Assembly: GCA_951799445.1 (NCBI GenBank)
Contig: OX637288.1
Location: 30,297,288 to 30,361,287 of the forward strand
Source of the DNA: Pseudisothecium myosuroides
Taxonomy: Eukaryota > Streptophyta > Bryopsida > Hypnales > Lembophyllaceae
Direction of reading: 5' to 3'
Length of the DNA stretch: 64,000 bases
In this document: one piece after another, positions 1 through 64,000 of the stretch
Numbering within the stretch: position 1 is the stretch's first letter
Layout: the number at the start of each line of letters is the position of its first letter
Program-made: the position numbers and the translations under genes
Notes under the pieces: model-generated
Told to the model about the DNA's origin: nothing
The model's input: only the letters and a program-made list of their open reading frames with translations
Database searches by the model: none

Positions 1-255
1 GGCACTGTCTATGCCATGTTGATCCCATGTAGGCTCCAATGGTTCTATGTAAAAGAGTTGCAACAATGATGCCCCTCGTATAGTACCAACAAAGGCTGAT
101 TTTTATCTTGTGTCCATTGGTGGTCAAACAACTGTTTATCCTATGGGTCTGGATGAACTTGAGTGTTTTCATTCAATGTACAAGGTCATTGTATTGGCTA
201 CACAATTGAACTTTGGATGAATGGGGAATGCACTAAGAATGGCATCCGGAAAAAG

Positions 256-450
256 CCCCCCTCCGTTGCAGTACTGTTTCAGTTGCTACGCAGTATAATA
301 TCAAAAAAAATACTATTGCAGTACTGCAACAATACTTGTTAGATCCCTAACTGAAAGAGTATTGTTGCAGTACTGCAATAGTATGTTTTTGGTATTATAC
401 TACATAGCGACTGAAACAGTACTGCAGCAGTATTGAAGCAATAGGAGGGT
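256..450. repeat. Foldback (long hairpin) repeat
   Basis: Two arms of roughly 80 bp are near-perfect reverse complements around a short spacer (about 341-361). The left arm carries GTTGCAGTACTGTTTCAG and then TATTGCAGTACTGCAACAAT. The right arm carries the mirror of both. The arms themselves contain the small palindrome GCAGTACTGC. Outer flanks (CCCCCCTCC on the left, GGAGGGTAC on the right) are also roughly complementary, so the structure may extend to about 256-450. It is non-coding and most likely a foldback MITE. Confidence 0.75.
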
Positions 451-696
451 ACTTTCCTGATGGGGCGCCAAATATTTGTGTCATCCATGGAAATGTCACC
501 CAATTGGTAGCATCCAAACTCATTTGCCACTTTTTCATTAGAGAAAAAGTCAGGCCTTTGGAGGGTTGCTTTGCAACCCTTCAAGGACCCCAAAGTTAAC
601 CTTTTTTTTGGCTTTAAAATATATATTTCTCCTATTCTCGCTCACCATCCATCGGGCTATCGGATGACTGTCAGGGGCTCCAGAGTCGAGTTTAAG

Positions 697-754
697 TGTT
701 CAATAGTCAAAATTAAAGTACTCTAATGCACTTTAATTTGATTATTGAACACCT
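697..754. repeat. Perfect-stem hairpin
   Basis: GTGTTCAATAGTCAAAATTA is followed after a short loop by its near-exact reverse complement ending in ATTATTGAACAC. The stem is about 24 bp with one mismatch. No gene is adjacent, so a transcription terminator role is not supported. Confidence 0.6.
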
Positions 755-803
755 TAAAATTAGATGCTAATTGAACTCTAACCAAGTTTTGGAAAGTAAA
801 GCA

Positions 804-885
804 AATGTCAATGAAGTATGTCGTCCACATTGCCATCAAATTTTTTTTCCATGGCAATGTGGAAGACTTTCTTCATTGACATTTT
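804..885. repeat. Hairpin repeat (about 35-bp arms)
   Basis: The left arm (AATGTCAATGAAGTATGTCG, CCACATTGCCAT) and the right arm (ATGGCAATGTGG, CTTTCTTCATTGACATTTT) are inverted copies separated by a T-rich loop. A related inverted-repeat unit lies downstream (about 930-1110) and another copy is near 37.1-37.6 kb, so this belongs to a dispersed foldback family. Confidence 0.6.
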
Positions 886-2700
886 GTGAGAATGAAGGGT
901 GAAGAGGTTGTTTTTATAACAAAATCAATTGTCCATCATGAATTGCCAAAAAATATAAGATAATTTGAAGTTAAGAGATTGGCCACTCATTGTCAAACTG
1001 CAAGAATCGTGTTAAAGTTAAATTTTGGACCTCATTTAGGCATAGTAGAATAACTATTTTGAAAAAACTTTGAACTAAAAGAAGTTGGGTTCTTATTAAT
1101 CCTAATTTACATATCCCACATGGATTGCTTGACCTACTACTACCCCAATCCTGTAAAGAGCTTCTCTCCTCACCTCTAAACTTACAAAATGAATTAAGTG
1201 GCTTTAGAAACTAGTTGCCTTTGGTAACTAGCTTCAAGAGCCTCTTAATTTTGGAATTAGTTCATGTGTTTCAAAAAAAAAAAATCCACTTAATTTGGCA
1301 TAATTGAACCTAATTGGACTAATTTGTCAATTAAACAAATTGTACTTGGTTGCTTTGTACTTCGCTGCCTTGACGGAGGTCCTAACATTTTTGGTGAAAG
1401 TCAAATTGGGTGAAGTTCGCAATACTCAGAATCTCTAGGGCCAGCAATGACATGGATATTCATAAGGATGTCACTTTGGAGCGGCCCTGTAGAGGCTTGA
1501 TTCTTTCTCTAATGTATAGGTCTTCCAAGGCTCAATCAAAGTTACCTATTGCATAGATTTTTCCTACAATATTTTGGTGTGTGCTTCTTAGCATTCTTGT
1601 TGGTTTGTATGATAGGTTGGATCCACCAATTACGAGGGAGTTGAATGGTAGGTTGGATCTACTACTACTACCCACCTTAAATGACCCATAGTAGCCGCTC
1701 CTTGATATGTACACGAGTGAGGCATATTGAAGCAAGTGATGAAGCCAAGAACTAGCAACAAATTCATGAGAATTCAATGGTTCTTCCCTTGTCATGTATT
1801 TGCCAACCTTTTTGTTGTTGCATCTGCTCATGTGCGTAGATTACCTACACTTTACATTGTCAACCACCCTTGCGATGATGAGCTCCTAAGCAATTTAATG
1901 AATTTAAGATGGAATAAAAAGATTCAACTTATCCTTGGTATTGTAAAGTACATTGTATCCATATGGTCCGTTTGTTTAAATATAAATCTTTGTATGTTGC
2001 TAGCTCCATAGTCTATGATTTCACTTTGAAAATAATAAAAGAGGATTCAAGGAGGCAAAATTAACTATAGCTTGCATTGAACTATGTTTGAAATGTTAGA
2101 GAAAGCTCATCATTATAAAGATATCATGTTGGAAGACAAACATTTTACACCCACTTCTAATATTCTAGGGAACATATGACTCTACGAGCCAATGCATGGA
2201 TGCCCATTGATCAAGTGGGGGTGGTAAAGTCTATGTTGATGTGCTCTATGTTTCAAGGGATGAGGCTTCTAGCACTTGAAGCTGGCCAATCCTGATCAAT
2301 ATTGCACACAAGCCAAGAGCTGAGCATATTCCTTGGAATTTAAGCACCAGAGGTCATCAATTTTGAAGCAACAAAGGATAAACGCCCTTGATGTTAAAAT
2401 GATGTCCAATTGAAAGAAACTAATTGTTGAATCCAATGGTATACATCTTGCAGTTATTACATAATATACAATTTGTATTCTAGAAGTGAGACAAGACACC
2501 ACACATACAATATAGCTCCCCTCATACCTTAAAGGGTTCAAACAAATCATGCAAAAATTGGTGTAAAAGATACACCAAATGAAATGACAAACTCTTTCTT
2601 TGTATTTTTTAGAAACCAAGTCTAAAAGTGTGCATCAAAAAATTGACCAAGTTCAATCCTAAAAGCAAGAAATTGCTGATGCATAGCACTCTCAGAGTCC
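886..2700. other. Gene-free stretch with dispersed-repeat similarity
   Basis: No coding region is recognisable. About 930-1150 resembles 37.08-37.66 kb: both contain TTTAGGCATAGTAGAATAAC and a nearby ATTAGGATTAGT/ACTAATCC-type segment in opposite orientation. Short open frames near 1.5-2.0 kb and 2.3-2.6 kb lack family resemblance and start-site context. Confidence 0.5.
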
Positions 2701-2719
2701 GCAAAACGTCTAACCAATC

Positions 2720-3062
2720 ACCATCACCAGAAACAGAGCCACTACAAGTATTGTAATTGGCGCAGCTAAGAAACCTTGAGAAGCACGACACCACAAGAAC
2801 AATGGCGATACTATCACCAATCGCCATCGCCAAAAACGGAGCCTCTACAAGTGTTGTAATTGGTGCAATTAAGAAACCTTGAGAAACACGGCGCCTCAGA
2901 AACAATGGCGACACTATCACCAATCGCCATCGCCAAAAACAGTGCCTCTACAAGTATTGTAATTGGCGCAACTAAGAAACCTTGAGAAGCACGACTCCGC
3001 AGAAACAATGGCGATACTCTCACCAATCGCCATTGCCAAAAACAAAGCCTCCACCAGTAAAG
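2720..3062. repeat. 103-bp tandem repeat, about 3.3 copies
   Basis: The block GCCTCTACAAGTATTGTAAT ... AAACCTTGAGAAGCACG ... CAATCGCCATCGCCAAAAAC recurs with the GAGCC-type anchor at about 2736, 2839, 2942 and 3045, giving a constant 103-bp period. Copies differ by point changes. The period is not a multiple of three and reading frames rotate from copy to copy, so the open frames over it are not genes. Confidence 0.85.
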
Positions 3063-3173
3063 TAATTGGCGCAGGATTCAAAGACAACGGACGGAGCGAA
3101 GATTCTTCTAATCAACTTACAAATGAACCGTCCTTCCGGAAGAAATGAACCGAAGACAGACATTACATTACAA

Positions 3174-3178
3174 GGGGC
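3174..3178. repeat. Copia target-site duplication, left copy (GGGGC)
   Basis: GGGGC directly precedes the left LTR and recurs directly after the right LTR at 9492-9496. A 5-bp duplication is the norm for Ty1/copia integrase and shows both element ends are intact. Confidence 0.9.
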
Positions 3179-3385
3179 TGATAGACAATCTCAGAATATC
3201 GATCAACAACAACAATCATACACTACCGAGATAGTAGAAGACAGACAAACAGTCGATACATACATACACCAAAATGTTTGAATAACAAAGTTGTTTATTG
3301 ATGCACAGAGGGTGGTATATATACAAGCTGGTCATAACCAGATGAATGATATAGTGACGAGGTGGATGAACGAATGTCAACAACA
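3179..3385 (-). repeat. Copia LTR (3' LTR of the element)
   Basis: Direct copy of 9285-9491. Read on the minus strand it has TGTTGTTGACA at the start, a TATATATA box, an AATAAA polyadenylation signal about 35 bases later and TGTCTATCA at the end, the expected U3-R-U5 order. Confidence 0.95.
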
Positions 3386-3394
3386 CTCCCCCGC
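3386..3394 (-). promoter_or_regulatory. Polypurine tract of the copia element
   Basis: On the minus strand GCGGGGGAG abuts the TG of the 3' LTR. A purine run at this position primes plus-strand DNA synthesis in LTR elements. Confidence 0.75.
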
Positions 3395-3905
3395 ACTAAG
3401 ATACTATCATAAACATATATCACAATCATAGTACAGAAGCAAAGCAGACACAATAGAACAACGCTTGCCCAAGAACGAAAGAATGTCGATGGTGAGATAA
3501 TTCATGCTTCCAGATTTTCGAGTTGGTTTGAGTAAGGGTGAATGATGAGCTAACAAATGCGCTTGTGGTGTTCCAGCTTGAAGTGTTGTTTTTGGCCCTT
3601 ATGGTGGTCTTGCTTCAACGTTTCTTTGATGGAGTCCCAAGGTTATATCGTTGCTGTATCGGAGGCTGTTTGGAGCGAGGAATATTGTTGCAGTTCGACC
3701 AACAGTTACAGTTCTTGAAAATCAAACTAGCAGTCGTGGTTCAGCCCAAGGAGTCTATATCCGCAAGTTCTATGCTGTAAGGAGAGGTTTAATTCCAGGT
3801 CTCTATTATAATTGATCAGATTGCGAGCGACAAGTGAGGATTCAGCGGAGCTGAGTACAAAAGTTTTTGTGGTTTTTGTGACGCTGAGCAGTACCTGCAA
3901 GGTGT

Positions 3906-4916
3906 TTAATCTTCGTGTGTAGACCTGAATTCTTGAACTCCCATCTCATCTCTAAGTTTAGAGAAACGTTGCTTGTTTAGAGGCTTTGTAAGGATATCTG
4001 CGACTTGGTTGCGGGTTTGTATATACAGGGTTTCTACAGAACCTGATGCTACATTTTCCCTAATAAAATGAAGCCACAATTCTATATGCTTTGATTGCTC
4101 ATGATAAACAGGATTCCTAGAGGCTTTAAGGGTACTTTGGTTATCGCAGAAAATGGTAATAGGATTTGGTGTAACCCCATGTATCTTGGATGATAGTGTC
4201 CGCAGCCAGATTGCTTCTTGTATTCCCTCAGTCAAGGCCTTTGCTTCGGCATCTGTCAAAGAAATTGCGACAGTTTGTTGTTTTTTCGAAGACTAAGAAA
4301 TCAGACCCCCTACCGATTTGAATACCTAACCGGAGATTGATTTTCGATCAAGCTTGCTGTTACTCCAATCGGCATCAGTATATCCAAGCATAGATGTACT
4401 GTGGTCTTTTTTATAAAATATGCCGAAGTCAAGAGTTCCTCGGATATAACGTAGAACTTGATTAGCTGCTGTCAAATGTGGTATACGAGGGTTGTGCATA
4501 AAACGACTAAGGACACCTGTTGCAAATAAGATTTCTGGTTTGGTATTAACTAAGTAAATTAGCATACCAACAAGTCTCTGAAACTGTCTTGCATCCACTT
4601 GTGGTGAATCTTCTTCAACTCCAAGATTGACACCCTTTGCCATTGGTATTGAGGCTGGGGTGCAAGTCTCCATGTCAAACTCCTTTAAAATTTGCATCGC
4701 ATAAGTCTTTTGTGAGAGAAAAATGCCACAAGTGGAACGAGTGAATTCTACTCCCAGATAGTAACTAGTGTTACCAAGGTTAGTCATAGCAAAGTTGCTC
4801 ACGAGTTTGCTCTTAAGATTATTGATACCAGCTGCATCTGATCCAGTGACTAGCAAGTTGTCGACACATAATATGAGAATGATAAGCCCATTGGAACTTT
4901 TGATGTAGAATAAGCT
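3906..4916 (-). pseudogene. Copia RT C-terminal half and RNase H, broken
   Basis: The 4326-4916 part encodes the RT thumb and connection side of a copia polyprotein: NGLIILILCVDNLLVTGSD, then NLGNTSYYLGVEF, then LVGMLIYLVNTKPEILFATG and YTDADWSNSKLDRKS. The conserved catalytic YVDD is CVDN here, which should abolish polymerase activity. A frameshift/stop near 4260-4325 separates it from the RNase H part (3906-4259), which keeps TDAEAKALTEGIQEAIWLR, IFCDNQS and the C-terminal KHIELWLHFIRENV segment and ends just before the PPT. The RT N-terminal half lies beyond a nested insertion (4917-5658). Confidence 0.93.
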
Positions 4917-5658
4917 GGGTCGTTGCAAGAATGACTGGCTAATTTTGTTCTACTTTGGTTGTTTTTGGCTAGTACTCCCAATACTATGAGCTTTTTGCAT
5001 ATGAATTTTTTTAAATAAAATAAAATAAGGATAATTAGTATAACACTAGAAATAGCATATCACCAAAATTTCAGACCTAAGAAAAATCAAGGTAAAAAGT
5101 TATTCACAAAAACGTGTGAGCTGAAATTTTGAAGAAAATACATAGTTTGACATTTTAATTTGTACAAAATAGGAAAAACAATTTTCAAAGAAACTAAAAA
5201 TTTTCCATTTGAAAAGACTTTATTTTGAATATATTTCACCAAAAAAATTATCTTGAAACCATCTTCAACATTCAGAATTGCGCGCGCAAGGGAGCCTTCT
5301 TTGCATGGACATAGAGGACATAAAATATAATATTTTTTGATGCCCCTTGGTAGGAACATGACTTCCTACTATGGAAATATACCATAGAAATTTCATCTCC
5401 AAATCATTAAATTTGGGAACTCCATAGTACTAAAAACCCTTAAAACTCAAAACGTGACATAATAGGGGAAATGATTTTTAAATATAAAATGATTTTTGAA
5501 AATTTCTGAAAATTATGAGATATGATTAAACTCAAGAGAGGCATCTTCAATAAAAATTTCAAGTTCATGCGAGTCATACTGCAACAGTTATAACAAAAGG
5601 AAGCTTCCGCACTTGCTTTGTGACAATGTTTCAGTACCGGTCTTTCTTGCAATGACCC
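4917..5658. mobile_element. Nested TIR transposon (non-autonomous, 742 bp)
   Basis: It interrupts the copia RT. The ends are inverted repeats: GGGTCGTTGCAAGAATGAC on the left, and the right end read in reverse starts GGGTCATTGCAAGAAAGACC. AGCT flanks both sides (4913-4916 and 5659-5662). Removing the insert and one AGCT rejoins the RT frame across DYS-LFYIK, which fixes the boundaries precisely. The interior is AT-rich with no recognisable transposase. A 4-bp AGCT duplication with GGG ends does not match a superfamily I can name with confidence. Confidence 0.82.
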
Positions 5659-6121
5659 AGCTATAATCAACTTCAGTTTGAGATAAGCCAAGCTCCGTGA
5701 GAAATCCGTTGATTTTCTCATACCAAGTTCGAGGGGACTGTCTAAGTCCATATAGTGATTTTTTGAGCTTGCACACCTTGTTTGTATTGAAAGAATTTCG
5801 AAAGCCTTCAGGAATTTCTATATACACTAGTTCTTTCAAATCTCCATTCAAGAACGCTGTGATAACGTCAAGATGGACAAGGACCCAATCATTACTAGCT
5901 ACTAACGCGATAATCATACGCACAACTTTCCATTTTGCTACCGGGGCGAACACTTCATCATACTCTATTCCCTTGGTTTGTTGAAAGCCCCTGGCAACAA
6001 GGCGAGCTTTCAACTTAGATGGCCGTCCGTTTGATCCGATTTTTGTTTTGAAGACCCATTTGGCTGTGACTGGTTTTATTCCAGGTGGCGCGTCACACAA
6101 TTCCCAAGTTTTGTTTTTCAC
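5659..6121 (-). pseudogene. Copia RT N-terminal half
   Basis: The frame opens MKNKTWELCDAPPGIKPVTA and continues through KWVFKTKIGSNG, KARLVARGFQQTKGIEYDE, FAPVAKWKVVRMIIALVA and DVITAFLNGDL, KSLYGLRQSPRTWYEKI. These are the standard N-terminal RT landmarks of Ty1/copia. It ends where the nested transposon begins and resumes at 4912. The residue after VHLD and before FLNG shows the first catalytic aspartate region is present. Confidence 0.94.
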
Positions 6122-6361
6122 AAAAGAGTCACATTCGGATTTTATGGCATGTTGCTAATCTGGGTGTTCATTGGCTTCCGTAAAGGTGAGAGGTTCGGCA
6201 GGTTTTTCAGTAATGCCGAAGAAGCAGTTATATTCAATAGGCTCAATAATTTCAAAATATTTCGTCGACAGTGGAAATAGTTGGGCTAACGAAGACTCTA
6301 CTGAATATGTATAGCTATCACTAAGTTTTATTGAGGGACGTCTGGTCCTCGGTGGAAGAGC

Positions 6362-8284
6362 CTAATGAGTTGTATTGGATTGTGAGGGCCCTGAAATAGG
6401 TAGATTTAGAGTGGGCTGCAAGGACCTTGAATTAGGCAGGCTTACGTGTTCAGGTGCTAAATCTCTAGCTGGCAAATGCTCTGGTACTATATTAGGTTGT
6501 TCATGCAAAGTTTTTGGGTTTGGAGGCGGTGGTGAGGTTTGAATAGGGAGATGAGGCTGACGATCACTTGACTGGGAGTGGGGATAGCTTGTAGATGGAG
6601 AAGTTTGAACAGGGAAATGATGTTGACTATCACTTGACTGGGAGTGAGGATAGCTAGTGGGTGGATTTGATTCTTTTAGCTGTAAAGGTGGTGAGGGTTC
6701 TATTTTTGAACTACTGCCAGTCGTACCTACTTCGGGTTTATTTGTTAAATTTTCTAGCATTATAGATTCATCGAACCTGACATTGTGGGTTATAATAAGT
6801 TGGTGATCTGTGGGTAACCATACTCTAAAGCCTTTTGTATGCTCATCATAGCCAACAAATATGCCTAGTTTAGATTTGGCGGCTAATTTATCACGCTGAT
6901 TTTTTTCAACCCAGACGTGGGCTCGCGATCCGAATATCCGCAAGAATGATATGTCAGGAACCTTTCCAAAGAAACGCTGGAAGGGAGTTACTTGAGAATT
7001 AGCCGTAGTTGGTGAGCGGTTTATCATAAAGGCGGCAATATTAATTGACTCCGTCCAAAGAAAGCGCGGCGTTTTTGCTAATATCATCAAACTTCGGGCT
7101 GTCTCGAGTAGCTTTCTGTTAGATCTTTCGGCTACGCTTTTTTGCTCCGGAGTTTCAGCGTTGGTGAGTTGACGTTTAATTCCAGATTCCTCTCATAATT
7201 TAGAAAATGCTTTAGAAAGAAATTCTCCGCCTCTGTCGCTCTGAATCGTGTGTATACGTCTGTTGGATTGAAGTTCAATCATTGATTTAAAAACTCGGAA
7301 AGTATCAAGAGCATCAGATTTTTGGCGTAAGAAGTGAACCCAAGTGTATCAACTGAAGTCATCGATAATAACAAAGAAATAATTCGAACCTCCGAGAGAA
7401 GAAATTGGAAAAGGTCCGCACAGGTCAATATGGAGTAATTCGAGAGGCTCTGAGGCTCTTGTAAAACTGGATTTTGGAAAACTTTCTCGGGTTTGTTTAC
7501 CTGTCATACACTCCCTACATACTTCATTGTATTGTGGAATGTAAGGAGTTCCCTTAGCTAAACCTTTTGATGATAAATCGTGTAGTCTATCATAGCCAAT
7601 ATGTCCCAACCGGTGGTGTCAAAGGCGTGCTTCAGAAATATTACTTTGAGTCAAATTTGCTTTGAGATTTAGCGTTGATAACTGATATAGACCATTCTTC
7701 TTGTTGCGGACACCTTCAACAATAATCTTTTTGTTTTCTCGACTGTAAAGGAAACACTTTTGATTATCAAAACAGGCTACTATACCCTTGTCAGTTAAAG
7801 AACCAATTGACAATTAATTCTTTCGTAACCTAGGAACATAGAGAACATCGTTTACATCCTTTGTATTTCCTGATGGTAACGTGAAATGTACAGTCCCCTT
7901 TCCTGCGATTTGGTGACTCTCGCCACCAGCAGTTCTAACACGGCCATTGTATTGATCTATGCTATCAAAGCTGCTACAATTACCACTTACATGTTGCGTA
8001 GCTCCTGAGTCGAGGTACCAGCCCGAATCAGAATCATGAATGTCCAAGGCCGATATAGCTGCCTCGAAAACTTCGAAGTTTTCTTCATCGTGTTGAACAA
8101 CTTGCTCAGTTACAGCGCAAGCCTGTGGACTCGTCCATGATTCCTCCTGAGCAATGTTAGCTGTACCACCAGTCTGTTCACTTGTCCATAATTCCTCCTG
8201 AGCAAAGTTAATTTGCTCGATGCCCAACTTGTTTTTCCGCTCTGCCTCCAGTTTACAAATATTGACAAGGCACTCCGGACACAT
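6362..8284 (-). pseudogene. Copia protease and integrase region, broken
   Basis: Read leftwards, 8284-7814 holds the zinc-knuckle remnant and the protease, with WYLDSGATQHVSGN (aspartic protease DSGA). 7813-7619 is the linker. 7609-7349 has the integrase HHCC finger (GHIGYDRL, CRECMTGKQ) and the first core Asp motif (LLHIDLCGPF, FFVIIDDFS). 7090-6362 has the C-terminal integrase (NIAAFMINRSPT, FGSRAHVWVEKNQRDKL, GIFVGYDEHTKGFRVW) and a Pro/Ser-rich spacer with a short internal duplication (SYPHSQSSD twice). Stops separate these blocks. Confidence 0.92.
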
Positions 8285-9116
8285 ATCCTTTGGGTGACCA
8301 AATTTGCCACAATAAAAACACCGGATTTGATGATTTTGAAAAGATCCAGAAGGATTACCTTGTAGTGAGAAGGATCCTTGTGGTCGATTGGACAGCTGGT
8401 TTTGACCTACGCCTTGAAAATTTCGACCTACACCTTGAAATCGAGATTGTTGGCCATAACGTTGTTGCTGTCCTCCACGAAAATATAAAGCTTTGGTGTC
8501 AGCTGCACTTTTACCTCTTGACTTGATTTGCTGCGACTTTCCTCCAACATAAGACGAGTCTATAATTGATCAAGTGTAGGAAAACTTCCTGCACTGGTGA
8601 AATTTTGAAGGAAATAGTCATAACTTTCAGGAAGCGCTTTCATCACGATCTGCACTAGATCTGTGTCGTCTATTTTGACACCTATAGCAGACAGCTGCAC
8701 TAGGTTCTGTCGAAACTGTGAGAAGTAAGCTTCCACGCCCAAACTCTCTGAGAAAGCTACGAGTGAAAGTCGATTCTTGAGCTCAAATTTTTTGCTGTCA
8801 TTATCTACTTCAAAAGATTGAAAGAAAAAGTTCACAGGGACCTTGACTCTTGGTATTTGGTAAGTTGTGCAAGTAAGGAGGGTTTGATAGACATGCTTAT
8901 AATGTACATGAGACGCTCGACTCTCTCCTCCTCTTCCTCATCGATATCTGACTCATATGAGTCGTCCGACCTTCTGGAGGACGTACTAGGTGCAACAAAC
9001 AAGATGGACCACAATTTTTCTTTCTTGGCAATGCGTGTTATCATATACTTCCACAGGTGGAAGTTTGATGAACCTGCCAATCTTGCCTCATCAAGAACTA
9101 AGTTATCCTTTGACAT
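8285..9116 (-). pseudogene. Copia gag, frameshifted
   Basis: It starts MSKDNLVLDEARLAGSSNFH (the usual 'L.G.NF..W' copia gag opening), then an acidic/Ser-rich insert. A frame change near 8832 is followed by ELKNRLSLVAFSESLGVEAY and QIVMKALPESYDYF, typical of UBN2-type gag. Near 8290-8320 a CX2CX4HX4C zinc knuckle can be read (CFYCGKFGHPKDMC). At least one frameshift and a stop prevent a full product. Confidence 0.9.
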
Positions 9117-9272
9117 TGTTCCAACTATGTGTACTGTAAAACTGAATGTAATGTAAGAAGGAAGTTCAATGGATAAAGAACAATTCTCACAAAGAACGTA
9201 CTAGATTCTCAAAGTTAACTGTTCAGACTCTCAGATTCTCACAAAAAAAAGACCGTACTGGATTCACACTTC

Positions 9273-9284
9273 GCTCTGATACCA
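9273..9284 (-). promoter_or_regulatory. Primer-binding site (initiator Met-tRNA)
   Basis: On the minus strand TGGTATCAGAGC lies immediately inside the 5' LTR. This is the standard plant copia PBS complementary to the 3' end of initiator Met-tRNA. Confidence 0.93.
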
Positions 9285-9491
9285 TGATAGACAATCTCAT
9301 AATATCGATCGGCAACAACAATTATACACTACCAAGATAGTAGAAGACAGACAAACAGTCGATATATACATACACCAAAATGCTTGAATAACAAAGCTGT
9401 TTATTGATGCACAGAGGGTGGTATATATACAAGCTGGTCATAACCAGATGAATGATACAGTGACGAGGTGGATGAACGAATGTCAACAACA
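9285..9491 (-). repeat. Copia LTR (5' LTR of the element)
   Basis: Direct copy of 3179-3385 with about nine substitutions and no indels by eye. It carries the element's promoter (TATATATA, 9422-9429 in plus coordinates) and the AATAAA motif (complement of 9400-9405). It is followed by the second GGGGC target duplicate at 9492-9496. Confidence 0.95.
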
Positions 9492-9496
9492 GGGGC

Positions 9497-11070
9497 ATCA
9501 TACAGGAATTGGTTAGAAAAATTGCTTACAACTAATCCACAACGATGCGGAAGGAATTTCTAGCCGGAAGGTCAGGATTAATGACACAGCCAAGTTTAGG
9601 ACAACGGAGGATTAGTAATAACCACCTCCGAGTGACGTATGAATGGTTATTGGATGACGACTACTTATAAAATGAACAGAGTGTGGATGGAAAGTAAACC
9701 CTGCCAACCGTCGCAATGTCATCCATCCTTGACATCAGCGTGACGAGTCAGGTTGGACAACCGATGGATAGACTTTTTGAGATCTGTTGGGATGATCATC
9801 TATTTGTGATGGATGAGGTATTAAGTGAACCCCGTATTAAGTTCAGGGCTTTTTGGGGGGGCTTTCTGGTGTCAGATTGCACCAGAAAAAAATCTGGCTA
9901 AAAAAGGTTATAAAAAATGCCAAACAAATTAAATGAAATCGCTAAACAACTTTGAAATTAAAAAATATATTAGATGAAATCAGCTAATTGTGGATGAGAA
10001 CCATACTATACATCCAATAAGTGGATGAATGTTGCAATTTGAAGCACCACTATAACATTTTATATCGCCACTATGGCACTTCTTCAAAAATGACAAAAAA
10101 AATCCTGATTAAGTTAACCTTGGTGACAATACCAGCCCCATGGTCTAATACTTTCAGGATCACAAGCTGCGAAACATAATGTACACCTGCAGAACCATGA
10201 TGAAACTTCTCCATATAAACCCTTAAATGACAACGTAGCCATTTTTGGGTGGATGAATGACAAAGAATCTTTCTGTGTAGGATAGAAGTGCATAGAAGTG
10301 TGACTATTCATCCTCGAAATTTTGTATGAAAATGGGAGGTCTAGTACAGTAGTTTGACTTCCAATGAGTGTTTTTGGACTTTTTTTCAAACCAATGATTT
10401 ACAAAATGCCCAAAAGGAATGATTTCCATGGTTATTAGCCCGTCCATTAGGGACTAAAAACTTTGCATTAATCTTGAATTATGCTAAGCATTGAACAGCA
10501 GAAAATATTTTTCTCTCTGCCCAATGAGTCGGTATTGCCATTCAATTAGTTCTCAATTGTCCAGTTTCACTAAAACACACAACAAGTAAGAATCATTGGA
10601 AGAAATAATGTTGAAAGAAATCAATTGTACTTCCTTTACCATGGCATATTGAAATGCCATTGCCATGATTTGCCAAGGCTTCTATATATATATATATATA
10701 TATATATTTTTATTTTTTTTAACTTCTAGCTTGCTTTTGAAGCGGTTTGTTTCCATTGTCAAATGTCTAAAATTTGAGTTTTCTTGTACCTATTCAAAGT
10801 ACTTTGGGATTTGCTTCTAATGGTTGAAATTTCAAGTTCTAATTGTATACCGATGAGAAGTTAGAAGTTTATTTGGAGGGGCAATATACTGGTCGCATTG
10901 AAGATGTCCTAATGTTGTATACCATATCCAAAAGGCAAGTTCAACATCCTCTACCAAATAAGTATTTAATTTGACAAGTGGTGTGGCCCTACTTTCATTT
11001 ATAGATCATTTGTTTGATATCATTGTGAATTGACTATATCGTAAATGCACTCTTCAATTGAACCACATTT
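9497..11070. other. Gene-free stretch
   Basis: This is the interrupted target DNA plus AT-rich spacer. 10,684-10,708 is a (TA)n microsatellite followed by a T-rich run. The short open frames at 9.7 and 10.1-10.4 kb match no family. No RNA gene was seen. Confidence 0.6.
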
Positions 11071-11074
11071 TATC

Positions 11075-11700
11075 AATATAAAGATGATCTCATGCCAAAA
11101 ATTTCATAGTAAAATGTGTTTTTTAGAGCCCTTGGGATAGTGTCAAAGTTGGTAGTAGTGAATTTTTTTCTCACAACTACACATGTTGGTAGAATTGGCA
11201 TATTTTTTTTGTGTGAATCTTTTGAACTTGAAATTTGGCACACATTTTATTAACATAGAGATGATTTCATCATAAAAATTTCATGGTAAATAAACAATTT
11301 TTCAACCCTTGGGATAGTGTCAAAGTTGGTAGTAGTGAAATTGTTTCACAAATACACATGTTGGGAGATTTTAAATATCTATTTTTGTGGGGGTCTTTTG
11401 GACTTGAAATTTTCACACATGTAATCAACATATAGATGGTCCTATGCCAAAAATTTCATTAAAAAATAAAAAAAATTCAGTCCTTGGGAGTGTGTCAATG
11501 TTGGCAGTAGTGAAATTTTTTTCACTGCTACACATGTTGGGAGATTTTAAATATCTTTTTTTTGGTAAATCATTAGGCCTTGAAATTTGGCACACATATA
11601 ATTTACTTAAAGATGAAGTTGTGGTAAAAATTTCATCGTCAAAGACCCATTTTTGAGCCCTCGGGAGGCTGTCAAAGTTGGCAGATTTGAAATTCCCTTC
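11075..11700. repeat. 176-bp tandem repeat, about 3.5 copies
   Basis: Each unit carries CTTGGGATAGTGTCAAAGTT, then GTAGTAGTGAAATT and ACTACACATGTTGGGAGA, then a GACTTGAAATTTGGCACACA block. The CTTGGGA-type anchor sits at 11131, 11308, 11483 and 11660, a steady 175-177-bp spacing. Copies have diverged and carry small indels in poly-T and poly-A runs. The unit length is in the range of plant satellite monomers, but the array is short. Confidence 0.85.
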
Positions 11701-11744
11701 CCTGTGATTTCAAAAATTCGTAAATGAAGTAGACCTTACTGTAC

Positions 11745-12115
11745 ATATTATTGAACTCTGTCTAATGTTTCCGTGACAAGACGCAGTCTCCAATTGGAAA
11801 GGTACATATGCAGAGAAGCTCAACGAGAAAACCCATTAACAGCTTGTAGCGTTCAACAGACCTATCTTGCCTTCACAATCCATCCCCGAACTGCAATTCA
11901 GCTAAAATTTTCACAAAGTACACATCCGTCAAAACTACGAAATGAAACCCTAACTCTGTTTTTACACATCACCCGGGAACATGAGGTTGTCGTCAGGAAG
12001 ATCCCAGGAGCACTCCGCGATGATAAGTTCAATGCAACATTGTTCAAATGCAAAAGCCAGTACAGATTCTCAAATGGAAATCAATGTACATATGATTCAA
12101 CTCTATCTGACTAAT
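11745..12115 (-). pseudogene. NADP-malate dehydrogenase 3'-end remnant, copy 2
   Basis: On the minus strand 12015-11962 reads ECSWDLPDDNLMFPGDV and stop, the typical end of chloroplast NADP-MDH (family consensus ends CDLP..TMLPGE/DV). Upstream of about 12020 the similarity is lost. The following 3' flank (about 11,745-11,960) is a diverged direct duplicate of 12,095-12,320 (shared GTGACAAGACGCAGTCT, CAGACCTATCTTGCCTT, GAAACCCTAACT). This is therefore a second, more eroded copy of the terminal exon plus 3' UTR, about 350 bp from the first. Confidence 0.72.
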
Positions 12116-12319
12116 GATTCTGTGACAAGACGCAGTCTTAAATTGGAAAGGTACACATGCAAGGAAGCTTGACCAAAAAACCCACAAGTGTACATCAACA
12201 GCTCGTAGTGTCCAGCAGACCTATCTTGCCTTTACAATCTGTCCCGCACTGCTATCCAGCTAAAATCTTCACAAAGCACACATACGTCAAAAGTATCAAA
12301 TGAAACCCTAACTGTGTTT

Positions 12320-12617
12320 TTACAAATCACTAGGCAACATGGGATTGCCATTTAGAAAATCACAGTAGCCATTGAGCTCCCCCATCAAATGCGCCACGCA
12401 CTTCTTCTCCGCGATCAACTCCTCCTGGCTTTTTTGGATGCGATCGAACAAGTAGTCGTCAATTTCGCAATCTGTCACCAACTCCCGGTTTCCATCTCCA
12501 GTATAGCGGCATGGCATGCTGAAGACGAGATCCTCGGCAATTCCGTAAGGATTTTTATTAGAATACACACCTGATGAGAACCAATCTCCCTCTGGGGTGG
12601 GAGTGATGAGCGACTTC
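12320..12617 (-). pseudogene. NADP-malate dehydrogenase, terminal exon fragment
   Basis: It encodes the C-terminal end of chloroplast NADP-dependent malate dehydrogenase, the thioredoxin-regulated enzyme that reduces oxaloacetate to malate in the malate valve. The frame runs [40 protein letters not shown], a [19 protein letters not shown] segment and ends MLPSDL. The two C-terminal regulatory cysteines are both present (KKCVAH and GYCDF, 12 residues apart), inside the extension that occupies the active site in the oxidised enzyme. A plausible AG acceptor precedes 12617. No upstream catalytic exon is found: the next minus-strand coding similarity is an unrelated NEPRO-like pseudogene. The piece itself has no internal stop, but it looks like an orphan end of a gene. 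Confidence 0.85.
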
Positions 12618-12777
12618 CTGCTCATGATATAGATGCTCCAATAGCTTGTTTGACGAAAAGTTTAACCCCAACACAGCAAAAACTGGGTGTGATAGAAGAC
12701 ATGTGCATACCAAGTGCTTGCATATCTTGCAGCTCAACTAATAATAAGGATACATGGCAGAGAAAGAGCTACCACTG

Positions 12778-13925
12778 TTATGAGCAGGAACATTTTCCCT
12801 GTTGAGAAGATAGCTTGCTTCTGCTCTGGAAGCTGAAATGACCTGTTTTCAGAGTTTTGGATTTCTTAGATTCTCCAAGCTCAACATAAACATACGCCAC
12901 TCGTTTCTTCTTGCTTTTGTCCACTAACTTGTCTTCATTACTCCCCCATCTCTCTAACTCAGCCTTCCAGCTCTCTAATTCAGCTCTCACATCTGATTTC
13001 AAATCCTGCGCCAACTTCTGCTTACCCAAAGAGACCTCTGCTTCCCTACTTGAGCAGGGTGCAGAAACTGCCTCTCGAAGATCACCAGTCATCTTTGCGC
13101 TAAAATTCTGCGTTATACATGAGGAGTGAGGAGACCTCTGATTCCATGGCAGCGCCAAGTGTTGAAATTGGAACACCAGCCGCTTCTACGTCCTCCTCTT
13201 CTCCGAGGAGCTCAAATTGAGTGCTCCAAGATAAAGCTTTCCTCCCGCACATAAGGAGCAGGTTTCAATACTCCAATGCTCTGAACTGAGGTGGACCGGT
13301 CTTCAATGAACCACCCGACATCAGGAAGCTTTTCTGCATCTGATAGAGAGGACGGATAAGCTCTTGAGGTGGCGGAGGAGGAGAAGCTTTCTCTAAGAAT
13401 ACCAACTTCACACCATTCCACTTGCATTCTAAGAAGAGAGGAACATTTGTCTGAACAGATGGAATTTCCAACTTGTTCACGGAAGCTGGCACCAGTTGAA
13501 AGCTGCGATCACCTCATTAAGAGCTTTGATTAGTATCATACAAAAGCGGGCAAGCAATGCCATTACGGTGAGGACAAATGGCATGAAGAAAGCTTGGCTC
13601 AAGAGTCCCTCAATTGCCAAGCCCGCATTCATTATAGGATCTGCCATCATCTGTAATAACCGAGAAGCTCCTAGCAATCGTGGTTGGACAGTCAAAATCA
13701 CCTGTTTCTTGGATTGCAAGCCTTGCCCCAGGCTATTTAAGACAGCATTCGAGGGGAGAGCCTTCTGCTTCAAAAATGAGACGCAATGAAGTAGTGCCTC
13801 GACAACCTCTTTGAGAGGAAATGATTCAAGTAGAAGTAAATCTCGCGGCACTTGCAGCAAACGATGGAAGTAAACCATTCTCTAGTGTTGGTTTTGGTTC
13901 TTGTACGTGATTCTTTGAAATGAAG
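12778..13925 (-). pseudogene. NEPRO-like gene copy, broken
   Basis: Conceptual reading leftwards gives YKNQNQH, stop, then RMVYFHRLLQVPRDLLLLES, the motif that opens NEPRO-type proteins (nucleolus and neural progenitor protein family). It continues with GASRLLQMMADPIMNAGLAI and a hydrophobic helix pair. Breaks include an in-frame TAG at 13882-13884, a frameshift after IAAFN (about 13,495), another after PPPPPQELI (about 13,350) and a 2-base change at FILE (about 13,230). The tail (12,778-13,120) reads WKAELERWG, KKKRVAYVYVELGES and is Lys-rich like the C-termini of this family. The sequence 13,215-13,670 is nearly identical to 14,790-15,260 in inverted orientation. Identification is by remembered family motifs only. 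Confidence 0.75.
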
Positions 13926-14624
13926 ATGACAATGAGCTTGCGCGAGATGAATCCGGAGAGTTTGTGAGGAAAGATTGTCGCAGTTGGGGAGCCTTGATGC
14001 ATGCAAGGAAGGAGTATTTGTACTAGCTACGAGATAAGAGTTATTAACGTGGAAGATGTGGTAAGCTTCGCTACTTTGCTCTTGGGGTGTTGGAGCGCTT
14101 CTTTCTATTGTCTTTTAGGATTTGGAGTGCACTCTTCTGTTGCAAGTTTTTTAATGTTTGAATGACACACTTTGATGTAAGGAACATCAAAGAATTGACA
14201 CCTAAATTACAGCTATTTTCATTCGTTTCAGTCTGTGCAAAGGAAGCTTTTATTTCAAAGTTGACAACATCTTTGAGATGTATACCAAAAGAAAAGAAAA
14301 AATTGTTTAGTTTTTATCTGCGTTGGATTGAAACATGAGTTTTTGGATTTGTCGATGTGAATTGGTGGTTACGGGAGTGACTGCAAAAGTGATTGCTGAA
14401 GTGTGAATTTAGTTTCTTATGTGTTTTGAGGTGTGGTTTTTGCTGATATTTGCTATCATGGAAGCTACAGTTCTCTGGTTACCGGAGGCTGGGTGCAGAC
14501 TTTGGGGTGCAACAAAGCTTAGCCTTTTATGATTTAGGGTTCTGGGAAGCAAATGCTCATGCGTTCGACTGTTAAAATCTTTCGTCAATATTCAATGAAA
14601 TAGAAGAGAAGGTGAGGAGTGAAT

Positions 14625-14750
14625 ATGGGGAAGAAATCTGGGAAAGGTGGGCTACCTACCTTCATCCCTGGTACACCCGATTGCCTAAAACAATTCGCGG
14701 AGAAAAACTTCGACAGCAAGAAGGTGGAGGTAGAGGCGAAATCTATTTAG
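14625..14750 (+). CDS. Unrecognised short ORF, possible orphan first exon
   Basis: A 41-codon frame starts MGKKSGKGGLPTFIPGTPDC and ends KKVEVEAKSI. It is more hydrophilic and GC-rich than the surrounding DNA, and the ATG is preceded by a purine-rich leader (GAAGAGAAGGTGAGGAG). It stops about 40 bases before the plus-strand NEPRO-like fragment begins, and no in-frame continuation is evident. It may be exon 1 of a lost gene brought in with the duplication, or chance. Its family is not recognised. Confidence 0.3.
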   Translation: MGKKSGKGGLPTFIPGTPDCLKQFAEKNFDSKKVEVEAKSI

Positions 14751-14789
14751 AATCGAATGAGTGGTCTCTTTACCCAAGTCTGGGAAGAT

Positions 14790-15378
14790 AATGCTATTTT
14801 TCGGTTATTAGATGGTGGCAGATCCTATATTGAATGCGGGCTTGGCAATTGAGGGACTCTTGAGCCAAGCTTTCTTCATGCCGTTTGCCCTCATCGTACT
14901 GGCATTGCTTGTCTGCTGTCGTATGATACTAGTCAAAGCTCTTTATGAGGTGATTGCAGCTTTCAACTTGATGTCAGCCTCCGTGAAGAAGTTGGAAATT
15001 CCATTTGTTCTGACAGATGTTCCTCTCTTCTTAGAATGCAGGTGGGATGGTGTGAAGCTGTTATTCTTAGCGAAAGCTCCTCCTCCTCCGCCACCTCAAG
15101 AACTTATCCCATTGTCGTCCTCTCTGTCAGATGCAGAAAAGCTTCCTGATGTCGGGTGGTTCATTGAAGACCGGTCCACCTCAGTTCAGAGCATTGGAGT
15201 ATTGAAACCTGCTCTTTATGTGCGGGAGGAAAGCTTTATCTTGGAAGGCGCTCAATTTGAGCTCCTCGGAGAAGAGAAGGACGTAGAAGCGGCTGGTGTT
15301 CTAATTTCAACACTCGGCGCTACCATGGGCCTCAGATGTCTCCAAATGCATACAGGACAAGAAAATTTGGAAAGGTAG
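14790..15378 (+). pseudogene. NEPRO-like gene fragment, inverted duplicate
   Basis: A 188-codon open frame (14,812-15,378) opens MVADPILNAGLAIEGLLSQA, two hydrophobic helices follow, then KKLEIPFVLTDVPLFLECRW, PPPPPPQELI and LPDVGWFIEDRSTSVQSIGV, ending EDVEAAG-like and a divergent tail. It matches 13,215-13,670 (minus) almost base for base over long stretches but lacks that copy's frameshifts. Homology to the other copy starts about 14,790, mid-exon, and the first codons are shifted (TTATTAG where the other copy has TTATTACAG), so the N-terminal third is missing. The open frame survives but start and promoter are not credible. It is probably a truncated duplicate. Confidence 0.75.
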
Positions 15379-15379
15379 A

Positions 15380-18130
15380 TTCGATGCTCATGTACATTTG
15401 CAAATTCTCGATTGTTTGAATTCAAATTCATGATCTTGATTGACAACCATCAAATACAGATTCCCTTAAAGCTCGCTTGACTTTGTTCTTGGAAACCTAG
15501 TCCACTCTAGCTTGCGAGGATATTGCGTTCCCCTTTTCTTATTTTATGTTTTTGATAATGACAGGTTTCCATAGGGCGGAGAAGATAAGGAAAGGAGCTG
15601 TGAAATGCTAGCATTGTCAATTGATATGGGGAATGCAGTCACACAAAACTTGGTGCTTATACCAAATGGAAATGAAGCTAAAATCTCTTTCACACTCTTG
15701 TCTTCCCAGGTTTGTTTTTGATGAAATCAATGCATTGATATAGTTGAACATGCGAGCATACACCATGTTTGTTTTGGGACCAACTGGATCAGCTCGCGGG
15801 CAGATTTTTCCACAGAGGTGTATACTTTTCAAAAAAATCTCAGTCTTATTTTTGAGGATGTGTGTTGTGAGCAAAGGAATGCTAAGGTAGAGGATAATAC
15901 TTGTGTGACTTTAAACATTTTAACCAGCATGTTGGAGTATGCTTTCATAAGGAGATCATCATGGAGCTGTGAAGAGATTACTTTGGGTACGTAAGTCAAA
16001 CTCTCTTGAGATCAAAATATTTTTCATCTCTACGTGTGAGTTTCTTATGAAAAATCAATAGAAGTAGGAGGTTGCAGACCATTAGAAGTGAGTAGAAAAC
16101 CCCATGTCCATTCAAAGTTGAGTGGCCATTTAGCCAAGTCATGCTTAGGGCACTTGCAAATAAGTCCAACCAAAAGTCCCAGTACCAAATATATAAATGG
16201 ATTAGTTGTTGTTGGTAACAGGCTCAGTATAGGAGATGGAACCAAGTTCCTTACAGTTTTAGTATCCTCTACTTCATGCAGTGCAAAGTCAACAATTAAG
16301 AAACTAATGCTGGAGTTCTTGGCAAGTGAAATCATTCAGTTTGACAATTGCAGTTGAGTTCTAGAGCTGCTAGTCTAAGTCATTCTCTCAGAGGAGTTTT
16401 CATAGTAATAACACATCTTCCGGAAACCATTACACATTCTTACAAGTCTCACAATATTTAGCTCTAAACTTTGACCTTGATTTGTGGAGCATTAGGTTTA
16501 TGGGCAAAGATTTTGTGGGGATCTAGAATTGTGTTGCAATGAGGAACTCTCGATACGATCCTATTATGGTGGAGAGGAAGCTGCTCCAGGCTGCAGCAAC
16601 AATGGGACACCTCGCGTGCATTTTGCGTGTTTTAGTGAAGAACGGCAAGTATTTCGTGAAGATTTGGAGGAAACAAAGGAGTTAGAAGCGATGGACTGAC
16701 GATGAATTTCCTGGCGCTCTAGTTCGTCCTTTCGTTGTAGTGCTTGCTTCTAGGACCAATTAAGCCGCTCCAAGATCTCATCCGAGTTTCCTTTTATCTC
16801 ACTGAACATTTTTACATCCTCTGTTAGTGTTTGTGGATTGAGCCTCCAAATCAGAGACAGAGCAATACAACGCTTAAGGACACTGAGCCGAATGAATCAC
16901 AAAATAGTAGTCTCCTAAGAGCTCCTCTCAAACATGAAGACGCAACATAGACGTGTAGTTTTTTCCCATGTTTAGGCTTGTAGTATTAATGGCAACAACT
17001 GCTCCTTGGCTGAAATGAACTGATGCTGGATGCAATCGCGGAAGAGCAAGAGAATTTTGTTATGCTCACTTCTCGAATGGTGCTTGGCATTACATGTGAG
17101 CTTGTTGTTGAAGCTTGCCAAAACAATGGCAAGATCAATGGCAGCTAGCAAGATTGTGCACCTCAAAGCATTAGGTCAATCATTAAGTATCAACCAGTAT
17201 GCAAAACACTGCCCCTCCAAAAGTACTTGAGATCAAACAGTGTCAACAACCGTTCCATGTTTCGGAATGCAAATAAACTACAAACAGGCAGCAATCATAT
17301 CCTCTCAAACATCAAGCATACCGTGATGTTTCACAATTACTGTTGATAGCTAGAACTTAATGAATACTCCGTATTTGAAAGCAGCAGTATTAGCATGCAT
17401 GGCGGAAATCCTCAAAAAGCTGGAGACCTAAGCTGTATAGCTTGTCAATTGAGTACCACTACAGTACCTGACGAGGGCAATGCAACACTTAATTTCCCAA
17501 GTGGCAAGATTACAACAACAAGAGATTAAAAAAAACTTTAATTAGAATCACATCCAAATTCGAATAAAAGCTTAGCTCTATCCCTCAATGCGGAGCAACT
17601 TCGATGACTCCATAGCTACTTTACCTCCACTTTCACCTCATTAATCTTCTCAAAAACATTGCGTTTACAAGCCAAAGTGCACTAAGGCAAGAACAAATTA
17701 AAGCCAGACTATTACTAAAAACAATTTAATCTTTATAATAGATCCAACTTTCTTCAATACATGATTTTGTAGGTGATTCTCTAGGGCCCACACGTGAAGG
17801 TCTCTAGAATGATGCTCAACATTCAGCTTTTAGTGTTTGTGGCGTTGATGAAGTCAACCTCTCTGAATGGCTTTACATCTTCTATGAGAATATTTACTTA
17901 TACAAGTAGAGTTTAAAAAATACAATTGTATTTATTAAGTGGATTACAATGAATACAATGATTATAAAGCATGTAAAACTATTCTCAAAATTCTAAAACA
18001 AAAACATCACAATTTTTAAATATTCTAATTATCAATAGCAAAAGAATTCCTTATATAAACATTTTCATGATAATTTTAGACTGAATTGTACAAATATCTA
18101 TTTCCTAAACAAATGAATGAAATAAAAGGT
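15380..18130. other. Gene-poor stretch
   Basis: I see no confidently coding region. A 48-codon frame at 16,539-16,685 (+) starting MRNSRYDPIMVERKLLQAAA is modestly GC-rich and amphipathic but unassigned. Antisense overlapping frames at 16.05-16.36 kb and 16.97-17.23 kb cancel each other out as evidence. No repeat array is apparent. Confidence 0.4.
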
Positions 18131-18134
18131 ACTA

Positions 18135-19084
18135 TTATAGCCTACTCCAACAATGAGACTCTACGTTGTACACTATGTAATGTACGCCTACAGATATGTA
18201 GATTTGGATTCTATGTCCAATGCAAACAATGTTACTTGCTATACTTGAAACATTTTCTATATTCAAATCTTGAATATCTTCACTTGCAACATGCCTCCAT
18301 GCATTTGTGGCTTTGTGAATTTTTGAATCTTCATTAGTTAGTGGAGCATACTTAGTAATTGCCTCAAGCTTGAAGACTTTTGTACTTTTGAAATACCATG
18401 TATACTTGAAAATTTTGACTTGTATGAGGACCATGTATATGTCACCACCGCATTGTACCACTTGGAAGATTGGATAGTAATGATCATTTAGAGGAATTGT
18501 ATATACACAATCATGCCACACTTTAGCTTGCATATTATAGATCATAAGTCCAATTTTGGAAAATAGCCCATTCAAACAGTACTCATTATTCCACAATACA
18601 AAGTGTTTTTCAAAACAATTGCCCTTTCAAATACCAGCAACCAACCAAACTTGTTTAATTGAAGTGGATGTGGTACATTGAAAGTCCTCCAAGCCCTTGT
18701 TCTTGATTCGTAGATTGCAACACCTTTGTACAAACTAGTATTATATATCGCTCCAACCATAGTTACTTGGTAAGAGTTGGTGTCGCAATCTACTAAAATT
18801 CTTATTGAATTTTTTGGCATATTCCAATGGCAATTTAGAATTGGTAGCAATTGTATACATGTTTGCATCAAAAGATTGTAGACAAATAAGTTTGAATTCA
18901 CTCTAAAACAAAAAAAAACTTCCACAGCATCTAGTAGTTCACATGCTTGGTTTGACAAAACTTGGAAGAGTTGTGGCAATGGAAGTCGAGCCAAAACGTT
19001 TATGACTATGTCATTGGGTAATTCCCTCCATAGGCGTGGAATTAAATCATGTTTTTCCCATCCTTTCAAAATAACATTTTCCAT
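18135..19084 (-). pseudogene. F-box-like gene with a frameshift
   Basis: The upstream frame (19,084-18,572) opens MENVILKGWEKHDLIPRLWR followed by ELPNDIVINVLARLPLPQLF, a good N-terminal half of an F-box (SKP1-binding) motif as in plant F-box/kelch proteins. The second half of the F-box (the R.VCK.W part) is degenerate. Later blocks (NSIRILVDCDTNSYQVTMVG, YESRTRAWRTFNVP) look like the beta-propeller/kelch-type domain used for substrate binding. Near 18,585 the frame shifts: the continuation (WNNEYCLNGLFSKIGLMIYN, MQAKVWHDC) lies in the next frame down to 18,135. One frameshift plus the damaged F-box argue for a pseudogene, and a sequencing error could explain only the former. The low GC matches its surroundings. 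Confidence 0.7.
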
Positions 19085-19379
19085 TACATCAAAATGAATC
19101 CTTAGTCTTGTTTTAGAAATGCTTTTGCTTCGTATTTAAGCATTAATTGATTTGCAAGGATTTGTTAATAGTGGTTTTAATGACTATTTCATGGTTTAAT
19201 TCTTCAACAAGATGCATCCTACACCTTAGTGAGAGAGTGAAATAGAAAATATTATATGAAAATATTCTTTCCAAGAATTTCTTTGTCCTTGAATGAAATT
19301 AAATAATTCAAGTTTCTTACTAAAGCATCTTTTCACTATCTTGCTTATTTAAATTAAGAAATCGTGTAGACATATATAA

Positions 19380-19460
19380 AATATTATATATATAATATTA
19401 TACTAATATTATATATATATAACAATAGAAGAACTAAATCATCTATTAAATATATATTAT
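19380..19460. repeat. AT-only low-complexity block
   Basis: The tract consists of alternating TATA/ATAT runs with small palindromes (AATATTATATATATAATATT-like). No function is inferred. Confidence 0.6.
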
Positions 19461-20419
19461 TTGAAGAAGCTTTTACATAAAGTAAAAGAATAAATGTAAA
19501 AATCTCTTACATTGTGGGGCATTGTGGGGTTGTTGGAAGACATATTTAATGTTTTCATCTCAAAAACAATGCATTTGGCCATAGGACTGCCACTACTATG
19601 AGTATTACAAGTACTATATATGTGGGAGGAGTGTAGTTTAAGTCATTATAACAATTTTAAAAAATCTTGAAAATGAATTGAAAAGCATTGAAATAATCAA
19701 TGAAATCAATAAAAGTATTTTAAAAGACTTTAAAAAGTTCAAAATCAATAAAAAAAATCAATAAAATTAAAATAAAATCATGATAAATTATTTAAAATCA
19801 TTAAAAATAAATTAAAAATTTAATAAAGTACTATGCACTATTATTAACTGTTGTAGACTACTATAGAGCCAGGGGACCAAAAATGAGCAAAAATGGATAC
19901 ATGAACATTTTTATTTTTAGTAATTAAAAATCATAAAAATAAATTTTAAATTGACATTTTTCTACACTTTGAAGCACTTGAATTGCACCAAATACTTCCG
20001 AAAGAATTTTTTCTCTCATACCAATCTTTGTGCAAATGACATAGACTTTGAACCCAAGTGCACACTACACATGTCATGTTCTTTGTATACAACTGCATTG
20101 TCACTGTGTGTAATCTTTATACACAACCTATTTCCCCAATTTTTGCCTATGAATTCACGTTCTTGGATCAATTAATAGGACAAGTTGTAGCCAAAAAAAA
20201 AAACCATGATCTGAACTCAATGCAAGAAGACATAAAAAAGAACAAGTGCTTCTTACAATCACCCTATGAAATCTTAGAAAATTATAGATTTCAATTCATA
20301 TCCTATTTACAATTGTTAGAGAAATTTTGCCCAAGGATACTATTAATATGCTTTCTATTTGAAGTTTATTTTTTTCCATTAAAAACATACACCACTTTTA
20401 TTTTATTTATATTAGTTTA

Positions 20420-20685
20420 AAGTATGTTGCTATATCAAAAAAGGATGTATTTTCTTCTATTTTTAGGCTAATGTCTAGCCTTTTTAGTCAAACACTAACA
20501 TCTTGCAATCTACATGGTGGAATTTTTGGAATTTTATTCCACATCCTCTCATACCAACATACTACAAGATCCTAGGATTGCATGTTTCCAAAAATGTTTT
20601 TTTTCTAAATTTTGGTACTTAACTAGAAATGGCAGTTTTGGAGCGGTTTTGATGAAAACATACCGTACTCAAAAAACTTCAAGGG
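20420..20685 (+). mobile_element. TTAA-flanked TIR element, family A, right part (A4)
   Basis: CATCTTGCAATCTACATGG, ACTACAAGATCCTAGGATTG and GAAATGGCAGTTTTGG align in order with the right ends of the copies at 27.1-28.0 and 55.5-56.4 kb. It ends AAAACTTCAAGGG followed by TTAA (20686-20689). The left end is not clear; it may reach about 19,871. Confidence 0.65.
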
Positions 20686-21061
20686 TTAAGTTGCGAGTGA
20701 CGGAAAATGTGATGCAATTGGAGAGTGGACCCTTCATATTCTTTAGTAAGACGTTTTGGTCAATTATTTCCATCCCATCCAAAATTATTGCTACACAGAA
20801 CCAAGTTGTCTTATTCAAAGAAGTTACTACATGACTCACTACTTGTCAAGGTTGAGGCACATATGACTCTCTAAACCGGATTGTGGACCGTTACACCAAC
20901 CCAGGCATGCCACATACAAGATTTTGGATTGATGAAAGATATTGCATCCTTATATAAGAACAATAAATATTTATATTGTGTAAAATGTTGAGAAATTAAT
21001 GAGGGACAACCTAATTTCACTATTCCGTGTAGTGATAAAATTTTAGAGCGCAAAAATAGTG

Positions 21062-21266
21062 ACATAACATTATATAACTAGGCAATGGTGTTCCCCGTGC
21101 TGTGATGGTATTATGCTTTGCTAACAAACTAGGACGGACTTACCAACCTTATTAATGAATTTAAGGATTGGGGTTGACTAAGGAGCCATAGAAGACAATT
21201 TGTTTACTAGAAGGGTCCCCTTTTCAAAGATGCAAAAGGGTCCGTTACCTCATTGGGAAACAACGT
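21062..21266 (+). repeat. Dispersed repeat, copy 1 (pair with 36.36 kb)
   Basis: The shared order with 36,358-36,575 is ACATTATATAACTAGGCAAT, GGTATTATGCTTT, GATTGGGGTTGACTAAGGAG, TCCCCTTTTCAAAGATG and AAAAGGGTCC. A MITE (21,267-21,551) lies exactly at its downstream edge and is missing from the other copy. Confidence 0.8.
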
Positions 21267-21551
21267 AAGGTAACTACACCTAAAATAGCGCAAATAAGCA
21301 ATTCAGCATGGTTCCCATTATTATATTGAAAAGTTTTTTGTGGAGTCTTGTTGGTAGTCAAAAGAAGATTCTAGAATCTCTCAGAATGCATTTTTTAGAC
21401 ACCATACAAATAAACTACAAATTTTCAAAGTGCTGAAAATAAGTTTTTCTAAAACCGACCATAGACTCCCATGAATAGTGGGAATACATTTTAGGCTAGA
21501 ATCTAGAGTGGTCGGTTTTAGAAAGCGGTCAAAATTAAGTGTAGTTACCTT
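21267..21551. mobile_element. MITE with GGTAACTACACC termini, copy 1
   Basis: It is 285 bp, with ends AAGGTAACTACACCTAAAAT and the inverse AAGTGTAGTTACCTT. Inside, TTCTAAAACCGACCATAGACT and its partial inverse GGTCGGTTTTAGAAA form a second stem. It is about as long as, and similar throughout to, 60,257-60,551 in the opposite orientation. It has no coding capacity. A clean target duplication is not visible. Confidence 0.82.
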
Positions 21552-22031
21552 CATGGACTTTCAAGAGCTCTGAACCGCCTTTCACCGCAAGTTTCAATAC
21601 GACCGAACCCTTCAGCTTGCAAATCCGGTTACTTGAACTCTGCCGGCATCTGAAATCGCGAAGCACCAATTCAAGAGCTCCAGGCCGAGTCGATCACAGA
21701 GCTTAGTCAGAAATCCGGAGCTACAAGTGTACATTCTAAGTTTACTGTGTGAGAGTGGATTCCACTGATCTGAAAGGTGGGAATGTCTAGCTTCTTGATT
21801 TCCATGACTAGTTGAGACTTAGCTCCCATGGAATTGAAATTCAGCTCGGTTATTTTGATCCAACCTGTGTTGAACTCTGAGTTCATCGAAGCAATTATAT
21901 TCCGAAACTTCTCAAGCGATTGAATTGCTTGAGTCGATCACTGAAGAGTAATCCCCAATTAACTGTGTGAATTGTTGTCCTTTTTGCAGATTCATTACAG
22001 TACTGTGTTGCGCATCGATCGATTCTCAGCG

Positions 22032-24599
22032 ATGGAACAGGTCCATTTTGGTCACTCCGTCAGCTAATTCGACATCTTGTGATGTTTTCTAATAGCTGAA
22101 CTAGGGTTACTTGCTCTGAGATGCATGTACGTACTCCTTGAAAGGTTACAGAAGTGGGATTTGCTTCGCTGTTTTCCTGCTGTAGGATGATGGAGAGAAG
22201 GTGTTCCTGTACGTCTACGACCTCACGCAAGGGATTGCTCGTCAGGTGTCGACAACTTTCCTCGGAAATACCATTGAAGCCGTCTGGTATGACGTAACTT
22301 CAATCAATCTTATTAGTTATTGAAATCTTTTTTGAAATGATCCTCCTGCTAGTTAAAGAGACTAGTGACAGTATGTATTCGTAAGACAATCAGCGAAAGT
22401 AGAAAATTGCCAAGAACTGTTATAGGAAACGTAGCTGCCCTAAACTCTGCAAATTGTAATGGCATTCTGGCAGATTCTAGCGTATGCTGTGTCAATTTCA
22501 ATACAACGTGGTTAGAGGTTCTCGAACACCTCTGCGTGATTTCTTGATTGGTGAAGTGGAGCCTTAAACTAGTACAATAGTGGGTTTCGGCAATTAGGGC
22601 TTCATGAGGGTTTAAAACGATCTGAATTGGATACAGGCACACTGGCATAGGACTGTATGGAAAGGAGTACTTCTTCGGACCCGCCATTCACAAGGTGACA
22701 ATTGGTCGCAGCCCTTTCGGAACGCCCTTGCAAGTCCTTGAGTTAGGGACCACTCACGTACCCAAGGACGTGTTCGAGGAGTATCTGCAAGGAATTGCAT
22801 CACGGTACTCGATATTCACATACAGCCTTCTGAACCGCAACTGCAACAACTTCACCGACGAAGCTGCGAAGTTCTTGGTCGGGACAGGCATTCCGGACCA
22901 CATTGTGAAGCAAGCAGACACAACTTTCGACGTCTTCCCTCTGGGAGCCACGATCTGTAAGTTTCAAACCGTCATGAAGCCCTAATTTCTTGCAGACCTC
23001 ATTTTGATGCTACCTTAAAATCCTGTTCAGTGCTAAGTTAAACTCAAATGTAGATCCCGGTTGTGGACAATCAATAGCACATGTTGAACTGCGCAAGAAT
23101 GTAATCTTTCCACAACTAGGTTCGAAGGTAGAGACTCCATTAATCACACAGCACATCAGAGGCTCCATTGGTCGTACAGGTGAGCCTTGATTTGGGCTGA
23201 TTGTGAAAAGACTTCATCTACTGACTTTTAGTTTTTTGCAATTGATTTTTAGCTTAACCCAAAATAAATGTGCAAATTTTTGGTTGGTGCAAGCTTCTCG
23301 GTTGTTGTCGGTAAAGGCTCAAAGTTCACCTGTGTGGTGAATGGAACCTCTCCCTTGCTGTATGGTGAATAGAGACTTTACATTACATAGCGAGATCCCT
23401 TCGGCAAATCTCGGCAACACTCTGAGGTACTTTGGGTTAGGATAGAACCTACAAAGAGGGATTTCAAGTGGTAATGGCTCATAGCGCCGCCCCGCTTCTT
23501 GAAAAACTGGCTATCGCATGAAGTCTATAAGCCCTTCGTTGAGATTGCGATTGGTAAGTGCGTGTCCTCTGATGTTGTTGAGGGTGTTTCTGGGGTTGTA
23601 GTGCCCATGTTGCAGCAACTGGAAACTACGCTGCGCTATGGCGGAGCCCCAGTGGCGAATTCATCACCATGGCCAAACCCTTCGGCCCCAATTAGGTCGG
23701 CGTTCAGAAGCTTTATGAACGGGGGCTCGTCTTCGTCTCCGTTTCCGACTCCGGCTCCTCCTCATGGTATGAAATGCCTTCTTCATTCTTTTTGCTAACA
23801 GAGCAACTTGCAAGCGCTGTAGCTACCTCATATGTGTGTGGAATTTCAAGTGCTCAGGTAGAGGCCTTTTGATTATGAGTGAAATGCATGCTTATGTTGA
23901 AGGAAGGAAAGTATTAGACAGATTATCGTGGTTGCCATGTAGTACGTAACACCAACCTGGAGCTTTGTTGTGGAAAATAGTACCTGCATAGGCGGCAAAG
24001 GATTTTTTTTGCCCTCAACCAGTTTCAGATTTATTGTTATTTTTTTTGAAATTGAGGATTGTATTCCAAAGTAAGGACCAGCAGTACACCACCAGCAACC
24101 AGTTCAGATTTGAGTTACCTAGCATAGTGTCAAGAGAGGTGTTAGACCTCATGACTTGTGCTCCACAATTAGCAAGTTTGTTTCCAAAATGAGCATCTTT
24201 CCTCAAAGTACTAGACCGTGGTAGAGGTTTGTAATGCGATGTTGAAATCGTCGTCTTGTATGGACGAGAGCTCTGAACAAGAAAATCTCTCGAAACTGAA
24301 TATCAGAATAGAAACCTGTTAGAGGAGAGGGATATGGCCAATATGGCAACTCTTCTTGAATTGCTGCTGCCACCTGTACATTAGAAAACTCTCAGGGAGG
24401 CTAGTACTTTGAGGAAATGCCCATATTTTCTTTTTCTTTTTCTTTTTCGTGTTCAGGAAGAGTAATCATCAAAAGTCTGCTGCTCATGATACAGATCATC
24501 GAAGGGGAAACCAGGAAAGTGGTTGAGAGGAATAAGGAGATGGTGAATTTCCGCTGTAGTCTGAATAGAGTCACTCCTTTGGACAGACTTTACAAATCT
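22032..24599 (+). CDS. PPPDE/DeSI-type isopeptidase, spliced gene
   Basis: Predicted exons are 22032-22040 (MEQ, tentative), 22186-22286, 22637-22956, 23602-23766 and a tentative 24457-24599. All junctions keep phase with GT-AG introns, and 22956 has a strong GTAAGT donor. The product belongs to the PPPDE cysteine-peptidase superfamily (desumoylating isopeptidase 1-like), a papain-fold deSUMOylating/deubiquitinating type. It contains VFLYVYDLTQGIARQ, then the split codon giving W-HTGIGLYGKEYFF with the catalytic His, VLELGTTHVPKDVFEEYL, and SLLNRNCNNFTDEAAKFL with the catalytic Cys, then GIPDHIV. Exon 4 adds a low-complexity Pro/Ser tail (PMLQQLETTLRYGG, PFPTPAPPHG). The first donor (GTCCAT) is weak. 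The terminal exon (GRVIIKSLLLMIQIIEGETR) is open through a strong donor at 24,600, so the true 3' end is unresolved. Confidence 0.88.
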
Positions 24600-24629
24600 G
24601 TAAGTACAATGTCCTCTTTACTTTAAGGT

Positions 24630-27090
24630 CTTGCTGTAAGCTTTGCCTCACAAGTTTTGTATATGAGACCATGATAAGCAGTGGTTTTGATGCTTAACTC
24701 CAGCAGTTGTGGCTCTGTATATTCTAACTCAACCCCTAGAGAGTGTAGACAGACTCGCATTATGGCAACACAACTAGAACCTTAATAATTTTATTTGAAT
24801 TTTCAATTTTCGTCAGTCTGTCCACTTGGTCTCCAAAAGTTCAGAATCTAGCCGCAGTTATCCATTTTGATTTTCTTGCTTTCTACTCCTTGACATGCTA
24901 AAACGGTAAATCCACGACTCACAATATTCCTGTTCTGGATCGAGTAAATCTTGCATATAGTACCGTCTCAGCAATTGAGTTCTGTTGTTCTATCACATTT
25001 GCAAAGCTGAAAGAAAACTATAACGACTTATGGTATTGATTCTAGTAGTCCAGAGGGATAGTACGTGAATTTTATGAGTGTAGTTGTTAACTCAAATCAG
25101 GATCTCAGCACTATATTCCATATTGATGGCTTTTCCGATTGCCAAAGATGAGATGTGCAATCGCGATAACTTGGGCGTTTCTAGATTTTGACTTCAGTCG
25201 AGCTGTTGTACAAACCTTTGCCTCATTTGTCAAAATGGGGGAAAAAGTCTTGGTTGTTTGAAAACATTACATGATGAGTTCTGTAAGTGGCTAAGGATGC
25301 ACATCTTCCATCTCCGGACTCCATATTTGAATTACTTAACGTAAGTATATACAAAAGCAGACTATTCCCAATTGCGTTCCCTATGTACTCACATAGCTTG
25401 GGTACACATAGCTTGGGTCTACATAGCTCAGACATGTGAAGATGGGAGATGCAATTGGAAAGGGGATGCTTTGGGGTATGCTGTATGTTAAGTTTTTGGT
25501 TGAATTTAGGACATTTTAGAATGAAGAGAAACATTATGGATTAAATAACCTTATCTAATCCACACTTGTACCTTTTGAAATTCAGATAACAAAAGGCCTT
25601 GTGCTGTCGTACATACTTGCATATAGGAACTAAAGAGTCTTATTTGAGGGCAACATCACAAAAATCCCTCTCCATTGATTACAGTATTGTTAGTTTTAGT
25701 GTTGATGTATTTTCATATTACCTACACAAAACTATTAAAAAATCATTGTGCTAAATGCCATAATTTTATTGAATAATATTATAAATCAATATTGTAGTTA
25801 CATCAATTTCCTATGGAAACATCGATTACACTGAATAGTGAAATTAGGTTGCCCCACACTAATTTCTTGACATTCTACATTATATCAATATGTGTAGTTA
25901 CTTTAGAAGGATGAAGTAAAGTAAGAACTATGTGTATGGCATGGGTTGGTGCACTGATTTATGGCTCGGTATTAGAGATTGGCATGTGCCTCCATCTGGA
26001 CAAGCATTAGGCATGAGGTAATTTCTTTGGGGTAAGGCAATCTAATTGTCAAGGCAACCCAATTTCACTATTTAGTGTAGGTACTATCAAATGTGTAGGT
26101 ACTATGTAGTCATGAGAGCAATAAGTATTATGTACATGTAGTACTAAGTACATTTTCCACATAAAGGATTCAATATGAGCTCATTGTCATGAAAAATGAT
26201 AATTGAAGGATAATCATAGAAACATGTATGTACTATCAATACAAATTCAATGTCTTGGTCAAAATTAAATATTATTAGCAATTAAGTATAAGTTCCCTAC
26301 CTATCTTGTTCAAGATTTTAGAAAATGCATTAAAGGAGATCTGAGCCTCTCGAAGATCGTTTCAGGGTTGTTCCCAATGCTAGGAACCAGCCCCTATTGT
26401 CAGAAAAAAAATTTATTAAAAAATAAAAAAATAAAATGTCGTAGCAGACGCTTGGCTACGTCAGACTGGCCATTTGGCAGTGTTCCAGCATTCCTACAAA
26501 GTTCCCACAGTCCGGGAACTCGCAGTCTCTTAGAAGCCCAAATCTCCTCTAATGGAAATAACAATTTTGATTCATAACCATCCTTATTCATAATAAATGA
26601 AATGTGCACATTGTAACACTTTGGAATTGCACCTTTTCAAATCACATTGACTTTTTTCTCTTATTGCACACAACCTTTAAATTAGGACATTGAGCTCAAA
26701 AAGTGACCGATGGATGACTTTCAAAATTATTGTAAAAATAAAATATGCACCAATTGGTCCACAAATCAAATCATTTCTAGTAAAGTACCTTGATGATAGG
26801 TCTTGGCCTTTTGAGGTTAAAAAATGGATGCCGTAAGTTGAGAATCTACTCCACACTACAAAAAATCAGTGTCCAAATTGATACATCTAAATTGATTGAC
26901 TATGCCTGATTTTACAAAAAAATGTCCATCTTGACAAAAAAATTAACAAAAAAATGTCCAAATTGATATTGTTTTCTTGTAGTGACATAATTACTACCAC
27001 ACTTTCAATAGTAACAAATGTAGTTATATACAACATAGGACTCAATAGGTGTACAAAAGCACTACAAACTACTTAAAAATATATTATATT
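24630..27090. other. Intergenic, repeat-bearing, no gene recognised
   Basis: About 25,840-26,060 resembles 20,860-21,030 in inverted orientation (shared AGTGAAATTAGGTTG-type segment). A TIR-element right end (CTTGGCCTTTTGAGG then TTAA) is at 26,802-26,820 without a clear partner. Open frames at 25.2-25.5 and 26.4-26.6 kb overlap on both strands and match nothing. Confidence 0.45.
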
Positions 27091-27094
27091 TTAA

Positions 27095-28012
27095 CCCTTC
27101 AAGTCCCAATGTCTCCTCAAGAGACAAATGGATTTTAGGCAGGCTCCTACAGTCTTAGTATTTGTTGTGATTTTTTTAATCTTTTTGTGAAGATAGAGAA
27201 ACTTGTTAGCTTTCCGAGAATATAATTTTCATTTTAAGTAGAGCCCAGGAGCAAAAGTTATGGCATAGAAAGCCCTTTTTTTAGCTCGGTGGACAAAAGA
27301 AAACTTTTAAAAAAAATTAAAATTAAAAAAATTAAAAACTGCTTCATACAAATTATATATTTATCTACATAAGAAGCTTTGATTTATTCCAATTGGATTT
27401 GTTATGTGAAAGTTATGGACAATCTTGTTTTTCAGGCAATCAGAGCATCTTTTTGAAAAAATAATTTGTTGGATTCAATTCTGAATTCAATTTTTTTAAT
27501 TTAAAAAAAAAAAAGTTTCACTTGGTTAATATCTTTTGCTAGAACAATCTCACCATTGAGATTACTGTATTTCAATTCCATCTTAAAGCTATTAACAATT
27601 TAGATTTTTCTTCAATCTTGAACCTACTTCTACTAAATAATTTTTTAATGAGTGAAAACTAATAGTTTTTTTGTTTTTTAAAATCCTAGATTCTCAATTC
27701 AATTCTTCATCACATAAAATTAGAAATTCAAAATCAATAGAACAAAAAAAATTAAGTTATGAAGGTTCAAAGCTTAATAGTGTAATAGAGCAAGGTGCAA
27801 AAAAACTCGTTTCCTTCACTTTAAATGCAAATATCTTGCAATCTGCACAATCAAAGTTTTTGAAATTTCTTCCACACATTCTTACATTAGTCTAGTACAA
27901 GATCCTATGGTTAGATATGCAAAAAAAACATTTAAATTTTTTTTTGCTCTTTGCTATAGAATGACAATTTTGAGTGTTTTTTTTATGGAAAAAGGCTTTG
28001 GGACTTTAGGGG
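27095..28012 (+). mobile_element. TTAA-flanked TIR element, family A (A1)
   Basis: It is 918 bp, bounded by TTAA at 27091-27094 and TTAA at 28013-28016. The left end is CCCTTCAAGTCCC; the right end is GGGACTTTAGGGG. The interior aligns along its length with 55,467-56,407: CAATTGGATTTGTTATG, AGAACAATCTCACCATTGAG, ATCTTGCAATCTG and CAAGATCCTATGGTTAGAT in the same order. It is non-coding. Confidence 0.85.
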
Positions 28013-28916
28013 TTAAAATTCCATTGAAATATTATTATATTTCAAAATACTGAAATTTTAATATTTTATCCAAAATGCAATATTGTATTTTATTATTCTT
28101 TCAATAATATTTGTAATTTTATATTGTCACATTCCTTGATTAATCCATGTTATTTCATGCCAATGCTAAAACTATTAGACTCCTTGTACTATTTGTTCAT
28201 TTTTTGGCTAAATTGTAGTTACAAAAATTACTAAGTGTACAAAAAAAATTTAGGCATTGTGAAAAGATGCCCTTGAGAGGAGAAAGTGAAAAGTATGAAA
28301 CTTGATGTCATAACCGCAAATCAATGATGTTATCAGTGTTATCCTATTGCAACCTAGCTTGAATGAATTTGTTTAACAACCATGCTTGAATGTTAGAAAA
28401 CTCTCATTTTATAGTCACATCAAAAAAAATTGTTGATATAGTAGAGTGAAGTCTATGAACAACAATTGAATGTAATAATCAAAAGTTATAAGAGGTCAAA
28501 ATTGAATTGATAGATTTTATAAAATTGGGCTCTAATTTCAATATCTACATAATAAACATGATGCAACAATCATCTATCTATTTATTCTCGAGGATTTTTT
28601 AAGCATGCTTTTAATGAACATGCTTTAATCCTTCATTAACCTTGAAATTAAGGGCAGAGCCTATTACCAAGGTAGTTAGCCAAAGATGATATAATTACTC
28701 GATGAATAGGTTCATTCTTTGTTTCTTAAAGAACCCTAAAAATCATTCTATTGAATCATTGGACATTCAGTTTGAGTCTTGTGTTGCATTATGCATTAAG
28801 GTCTTGCAAAACATTACAATTTACTACATGAGTTGATGTGTGCAAAAAACGGCCACCCTGGTTATAAAACTTGTTGTAGAAAGGAGCAAAAGAATACTTC
28901 AAACATATAGGGTTAA

Positions 28917-29553
28917 CTCCTAAATGCCCAAAGCCTTTTTTGAGCTTCATAGAGTTTATTCAAAATTAAACTAAAAGGACAAATTTTGATAAGTTTTATC
29001 GGTTTAAAAAAAAATTGCAATCACACAAATTCAAACTAAATGTGTTGTAGATCACATCAGAAAAGAAAACACAACAATATCATTTATGGATTGAAAGATT
29101 ATAACGTTTAATCAAGAGGGTTTCAAAACTATGAAAGTAGTTTGAAGTCTTTGTATTAACTTTTTTCATGTCAAATCTAAAATTGAGGTTATCAAATAAG
29201 CACGAAGTTAAAGTACATACCATAATCGATTTACATCTTCTCAAAATCTACTTTACAATTTTTTTAAATAAATTTTCAATGTGATTTTCTCCCCAAGATC
29301 TAATGTATTTGAGGCTCTTCTCCAAAAGCATCTAACACTAAAAAATCAAGATTTGCAACAAACACCCCTGCAATAAATTTGTCAATGGAAAAATCATGAA
29401 TAATTTTTTCCAAAATCGGATTTTTGAGTATTAAAATAGACTTTGAAGGAGACTCAACAAAAATATAATTTACCAAAAATAACACTTTGCAAATAATAAT
29501 TTGACTTCAAAGTTTAGTCAACACCAAAATATGCTTGCTTGAGCATTTAGGGG
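28917..29553 (+). mobile_element. TTAA-flanked TIR element, family B (B1)
   Basis: It is 637 bp. TTAA precedes it (28913-28916). The left end is CTCCTAAATGCCC; the right end is GAGCATTTAGGGG, followed by TAAA, so the right flank has one change from TTAA. It is an inverted match of 61,463-62,099, which is also 637 bp: CACAACAATATCATTTA, GATTGAAAGATTATAA and GATAAGTTTTATC-type blocks are shared. Confidence 0.85.
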
Positions 29554-29559
29554 TAAAAG

Positions 29560-31010
29560 TAGCCAACCATCGACGCACTCTGTGAACACCCACAGACAAG
29601 CGGGACAATCATATTTATATGCATCAATCATATATTTTTTTTAAGGCATCGATCACACGGAGATGCTTTGTGTTCCTTTACAGATGACTGTCTTGTCAAA
29701 GGAGTTATTGCAAGTTTATTGTCAAAGAAATTTATGTACGTTGGGGTAGCATGCTTTCTGTAGGAATCTATGAAAGCAAAACTTCAAGGACTCGGAGGAA
29801 TGATTCTTATGTATATATTAGTATTATATTACATCTACACTACTCAAGTAGTCATTTAAGAACCGATAAAGATCTTTTGGGTGGACAAAAATCCATATTT
29901 GGCAGCTACTAAATCTGTCCAATTCCATCAATCTACTGCGAAATACTCCATATTTGATATTCACAACTACGTTGACATTCATAGCACACTGACGTCTGCA
30001 TTAGCTTTCGGGAGTATTAATTCTTCAACTACTATTTCATGCAAATCCGCTGGAAGTTCATTGGTCACTAACTTGGTTCATGTTCTCTGACGGAAACAAG
30101 TTCCACAGCATTAGAAGTTTGGCACATGGATGGTTCATTACTTCGTAACTGCATGGACCAAATTTGCAGAATTTTCTTCGAGTGGAATGGGCAATAATGC
30201 CATACGTCAGAAACAGAATCCCTCGCACACACAATTTCTAAGGAATCCAACTCCAAATTTGAGAGTTTCACATGATTTGAGATATTGATTTGATCACAAC
30301 CGGCACCCGAAGTCGAAATGTGGATGATAGATAGGAAACAGGCACCCCGAAACAATTGTAAGGAAACAAAATTTTATTGAGCATCAAGTATGAGCTCAAG
30401 TGTGATGAGATTCCAAATTGACAGATAAACCTCCTCTACAACCCGCGGTGACCACAGTGAGGGTCACAGGCAGCACCAAAAAAACATCTCATATTACCAT
30501 ACCACTCATCTGCTCAAAGTCCTACGCATGTATCCTCGTGTTACCCCGTTTCAAGAATCACCTCCTTCTGCACATCCATGGATACTTTCGAGCTCCATTA
30601 TAGACAAGATTTAGGAGCTCTCTCTCTCTCTCTCTCCACCATGGCTACCTTCACAAAGCCTCTACAAAAGCAACATCACTCGCAAAATGAAACTCAACCC
30701 CTTTGCTATTCCGTCCCAGTCCTCCCTTGAATGGGAGTCACTGAGTATATGCTCTTCATTATTCATTACCCTCTATTGTATCTTTCATTGCCAGTTTCGA
30801 AAAAGGCGGGTTTACAGTCATAAACCTACACTCTTTCAGAGAGCCGCAGATCTCCAAATTTTGGCAGTCTTCACACGGACGAGAGTTATGCCCGATAACC
30901 GACTGAGGCCTTAACGGCCCTTGTCTGGTTATCTAGTACATACACCATTCTTGTAACAACTACAAAAACTACAAAAATTACGAAAGCTCCGGGCCAGCTG
31001 ACGTTGCACA
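29560..31010. other. 3' flank of the CONSTANS-like gene and spacer
   Basis: This lies downstream of the minus-strand CONSTANS-like stop codon. A minus-strand AATAAA (complement of 30,373-30,378) is a possible polyadenylation signal about 630 bases past the stop. A (CT)n microsatellite sits at 30,619-30,640. No other gene is recognised. Confidence 0.4.
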
Positions 31011-33362
31011 TCAAGACACACCGATATTTGTCCTCTTCACAAACCGACCCTGCATTCCAACATCCGGAAAATGAAAAACAAGGTGAGACAACCATTGCAA
31101 GTGGTTCTGTCACAGGTCACCGTTGCTTTCCAGAACATCAAAATTTGCACAAAATTGCAACTGGCCCAGTAAAAGACTTCACCCTGGGACTTTTGTTTTC
31201 CCAAATGGGAGCTAAAACTAAAGCTACGGTAAAATGGAAAACATTCTCTGTGCTGAGTGAGAGGGTGTGTGCGCGCGTGTGTTGCTAAGTGAGCTTCTAG
31301 AAGGGGTGAGTGTATGCTAACTGACCTTCATCCGGGGTCGCCTCTCGGCATTGAGCTTCCTAACTTCGTATCTAATCTTCTTGGAAAACAGCCGACTCCG
31401 CCGTTTCTCTTTGTACCTCATCACTCTAGCTTCGCGGCCTCCGGAGCCCTCCTCCGAGGCCGCCTCATGATCATCAGCAGTGCCATCTCCTTCTGCTGGC
31501 AACCCCAAATCCGGCACTAAGCCAACGTCCTGGAGCACCACCAGAAGGCAAACAGGCCCACTTCAATACCAAAATCCAGCTAAACACGGTGCTGCTAAGA
31601 GTATGTATCTAGCCACTGTATTTCCGGCCTAACAAACTAGGACGGGCATTTGACCAGGCAAGCCCATTACCGTGGCGGCAATATTACAACACTCGGGATG
31701 GACCCACGGCTCGCCCCTACCGGACCACGCTGCGATAATTTCCTCGTAGTTGAGACGCAGCGTCGGCCGCGCCGCGGTCGCCTCGCCTTCGCCTTCTGTA
31801 CAGCAGCGCAGAATCTCTCGCGCTTCGCTCTTGATGATCTCGGGACTCCACGATGCAGATGCGGGCTTCGACTTCGGCTTCGTCACGAAGTACTTCGCGA
31901 ATGGGCCCGTGGCGAAATGATCAGCTTCTACTACATTCTTCGACGCAAGTGTTCCTGCAGTCAGCGAGAATCACGGCGTTAGCACTCTAACAATCACCCT
32001 TGCCGCATTGCAATGGATCTTTCGCATGCCGTGCATGTTGGAAATGACGGAATTCCACGCTCTGGTACGTGGTCCTGTCAAGATAATAATAGAATCCTAA
32101 TCTGCTACAGGGAGGTTCCATGGTTGCACTAGTAAGACTGTTATGATCGATTCCATGGCTTCGACTAACATCAATCTGAACCCGGATTAATGGATATATA
32201 TCAGTATGACTGGTTTCTGCTACATGAAAGTGTTGATGTATGCACTACCAGAGTGACAGGGCTGTCAGCAAAATGTGAACATGGAAAGTCTGCATTAGAG
32301 GGGGGTGCATGCTGAACTAGTACACCACTATATTGTTGGTGTGTTTGGGCCTTTCCCTTCCCAAGCCCCACATTGGTAGTAGAATATCATCAAATGGAAA
32401 TACAATTATGAGTGCTACGCGGACAACAAAGTGGTGGTGGTGGTGTTACCTGTGCGATCTCCCTCAAAGGCCTCCGCCGCGCCGCGGAGTGCGAGGTCGA
32501 AGCTCAAGCTGCAGTCATCAAAAGCCTCCAAGCCCGGAATATCTCCCGGGACAAAGCAGGCGTCGCCCGCGAGAGAGATATTCCCATCTGCGTCGCAACA
32601 AATGATATCAATCCCAGTGGGCACGAGTCCAAGCTCATCCGCCATCCCGTGCTCGTCCTCTGGGACGACAAGCCCAAACTGGACATGATCATCCTGAGCG
32701 GCTTTCCCTTTGAAACAAGACGCGAAGGAGGAATCCTCGGGAGAACCCACGCCGTGAAAGCTTTCCGGGGAGAAACAAGTTGCACTCCCGGGTGAGTCCA
32801 GCGGTGAGTCTAGCGGCGAATACTCGTAGCTCGAGCCTGGCGACGTGGGCAAGTCGGTGATGAGCGAGGGGACTTCTTGCGGGTGGTCGATGAGGAAATC
32901 CTCCGTGTCGAATGAATCGGGGAACAGGCTGGTATTGTCCTCCACCTTGACGTGCACGATTTCGGGACCTTGGTGTTGGGCTTGGGCGCGCGGCGGGCGG
33001 TGCGGGTGAGGGCGACTGGTGCGCGTGCGCTTGCGCGCGGGCAGCACTTGCGGTGGCGGATTGTGACTGTGATGATGAGCAGGCTTCGTGAGCTTCGTGA
33101 GCTTGGTGGGATTCGGGGATTCTGAGAGTTCCCCGCCGAGAGACTTCATTGGGGCGCCCGTGGGCGTGAGCCGCACGCGCTCGTGCCGCTGCGCGAGCGA
33201 GTTCGCGCTGTGCACCTGCGTGTCGCAGCGATCGCACAGAAACGCCGCGTCCGCAGCGCAGTACCAGCCCGCGCTCTTGCTAGCGCACACGTCGCACGCG
33301 CGCGAGGCGCGGCTGGCTATCGCCATTGCGGTCGTGGCCACCGTCGCTGCCTTCGTCGCCAT
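31011..33362 (-). CDS. COL: CONSTANS-like B-box/CCT transcription factor, four exons
   Basis: Exons on the minus strand are 33362-32450, 31954-31671, 31529-31326 and 31049-31011. All introns (495, 141 and 276 bp) are GT-AG and phases match (1, 0, 0). Total CDS is 1,440 bases, 479 residues. Exon 1 has one B-box ([20 protein letters not shown], then [19 protein letters not shown]) near residues 23-67, a basic/His-rich linker and an acidic middle region ([14 protein letters not shown]). Exon 2 holds the conserved [20 protein letters not shown] block of COL proteins. Exon 3 holds the CCT core ([37 protein letters not shown]), and the 13-codon exon 4 finishes it with [15 protein letters not shown] binds DNA/NF-Y in the nucleus; family roles are photoperiod and light signalling. 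There is no second B-box. Exon 1 is much more GC-rich than its surroundings. No break seen. Confidence 0.95.
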
Positions 33363-34640
33363 GATCGCTACTCAAATATGATCTCGTCGCCTTCACCACC
33401 GGTCACTCCAAAAATCGCAATCAAACACGCGATATCCGGTCACCACGCACACCTCCGATTCTTAAATACAATGACGAAAACTCCCAATCACCAATACCAC
33501 GAATCCATCCATCCTCAAAAACCAATTCGCAGACTTGCTCAATCCGATTATTTCCAATCCAACGACTCGATCACCGTTTCTACTCCCGTTCAGTATTGAC
33601 AAATCATTAGCGCCACTGCCACCCAACAACGCGACCTTGACATCCCATGAGCTCGACACCGACGTCAAGAAAAGCAGCAGAGATCGACACAACGACAACT
33701 CCAACCACCGCGATTCACGTCAACTGTGACAATTACCACCGCTGCGCATGCGCACACTCGTACACCTCGTACCCCCCTCTACCTATCCTCTTCACCTCTC
33801 TGTCCCCCTGATCCTTTCCCTCACAAGAATAAAACTCCACGAGGCACGAGGGTGTGTGTACTCCACGAATGTGTGTGCACTCCACGAGCGTGTGTGTACT
33901 ACCCGCAATGACTACGAGTTCCGCTTTGGAGGACTCTTCGTGCGCAGGTGTGGACTCGCAGCTGTCCAATTCCCAGCTTGCTTCACCCACCAATTCCACA
34001 CCTTGGGAAGACACCAAACTACCCAATCTCGAGACAAAAACCTTCGTGCAGAAGTTGACCTGCAATTAGCTACTTACATAGCATCATACCTGGGCCTGAA
34101 GTGGAAAAGGGGGGCAGGGAAAGGACTATGAGAGAGGGATGGCCGGATGGGAAGAAGACGGAGGACGGACTGTTACAATAGTTGCCTGGGTAGGGGGCTA
34201 AGTTCAGTGACTTCGTAGGCGGAGTTTCTAGCACCAGAACGGAGTGGCAGTGGAGCTCGAGCTGCAGCACAATTTGCGACAACTGGGTAGAAAACAGAGA
34301 GCGCTTTTGGCAGTCTAACTTTTAGCGGGGAAAAGGAAACGAAGCGGAGATTGATGCCCATCGGGGCAGGGAGTAAATTATTACTTGTTTTTGGTGACCG
34401 GGAAAGAGAGATTTTTGAAGCCTTTTTTTCAGCGGAGAAGAAACGGGCAAACTGAAGGTTGATGAAAGCGGCGAGGTTCAGTTTGGAGGGAATAGTCGTC
34501 ATGGGCGCCTTGATTTGGTGTGGTAAGAATGTTCTGGTGTCATTCTCATTCTTCTCCAACATGGAAATTGGCTCCCACACACTCACTTCGAACTGAACCT
34601 GACTCCCGATACGCAAAATATTCGGACGAAATTATTAGCT
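33363..34640. other. Upstream region of the CONSTANS-like gene
   Basis: GC-richer than the wider window and CT-rich on the plus strand, as expected for the 5' UTR/promoter side of the minus-strand gene. It contains a 19-20-bp tandem repeat at 33,846-33,902 (GTGTGTGTACTCCACGA-like units, three copies). Several open frames of 60-147 codons occur on both strands, but they overlap antisense and show no domain. A TATA box cannot be placed with confidence. Confidence 0.4.
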
Positions 34641-36185
34641 TGGAAAAAACAGAGTAACAAAATATACACTATGGATGATCAAATTTTAAAATTTGGAATT
34701 TGTATTTGGAATCAAAAGACCTCACACACTTCATGCAAGAAGCTATGAAATATTGTATTTATGACACAAAATAGTGAGCATGTTTTTATATCTATTTTTT
34801 CCATAAGCAAGTGGAAAAAATCTCACCCACACATCCTCTTCTACCCAAGAAGGCTAGTAAGATTATTCTTGTTGAATTGCTTTTCAAAATCTATCCTCTT
34901 GTTGAAATTTTGAACTTTGTAAACTTTTTTTCCTTTATCCGTGGATATTTTCGTGGATATTTTAGTTATATCAATAGTACAACCATTGCAACACCTCTTT
35001 CTTTTGCCTAACTAAGAAACATGAATATTCTTAGTTATCCACTCATCTCCTTCCACGTCCACTTCCTCAACTAGCTAAAGGAATGAGGGTTGCTTGTGGT
35101 TACTCCTCCTATCCTTTTAGCACCGCTTCCATATTTTAAATAAAAAATGTGTGATGATAAATACATGACCATCTCCACTCAGGGATGAAATGGAGATAGT
35201 AATAAGTCCAGGCATTATTCTGCTAGATTTTTATATCATATTTTTGGAAACCTGCACTAGACTTTTTGATTCTCAGTATTTGACTTACTTTCTATCTCCA
35301 TAAGAAAAGGGGGGCCACACTCACTTGAATGATTTTTTTATTCTAATCAATCGACTGAAGCGCGTGGTGCCCCACGGCAGTCGAGATCAAACGGCAGTGG
35401 GAGCTGATTTCATCCGTTTGGACAGCGCCACTCATCGTTTGTTCGCCGCGTTCGTTCGATCCAAGCTCCAATGGAGACAGAGTTTCCATTACCAGCTTGG
35501 TGTTGTGCAGTGAGTTTATCTGGAACAAGATAGGGCCGCGCGGCAGCCCGCAACTGAGTGCCGTGGGCGTCCATCACTCATCTTCCCAGTTCAGTTCTTT
35601 TTTACTGACTCCGAGTTTAACTCGGGCGCTTCATTCAATGTCAGCCAGGCAGATCAGTCGTTTGAGTGTCATCGACTGAGCTGACGGACGGAGAGTTGTA
35701 ACTTAGCGGCAGTAAACTGAACCATCATTTGAACTGCAAGTCTGCATTTCGGGAACTGATCGAAGGTCGAGATTTCATGCGAATTTTCATGGATTTTGGA
35801 GTTTTTTTTAACGCCGATTGAAAAGCCAGAAGTGAAAAACACACGGTCATTAATCTTCACAAGGAACTTCACAAGGAGAAATACACACAGTCAAGCATGG
35901 TGGACGAGATGGAACAAGTATAGTAAAGAAGTGAAGAGGAGCTCAGTTTCAGTTTGAAAAGTGTGAAATTTTTCACATTATTTTGCAAAAGACGGCCTCA
36001 TTTTTGACACCAGACAAGACCCAACTTTAGAGCGACGGAACAACAGCTTCCTCTTGTCTCTACATGTCTGGTAAATAATATTTGAGGTCAACAAAGTGTT
36101 CCTTTCTCTTGTTTTTTTGTTAATTCTTTACAACAACGGTGGTGGGGAATGGCTTGGTGGATGACTTGAAGTGAATCCTACAAAG
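34641..36185. other. Intergenic, no feature recognised
   Basis: The first half is AT-rich and about 35.35-35.9 kb is GC-richer. Paired sense/antisense short frames near 35.3-35.5 kb carry no recognisable protein. No RNA gene was seen. Confidence 0.4.
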
Positions 36186-36187
36186 GT

Positions 36188-36286
36188 TGAAAAGATATTC
36201 TTGAGAGAACGAAAAGAATGATATTTTTGAAAGAATGAAAAGATATTCTTGAAAGAATGAATAGATATTCTTGAAAGAATGAGATG
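36188..36286. repeat. 26-bp tandem repeat, about 4 copies
   Basis: AAAAGATATTCTTGAAAGAATG-like units repeat with an internal small palindrome (ATTCTTGAAAGAAT). Confidence 0.75.
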
Positions 36287-36357
36287 GTGTCACATCTTCT
36301 CAATCAACAATAAAGAATCATTTTTTTTGGAAGTGGATACTTGCATCCTCGTGTGAA

Positions 36358-36575
36358 CATAACATTGTATAACCGAGCAATGGTCTTCCCCATGATGGGA
36401 AGGTATTATGCTTTCTTAGATGCTTGAGAGGGACTTATCAATTAATAAATAGTCAAAGGATCGGGGTTGGCTGAGGAGCCATATGAGACAAGTTTGGTTC
36501 ATTATAGGGGGCTCCTTTTTCAAGGATGTAAAAGGGACCCTACCTAGCCTCTTTAATAAACAATGTTATGGATGA
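36358..36575 (+). repeat. Dispersed repeat, copy 2 (pair with 21.06 kb)
   Basis: Matches 21,062-21,266: CATTGTATAACCGAGCAATG, GGTATTATGCTTT, GATCGGGGTTGGCTGAGGAG, GGCTCCTTTTTCAAGGATG. It continues into AACAATGTTATGG where copy 1 has the MITE insertion. Confidence 0.8.
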
Positions 36576-37089
36576 GAAAAGGCGGTATACTTGATATATA
36601 TAATGATCATGTCAAGGAAGCATCCAAATGTTTAAAATTGTGAGAAATATCGAAAGAGCAACTATCTCTTATGACATCAATTTGACATTTCTCTGCTTCA
36701 TTTTTATATGCCTTGTGCTCACGAAGTGAGTCTTTGATGAGGTCTTCTATTTTTTGCTTTAAATTTGTTTTTTTATCTTTGGTTTCAAGTTGCAATTCAA
36801 TTAGGAAAAGTTTGACCACTTATAGAAATCAAAAACCCAAACTACACAAACCTCTCAAATTATCCCCCATATTTGCAGAGAATACCATATCCAGATAGCA
36901 GCTTCAGCACTTTGGTTTTGAATATTTAATTAAAGTTTAAAAATAAACTTTGGCATTGTAAAATAATTTTAAAATATTCAACATTAAAATCAAAGAAATT
37001 GATATATTTGGCAACTATATCATATAGCTTCAAAAGCCACTTGATTGGAGTGCCCAGTCATGAGAAGACAAGCCATTTATGCAAGTGTG

Positions 37090-37660
37090 GTGGTAGGAGG
37101 TAAAACAATCCAAGTGGGATATGTAAATTAGGATTAGTAGGAGCTCAACCGCTCCCAGTTAAGTCAAAAGCAGGAATCGTGTTTAAAGTAGAAGTTCAAA
37201 CCTTATTTAGGCATAGTAGAATAACTTTTTAAAAAAAACTTTAAAAAAAATTAATATAGAAAATCAAACTAAATTTCATTTCCAAAAACTTGTTTGAAAT
37301 TTCATGCCTCCAATCAAAAGTTATAGACAAAGTTTAGAGAAGGATTGGAAAGGACAATTTCTTTGACATTTTCAAACATCCTCTTTGAATTTTGTCCATA
37401 ATCTTTTAGGGGAGGCTCAAAATCACAAACGAGTTTCTAAAGATGAAAGTGAGCTTGATTTTCTAACTTCTCCTAGTTCAAAGTTTTGTAAGAAATTATT
37501 CTACTATGCCAAAATGAGGTCTGAAATTTTACTTTGAACACAGTTCCTACGTTTTGACAATAAGCGGTCAAGCTTTCATCTTTAAATTACCCTATACCCT
37601 TAAGAGATTCATGATGGACAATGGATTTCATTATAAAAATAATCTCTCCATCCTTTGATC
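37090..37660. repeat. Foldback repeat, related to 0.9-1.1 kb
   Basis: Left arm TTTAGGCATAGTAGAATAAC (about 37,185) and right arm TTATTCTACTATGCCAAAAT (about 37,495) are inverted. Outer parts also pair (GGAATCGTGTTTAAAGTAGA with the reverse of TTTGAACACAGTTCC). The same sequence block occurs at about 930-1150. Confidence 0.7.
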
Positions 37661-38754
37661 TCATTAAATGCCAATGAAGTAATTCCTTCAATTTACTATT
37701 GAAAAATTTATGGATAGTAGATGGTCAAATAACGAATTGGTGCTTGATTTAATGAATTATTAACAAGTTTTCTAGATTTTGGCAAACCATCTTTACAGTT
37801 ATTTGTAGATTCAGCTATCAAGTACCATAATTAACAAAAGTACCATAATTGGCAATTTTGTTTTTCCATTAATTTAAGCCAAAGTTACTATTTGGATACA
37901 GCACTATAATCCTTTCATATACATGATAGAATCAACAACCAATAATATGATGTTATTTTCTTGAAAAATAGGAAAACATCCAGTAACACATACAAAATAA
38001 CATATTATATAACTTACTTAACATAATTCCGCACAAATTATTTCCTTAAATGTACATGTTATGAATATCATATCTTGGGGTGATTTTGGATATACCTTTT
38101 ATTAACACCTGGAAAATCTAGAATTTGCTCTGAATTGCCAAGTAGAATCAATTAGAATTTGGATATTTTGATAATAAAACCAAGCTCAAATGCATATTTG
38201 ATTGATCTTGCTAAAGCATGTCATTGACTAAGCAAACTTTGCAATTTTCGGAAAGTTCATATGCAATTTTTGACAATATTTTCCTAAAATATTAATGTTA
38301 AGTGGAAAGTTCCAGCTTTCCAACAAACAACCTTGCAAAAGTGACTAGTTTGTGCTTAGAGATTTGTATATTTTTTTAATTCTCAAAAAGTTCAGGCAAC
38401 TAAAAAAACAAGTATGTTTTAAGTCTCTTTGAGTACTAGATCCACAGCTACAAGAACAAATAAAAGCTTTTCCTGAGGGCAATGAAGGAAATCTCCAAGA
38501 AAAACTTCATATGTGCTACATTCAATATTATGATCTTGGATATACTTAAGAAACGGGCTCTTGAAATTGATAGAATTGTGAAACATACAAGTTAGATACA
38601 TATTCCTAACTTAGATGTGACAAAGAAGATTACAAGTTTGTCCACTCCATCTTATTTCCAACATGTGATGCTTAATATTGTGGCAATTTTATCAAAAGCA
38701 ATGAAAGTAAGGTAGAAGGCCTATATAATGCTCGTGCACTAAAAGCATCCTTGA

Positions 38755-39003
38755 ACATAGAGGTACATTTTGTTTTCTCATTGCACCAACAATATACAGA
38801 CAATGTACATTTCATGAAGTAGACAGTTTCAATGACCACTGCATTTTAACTTCAAAAACTCATATAACTAATTCCAAAAAGTTCCAAAAAAATGAAACGA
38901 CTTGGATTAGACACCCTTTTCATTTTTCTTTGGAGGAAAATTTGCTAAAAAATGTTTTAAGAAGTCTAACCTCTCCAAATTAATTTTGAGCTCTTAAATG
39001 GAC
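38755..39003. repeat. Dispersed repeat, related to 59.8-60.2 kb
   Basis: It shares CACCAACAATATACAGACAA, CAAAAAAATGAAACGACTTG and AGCTCTTAAATGG in order with 59,850-60,240, where part of the unit is present twice in tandem. Confidence 0.7.
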
Positions 39004-39074
39004 ACTTTATGGACCTCCTCCCTTGCTTTAGGAGTCCATGCAATTGCAGTTTCATTTGTTGCATCAAGAAAAGA

Positions 39075-39410
39075 AAGAGATGTACGTATTTTTGTTTGTG
39101 AGTGTGCATAAGTGTGTTTGTTTTGTAAGTGTGTGTAAGTAGGTTTGTTTGTGAGTGTGTGTAAGTGTTTGTTTGAGAGTGTGTGTTAGTTTGTGAGTGT
39201 TTGTAAGTGTGTTTGTTTGTGAGTGCGTGTAAGTGGTTTTGCTTTGGGAGTGCGAGCAAGTGTCGGTTTGTTTTTTGAGTGCGCGTAAGAACGTTTGCTT
39301 TGTGAGTGCGTGCAAGTGTCGGTTTGTTTTTTGAGTGCTTGTAAGAGTGCGTTTCCTTTCGTGAGTGCGTGTAAGTGGGTTTGTTTGTGAGTGCGTGTGA
39401 TGAGAGAAAA
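39075..39410. repeat. GT-rich degenerate minisatellite
   Basis: Irregular units of the form GTGAGTGTGTGTAAGTGTGTTTGTTTT, about 22-30 bp each, run over roughly 330 bp. Minus-strand frames through it are Thr/His/Ser-rich and not real proteins. Confidence 0.8.
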
Positions 39411-40920
39411 GCTAGTGCAACCTGCAGACTGCGTTGGCAGAGGGGAGAAGAGGAGTACGTGAAAGAGGTCCAGACTGTAACTTATGGAGCAGATGGGACG
39501 AGGTTGCATTGAAGAGCAGCTAGTGCAGAGAAGAAGGGAGCAAAAGCGCTCGGCAGCACCAATGGCCTTCCGTTTCCAGCTCATGAACACTTGCGACTCC
39601 ACTTGATGCAAATCCAAACTCCAAAAGGTCTCTCAGAGAAACCTGGATCTCGCACATTAGTGGCCCACGAATACTTCCAAATGGCACTCAACCTCGCAAA
39701 TTGAATGCACGGCGTCAGGGAGGGCTTTCGAACGGAACTCGGAATTTAGAAAAGCTTCAAAGCTTCAAACAGAGTTCTCAAAGAGAGAGAGAAAGATTCG
39801 CAGATTTGATGACAATTCCCCAAAATAGAACATCGATTTAAGGACGTAAATTGGAGGAGATGTACCCACGGTTGCAGGTGGTGAGGTGCTCAAACGGTTC
39901 ATGCTGCATTGCTGCAATAAGTTTTGTTCGTTTTAAAAAACTTCTGTAGCATGCTTCAGTGCCGTTGCCACAGTACAGTACAATAAGATAAAAGCAAAAG
40001 AAATTTTCTATTTATTTTTTTATTCTTTTCGAAGAAATGGCAGAACCATTGTATTAAAGAAAACCAGACCAAAACAACCAAGCCGTGAGGCTGGACAATG
40101 AAGTGAACCAAGTAGAAATTAAAGAGACAAGAAACTACTGAAACAGACAAAGAGGAGGACCCTTCTTGCTCCAAACAATGTTAGAGCCAGATCTATGTGC
40201 TAAAGATGGAGAGTGGATCCAAATGAGGTCAAATTTAGACCAAATTCTAGCAGCCTGGATAGGATGTTGGCAAGCCCCAAATTGGGCTTCAAGTTGCTTT
40301 GACTACCTAGAATCTAATAATTTATTTCATAAGGCATTTGGGACAAATTCTAGGGTCCATCTAAACTGAGTAAAAACTCTATTGTTTCTAGGGATCCATA
40401 TCAACCATAGAGAGGATCCTCTAAAGAGTGTCCAGATAGTGCAAATGCCTTAGAATCTCCTAAAGATCGGAGTGCCAAAGATGCATTGAATCAAGTTGAA
40501 TGAGTGTAAGGACCAATTTTCTAATTTTTTAGTTCATACAAACTTCGAAATTCAATATCCTTCACATTGTATGTTGAAACGCCACGAAACAAAGTCCATG
40601 CACCCCTCCTTGTAGAGAGCTTTCCAACAATACCAAGAACATAATTGGAGGACGCACAGTCCAAGAGATCTCACTATAACAAATAAAACAAAAAGCCTTG
40701 TTTAAGGTATAGAATGTTCATGATGAATGACTTGCAAGTGGGGGATATTAGTACTAACAACATTTTGTTTTATTTTGAAACAAATAAGTGAAACACAATT
40801 TACATTGATAAAAGAAACTAATCCAAAAAACATTCTATTGAATCCTGGCTAAATTATTATCCAATGAAAAAAAAGAACTTGAGAAACAAATCTCTAGAGG
40901 TGATAATTTGCTCCAATAAA
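39411..40920. other. Intergenic, no gene recognised
   Basis: 39.4-40.4 kb is GC-richer than its surroundings and has short open frames on both strands. None carries a recognisable domain, and the frame near 40.17-40.37 kb is isolated. Confidence 0.35.
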
Positions 40921-40930
40921 CTAAGTTTAA

Positions 40931-41380
40931 CCCCTATTATTCAAATTTCATTCATTTTTAGAATTTGTAAACGTATGATTTATTTTTTACTAGTAGTAGG
41001 GTGGTATGGAGTGTGAGGACAATGCATATGTGAGGAGAAATTGTGCAAACTTAAGTGGAACAAAACAATTTTTCAAGACTAACCCAAATTTTGACAATAT
41101 GGCTTTGCCAAGCCTCCAGGCCCTTAACTCAAAATTCGTTTGTAAGGAAGATTTAAGGACTTCAAATTTTTGAATAGAATCTCAAGTTAGGAATAAGGTT
41201 GCAAAGCTAAATGATGTTTCCCTCTTCTTGTTTGAGTTGGGGCTGGAAAAGAAAACATAATTTTTTTCCAACTATTGGATCTTCATACATAAAAATGAAG
41301 AAGAAATAACAAAATCTGATGATTCATTTTAGATGCCCAAATTTTTCAAAAGTCAAAATCCATTTGGGTCTTTAGGGGCT
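40931..41380. mobile_element. Candidate TTAA-type TIR element
   Basis: It starts with CCCCTATTATTC after TTAA (40,927-40,930) and ends GGGTCTTTAGGGG before CTAA (41,381-41,384). The interior was not matched to another copy, so only the ends support it. Confidence 0.4.
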
Positions 41381-41590
41381 AAATACACAAGATACACTTT
41401 AAATATTGTACTTCAATCATCGTTACCAAAGTTATCTTGGTAGAGATAAATTCTAATTTCAAGAAGAAGTGTCATGTATTATTACCTATTGGACATGAAT
41501 ATTTAAAAACATAATTGCCTATTCACTACTCAAGTATGAAAGCTACTATTGAATAACAAGACAATCTTCATTTAGGTGCGCTTATCTTTA

Positions 41591-42391
41591 TCTCTAAGGG
41601 ACCAAGTGTTACTTGTAGGTTTGGGCAAGTTCATATGATTTCAATTTTTGGCATGATTATTTGAAACATTTTATAAAGAAAGAATTACACATTTGCTTTC
41701 TCAGAATATAATTTTAATTTCAATCGGTGCCCGGGTGCGACAATCATACTATCCAAAGCTCAAAAAATAGTTTTTCGGGTAGCACAAAAAAATCACAAAA
41801 TTTGTAAACTTTTATTTCTCATTTGAAAATATTTTTGTCTATGAAGCTTTTATTCATTCCATTTGCACTAGCAATGAAAAAGTTATAGAGAGTCTTGTTT
41901 TCAAGCAATTTGAGCATCTTCTTGGAAAAAAACCCTTACAAGATTCATTAAATTGAACTCAATTTCTACAATTTAAAAAGAAATGCATAGAATTTAGTTT
42001 GCTTGCTATATATAGGAATCTTTGAAAATCATACCTACCTATAAACTTAAACTCCTCATAACTTTTGACTCATTGATCGGAATTGAATGATTCAAAGCTT
42101 TCCACGTATATATAAATCTAAAGAATCAATTTCAGTTTTTTATTTTTATTTTTTAAAAAATTTAAAGAATTTTTTTGAGCTGCCCAGGCTGCCCAAAGTT
42201 CAAAGAAAATCACATATCATGCAATAACTTTTTACCTATGTGGTTAAAAGTTACGAAAATTGTTGGGCCTTAAAGCTACTCCTCGGGCACATGTTGTGTT
42301 AAATTTTCAAAGAAAAAAAAAACTCCATTCGTAGTGAGCTGCCCAAAATCGCTATGTTGCCAAAAAAAACCGCAGCTTGATCCTTTAAGGG
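41591..42391 (+). mobile_element. TTAA-type TIR element, family A-like (A3)
   Basis: The left end is TCTCTAAGGGACC and the right end GATCCTTTAAGGG, then TTAA (42,392-42,395). The interior has GAAAAAGTTATAGAGAGTC and TTTGAGCATCTTCTTGG as in family A. Its right half (GGCTGCCCAAAG, CAATAACTTTTTACCTATG, CGTAGTGAGCTGCC) is an inverted match of 63,725-64,000. Confidence 0.7.
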
Positions 42392-42916
42392 TTAAGTCAA
42401 TCCAGTAATCAAGAACAACCCTAATTCCATCTATCATTCAATTCCGACATCAAGTGGACCCTCCCATTTGCGTCAAGTCACCCATTACCATAATCTTAGC
42501 AACCCTTGAACATCATGACAATACTTCGGGAGGGGACATATCGTTTAGCATGAGTCTACCCACGCATTACCAATTTAGTCCCAACAAACTTTGAAAAATT
42601 ACAAATTATTCATTTCTTGTCCGAATGTCTTGATGCTACTTGCAAATGGCTTCTCTCAAAACTTCTCAATCCGTGAGTTGACAAACAGCTAGTCTCCAAG
42701 GCACCACCCAGAACGCAAAATCCGCTTGGTGATCGGCATGTTTACCTTAATTGGAACTAACTTAATCTCCGTCAGATGCAGATTTCAACGCCCGATGCAT
42801 CGAGTCCTCACACCCACCGGCTGACACCATATCCAACGGATCACACTTGCAGCAATGCGCCCACGGATGACCCAGGCGATGCCATCGGCTGACTACTACA
42901 ACCAGGGTCCACTGGT

Positions 42917-43150
42917 CCAGGGGTGCGTTGCCTGGGTGCTGCAAATTACTGTAACTTAACAAGGTCTGAGACCAGAGTTGCGTTGCCTGGGTGCTGCAAA
43001 CTACTGTTACTTAACCAGGCCTGAGACCAGGGGTGCGTTGCCTGGTGCTGCAAATCACTGTAACTTAACCAGACCTGAGACCAGGGGGTGCGTTGGGTGC
43101 TGCAAACTAAGGTTACTGCAACTTATAACCAGACCTGAGACCAGGGGGTT
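42917..43150 (+). repeat. 54-55-bp tandem repeat, 4 copies
   Basis: Units begin CCAGGGGTGCGTTGCCTGG at 42,917, 42,972, 43,027 and 43,081 and include GTGCTGCAAACTACTGTAAC and CCAGACCTGAGA. It is markedly GC-richer than surrounding DNA. Confidence 0.85.
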
Positions 43151-43428
43151 ACCATGTGGAATGTGAGTCAGGCATCAGTCGACGCAGCAGCACAAGTGGA
43201 TTGGCTCCGCAAGGGGTCACTCACGCACAATCTGGTAAATACTCCAAGAATTCGCTTATGATGCTGCCAGGGCATTTCTGATCAATCAACGCCAGTTTCC
43301 AGTTTCCAGTTTCCAGGCCTGGCAGTGAGTGAAGCGAGTGCCTGGGCGCAGGTGAAAGTGCACAAACCCAGAGTGATGCTGGTCCATTACAATCTTTTAT
43401 GAGCTGCTGCAGTGCCGCTGCTGCTGCT

Positions 43429-43551
43429 TATATAAGCTCTGCACCAAATGGGTCGTCAGACCTATCTGTAGATGCTAGTTGCTACTTGCGACAGAAGTCT
43501 GACACCCCAGATCATACATTGCCATTATGACTTGCAAGCATATTCTGGCAG
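43429..43551 (+). promoter_or_regulatory. Possible promoter with TATA box and mini first exon
   Basis: TATATAA (43,429-43,435) sits in a GC-richer patch. 98 bases downstream an ATG (43,527) opens MTCKHILA, followed by CAG-GTAGGT, a good splice donor, at 43,552. No downstream exon could be identified, so this may be coincidence. Confidence 0.3.
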
Positions 43552-43559
43552 GTAGGTAG

Positions 43560-44784
43560 GAAGGATTGTAGGGGTGTCAGAAAAGGGACCCGCTTGGCAA
43601 GCGTATTATATTTTTGGATGTTTTTTCTTGGTGAGAAATCGCATAATTATTTGAAAAGTTATTCATGGAGCTGATAATTATTAGGCCGGGGAGTGGAATT
43701 TGTAACACCAATTGATAATCTTGATTACGAGGCGTGGGTGAATATGAGGTTAGCGATGGATGCGTCGCTCTGGATTGTACAGAAGTAGACCGCATGCCGG
43801 AGTGGTCTACGGGATTCTCAAAGGTTTACCAATTCGAACAAGCAAGACGCGTATGAGTTACACCCAAGCAGCACACACGTTACTGCTGTGAAAATCTCTG
43901 GCAAAGTGGAAGTGGAATGGGATTTCGAGGATGCAGTGTACCCGCAATCTGTAAAACCCTAAGGGAGACAAGCCTATTACCACCCTGATTTGCAATCTGA
44001 CTATCTTGGAGCCAATTTCAAGATGGGCACATTTTTCAGAGGTGTGTGCTTGTTTCACGAGTCAAACTCAAGTGGAATTATAATTTTTTGATTAAAATTG
44101 TAATTTTCGTGAATTTTTGAAGTGGTCTTGTCCTAAAATTACAAAACTGCCTATAGAGTGGAGTCATAAATGTCCTATTAACAAACCATAACCGTCTTTC
44201 TACATATCCATTAGCAATTAAACATTCACCAATCATATATTGACACGTTACCCTTTAATGCATTAATGCATTGATTTTATTATAATCCTGAATGGATTTG
44301 GCTAATTTTCTGAATAGATTTGGATGTATGAACGAACAAAATTGGGGACAAATGTAGGGTGAAAGAATTGGTCTGGTCTACCACCATCTAAGATATTTTC
44401 TTTTAATTCCCATATTAAACTATTTTTTTCAAGTATTGAGTCTATTTTTTTTACTCTAAATAGAGATTTTGTAGATTTTTTCACCATTTCTAAAAAAAAA
44501 TTGAAATTGTAACCAGGATTTTTTGCAATTCCACTAGCTAAAAATGAACTAACTGACAATTTTCTCCAAACATTGACCCTAATCCTACTTCTTCAATTTC
44601 TTTTCTTAGCATTGAGAATGTTGCTCATGTAATTGCCATCGCAACCTAGGCTCTAGAAGTTCTCTCAAGGGAGGAAACTACCGCACCTATGCAGCCATCA
44701 CCTTGGAGCAAAGCCTCTGAAGCTACTCGTGCTATGCCCTTTCTGTTTGGTCTTAAGCTCCGCCCAAACTCTCCATTACAACTA
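43560..44784. other. Intergenic, no gene recognised
   Basis: Short unassigned frames only. The sequence becomes AT-rich after about 44.05 kb. Confidence 0.4.
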
Positions 44785-45121
44785 AAGGCCACTTTACATT
44801 TGGAGGTTGGGCCAATTTTCTATATTAGAGGCCCAAAATCTTGATTCATAATTGAATAAAACCTTAAAAACACTTCCAATTCCTTTACACCTAAAGGTCG
44901 GGCCAATTTGTTAGAATGAAATTTTTATTCAAAAAAGACATGATTTGACATGGCTCAAGCTCGCTGAATTGGATGTACAAAAAATGGGAGGCCAATGTCA
45001 AATTTCAATTAGAATTTTTTTTTTTACAAAATATTATTTCTTTCAACAAATCAAATTCGTTGGATTTTGTGCAATCGGCCTTAAGGGGAATTGGCCTAGC
45101 CTTTAGGTGTAAAGTGGCCCT
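44785..45121. mobile_element. TIR element with GGCCACTTTACA ends
   Basis: The left end is AAGGCCACTTTACATTTGG and GGGCCAATTTTC; the right end in reverse reads GGGCCACTTTACACCTAAAG and GGCCAATTCCCC. A second similar pair (GGTCGGGCCAATTTG near 44,898 and CCTAAAGGAAAATTGGCTAG near 45,311) suggests nested or overlapping copies. Confidence 0.6.
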
Positions 45122-45152
<31 letters not shown>

Positions 45153-45156
45153 GAAG
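45122..45156 (+). repeat. (GAAA)n microsatellite
   Basis: About eight uninterrupted AAAG units abut the right end of the preceding TIR element. Confidence 0.9.
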
Positions 45157-45971
45157 GGCTGAAATTTTTTAATTTCTATTGAATTCGGCTTGGCTTCTTG
45201 GCCTCAAGGCCTTTACATACGGAAAAACTGACCTCTATTATAATCTTATTTTAATGAGAAGCTGAGGATGGCGTCCAATCCAAAAGGGGATGATATTTTG
45301 TGCAATTAGCCTAAAGGAAAATTGGCTAGGTCTCTAGGTGTAAAGCAGAGCTTAGCTAACCTAGAGTAGCATGCTATGCCATGTCTCTCTTGCTATGCCT
45401 TAATTACATTTGCTCCAACCAAACAACCTTCCCATCTATAGTTATAGAATTGGATAAATGTAAATTTGATACAATAGAATGCGAATGCTTCAAGGAAGTT
45501 ATTTTGTACTTACCTTTGCTTTAGAATTGGGGTCTAATTCTCCAACTTGGACGATGTGCTCAAAAATCGGCAAAATAGTCTAAGGTGGGAAACAAGAGGG
45601 TTACCTTATTTGAAACAAGGAGCTTACCCATCCAACAATGGAACTCCGAACAACACTTAATAAGTGTCTTTAGAGCATCCATCTTGTTGCAAGGATAGTG
45701 CACACGATGCAAATATTTTTTCCACCGCGGAGATTAGCACCCCTATCTGTATTACTCTTTTAGTTTGGAGTTAAACCATTTTTTCTAGCATGGCTCACAA
45801 CATGTTAACTTTTATTTGGAGTTGAACAGCATTCTTAAATACATTGATAGAAGTAGTGACAGTCATTGCGCAATCATTGAAAGTGGATTTCATGACACTT
45901 TGTGCTTAAGTGGGATGTTTTTGCTTTTGCGGGTATGCCTCAAATGGAAACTCTCGCCTATCCATTATTAA

Positions 45972-46685
45972 GTCCTTCAGGACCAAGATCATTTTTTTTT
46001 GTCAAAAACCACTTAAAATTGCCAATTCTGTTGCTTTCACTGAAGAAAGCAAGAAAAACATTTTCTTAGAATATAACCATAAGATCTTGTACTTCACTTG
46101 TGTGGGATCATGTGGTAAAAAATCCCATGAAGTTTGACCATACAAATTGGAAGATATTAGCATTCAAAGTTGGAAAAAAATAAATTTGAATGCTGACATG
46201 CAATTTAAGATGACTTTGACATCCATTTGTGGAAAATTGTACTATATACTTTGAATTTTTTTTTAAATTGTGTTGAAGAATTTAATTAAAACTCTAGGAA
46301 AAAAATTCAAAAAACACACAATTGATTTGCATTCATTAAAATATTGTTAAATAGAAGTAGGTCTAAGATTGAAAGAAAACTAAATTGTTGATAGCTCTAA
46401 GATGGGATTGAAACACAATAATCCAAATGGTGAAATTGTTTTAGCAAACAAATTTAAGCTTGTCAAAAACAAACTTGAAAAATTGTGAAAATTGCATTTA
46501 GAAATGAATCCCATCAGTTATTTTTTTAAGAAGATGCTTAGATTGCTTGAAAAACAAGATTGTCCTTAACTTTCTCATTACTAGTTTAAATAAAATGAAT
46601 CAAAGCTTCACACGTAGACAAAAAATTAATAAAACTTGCCCAAATCCTTCAAGAATTATTAGGGGACATTTGAGACTCTAGTCGC
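45972..46685 (-). mobile_element. TTAA-type TIR element, family A inverted (A5)
   Basis: TTAA (45,968-45,971) precedes GTCCTTCAGGACC. Read in reverse, the interior matches A1 and A2: CCAAATGGTGAAATTGTTTT is the inverse of the ACAATCTCACCATT block, and GGAAGATATTAGCATTC the inverse of the ATCTTGCAATCTG region. The far end is degraded near 46,685. Confidence 0.7.
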
Positions 46686-46776
46686 TAAACCGTCCTCATA
46701 TAATATCTACAACTTTAGATGTGGTGCTCTAGGATTGTAAAATAGAATTTTCATTGAATAGTTTTGGGTCTTTTAA

Positions 46777-47336
46777 CCCCTAAACGACCATGAGTGCAAT
46801 TTTGAACAAAGAGTATATAAAAACACATCCCAAACTTACAAAAATGCGTTTTTTCATCCATCATTTTATTTCATAGACTTTTGCGTTTGTTCTTTAACAT
46901 TTTTACATTATAGGTTTTGAAGATTTTGCTTTGCAAATATTCAATTATTCAAAGGATATTGGTAGTCTAGCCTCAAAAAGTAACTTTTTCAATTAAAAAA
47001 ATCACCCTTGAAAAATGACTTGAATCAGAAAAGAAATGAAAAATCTTGAAAAATCACTATGATTAGAACTTAATATTTTGAATTTATAGATTTTTTACAA
47101 AGTTTGTAAATATTCAATCTATAATCAATAAAAGAAGAATTTTTCAATTTTGTCTTCAAATTTTTTTATAAAATATTGGTTTGTATATTTGTTGATCTAA
47201 CCGTATAGATGTGGTTTATAAATCATATTTTACCACTATTGTTTGAGAGTCATCATTAAAATATTTTTCTAAATTGCATTTTATAATAGATCTTCACAAT
47301 TTTGGAAATTTGGACGACCCCTTGGTCCTTTAGGAA
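46777..47336 (+). mobile_element. TTAA-flanked TIR element, family C (C1)
   Basis: It is 560 bp, with TTAA at 46,773-46,776 and 47,337-47,340. The left end is CCCCTAAACGACC; the right end is GGTCCTTTAGGAA. The last 170 bases match C2 (GATCTAACCGTATAGATG, TAAATTGCATTTTATAATAG, TTCACAATTTTGG). Confidence 0.85.
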
Positions 47337-47894
47337 TTAAAGGTACTCCAAGCACGTACATACAGGACACTCTAAGGTTTCTTCAACTTTTGTCTATAAA
47401 AGATTACAAAAATCTCCTTCTAAAAAAGATATAATAGTAAATCATTATTTTAAAAAAATTTAATTAATATACAAGTGAAAAAAAATCCGAAAGTGTAAGT
47501 TTGATTCTATTTATCTATATATCAATGTTAAAAATTTTGAGTCTTTCTACCTTAAAGACAATTGTTCACTTTTTAAAAACATCTATATCATTTTCAAGGA
47601 ATCTCTTAAGATAGATTTTATTTGATTACTTTAGTATGAAAATTAATCCACATAAGCATTAAGGACATGAAGAGATGGGGGGGGGATAGTGTAGAATGAC
47701 ATACTCATAACATTGTTTACCAATAAGGCATAAGTCTCTTTTGCGTCCTTGGAAAGGGCCCCCTCTAGTGAACAAAATTTTCTTATATGATTTTCCAGCC
47801 ACCCAATCCTAGAAATATCCGCTACTCTCTCCATTCCACTAAAAACCTCAGCAAATTGGAAATAGTACGTATACCACTAAAAAGGCTCTATATA

Positions 47895-48004
47895 TTGATT
47901 TTGATCATTTTTTCATTGAGCAAGTGATGTTGAATTTTTGGAATTAATTGGGCCCTCGGGAATTTCTTTGAATTCCACAGTGCTTGCTCAATGATCAAAA
48001 TCAA
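47895..48004. repeat. Hairpin repeat
   Basis: TTGATTTTGATCATT...TTGAGCAAG is inverted as CTTGCTCAATGATCAAAATC; the inner loop also pairs partly (TTTTTGGAATT with AATTTCTTTGAATTCC). Confidence 0.7.
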
Positions 48005-48009
48005 CAAGA

Positions 48010-49583
48010 ATGGTGTGATTGGGACGCTTTGTCCTAGGTAAACAACAATATTACTTTATTGATAGTGGATAGTGGGGAGAATTTAAAAAAAATTAGTTTA
48101 TTGATAATCAGACCCCGCATCCCTATTCCAACCAAACCTTCACTGCACTATGCAATGTGATTATCAAGATTTTTTTTTTTCCATTTTTTATGAAGTGCCA
48201 AAGTGGCAATATAAAATGTTACAGAGGTGCTCCAAATTTCAACATTCATCCACATATTGGAAAAGAATATCACATTAGCACATATCACATGTTCATAATT
48301 TGTTTTCATCCACAATTTCATCCTAGATTTTTTTTAATTCAAATTTTTTTTGGCAAAAAACTTCATTGTTAGTTGCCATTTTTCAGCCAAAATATTTTTT
48401 TCTGGAGCAATATGGCACCAAAAAGCCAAAAGAAGAAGCCCCTGGTGAATATGGTTGTAAGCTTATAGTAGAACCAGCCATTATTGACCAGAAAGCCGTC
48501 CCCAACCTATAGGGTGTAGTTATTTCCAACCACGGCTGGAACAAATTTCTAACCAAAGCTTGGAATGTTTTCTTTTTCTTTTTTCAAGGTTGGGACTAAT
48601 AAAGTCATGATACATGTCCCGAAGTAGCGAGCAAGAAAGCATGAAGTAGTGAGCGGGAAAGTGGTTCTTGAATGATCAAAATTAGAAGATTCTATACGTT
48701 GGGTATGGATTCGGGCCAACTTTTGGCTTCCAAAATTCATAATAATTTCAATTCAAGGGATAAAATTACCAAAAAAATTGGCAATCCCTATGATTTCTAT
48801 CCTTCTACATGACAAAAAATTTACATTACCTCATACTGCTTCAGAACATGCACGAAATTGCTTAAATGGTCAACTACGGATGGTTCTACCACAGATAAGA
48901 TTTGGAAACTTGGATTCAAAAACCATGGTTGATGCCATAGTCTATGTCCAAAGGACAATGGAGTGGTTTAGTGGTACACGCACTGTATGTCTGTCCTATT
49001 TGGAGGTTTTTAGTGGGACAGTGGGAGTAAGGTAAATCCAATACCATCCTCCCAGCATGGAGGAAGACCATCAATTGCCCTGGTTATACAATGTTACACT
49101 AAAGGCCATTTTGAGCCTTTCTCTTGTCTCATTCTCTTTTTTTTTTTTATGATGACCCATCCATGTGCCGTAGTCGTGCCCTTGCAATTGCTGACTTATT
49201 ATTATTATTTCCTTTGAAAAATCTAATGTTGCAGGGCCTGCCCAACCCCTATGGCTCTTCCCAACCTTTCCAGTCTCTTCTTTCGAGACCTCAGCTTTCA
49301 TTATTGAGAATCTCGGATTTTATAATGAAGGCCTGCTCTCATCTGTGCGCGCGTGGCCAAATATCATTGCCCATCATAAGTTCCCCATCTGAATCTTCAC
49401 TTTCCATGTGAGTATTCTCTGCCAATTTTAGCATGGAAATTTGTATCATTTCGGTCACTGGCACTTGTACTTGAGAGTTTGGGGCATTTTCACATGAACT
49501 TGTTCGCATTGGTTTGGGACATTGTCTTGTCTAGTAATAATCAAAGTCACTTGTAGCTTCCGAGGGGGTGGGCTTTGAAAATT
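48010..49583. other. Intergenic, unassigned open frames
   Basis: An 86-codon plus-strand frame (48,778-49,035) contains KKFTLPHTASEHARNCLNGQ but has no recognisable domain. A frame pair at 49.07-49.41 kb overlaps antisense. None can be called a gene. Confidence 0.35.
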
Positions 49584-49587
49584 TTAA

Positions 49588-50363
49588 TCCCTAAAGAACC
49601 AAGTGTTTGTTCAACGGACATTCAATTGGAAGTTTGGGTAGGTTCATACAAAGTCATTTTTTAATCTTGTAAGAATGGGTTGGTCATCGCAAAAAATCAT
49701 CCTTTTTTGGTACGGTATTGTGAATCATCTACTAAAACAACAACTCATTGAAGGGCTGAAAACTATTGTGTAAGATCTTTTTTTTGCACACAATCACAAG
49801 GATGAACATTTCCACTTTTGTGTTATATGGAATGATTCTCTATCATCCATCGAATGGCATTACAAGATTACTGAACCTTTTTGACAAAATCTATGGGCGT
49901 ATTCCTTCAATGATAATACAAGTTTTTTTTATTCCAATTGGGTGCCTAAATAAAAAATTATAGTGCCCAAGATTTCTTGGTCAAGGCATGCAACTTCAAG
50001 CAGCATGTGCAAAACATGTCTTCTACTTCTGAAACTTGCCAAGTATGTAACTTATATGATATTGCGTGCAATTGTCTAAAAAAAATTACCAGGTGTAGTA
50101 TTAAATTTTCACCCTAAGTGGACTTAAAAGTCTCTTGACCTTGTCAATCAAGGTTGGGAAGCTTCTAACTTCAAATGCTACAATCGTTCAATCTATGTAG
50201 TCAAAGTTTATAACTTTTTTCGCCAAAGATTTCCATGGTAACCAAATATAATTTTGTACGGTTTAATTTTTTTTAAGCTTTAATTTTTAATTTTTTCCTC
50301 ATTGATCTAGAAAGTGAAAGTTTTTGACAATTTCTATCCAAAATGTACCTGGTCCTATAAAAG
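49588..50363 (+). mobile_element. TTAA-flanked TIR element (unassigned family)
   Basis: It is 776 bp, with TTAA at 49,584-49,587 and 50,364-50,367. The left end is TCCCTAAAGAACCAAG; the right end is ACCTGGTCCTATAAAAG. A further left end (TCCCATAAAGGACC after TTAA, 50,567-50,570) begins another element whose right end I could not find. Confidence 0.7.
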
Positions 50364-50570
50364 TTAAACTATGAGTAGATAATCATTATCATGTCAAAAT
50401 GTGCAATCCAAGTATGGTTTAAGGACTTGGTTTTAGAAGCTTTTAATATACTTTTTATTTACCTTGTTCATTTACTCTATATCAAAGTGAATTGCAATCA
50501 CTTTTAAATTATCAATTATAAAGAAATAACTAAGATATACTAACAAAGGCAATTATATTCATTGGTTTAA

Positions 50571-53500
50571 TCCCATAAAGGACCAAAGAATCCAATTTGG
50601 TTTTCTTGAGAATTTGAGTAGGCTTTGTTGACTTCATCATTTGGAAATTTTACAAGAATATCTTATAAAATGGATGCTAATCATTCTAGTCTACATGTGA
50701 AGTTTGTTTTATGTCATTTCAATAACTATTGAAAAGTTAGAAGGATTTTTTCAATTTCAATGTCAAAATGGGTAGCTAAAATTTATTCTAAAAATAATAT
50801 ATATTTTTTTGGATAATACGGATTGATACCTACTCAAAAACGTTTGAACCATTCAATTTAAAATAATGAGGTGAAAGTTATGAAGGGTTTCATTTTGTGG
50901 GCAATGAAGGTTAGAAAAAATACACAGAGTTGCATCTTGAATTCAATTTTGAAAAAAATTAAATTAAAAAAGGAATTAAAGGATACCAATTGTTTATTGG
51001 AAAAATTCTCACCATTGGAAATGACAATTTTTTGATTTATTGTAAATTTTATTTGCAATTTAGTTTTTTCTTTCATTCAATACCACCTTCCACTTTATAA
51101 ACTTTTTAAATATGAATATCAAGTAAACCAAAGTTCAATTTTAAAAACAACAACACTCTATTTTTGATAAATTTTCATGGTTTTAGATAATAGTTTATTG
51201 AAAACAATTGGTAATAAAATTTCAAAGTTTGGTTGTCAACGTATATAGGAAACATCTATGTAACAACTTCCTTCTTGAAAAAATCTCAAAAAGGATTCAA
51301 AATTCACACCAAAATAATAGGATGAAATAGATATTTATTTATTTATTCATTTATGTAGTTGTCTCAAGTTGTGCATCTTTCTGCCAGTTGATATGTTTAA
51401 AGTTTGTAGTTCACTTGACATTTTCATCCACTACATAAACGTCTGAGAGTCCCTGCCCAAGTTGGTCATGTATAGTTTTTATTAATAAACTGGTAGAAAA
51501 TTGTGTTGAGAAAAACAATAATTGGGTAACATTTCTATTTCCTATGATGTTAAAATGTCAAATGTTCAACTCAAATTTCAATGAATATACAAATGTCAAC
51601 CAATTATTATTTCTCTCAACCAATTTTCTACTTGTGATAGAACATGTATTGTCCAATTTGGAATGTGAGTGATTTCTCTTATGCAATTGTGTTGTCAGTG
51701 TGTAGCAACGATTGTCCGTATGGTGGCAATGTTTTATAATCAAAATGGTTTTATTAGCTAAAAGATAGAGAGAAGACAATTTTCAATATGGTACATTACA
51801 AAAAGTCTGAACCTTGTAAAGATTGTCTGTTTGACTTTTGGCCATGGTGCAATTACAGGGGATTTAAAATAAAATAAAATAAAATATATTTTTTTCTTTT
51901 TAAATTTTTAAATTTTTAAAAATGATTTAAATTTTTAAAAAAATTTAAATTTTAAATTAAATTTTTTTTTTAAATAATTTTAATTTTAAGAAAAACAAAA
52001 ACAAAACGCCAATCTAACGTGGCACTATTGGTGATTATATAGGCTCAATAATTGTTTATTTTTTATTAAAAAAACCTTGTCACTGCATTGTTGCATGTAG
52101 TCAAACGGCCTTCTACTAGCTTCAAATTTTTCCTAATGAATCCAAGAAGAATGTGACCATTAAAACAATAGTAAGCAAAATAAAGGAAAGAAAAGAAGTG
52201 AAGTCTAAATTCAATGAAAGAAAACCTCAAATTGTTAAGAAAACTAATAAAGATCATAAGTGAATTACTAGTATAGATTTAGGTCCAAAATTGTATATTA
52301 TGCTACTTCGTTAAATACATTAGAAATAAAATATTTGTTGTCTATAACAAAAATTGTTGAAAACAATTGCAACAATGAAGAATTGGTTGCAAACTTTTTT
52401 GTTATAAAGGGACGTCAAAATGAAATTCTAACATAGTCTTACACAAAACATGTGCACATTGAATACAATGGAATTAGTGTCTCTAGTTTCATGCATTGCA
52501 AACATACAAAGATATGGGATAATTTGGAGCAAGGGCAAAGCGTACATGCCACTCGTACTAAAACCACAAAAGTTGAGAACTTAGTAGAACTTTAATTTGG
52601 ACCTCATTTAAGCATTGTAATTTAAAATTTTAAGAATATATTCAATTAATAAAAATTGAAAATTAAAGTTAATTTTAGCTTCAATAATCCATTTGTGATT
52701 TGAAGGCTTTGATAGAAAGTTATGAACAAAGTTTAGAGAGGGCCGGGGCATGGAGGCATGTGATTACACAGTGAATTTTCAAATTCATTTGTTGATAAAA
52801 AAAATGAACCCAAATTTTGACCTTAGGTTTTCATAGGTAGAATATGTATATTACATTTTAAACAAAAATATATAGTGGTCATTTTTAGTGAAATGATTGA
52901 AATAAAACATATCTTTATTACAAGGCACAACATCTAAAAAATCACATATTCTATAATCCATACATTAAGTTAGGCTATTTGTTTGTTTTGTTTGTTATGG
53001 TAAGATCTCTACAACTGCACATCCCCTATTCATGTTCTAAAAGCTCTCTGCAAGGAGGGGACGGGTGAATGGACTTGATTTTGTTTGGTGTTTTGGACCT
53101 ACAATGTGAAAGTTATTGAATTTTGAAGTTTTTACAAATTCAAAAATTCAAAAATTACTTTGACTTTTTTTCATTTTTTTAACAAATGAGAACCCAATTA
53201 CTTTGACTTTGACCATGGCAACAACACAAGGCAAACTAGGAAACAACATAACATTCAGTAGCTCTACAGTGATGGTGTGGTATATTCCACACCCAATGTA
53301 ATACCTAAAACTGTTGATGCAAAGACCTACTGATGAATTGGACAGGTGGAGGATGTAGAGGCACACCATCACTGTAGAATCAAGGCAACATCAACACATG
53401 CTGCTGAATGTTAGGAACATTGAAATTTTCAGTCGTGAAATTCAATCTTATTTTAACACACTATTCCATAATGTTACAAAAAGTAATATTTTAACGTTAA

Positions 53501-53710
53501 TAATAAAATCAGCCTTGAAATCCATTTTGAATTTTCAAATGTTATGTCCTGGTTCATTGGATCAAAATCATTTCAATAATTGTAAATACCAAATAATGTA
53601 AGCACTGCTTCTAGTCCATATTGATTAGTAATGGGCTCCAAATGGGCATTAGATTGGACTCTTCATTGACCAATTCCATTGATATTGTGCCCATGTTGCA
53701 CCCCATTCCA
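50571..53710. other. Gene-free AT-rich stretch
   Basis: No coding region. 51,865-51,985 is an almost pure A/T block of AAAATTTAAATTTTTAAA-type runs. About 52,570-52,640 resembles the repeat at 0.99-1.06 kb (TTTGGACCTCATTTAAGCAT). Confidence 0.5.
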
Positions 53711-53714
53711 TTAA

Positions 53715-54282
53715 CCCTGGAGCGCTCCGACGTCCATTTTCTGGACGATGAACAGATTCAGATCCTTGTTTCTGTCTCATTCCTGTTTGGATGAAAGTCA
53801 TCTTAATTTTTGGTGATACTTTATCAAGTTGTTGTCCTATCCATCGGTTGGATTTGGTGTACTAGAATATATACATTTCTAAAATTACAAATGTGGAAGT
53901 ATGTCAAGTGGTCAATTTGCATTGACTTTAGTTCAAAACTAGATGTGTAAAAATGAGGTCAAAGATGTAAAGGTCACAAAAATTTCAAAAAATCACCATA
54001 TGAAGAGAACCTTATTTCAAATCCATTCCAACAAGTTTTACTCAAAAAATGATAATATTTTACTTGTAATTGAATTTAGAAGGAATTCTGAAATTTTCTT
54101 TTCAAAATTTATAGAAAAAGATTGGTGATAGCATTAGTAGATCTAACTGTATGGATAGAATTTAAAAATCAAAATCTACAGCTTTCATTTGTATACCAAT
54201 TCCAAAATATTCTTCCAAATTGTAGTTTATAATGGTTTTTCTCAAATCGTCAATTTTGGAGATGAATCCAGACGTTTAGGGG
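53715..54282 (+). mobile_element. TTAA-flanked TIR element, family C (C2)
   Basis: It is 568 bp, with TTAA at 53,711-53,714 and 54,283-54,286. The left end CCCTGGAGCGCTCC is unusual and GC-rich, with its own palindrome (GGAGCGCTCC). The right end is CAGACGTTTAGGGG. It is homologous to C1 at the right end. Confidence 0.82.
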
Positions 54283-54289
54283 TTAAGTT

Positions 54290-55462
54290 AAGCTGACTTC
54301 AAACATTCCATTCCATTTTGAGAAGAATCAAGTCATGGGAGGACTATTGGATGAAACCTGAGAACATTTTTTTGCTCTCATGCTCGTTTCTCTTCATTGC
54401 CCAGCCCATGTGGCTTGGCCATTGTTTTTCTGGTTACTTTTTGATGCAGTGGGTTATCCATTTATTAAAAAAAAAAAAAAAAAACAACTGAGAACATTTA
54501 AATGTCGGGCGCAAAAGATATTTCAATTTAAAAATAAATAAAGTTTGACACACTCCATCAAATGAATGTAAATTTCGTAATTTTCACTGCAGGCAAAGAA
54601 GCCAGTACTACAGTACAGTACTGTACAGGAGAAAAAAAGAAAATAATTCAATTTTGGACTGATGAATTTGCCATGATGGATCCGGACGGACGGAGGGCCT
54701 GCCCTGCATGGGAACGCATGGGAGCAGTAACTTATTCCCGAAAGGAATAAGTTTGTTTTTCTGGCCTCCTCCATACCGTAGTTCCGAATTATTTATTTAT
54801 TTTTATTTTGAAACAAGTTCCGAATTTTTCGAATTCCTCCCTAGTGTCAGTCCTGGCTGTGTAAAAGAGCTATTTATGGCCTCCGCCTGGAAAGAAATCC
54901 GCTTTTTGACTTCCACATTCCGAATTTCAGGGGTACGTGTCGAGTGTGGATAGGTGGATGGAATTCGACCAATACGAACAGGGCCAGGGCTCGGTTCCCC
55001 ATAAAAACAATCGACTATTTTTTCATTCCCTGGAGAAATGAGAATCAGACGGAAATAGAATGAGCATCAATATTAATAATATAGTATTAGCAACAATCAT
55101 TAGCTCCCCAATTGCCGTGGTAGTCTAAGTCTATTCTAAGCATGTTTTGATCCTGTGCCACGTAGACCCATTCGTTTTGCTGATGTGGCAACCGGACTCC
55201 TACTATATCGTATTTCTCAAGGGGCAGCGGAAAGGGGATTGGTTGCGAAATTTATAGAAGAGATTTGGGGGTTGTAAAGGGACCCGAGTGCCCTAGAGTT
55301 CTACAACTCTCCCACATCGCAATTTGATGTGGTAGAACTATTGTCATGTCAAATAATAGTTATTTTTTAATTTATATTTATATTTATATTATTTTGGCTA
55401 GTAGTGGCTGGTTCACAACATAGGGAACCTGAAACAGCCCTTTTGACCCCCCCAAGTCTCAT
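54290..55462. other. Intergenic, no gene recognised
   Basis: It has a poly-A tract at 54,467-54,484 and a small GTACAGTACTGTAC palindrome near 54,613. The short frames at 54.5-54.95 kb overlap antisense. Nothing is assignable. Confidence 0.4.
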
Positions 55463-55466
55463 CTAA

Positions 55467-56407
55467 CCCCTAAAGGACCGGCATGCGTTTTTTGGCCGTA
55501 TAGAAATTTTGGGCAGGTCCATGTGACTAGAGATTTCCATATTTTAAGCTGAAATTTTAATAGAAGGTGGGCGCGAGGAATATCTTTCATATGCACTAAA
55601 TTTCAGCACATTTAGAAATAGGAGTCAAAAGTTATGGCCAAATATGTTACTTTTTCCCGTAACTAGGCAGTCCGGGCAGCAAGAAAAATTTGGCAAAATT
55701 TGATTTTTTTTTTTTAATATTTTTTTTCTTGTAGACTATATTTTTGTCTATCAGGAAAGCTTTGATTCATTTCATTTGGATTTGTTATGAAAAAGTTATG
55801 GACATTCTTGTTTTTCGGGCAATTAAAGCATCTTCTTGAAAAAAATAACTTGTAGGATGCATTTCTAAATGCTATTTTTGCAATTTAAATAAATAAATAA
55901 ATTCTCATGGTTTAGTTTACTTGCTAGAACAATCTCACCATTGGGATTAGTGTATTTTAATTCCATCTAAAATTTTTTATTAATGTTTTAGATTTTCCTT
56001 CTATCTCGTACTTACTTCTACTTAATAAATTTTTTAGGAATGATAATTAAGTTTTTTTGGATATTTTTTTTTTCCCTAGACTCTCAACTCAATTCTCCAC
56101 TATAAAGATTTGAAGCACAAAACTCTGTAGTGCAAAAATTTTAAGTGAAAAATGTTTAAAGTCAAAAAATCTAGTCCCGCAATGTGCTGAAATACTTGGT
56201 TTTTCCACTTTAAACGCAGATATCTTGCAATCTGAGCGGTCAAAAATTCTGAAATTTTTTCCACACATTCTCATACTAGTTAGGTGTAAGATCCTACGGT
56301 TAGATGTGGAAAAAAAAAAAACATTTTTCAAATTTTTTTACTCCTTGCTATAGAAATGGCAGTTTTGATGGTTTTTTGGCAGAAAAAAAGTCTTGGGCCT
56401 TTAGGGG
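55467..56407 (+). mobile_element. CTAA-flanked TIR element, family A (A2)
   Basis: It is 941 bp, flanked on both sides by CTAA (55,463-55,466 and 56,408-56,411). The left end is CCCCTAAAGGACC; the right end is GGGCCTTTAGGGG, a 13-base inverted repeat with one mismatch. The interior is collinear with A1. It is the best-preserved pair of termini in the window. Confidence 0.88.
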
Positions 56408-56411
56408 CTAA

Positions 56412-58680
56412 TGTCAACCTTCTTCAGACCTAGCTCTACATTTTGTCAAGAAGGAACAACATTAGAACTTATTATTTACTATATACAAAAAAATTTGGAC
56501 AATGTGAAAATTGTATTTGGGATTTCAAGACCCTGAATTGGCTTGTGAAATATTGATAAATACAAAATTAATAGCTACTAGGTAGGAAGTAGATTTTTAC
56601 ATTGATCCTTCAAGGTGAAAAATTTGGAGGTTTAGCACTTTATTGTCTACAAAGACCAGTTCAACTTTAGCCCCAACAAAAAAGAAAATTTGTGCAAAAT
56701 TGACCCTGCTTATGAGATTATTCGGCTTTAAAAGTAAACCTTCTAAATGAATGAGAATCTAGAATCAATCTTGAATACACCACCTACTATCGCTTTTAGA
56801 AATCCACGTTTTTTTTATATTATAATAAAAAAAATTCATGCTAATGGAGTCTCATATCTATTGTCAATTTTGTTATAATACCCAAAAAATTGGATCCTTG
56901 AGAGCCTCAGAAGTCCATATTAGATTCTACTACCTAGTAATATCTAGATATTTCTAATTTAACATGTAGATATGGGTTTGCAATATCACATACATTTCTA
57001 ACCTAAGGTAGATATACATAATCCATTACCGTTACCTTCCAAAACATCTAATGGAGTCTTTTAATATGTGTGACAATTAGATGGTCACTTGAACACTAAA
57101 AATAGAAATATCTTTCAATCAGTGAACCTTTTATGAATTTCAAAGTTGCATCCTATAATGTTACAACATAATATTCTCTACAACAACAATTTTGACTATA
57201 ACATTCAAAATACCCAAAATATAATAATATGCACCTCATAATGAAACATATAATGTATATAAGAATGTGACAAATAAGGATCATGATCTCATTCTTTATG
57301 AGGGACAATAGTACTTTGGGATAAATAAATAAATAAAGACATGATACTTACTAATATAATTACAAGAGTAAATATGAAAAGAGAAAGATACTACTCTTTA
57401 TATGTAGAGAACTATGACACTTAAATTACAATTTTGTATATTGAATGCTTTTATTATTAATAACTTCTTTTTGTAACATAAGGTGAATACATACCGTACC
57501 ATTCTTATTCTTTCATTAGAGGGTCCTTGTGATTGTAAAAAATCTAGGTTTCAAGAAGAAAATGAAATGAGGTCATCAAAAGTACGTGGTTCATACAAAG
57601 GATAATTTATTCTTGCCAACCTTTATTCTTGGTTTCTACATTGATCTAGGGATCCAAAATGACCGGTGTAGATTGTTATGGTTCCTCTAGTTTGCCAAAG
57701 CACAAGTGAATGAATGTTTTTAAAAAATCGTAAGCTATGTATAAGAATATGGTTTCATCCATCTACGGTAGGAGCGCATTGATCCTCAAAGGACATTCCA
57801 TGTTCCCATTTGGTCAAATTTAATTAGTTTTCTATATTAAAACACACCTTTCTAAAATTTGGTATTTATTTAATGTAGTAATATATACCAAAATTGAAAA
57901 TTGTTTTTTTTATAACCCTAAAGATTAAAATGAATTTTATACATTTTATAATAAAAAAATTATTGTAAAAAATATAGTAATTTTAGAAATGTTTAAAAAT
58001 AGTTTGAATTATTTTTAGCAAAATTAAAGATGATGATGGTAATTACCATGATGTAGTTAATATACTCTTTGAACTTAAATCAAGAGAAATTCACGAAAAA
58101 AAGTTCAAAAGTGGTGTATTTTAAGCTCTCACGATGCTACCTTCAAAGTGTCATATAATTTATCATTTTAATGATATTAGAAAAAATATATATAAAAGTA
58201 TAAATAGTGGATTATTGAAACTATGTTTTCTTAGCAAAGGTCCAAGACATTTAAAATCAAGACCTATGTGAAATTTAGGTTTGATCCTAAAACTAAGTCC
58301 CTCGGGTAGGTTTGTCCTCTAAAGGTTTAAAATGCCAATTATTTCTGTTCTAAATTTTCCTAATAAAATGTTCCGCAATGTTTATGAGATTACTAGCAAT
58401 GTAAAGAAAAATCTAACCTATATTGTTTTTGTAATTTTCAAAAAAATCAAAACATGTGGAAAATGCTTTGTGAATTTTTTTTCAAAGTTAAAAGCACAAG
58501 GTACTTGCACATGTCATTGAATTCTCCTTAAGTTGACCCCTTGAAGCAAGAAGCATTTCACCTTCCATTGGTTGCAACAAAAAACTCTTCAAATCCCATT
58601 CATTGCATTTGAGACATTGCAGTGGGTTGGAGGACCATCCAACAGTGCTAGTATGTGAGCCTGAGAATGCGAGCTTGTGA
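56412..58680. other. Gene-free stretch with one candidate TIR element
   Basis: 57,781-58,326 may be another element of the TTAA type (ends GATCCTCAAAGGAC and GTCCTCTAAAGG, then TTAA at 58,327-58,330), but the left flank does not match. The rest is AT-rich and unassigned. Confidence 0.35.
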
Positions 58681-58684
58681 GCAT

Positions 58685-58880
58685 TGAGCCTATAATATAG
58701 GTACCTATAATATAGATACCACACACTATAGAAGGTGTATGTATCATAAACACCTATAATATGGGTATTTGTAACATATATACTCTATAATTATAGACAA
58801 TTTCTATTATATATACACCTATAACATAGGTGTGCAGTATTCAAGGCTCATGGGCTCATACTCCTATGCTCACGTAATAG
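58685..58880. repeat. Degenerate CCTATAATATAGGT repeat
   Basis: Palindromic units such as ACCTATAATATAGGT and ACCTATAACATAGGT recur several times. A related stretch with ATACCTATATTATAGATA lies at 63,538-63,600. Confidence 0.65.
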
Positions 58881-59829
58881 CAACCCTCGAGGACCATCGT
58901 AGCACTTTTTTTTTTTTGCATTGGAATAGGGGAGTCCAAAAATAGAAATAGTATCATTAAGTTGTCCTACCTTATTAGGATGTCTCATTACTAATGAATT
59001 CAAAAAAATTCATAAAAACTCAAAAAATGCTCCATTCCATTCTTTTGTTTGCTGCATGGAAAACCTTTTATATATAATTGTGCCCTTGAAATAGACTTTG
59101 TAATCTTTAGAAATGAATTATAAAATATGCTACTATATTGAGCATAATCCCTCTCCCCTAAAATTCTTGTTTTCAAGGCCAAAAAATGGTTCAAAGATTC
59201 TTATGATCTTTCCACCATTGAATCTTTCATTAACTTAGGCTAGATGTTTGGTACATGTGTTGAAAAGGAATTTGTATAGTTAATACTATTTTCAATGTCT
59301 TCATATCTTTTTGCCACAATTTAGATATATAGGTTAATAAAAATCAATGCAGTTAAGCTACATTTCAATGGGAAGTGAACTTAATTTAGTCAAAAGTATA
59401 GGGTAATGCAATTGCATAAAATGTAGAGACATTAGGAGTGCAAATGTGTACATTGAGATAGAAAAGAATAGTTTTGAAACAATCAGCATTCATTGGTTTT
59501 AAGTTTCAAGCGATGTCTTTATATGTCTCTAAATAAAGCTTTTAGAGAATCATTATAGTGACATAAGAATTCTATTGCAACAAATTAGGATTACAAAGGT
59601 TAAAAATAGTCCGCCCTTATTATCTACAATGGAAGACCATATACTTATAGCATATTTTTAATAGAATAGACAAGGATTTTTTGTATATATACTCTTCAAC
59701 TCAAAGATCTATCATTAAATTTCTTTTTTATGAACCTTACTCTAAACAATGACCAAAAATGACAACCTTGGGTAAAGTAGGAAGTTTACTTAAAGTGCTC
59801 AAGTTCTACAATCACCTACCTCCTCAAAT

Positions 59830-60245
59830 ATTCACTCTTTTTACATGTTGCTTTTTCATTGTACCAACAATGTACAAATAGTGTACATTTGAGGAGGTGG
59901 GCGATTTTAGAGCTCTATGCCATTTCAAGTTTAGAATTTCATAATTAGTTCCACAAAGCTCCAAAAAATATGAAACAACTTGGGTTAGATGCCAATTCCA
60001 TTTGTCTTTCAAGGAAAATTTACCGAATAATATTTCAAGAAGTTTCACCTCCCCAAGTGGTTGCTTTTAGTGACTCTTGTGTTTCAATTTTAAAAATTTG
60101 TAACTAATTTCACGAAGGCCCAAAAAATATGAAACAACTTGCGTTAGATGCCAATTCCTTTTTTCTTCCTACAAAAATATATTGAAAACTATTTCAAGGA
60201 TTTTAGCTTCCCCCCAAAGGCAATCAGCTCTTAAATGGTCACTTT
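59830..60245. repeat. Dispersed repeat with internal tandem duplication
   Basis: CAAAAAATATGAAACAACTT and GTTAGATGCCAATTCC occur twice about 160 bp apart. A single-copy relative is at 38,755-39,003. Confidence 0.75.
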
Positions 60246-60256
60246 AAGAGCAGAGC

Positions 60257-60551
60257 AAGGTAACTACACCCAATTTCGACCCCATTCGGAAGCCAACCCC
60301 TATAGATTCTTGCCTAAAATGTACTCCCACTATTCATAAGAGTCTAAGGACGGTTTTGGAAACACCTATCACCAACACTTTGAATATTCATAGTTTATTC
60401 ATACAATGTCCAAAAAATGCATTCTCAAAGAATCTAAAATCCCCTTTGGACTAACATTAAGATCCCACAAAAAAAATTCCAACATAATAATGAGAACCAT
60501 GCTGAAATCAGCTAAATTGCTTGAACGATTGATTTTAGGTGTAGTTACCTT
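60257..60551. mobile_element. MITE with GGTAACTACACC termini, copy 2
   Basis: It is 295 bp, an inverted copy of 21,267-21,551. It starts AAGGTAACTACACCCAATTT and ends TTTTAGGTGTAGTTACCTT. Shared interior (in reverse) includes TCAGCATGGTTCTCATTATT, GAGAATGCATTTTTT and ATGAATAGTGGGAGTACATT. Confidence 0.82.
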
Positions 60552-61462
60552 ACCTTGTATCTTCTGTAGGTACTTGATGTTGCAATACTATTCCCTATTA
60601 AGGTAAAAACACCCAAAAGCGTCCCTGCTCCCATTCATGTACCCTAGAGGTTCACTAAATGTATCCTAGACATTTGTTAATGTGTCCTACAAATGTTTAA
60701 CTCTAATTTGTTGATGAATTTGAAGGACACATTTTGAATTTTGATTCGTTGACTGCTGAATTCTGCAGATTTTGGTTCAGGGTGCACCTATGTGACAATT
60801 TTAGTGGCTTAGGGAGTCGGCACTTTGAAAAATCATAGAAATTGCATAGCACATCCGAAAAATCTTTTTTTTTTTTTTTTTGTGAATATTCATGATTTTC
60901 GCTCGCTAATACTACAAAAATATTATATTTAGGAAAAGATACCTCCAACTATGCTGAATTGCTAATATTGTCAGTTTTGGGTGTTTCCACCCTAGTATAC
61001 CAATAAATATATATACATATATACATATATATACTGTTCTATACTACTCCATTATATACACTTACAATGGGTCAGGTACATTATAAGTTTTGGATTCAAG
61101 TTTTGCGTGTGCTGCATGTGAATGACAAGAGTACCATGCAAGTGCCTGCAGCCAGCATTTGTCAATGGCTTCCAAATGCTCCAAAATGTACTGACCAGAG
61201 ACATTGATGAGAGGAGCCACCAGGGCAGCAAAACACTGATGAGTCATTCAAGTGGAATAGGAATTCAGGCAGTGGAGAGAAACTGAGCTCATAATCTTCT
61301 TCTAATTGTTGGTGGGGGGCGGTCTATACCACAATGAAATTGTTAAATCATATTGAATTTCCTCTGCAATGAAATTCCGTTTCATTTGTGCCCAAAAAAA
61401 AGAAGGGAAAATCATAATGAATAGTATTGCTGTTGTGTGAATTTATTCTAAAGGTGTCTTAA

Positions 61463-62099
61463 CTCCTAAATGCCCAAGGCACCCAAATGTGGTATCGAAG
61501 AAACTTTGAAATTAAATAAAACCTTATCAAATTGCTATTTATAGTAGTTTATATTTTTGAAAGATTATTTTCGAAGTCAAGTTTTAGCATCAAAAATCCG
61601 ATTTTGAAAATGAATGATTATGATTTTTCTATTCAAGGTTTTGTGCAAAGGTATCTATTGCAATCTTGACTTTTCGTGGTGTTGAGGGCTCTTGGAAATG
61701 AGCCTCAAATACACTAGATCTTGGAGAAAAAATCACACTAGAAATTCATTTAAAAAAATTGTAGAGTAGATTTTGAGAAGTCATAAATTGATTGGGGTTA
61801 TATTTGTTAAGCCCTTCAACCTCATATTTTTTTGGTCTTCAACTTTTTAGATTTGAGATGCAAAAAGAGAGCTTAAAGATTTTCATAGTTTTAACACCCT
61901 AATGATTAAATATTATAATCTTTCAATCCTTAAATGATATTGTTGTGTTTTCTTTTCCTATGTGATCTCTAACATAACTAGTTTGAATTTGTATGGTTCC
62001 AATTCAAAAAAAATTGATTCAACTTATCAAAATGTTGGCTTTTTGTTCAATTTAGAGCAAATTCCAAGAGGCTCAAAACAGGCCTTGGGCATTTTGGGG
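61463..62099 (-). mobile_element. TTAA-flanked TIR element, family B (B2)
   Basis: It is 637 bp, with TTAA at 61,459-61,462 and 62,100-62,103. The left end is CTCCTAAATGCCCAAGG; the right end is CCTTGGGCATTTTGGGG. It is an inverted copy of B1 (28,917-29,553) of the same length. Confidence 0.88.
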
Positions 62100-62177
62100 T
62101 TAAAAATACGTGTGCCTACTTGAACCCTCTATCCAAAATTATTTTTGTTTTAAATTCAGTAAATTCTACATTCTTAA

Positions 62178-62405
62178 CCCCTCAAGTTCCAAGGCCATTT
62201 TTTCATTAAAAGTCACTCAATTTTCAATGTGAACAACATAAATAGTTTAATTTTAAGTATATTTTTTTGCATATCCAACCTTGGGATCTTGCATTATACT
62301 AACAGAAAATGTTTGTAAGAAATTTCAGAAACTTTGACTATATAGATCACGAGATATAAGTGTCTAAAAGTTTTTTAAAAAAAAAGCACTTTTGTCCGGT
62401 TGCAA
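62178..62405 (-). mobile_element. Family A element, inverted fragment
   Basis: TTAA (62,174-62,177) then CCCCTCAAGTTCC. The interior GCATATCCAACCTTGGGATC and TTTCAGAAACTTTGACTATA is the reverse of the A1 right end. The other end was not found. Confidence 0.6.
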
Positions 62406-62796
62406 GACAAATGAAATGAACGAAGGGATCAATCAACATTGTTCGTTCTTATTTTTGGCATCTCTTTGACTACTGCTCGATTAGAGACGAAGCTCTGAAA
62501 GGTGGAAAAAATGTTCACACATACTCTTGGATCTATATATAATGCCCACGAAATGACAACCTCACACTCAACAATTAAATGCCCATTGGTGCTCTTTGAA
62601 AATGCCCCCGAAATTCCACTTTTCAATACTCTAAAACCACACTTTGAAAAGGATTCCCAAACTCAAAGTTTCAAGGACACTTTGGAGTGCACCAAACTCT
62701 ACTTGTACTGCAAAAAAGGGTATTTTAAATGTCATTTTTAGCCTTAATCCGGAACATTTTGTCCACCAAGAAGATCATTTTGGGATAGAAAATTAA

Positions 62797-63335
62797 CCCT
62801 TCAAATTCCTTGAATATATTTGACCCAAAAACGCTCGAAAATTGCCATTTTGAGCACACAATTATTAAATTTTAGGAAAAAAACAAACATTTTTGGATAC
62901 ATCTAACCGTAAGATCTTGTAGTAAGCTGGTTTGAGAAGATGCGGAAAAAATTTCAGAAATTTCCACCGTGTGGATTGCAAGATATTAGCGTTTGAATTG
63001 TCAATTTTTTTTTTTACCTTCGAAAAATCGGGCAGCTACACTTTACAAGCTCACATTTGTACAAATCCTTCTACATAGACATTGATATAATCTAATTTTT
63101 TTTTAAGAAGAAGTTATTTCAGTTATTTTTTTTGTTATTCGCCCTTGCATGTTTGGGATTTATTGTTATTGTAACATAATTTTTGCTCCCAAGCACCAAT
63201 TGAAATGGAAATTATATTCCTAAAAAGCCAATCAATTTTTCTATCGTGAGAAAAAAACTCAAAAAAACTTGCCAAAAATTGAAATAATAGGCACCTAACT
63301 GAACCTTTAAGAGTCCCTTGAGGGACTTTGGGGAC
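62797..63335 (-). mobile_element. Family A element, inverted and shortened
   Basis: TTAA (62,793-62,796) then CCCTTCAAATTCC. ATCTAACCGTAAGATCTTGT and ATTGCAAGATATTAGCG match the A right end in reverse. The far end (near GGGACTTTGGGGAC, about 63,335) is approximate. Confidence 0.65.
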
Positions 63336-63724
63336 TTTATGAAAGATGGAAGTGATTTAGACTTGGTTTAATTCTATTTTTTTGGTATTGACCTTCAAAA
63401 ACAACAACTACCTCGTTTTTTTGACTTTTTGACCGATTTTTGAAATTCAATTATACAACTTGTCCATTTTGGTGCTCTTTATCTCGTATCATTTATGAAG
63501 ATTGCTAGTATCCAAGTCTAGAATCTTGAGTCCATGAGCCTAAATACCTATATTATAGATATCTATGTTATAGATACTTTCAATGGTTGTAGGATACCTA
63601 TTTACACCTAAGTTCAAGGCTTGTAGGCTTGCACTTACAAGCTCAAATGCTAACGTTGCTAGTCATTTATAGTCTAACATTAAACAAATTCATTACCTTA
63701 GCATCCTTCCATCTAGTTTTTTAA

Positions 63725-64000
63725 ACCCCTAAATGGCCAAACACCGTTTTCTAGCAACACTGATAGCAATTTTGAACAGCTCACTACGAACGGAATTTTT
63801 GTTTCTTTTATTTGAAATTTTCACACAACATGGGGACAAGGTTTTTCTTTAAGGCCCAACAATTTTCATAACTTTTGACTACATGGGTAAAAAGTTATTG
63901 TATAATATGTAACTTTTTTTTCAACTGGGCAGTCCGCATAGATAAAAAAAATCACTTTTTTTCATGAACAAAAATTTGAAATTGGTTTCCAAGATGTTTA
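63725..64000 (-). mobile_element. TTAA-type TIR element, cut by the window edge
   Basis: TTAA at 63,721-63,724 precedes ACCCCTAAATGGCC. The interior is the reverse of 42,120-42,391 (GAACAGCTCACTACGAACGG, TGGGTAAAAAGTTATTGTAT). It runs off the right end of the window. Confidence 0.65.

Follow-up and report, generated by a model that had tools for sequence, protein, structure and literature searches.

PiggyBac transposons are known chiefly from animals, and the host of piggyBat is a bat. A plant repeat pipeline that lacks a piggyBac class would miss such elements or give them a wrong label. The transposase of piggyBac from Trichoplusia ni (PDB 6x67/6x68) has a DDE_Tnp_1_7 core with DDD aspartates, given as D268, D346 and D447 in the cited part of PMC7351741, and C-terminal cysteine pairs; the element has CCC-type tips, a TTAA target and a palindrome centred near bp 25 of one end. 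All of these features recur in the moss elements described here. For plants, the cited passage of a review (PMC10004981) names PiggyBac as one of the superfamilies into which angiosperm MITEs are sorted by their TIR and TSD, that of PMC6890710 lists 1,230 PiggyBac-labelled repeats (0.00%) in a fern assembly, and that of a 2008 survey (PMC2528002) has only five other cut-and-paste superfamilies described in plants. These passages give no autonomous partner or empty site for the plant repeats labelled piggyBac, whereas both are shown here in a moss. Our literature search found no report of piggyBac in a moss.

In this study, we believe that the short elements examined in the moss genome almost certainly belong to the piggyBac superfamily as non-autonomous members, with full-length relatives that encode the transposase. 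The earlier note had called them non-autonomous piggyBac-like elements, and common ends, TTAA specificity, transposase homology and autonomous partners all bear this out.

Short elements of the window

The window is the whole 64,000-nucleotide stretch of moss DNA that was analysed. Approximately 11% of it matches element sequence, and searches of it found neither an Rfam family over threshold nor a tRNA. At least ten elements had been noted there, five with TTAA and one with CTAA on both sides and others with one good end. This count is correct, because the six two-flanked elements are joined by other copies or tips that are degraded or keep one end, at 28913, 41379, 42395, 45968, 62174, 62793 and 63726 (the earlier element coordinates denote the first base after TTAA).

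TTAA lies on both sides of the M1 non-autonomous element 27091-28016, the M2 non-autonomous element 46773-47340 (plus strand), the non-autonomous element 49584-50367, the divergent M2-related element 53711-54286 and the M3 element 61459-62103, which are 926, 568, 784, 576 and 645 bp long, respectively; all except the M2 element are listed without a strand. The sixth, the M1 element 55463-56411 (plus strand, 949 bp), has perfect CCCCTAAAGGNCC tips and CTAA on both sides; it is matched by 27091-28016, which also matches the copy L026:901-1827. The TIRs are short and start with CCC, and the weak points are the poor TIR matches at the left tip 53711 and the right tip 50367. The M3 non-autonomous element 28913-29557 (645 bp, no strand listed) is 74% identical to window 62103-61459 and has TTAA on the left, and its right end reads GGGGTAAAA and has lost the TTAA. 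Degraded M1-type copies lie on the minus strand at 41801-42395, with one TTAA end at 42392-42395, and at 45968-46630, whose first 289 bp resemble the terminal 291 bp of the autonomous element L023 (78%). On the plus strand, the partial element 62174-62357 has the left end TTAACCCCTCAAGTTCC, the partial element 62793-63018 has TTAACCCTTCAAATTCC at its left end and then M1-like sequence at 62877-63018, and an element at 63726-64000, with the left end CCCCTAAATGGCC and the flank TAAA, continues past the window end. One row with wrong limits (w45964) was left out of the flank comparison.

With up to 4 mismatches to CCCCTAAAGGNCC, the window has 8 left and 9 right ends flanked by TTAA or CTAA (or the complement); in 30 simulated first-order Markov sequences the mean was 0.63 (maximum 2) for left ends and 0.97 (maximum 5) for right ends. 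The M2 element at 46773 has 2783 candidate matches genome-wide, 40 of which were scored; it matches itself at 100% and the others at 82-84%, and 31 of the 40, itself included, aligned end to end. TTAA was found at both ends in 11 of the 12 M2 copies examined, the exception being L030, whose ends are decayed.

Full-length relatives and their transposases

The autonomous full-length relatives measure 5.0-6.2 kb. The PF13843 (DDE_Tnp_1_7) profile gave 898 candidates in the genome, of which 116 were scored, with a best E-value of 1.7e-83 and all listed rows over the cut-off; E-values for family A, family B and the locus L006 were 1.8e-84, 2.6e-76 and 7.2e-83, respectively. Contamination as the source of the autonomous copies is unlikely, because PF13843 matches lie on every one of the contigs C1-C11. 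The catalytic aspartates are found at VDE 568, TDNFF 647 and RGVD 759 in family A and at VDE 760, TDRFF 839 and RGVD 950 in family B, and these motifs align with the core of piggyBat and of homologues. Two CxxC pairs near the C-terminus were seen in A, B, L022, L023, L024, L025, L026 and L028 by pattern; in the profile search of the transposases the cysteine-rich domain gave no profile match. L021, L027, P0010, P0087 and P0094 were left out of one comparison set.

When A and B were searched against PDB sequences, the matches were piggyBat 9c0f, which came top (E 2.7e-37 and 8.8e-32, respectively), and piggyBac 6x67, and all others had E 0.028-1. Foldseek placed a model of P0001, a 45%-identical homologue that stands in for the element protein itself, with 6x67 (E 5.6e-30) and 9c0f (E 4.9e-25); piggyBat (578 residues) is 21-22% identical in these alignments. 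No close relative was found among named organisms, and the named matches were insects with at most 32% identity. Unlike piggyBac, whose PDB chain has 594 residues, the elements reside in a moss, and the A and B frames, read stop to stop, reach 895-1091 codons and include a long N-terminal region with many G/R and acidic residues. The conserved segments upstream in A and B gave only sub-cut-off matches in the profile search.

The earlier note had also proposed a search for an autonomous partner with the same ends, and two were found: L022 and L023 encode a PF13843 transposase and bear the window tip, one base off at the left tip of L023. This bears on the view that the short elements belong to another TTAA-using superfamily, for example a Tourist/PIF type that duplicates TTA/TAA or a group not yet described, with the piggyBac transposases as unrelated bystanders. 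In its favour, none of the autonomous elements compared gave a long match with M2 or M3, which share only tips with them, but PF13843 autonomous elements bear CCCCTAAAGGACC tips with TTAA flanks, and each of the two ends of window 55463-56411 shows homology to L023 across 217-228 bp. Together with the empty sites described below, this makes another superfamily extremely unlikely, and the undescribed TTAA-targeting group offered as an alternative in the earlier note is not needed, given that the autonomous partners encode piggyBac transposases. A 13-bp match of the window 46773 left tip to the family B left tip is probably chance, because other M2 copies mostly read CCCCTAAAGGACC or CCCCTTAAGGACC there.

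Family A (5.4 kb) is represented by 5 copies and family B (5.6 kb) by 6, each 99.93-100% identical to one reference copy of its family. Their limits were first set by alignment, with no TTAA required, and TTAA bounds 11 of 11 on both sides. For L020-L028, TTAA or CTAA was part of the search rule, and their flanks are thus not independent evidence for TTAA; no TTAA-flanked TIR pair was found for L021. Could these be true piggyBac relics of a superfamily long dead in the moss, with the near-identical A and B copies being segmental or assembly duplicates? The short copies that were compared are indeed old, since they are about 70-85% alike. However, the 11 A and B copies sit on different chromosomes (C1-C5 and C8-C10), their flanks differ and they end at TTAA, whereas duplication of a larger segment would reach past the element. 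We therefore consider dead relics very unlikely. The elements are a new and abundant member of the piggyBac superfamily, one that was apparently active in recent times.

Target duplication and empty sites

Among 35 tips in 262 kb of sequence that show 1 mismatch or none, 29 are preceded by TTAA, compared with a TTAA frequency of 0.47% in the background; once the A and B loci L009-L019 are taken out of this set, the figure is 8 of 14. In the 388-Mb genome, the exact tip CCCCTAAAGGNCC occurs 19,348 times and the reversed-pattern control 17 times. TTAA stands directly before 17,392 of these tips (89.9%), so the TTAA duplication proposed in the earlier note was not refuted genome-wide. The remaining 1,956 are compatible, as a whole class and not copy by copy, with decay and known non-canonical targets. 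On C1, ATAA stands before each tip of the pair 6110354/6111278, which is no direct repeat, and at two other tip pairs CTAG is present on either side, as far as tip positions alone can tell.

Filled sites alone cannot separate TTAA from the end of a TIR, and so frequent a TTAA would also be seen if it belonged to the TIR (TTAACCCCTAAAGG) and the element had another target duplication or none. Empty sites speak against this. Joined-flank queries were made in two sets (18 and 24, the six window elements in both), and matches spanning the junction were found at seven sites and, in the sequence examined, at none of the others, the six window elements among them. Clean empty sites were obtained for B_L019, L031 and L028, the last inside its own tandem array. 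For one autonomous insertion, a single TTAA with no gap was in place in 10 of 10 examined copies of the target repeat, and for one non-autonomous insertion a single TTAA was present in 5 of 7 spanning matches. Four insertions have no clean empty copy: the paralogues of A_L011 have CAAA instead of TTAA (2 of 2, approximately 78% identity), L039 differs by 6 bases from 7 of 7 spanning copies, and those of A_L010 and L038 are ambiguous. The expectation of single-TTAA empty sites thus holds for some insertions, meets ambiguous or contrary paralogues at these four, and is not refuted overall.

Because of the single-TTAA empty sites and the double CTAA and CTAG flanks, the flanking four bases follow the target and not the element, and TTAA as part of the TIR is hardly credible. 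The clean empty sites also indicate a duplication of four bases and not three, and we rejected PIF/Harbinger (Tourist MITE), with its 3-bp TTA/TAA duplication, for the four-base TTAA/CTAA flanks and the single TTAA when empty.

Subterminal palindrome and proposed transposition

A palindrome within bp 17-33 of one end, as in piggyBac, was found in the moss elements. When the better of the two ends is taken for each of 16 elements (L021, which has no pair, and the copies L029-L040 were left out), its mean score at centre bp 25 is 4.94 of 7, in a scoring window picked after examples had been seen; 300 shuffled sets reached at most 3.69 at any position, and 0 of 300 attained the observed value. 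A score of at least 5 occurs at exactly one end in 10 of 16 elements and at both ends in none, and the six elements that lack it are L023 and five of the six window elements, the exception being 53711-54286, with a palindrome at bp 17-33 of its left end. In 27091-28016, a 17-bp palindrome occupies bp 16-32 of the left end, counted from the tip. The cysteine-rich domain of piggyBac binds where the moss palindrome centres.

The full-length relatives encode a DDD transposase with a C-terminal cysteine-rich region. We propose that this enzyme is functional: it would pair both ends through the tip TIRs and the one-sided palindrome at approximately bp 15-35, excise the element and integrate it into a TTAA site, leaving TTAA on either side of each copy. 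The short elements, which keep the ends without the gene, would be moved in trans by this enzyme, and excision would be footprint-free.

More tentatively, and with rather less than even confidence, we suggest that mosses have their own piggyBac radiation, long-resident, still moving and of several lineages, whose short derivatives make up a major share of the genome. Its transposases may have acquired a long N-terminal part, in which a G/R-rich stretch is accompanied by what may be a small beta-beta-beta-alpha, chromo-like module, as well as the conserved upstream segment of families A and B; these additions could direct new insertions to certain kinds of chromatin.

Precise marker excision currently uses the insect piggyBac enzyme, according to the cited part of PMC10905368. 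If our reading is true, a native moss system with a high copy number and apparent recent activity would supply a transposase and ends adapted to plants for this purpose. It also makes the silencing of a TTAA-targeting element by a plant testable, and full-length piggyBac copies that look recently mobile are unexpected in a land plant.

TTAA-flanked short elements in the window and the genome

The earlier note had described several short elements in the window as flanked on both sides by TTAA, and one by CTAA, and these flanks are indeed present: TTAA/TTAA at 27091, 46773, 49584, 53711 and 61459, and CTAA/CTAA at 55463. When TTAA or CTAA beside CCCCTAAAGGNCC was searched with at most four mismatches, the window contained 8 left and 9 right ends, and 30 first-order Markov sequences gave means of 0.63 and 0.97 by chance, respectively (maxima 2 and 5). 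By sequence likeness, the copies could be sorted into three or more short families, M1 (27091, 55463 and parts at 41801-42395 and 45968), M2 (46773, 53711) and M3 (28913, 61459), in addition to the element at 49584 and one-ended copies. Element sequence matched about 7.2 of the 64 kb (11%), a share that may be too high because part of it falls in repeats common to autonomous loci. The window, which lies on the 50-Mb contig C2, also carries a CONSTANS-like B-box zinc-finger gene (32421-33362, minus strand), whose best named relatives, at 57% in Ceratodon purpureus and 50% in Physcomitrium patens, indicate a moss host. Frames at 3900-9200 (minus strand), in which a zinc knuckle, integrase, reverse transcriptase and RNase H were noted by eye, look like a Ty1/copia-type retrotransposon.

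The association with TTAA extended to the whole 388-Mb assembly (222 contigs). The terminal inverted repeat end, or tip, CCCCTAAAGGNCC occurred 9,696 + 9,652 times and its reversed pattern 17 times; the counts preceded by TTAA were 8,734 + 8,658 and 0, respectively. TTAA thus preceded 17,392 of 19,348 exact tips (89.9%), compared with a background frequency of 0.47% in the window and fetched loci. The first flank base was not T in 778 exact tips, and among 100 of these listed, the flanks included 31 ATAA, 23 CTAA and 19 GTAA. CTAA, TTAG and TAAA are among the non-canonical target sites of piggyBac (PMC3983033), and the CTAA element of the window fits them. Decay of the first base of TTAA, rather than a non-canonical target, would also give such flanks at single tips. 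By tip positions alone, CTAG flanked two tip pairs on contig C1 (0.85 and 0.94 kb end to end) at either side; in another pair each tip was preceded by ATAA, an arrangement that does not form a direct repeat. Outward-facing GTAA tips 4.2 kb apart at C1:9234574/9238834 and C1:39604612/39608827 are perhaps a composite repeat.

The element at 46773-47340 had 2,783 candidate copies, and 31 of the 40 scored, on ten large contigs, aligned end to end (self included). TTAA stood at both ends in 11 of 12 fetched copies, the ends of the other (L030) being decayed. Judged by flanks, the M2 elements L031 and L039 are nested in M1 elements; therefore, some M2 movement was later than the spread of M1. At L014:2818, L007:147-150 and C1:2383160-2383189 of the assembly (G000), one TTAA is common to adjoining elements, which is the insertion of one element into the TTAA flanking another.

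Autonomous partners and their transposase

An autonomous partner, as sought in the earlier note, was found with the piggyBac profile PF13843: at least 116 matches were scored among 898 candidates on contigs C1-C11, all those shown exceeded the cut-off, and 20 loci were fetched. Four copies of family A were 99.93-99.98% identical to the first A copy over 5.4 kb, and five of family B were 99.98-100% identical to the first B copy over 5.6 kb, on different chromosomes with different flanks. With element limits set where identity stops and TTAA not assumed, TTAA lay on both sides of all 11 A and B copies. The tips were CCCCTCAGGGCC in A and CCCCTAAACGACC / CCCCTAAATGTCC in B. A TTAA-bounded inverted tip pair surrounded the transposase in eight of nine further loci, where TTAA/CTAA was built into the search rule; the pairs of L020 and L025 matched at only 9/13 and 10/13 bases, respectively, and L021 had no such pair under this rule. 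The window's tip CCCCTAAAGGACC was found at both ends of L022 and at the right end of L023, whose left end was CCCCTAAAGGACT. L023 and window 55463-56411 had 226 bp (76%) in common at one end and 217 bp (73%) at the other; these ends are best explained if the window element is related to an L023-like element and has lost part of its interior.

The open frames of A (901 codons, L010) and B (1,091 codons) matched DDE_Tnp_1_7 at 1.8e-84 and 2.6e-76, respectively, and piggyBat and piggyBac were their PDB matches by sequence search. All three catalytic aspartates were at homologous positions, and two CxxC pairs at the C-terminus resemble the cysteine-rich domain of piggyBac. The model of P0001, a 45% identical homologue from another genome, retrieved piggyBac first (E 5.6e-30) together with piggyBat, and then Tn5 (2.6e-06); its mean pLDDT was 61.6, with a confident core and the N-terminal 400 residues mostly not confident. 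Three strands and one helix are modelled for residues 195-239, where pLDDT block means were 30 to 48; "chromo-like" is therefore only a lead. Upstream of the transposase, conserved segments at L010:1991-2764 (A) and L016:2265-3107 (B) aligned along 94 residues with 35% identity (E 8e-19), had no family match above the cut-off in a profile search, and are taken as a putative 5' exon. Nine moss transposases and 27 unnamed proteins fell together on one side of a branch (SH-aLRT 100) in a quick 59-row tree, and the two insect-named rows included lay apart from them.

Empty sites and the subterminal palindrome

The single TTAA at empty sites implied by the earlier note was present for B_L019 (a B copy), L031 and L028, and the sites of A_L011 and A_L010 (A copies), L038 and L039 were not clean. 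When the B_L019 flanks were joined at one TTAA, all 40 scored of 1,634 candidates matched across the junction at 94-97%; one gapless TTAA was seen in 10/10 fetched empty sites, and two more empty sites lay in L016 and L010. Seven matches in other M1 copies spanned the L031 site, with one TTAA in five (one inside the window's own 55463 element), TTGA in one and TAAA in one. L028 lies in a tandem array, where three of four matches within its own locus had one TTAA. Both A_L011 paralogues had CAAA at the site, the L039 site was 6 bases off in 7/7 spanning copies, and spanning matches for A_L010 and L038 were not clean. For the six two-sided window elements, no match spanned the joined flanks within the window and fetched loci.

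One end of piggyBac has a palindrome at bp 17-33 (centre near bp 25), to which the cysteine-rich domain binds as a dimer (PMC7351741). We scored symmetry at every centre in the 32 ends of 16 elements, and the peak was exactly at bp 25, where the best of two ends averaged 4.94/7 versus 2.54 over all centres; the highest peak at any centre in 300 shuffled sets was 3.69. As in piggyBac, a score of at least 5 occurred at exactly one end (10/16 elements) and never at both (0/16); this one-ended signal was absent in L023 and five window elements (6/16). Examples are B right (GAGGACAgaatgTGTCCTC), L024 left (CGAGGACAgaaagTGTCCTCG) and window 53711 left (CGTCCATTTTCTGGACG). The test is partly post hoc because the arm lengths were set after such examples were known; the position was untuned.

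Standing of the moss elements

PiggyBac is named among plant superfamilies or angiosperm MITEs in PMC10794571, PMC10004981 and PMC4438587, and a trace is listed for a fern assembly in PMC6890710; therefore, "piggyBac in plants" is not new as a label. In Physcomitrella, the piggyBac tool was yet untested according to PMC5505980. No report of moss piggyBac was among the matches listed in a search of mainly titles and abstract beginnings that lacked most subscription papers, and the literature searched contained no moss set that is intact, comprises several lineages with their short derivatives, and was apparently active recently. The moss elements add a new member to the piggyBac superfamily and show the sequence-level features tested. 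We infer that the enzyme is active and that the short elements were moved in trans. The moss piggyBac is ordinary in kind and unusual in host and scale.
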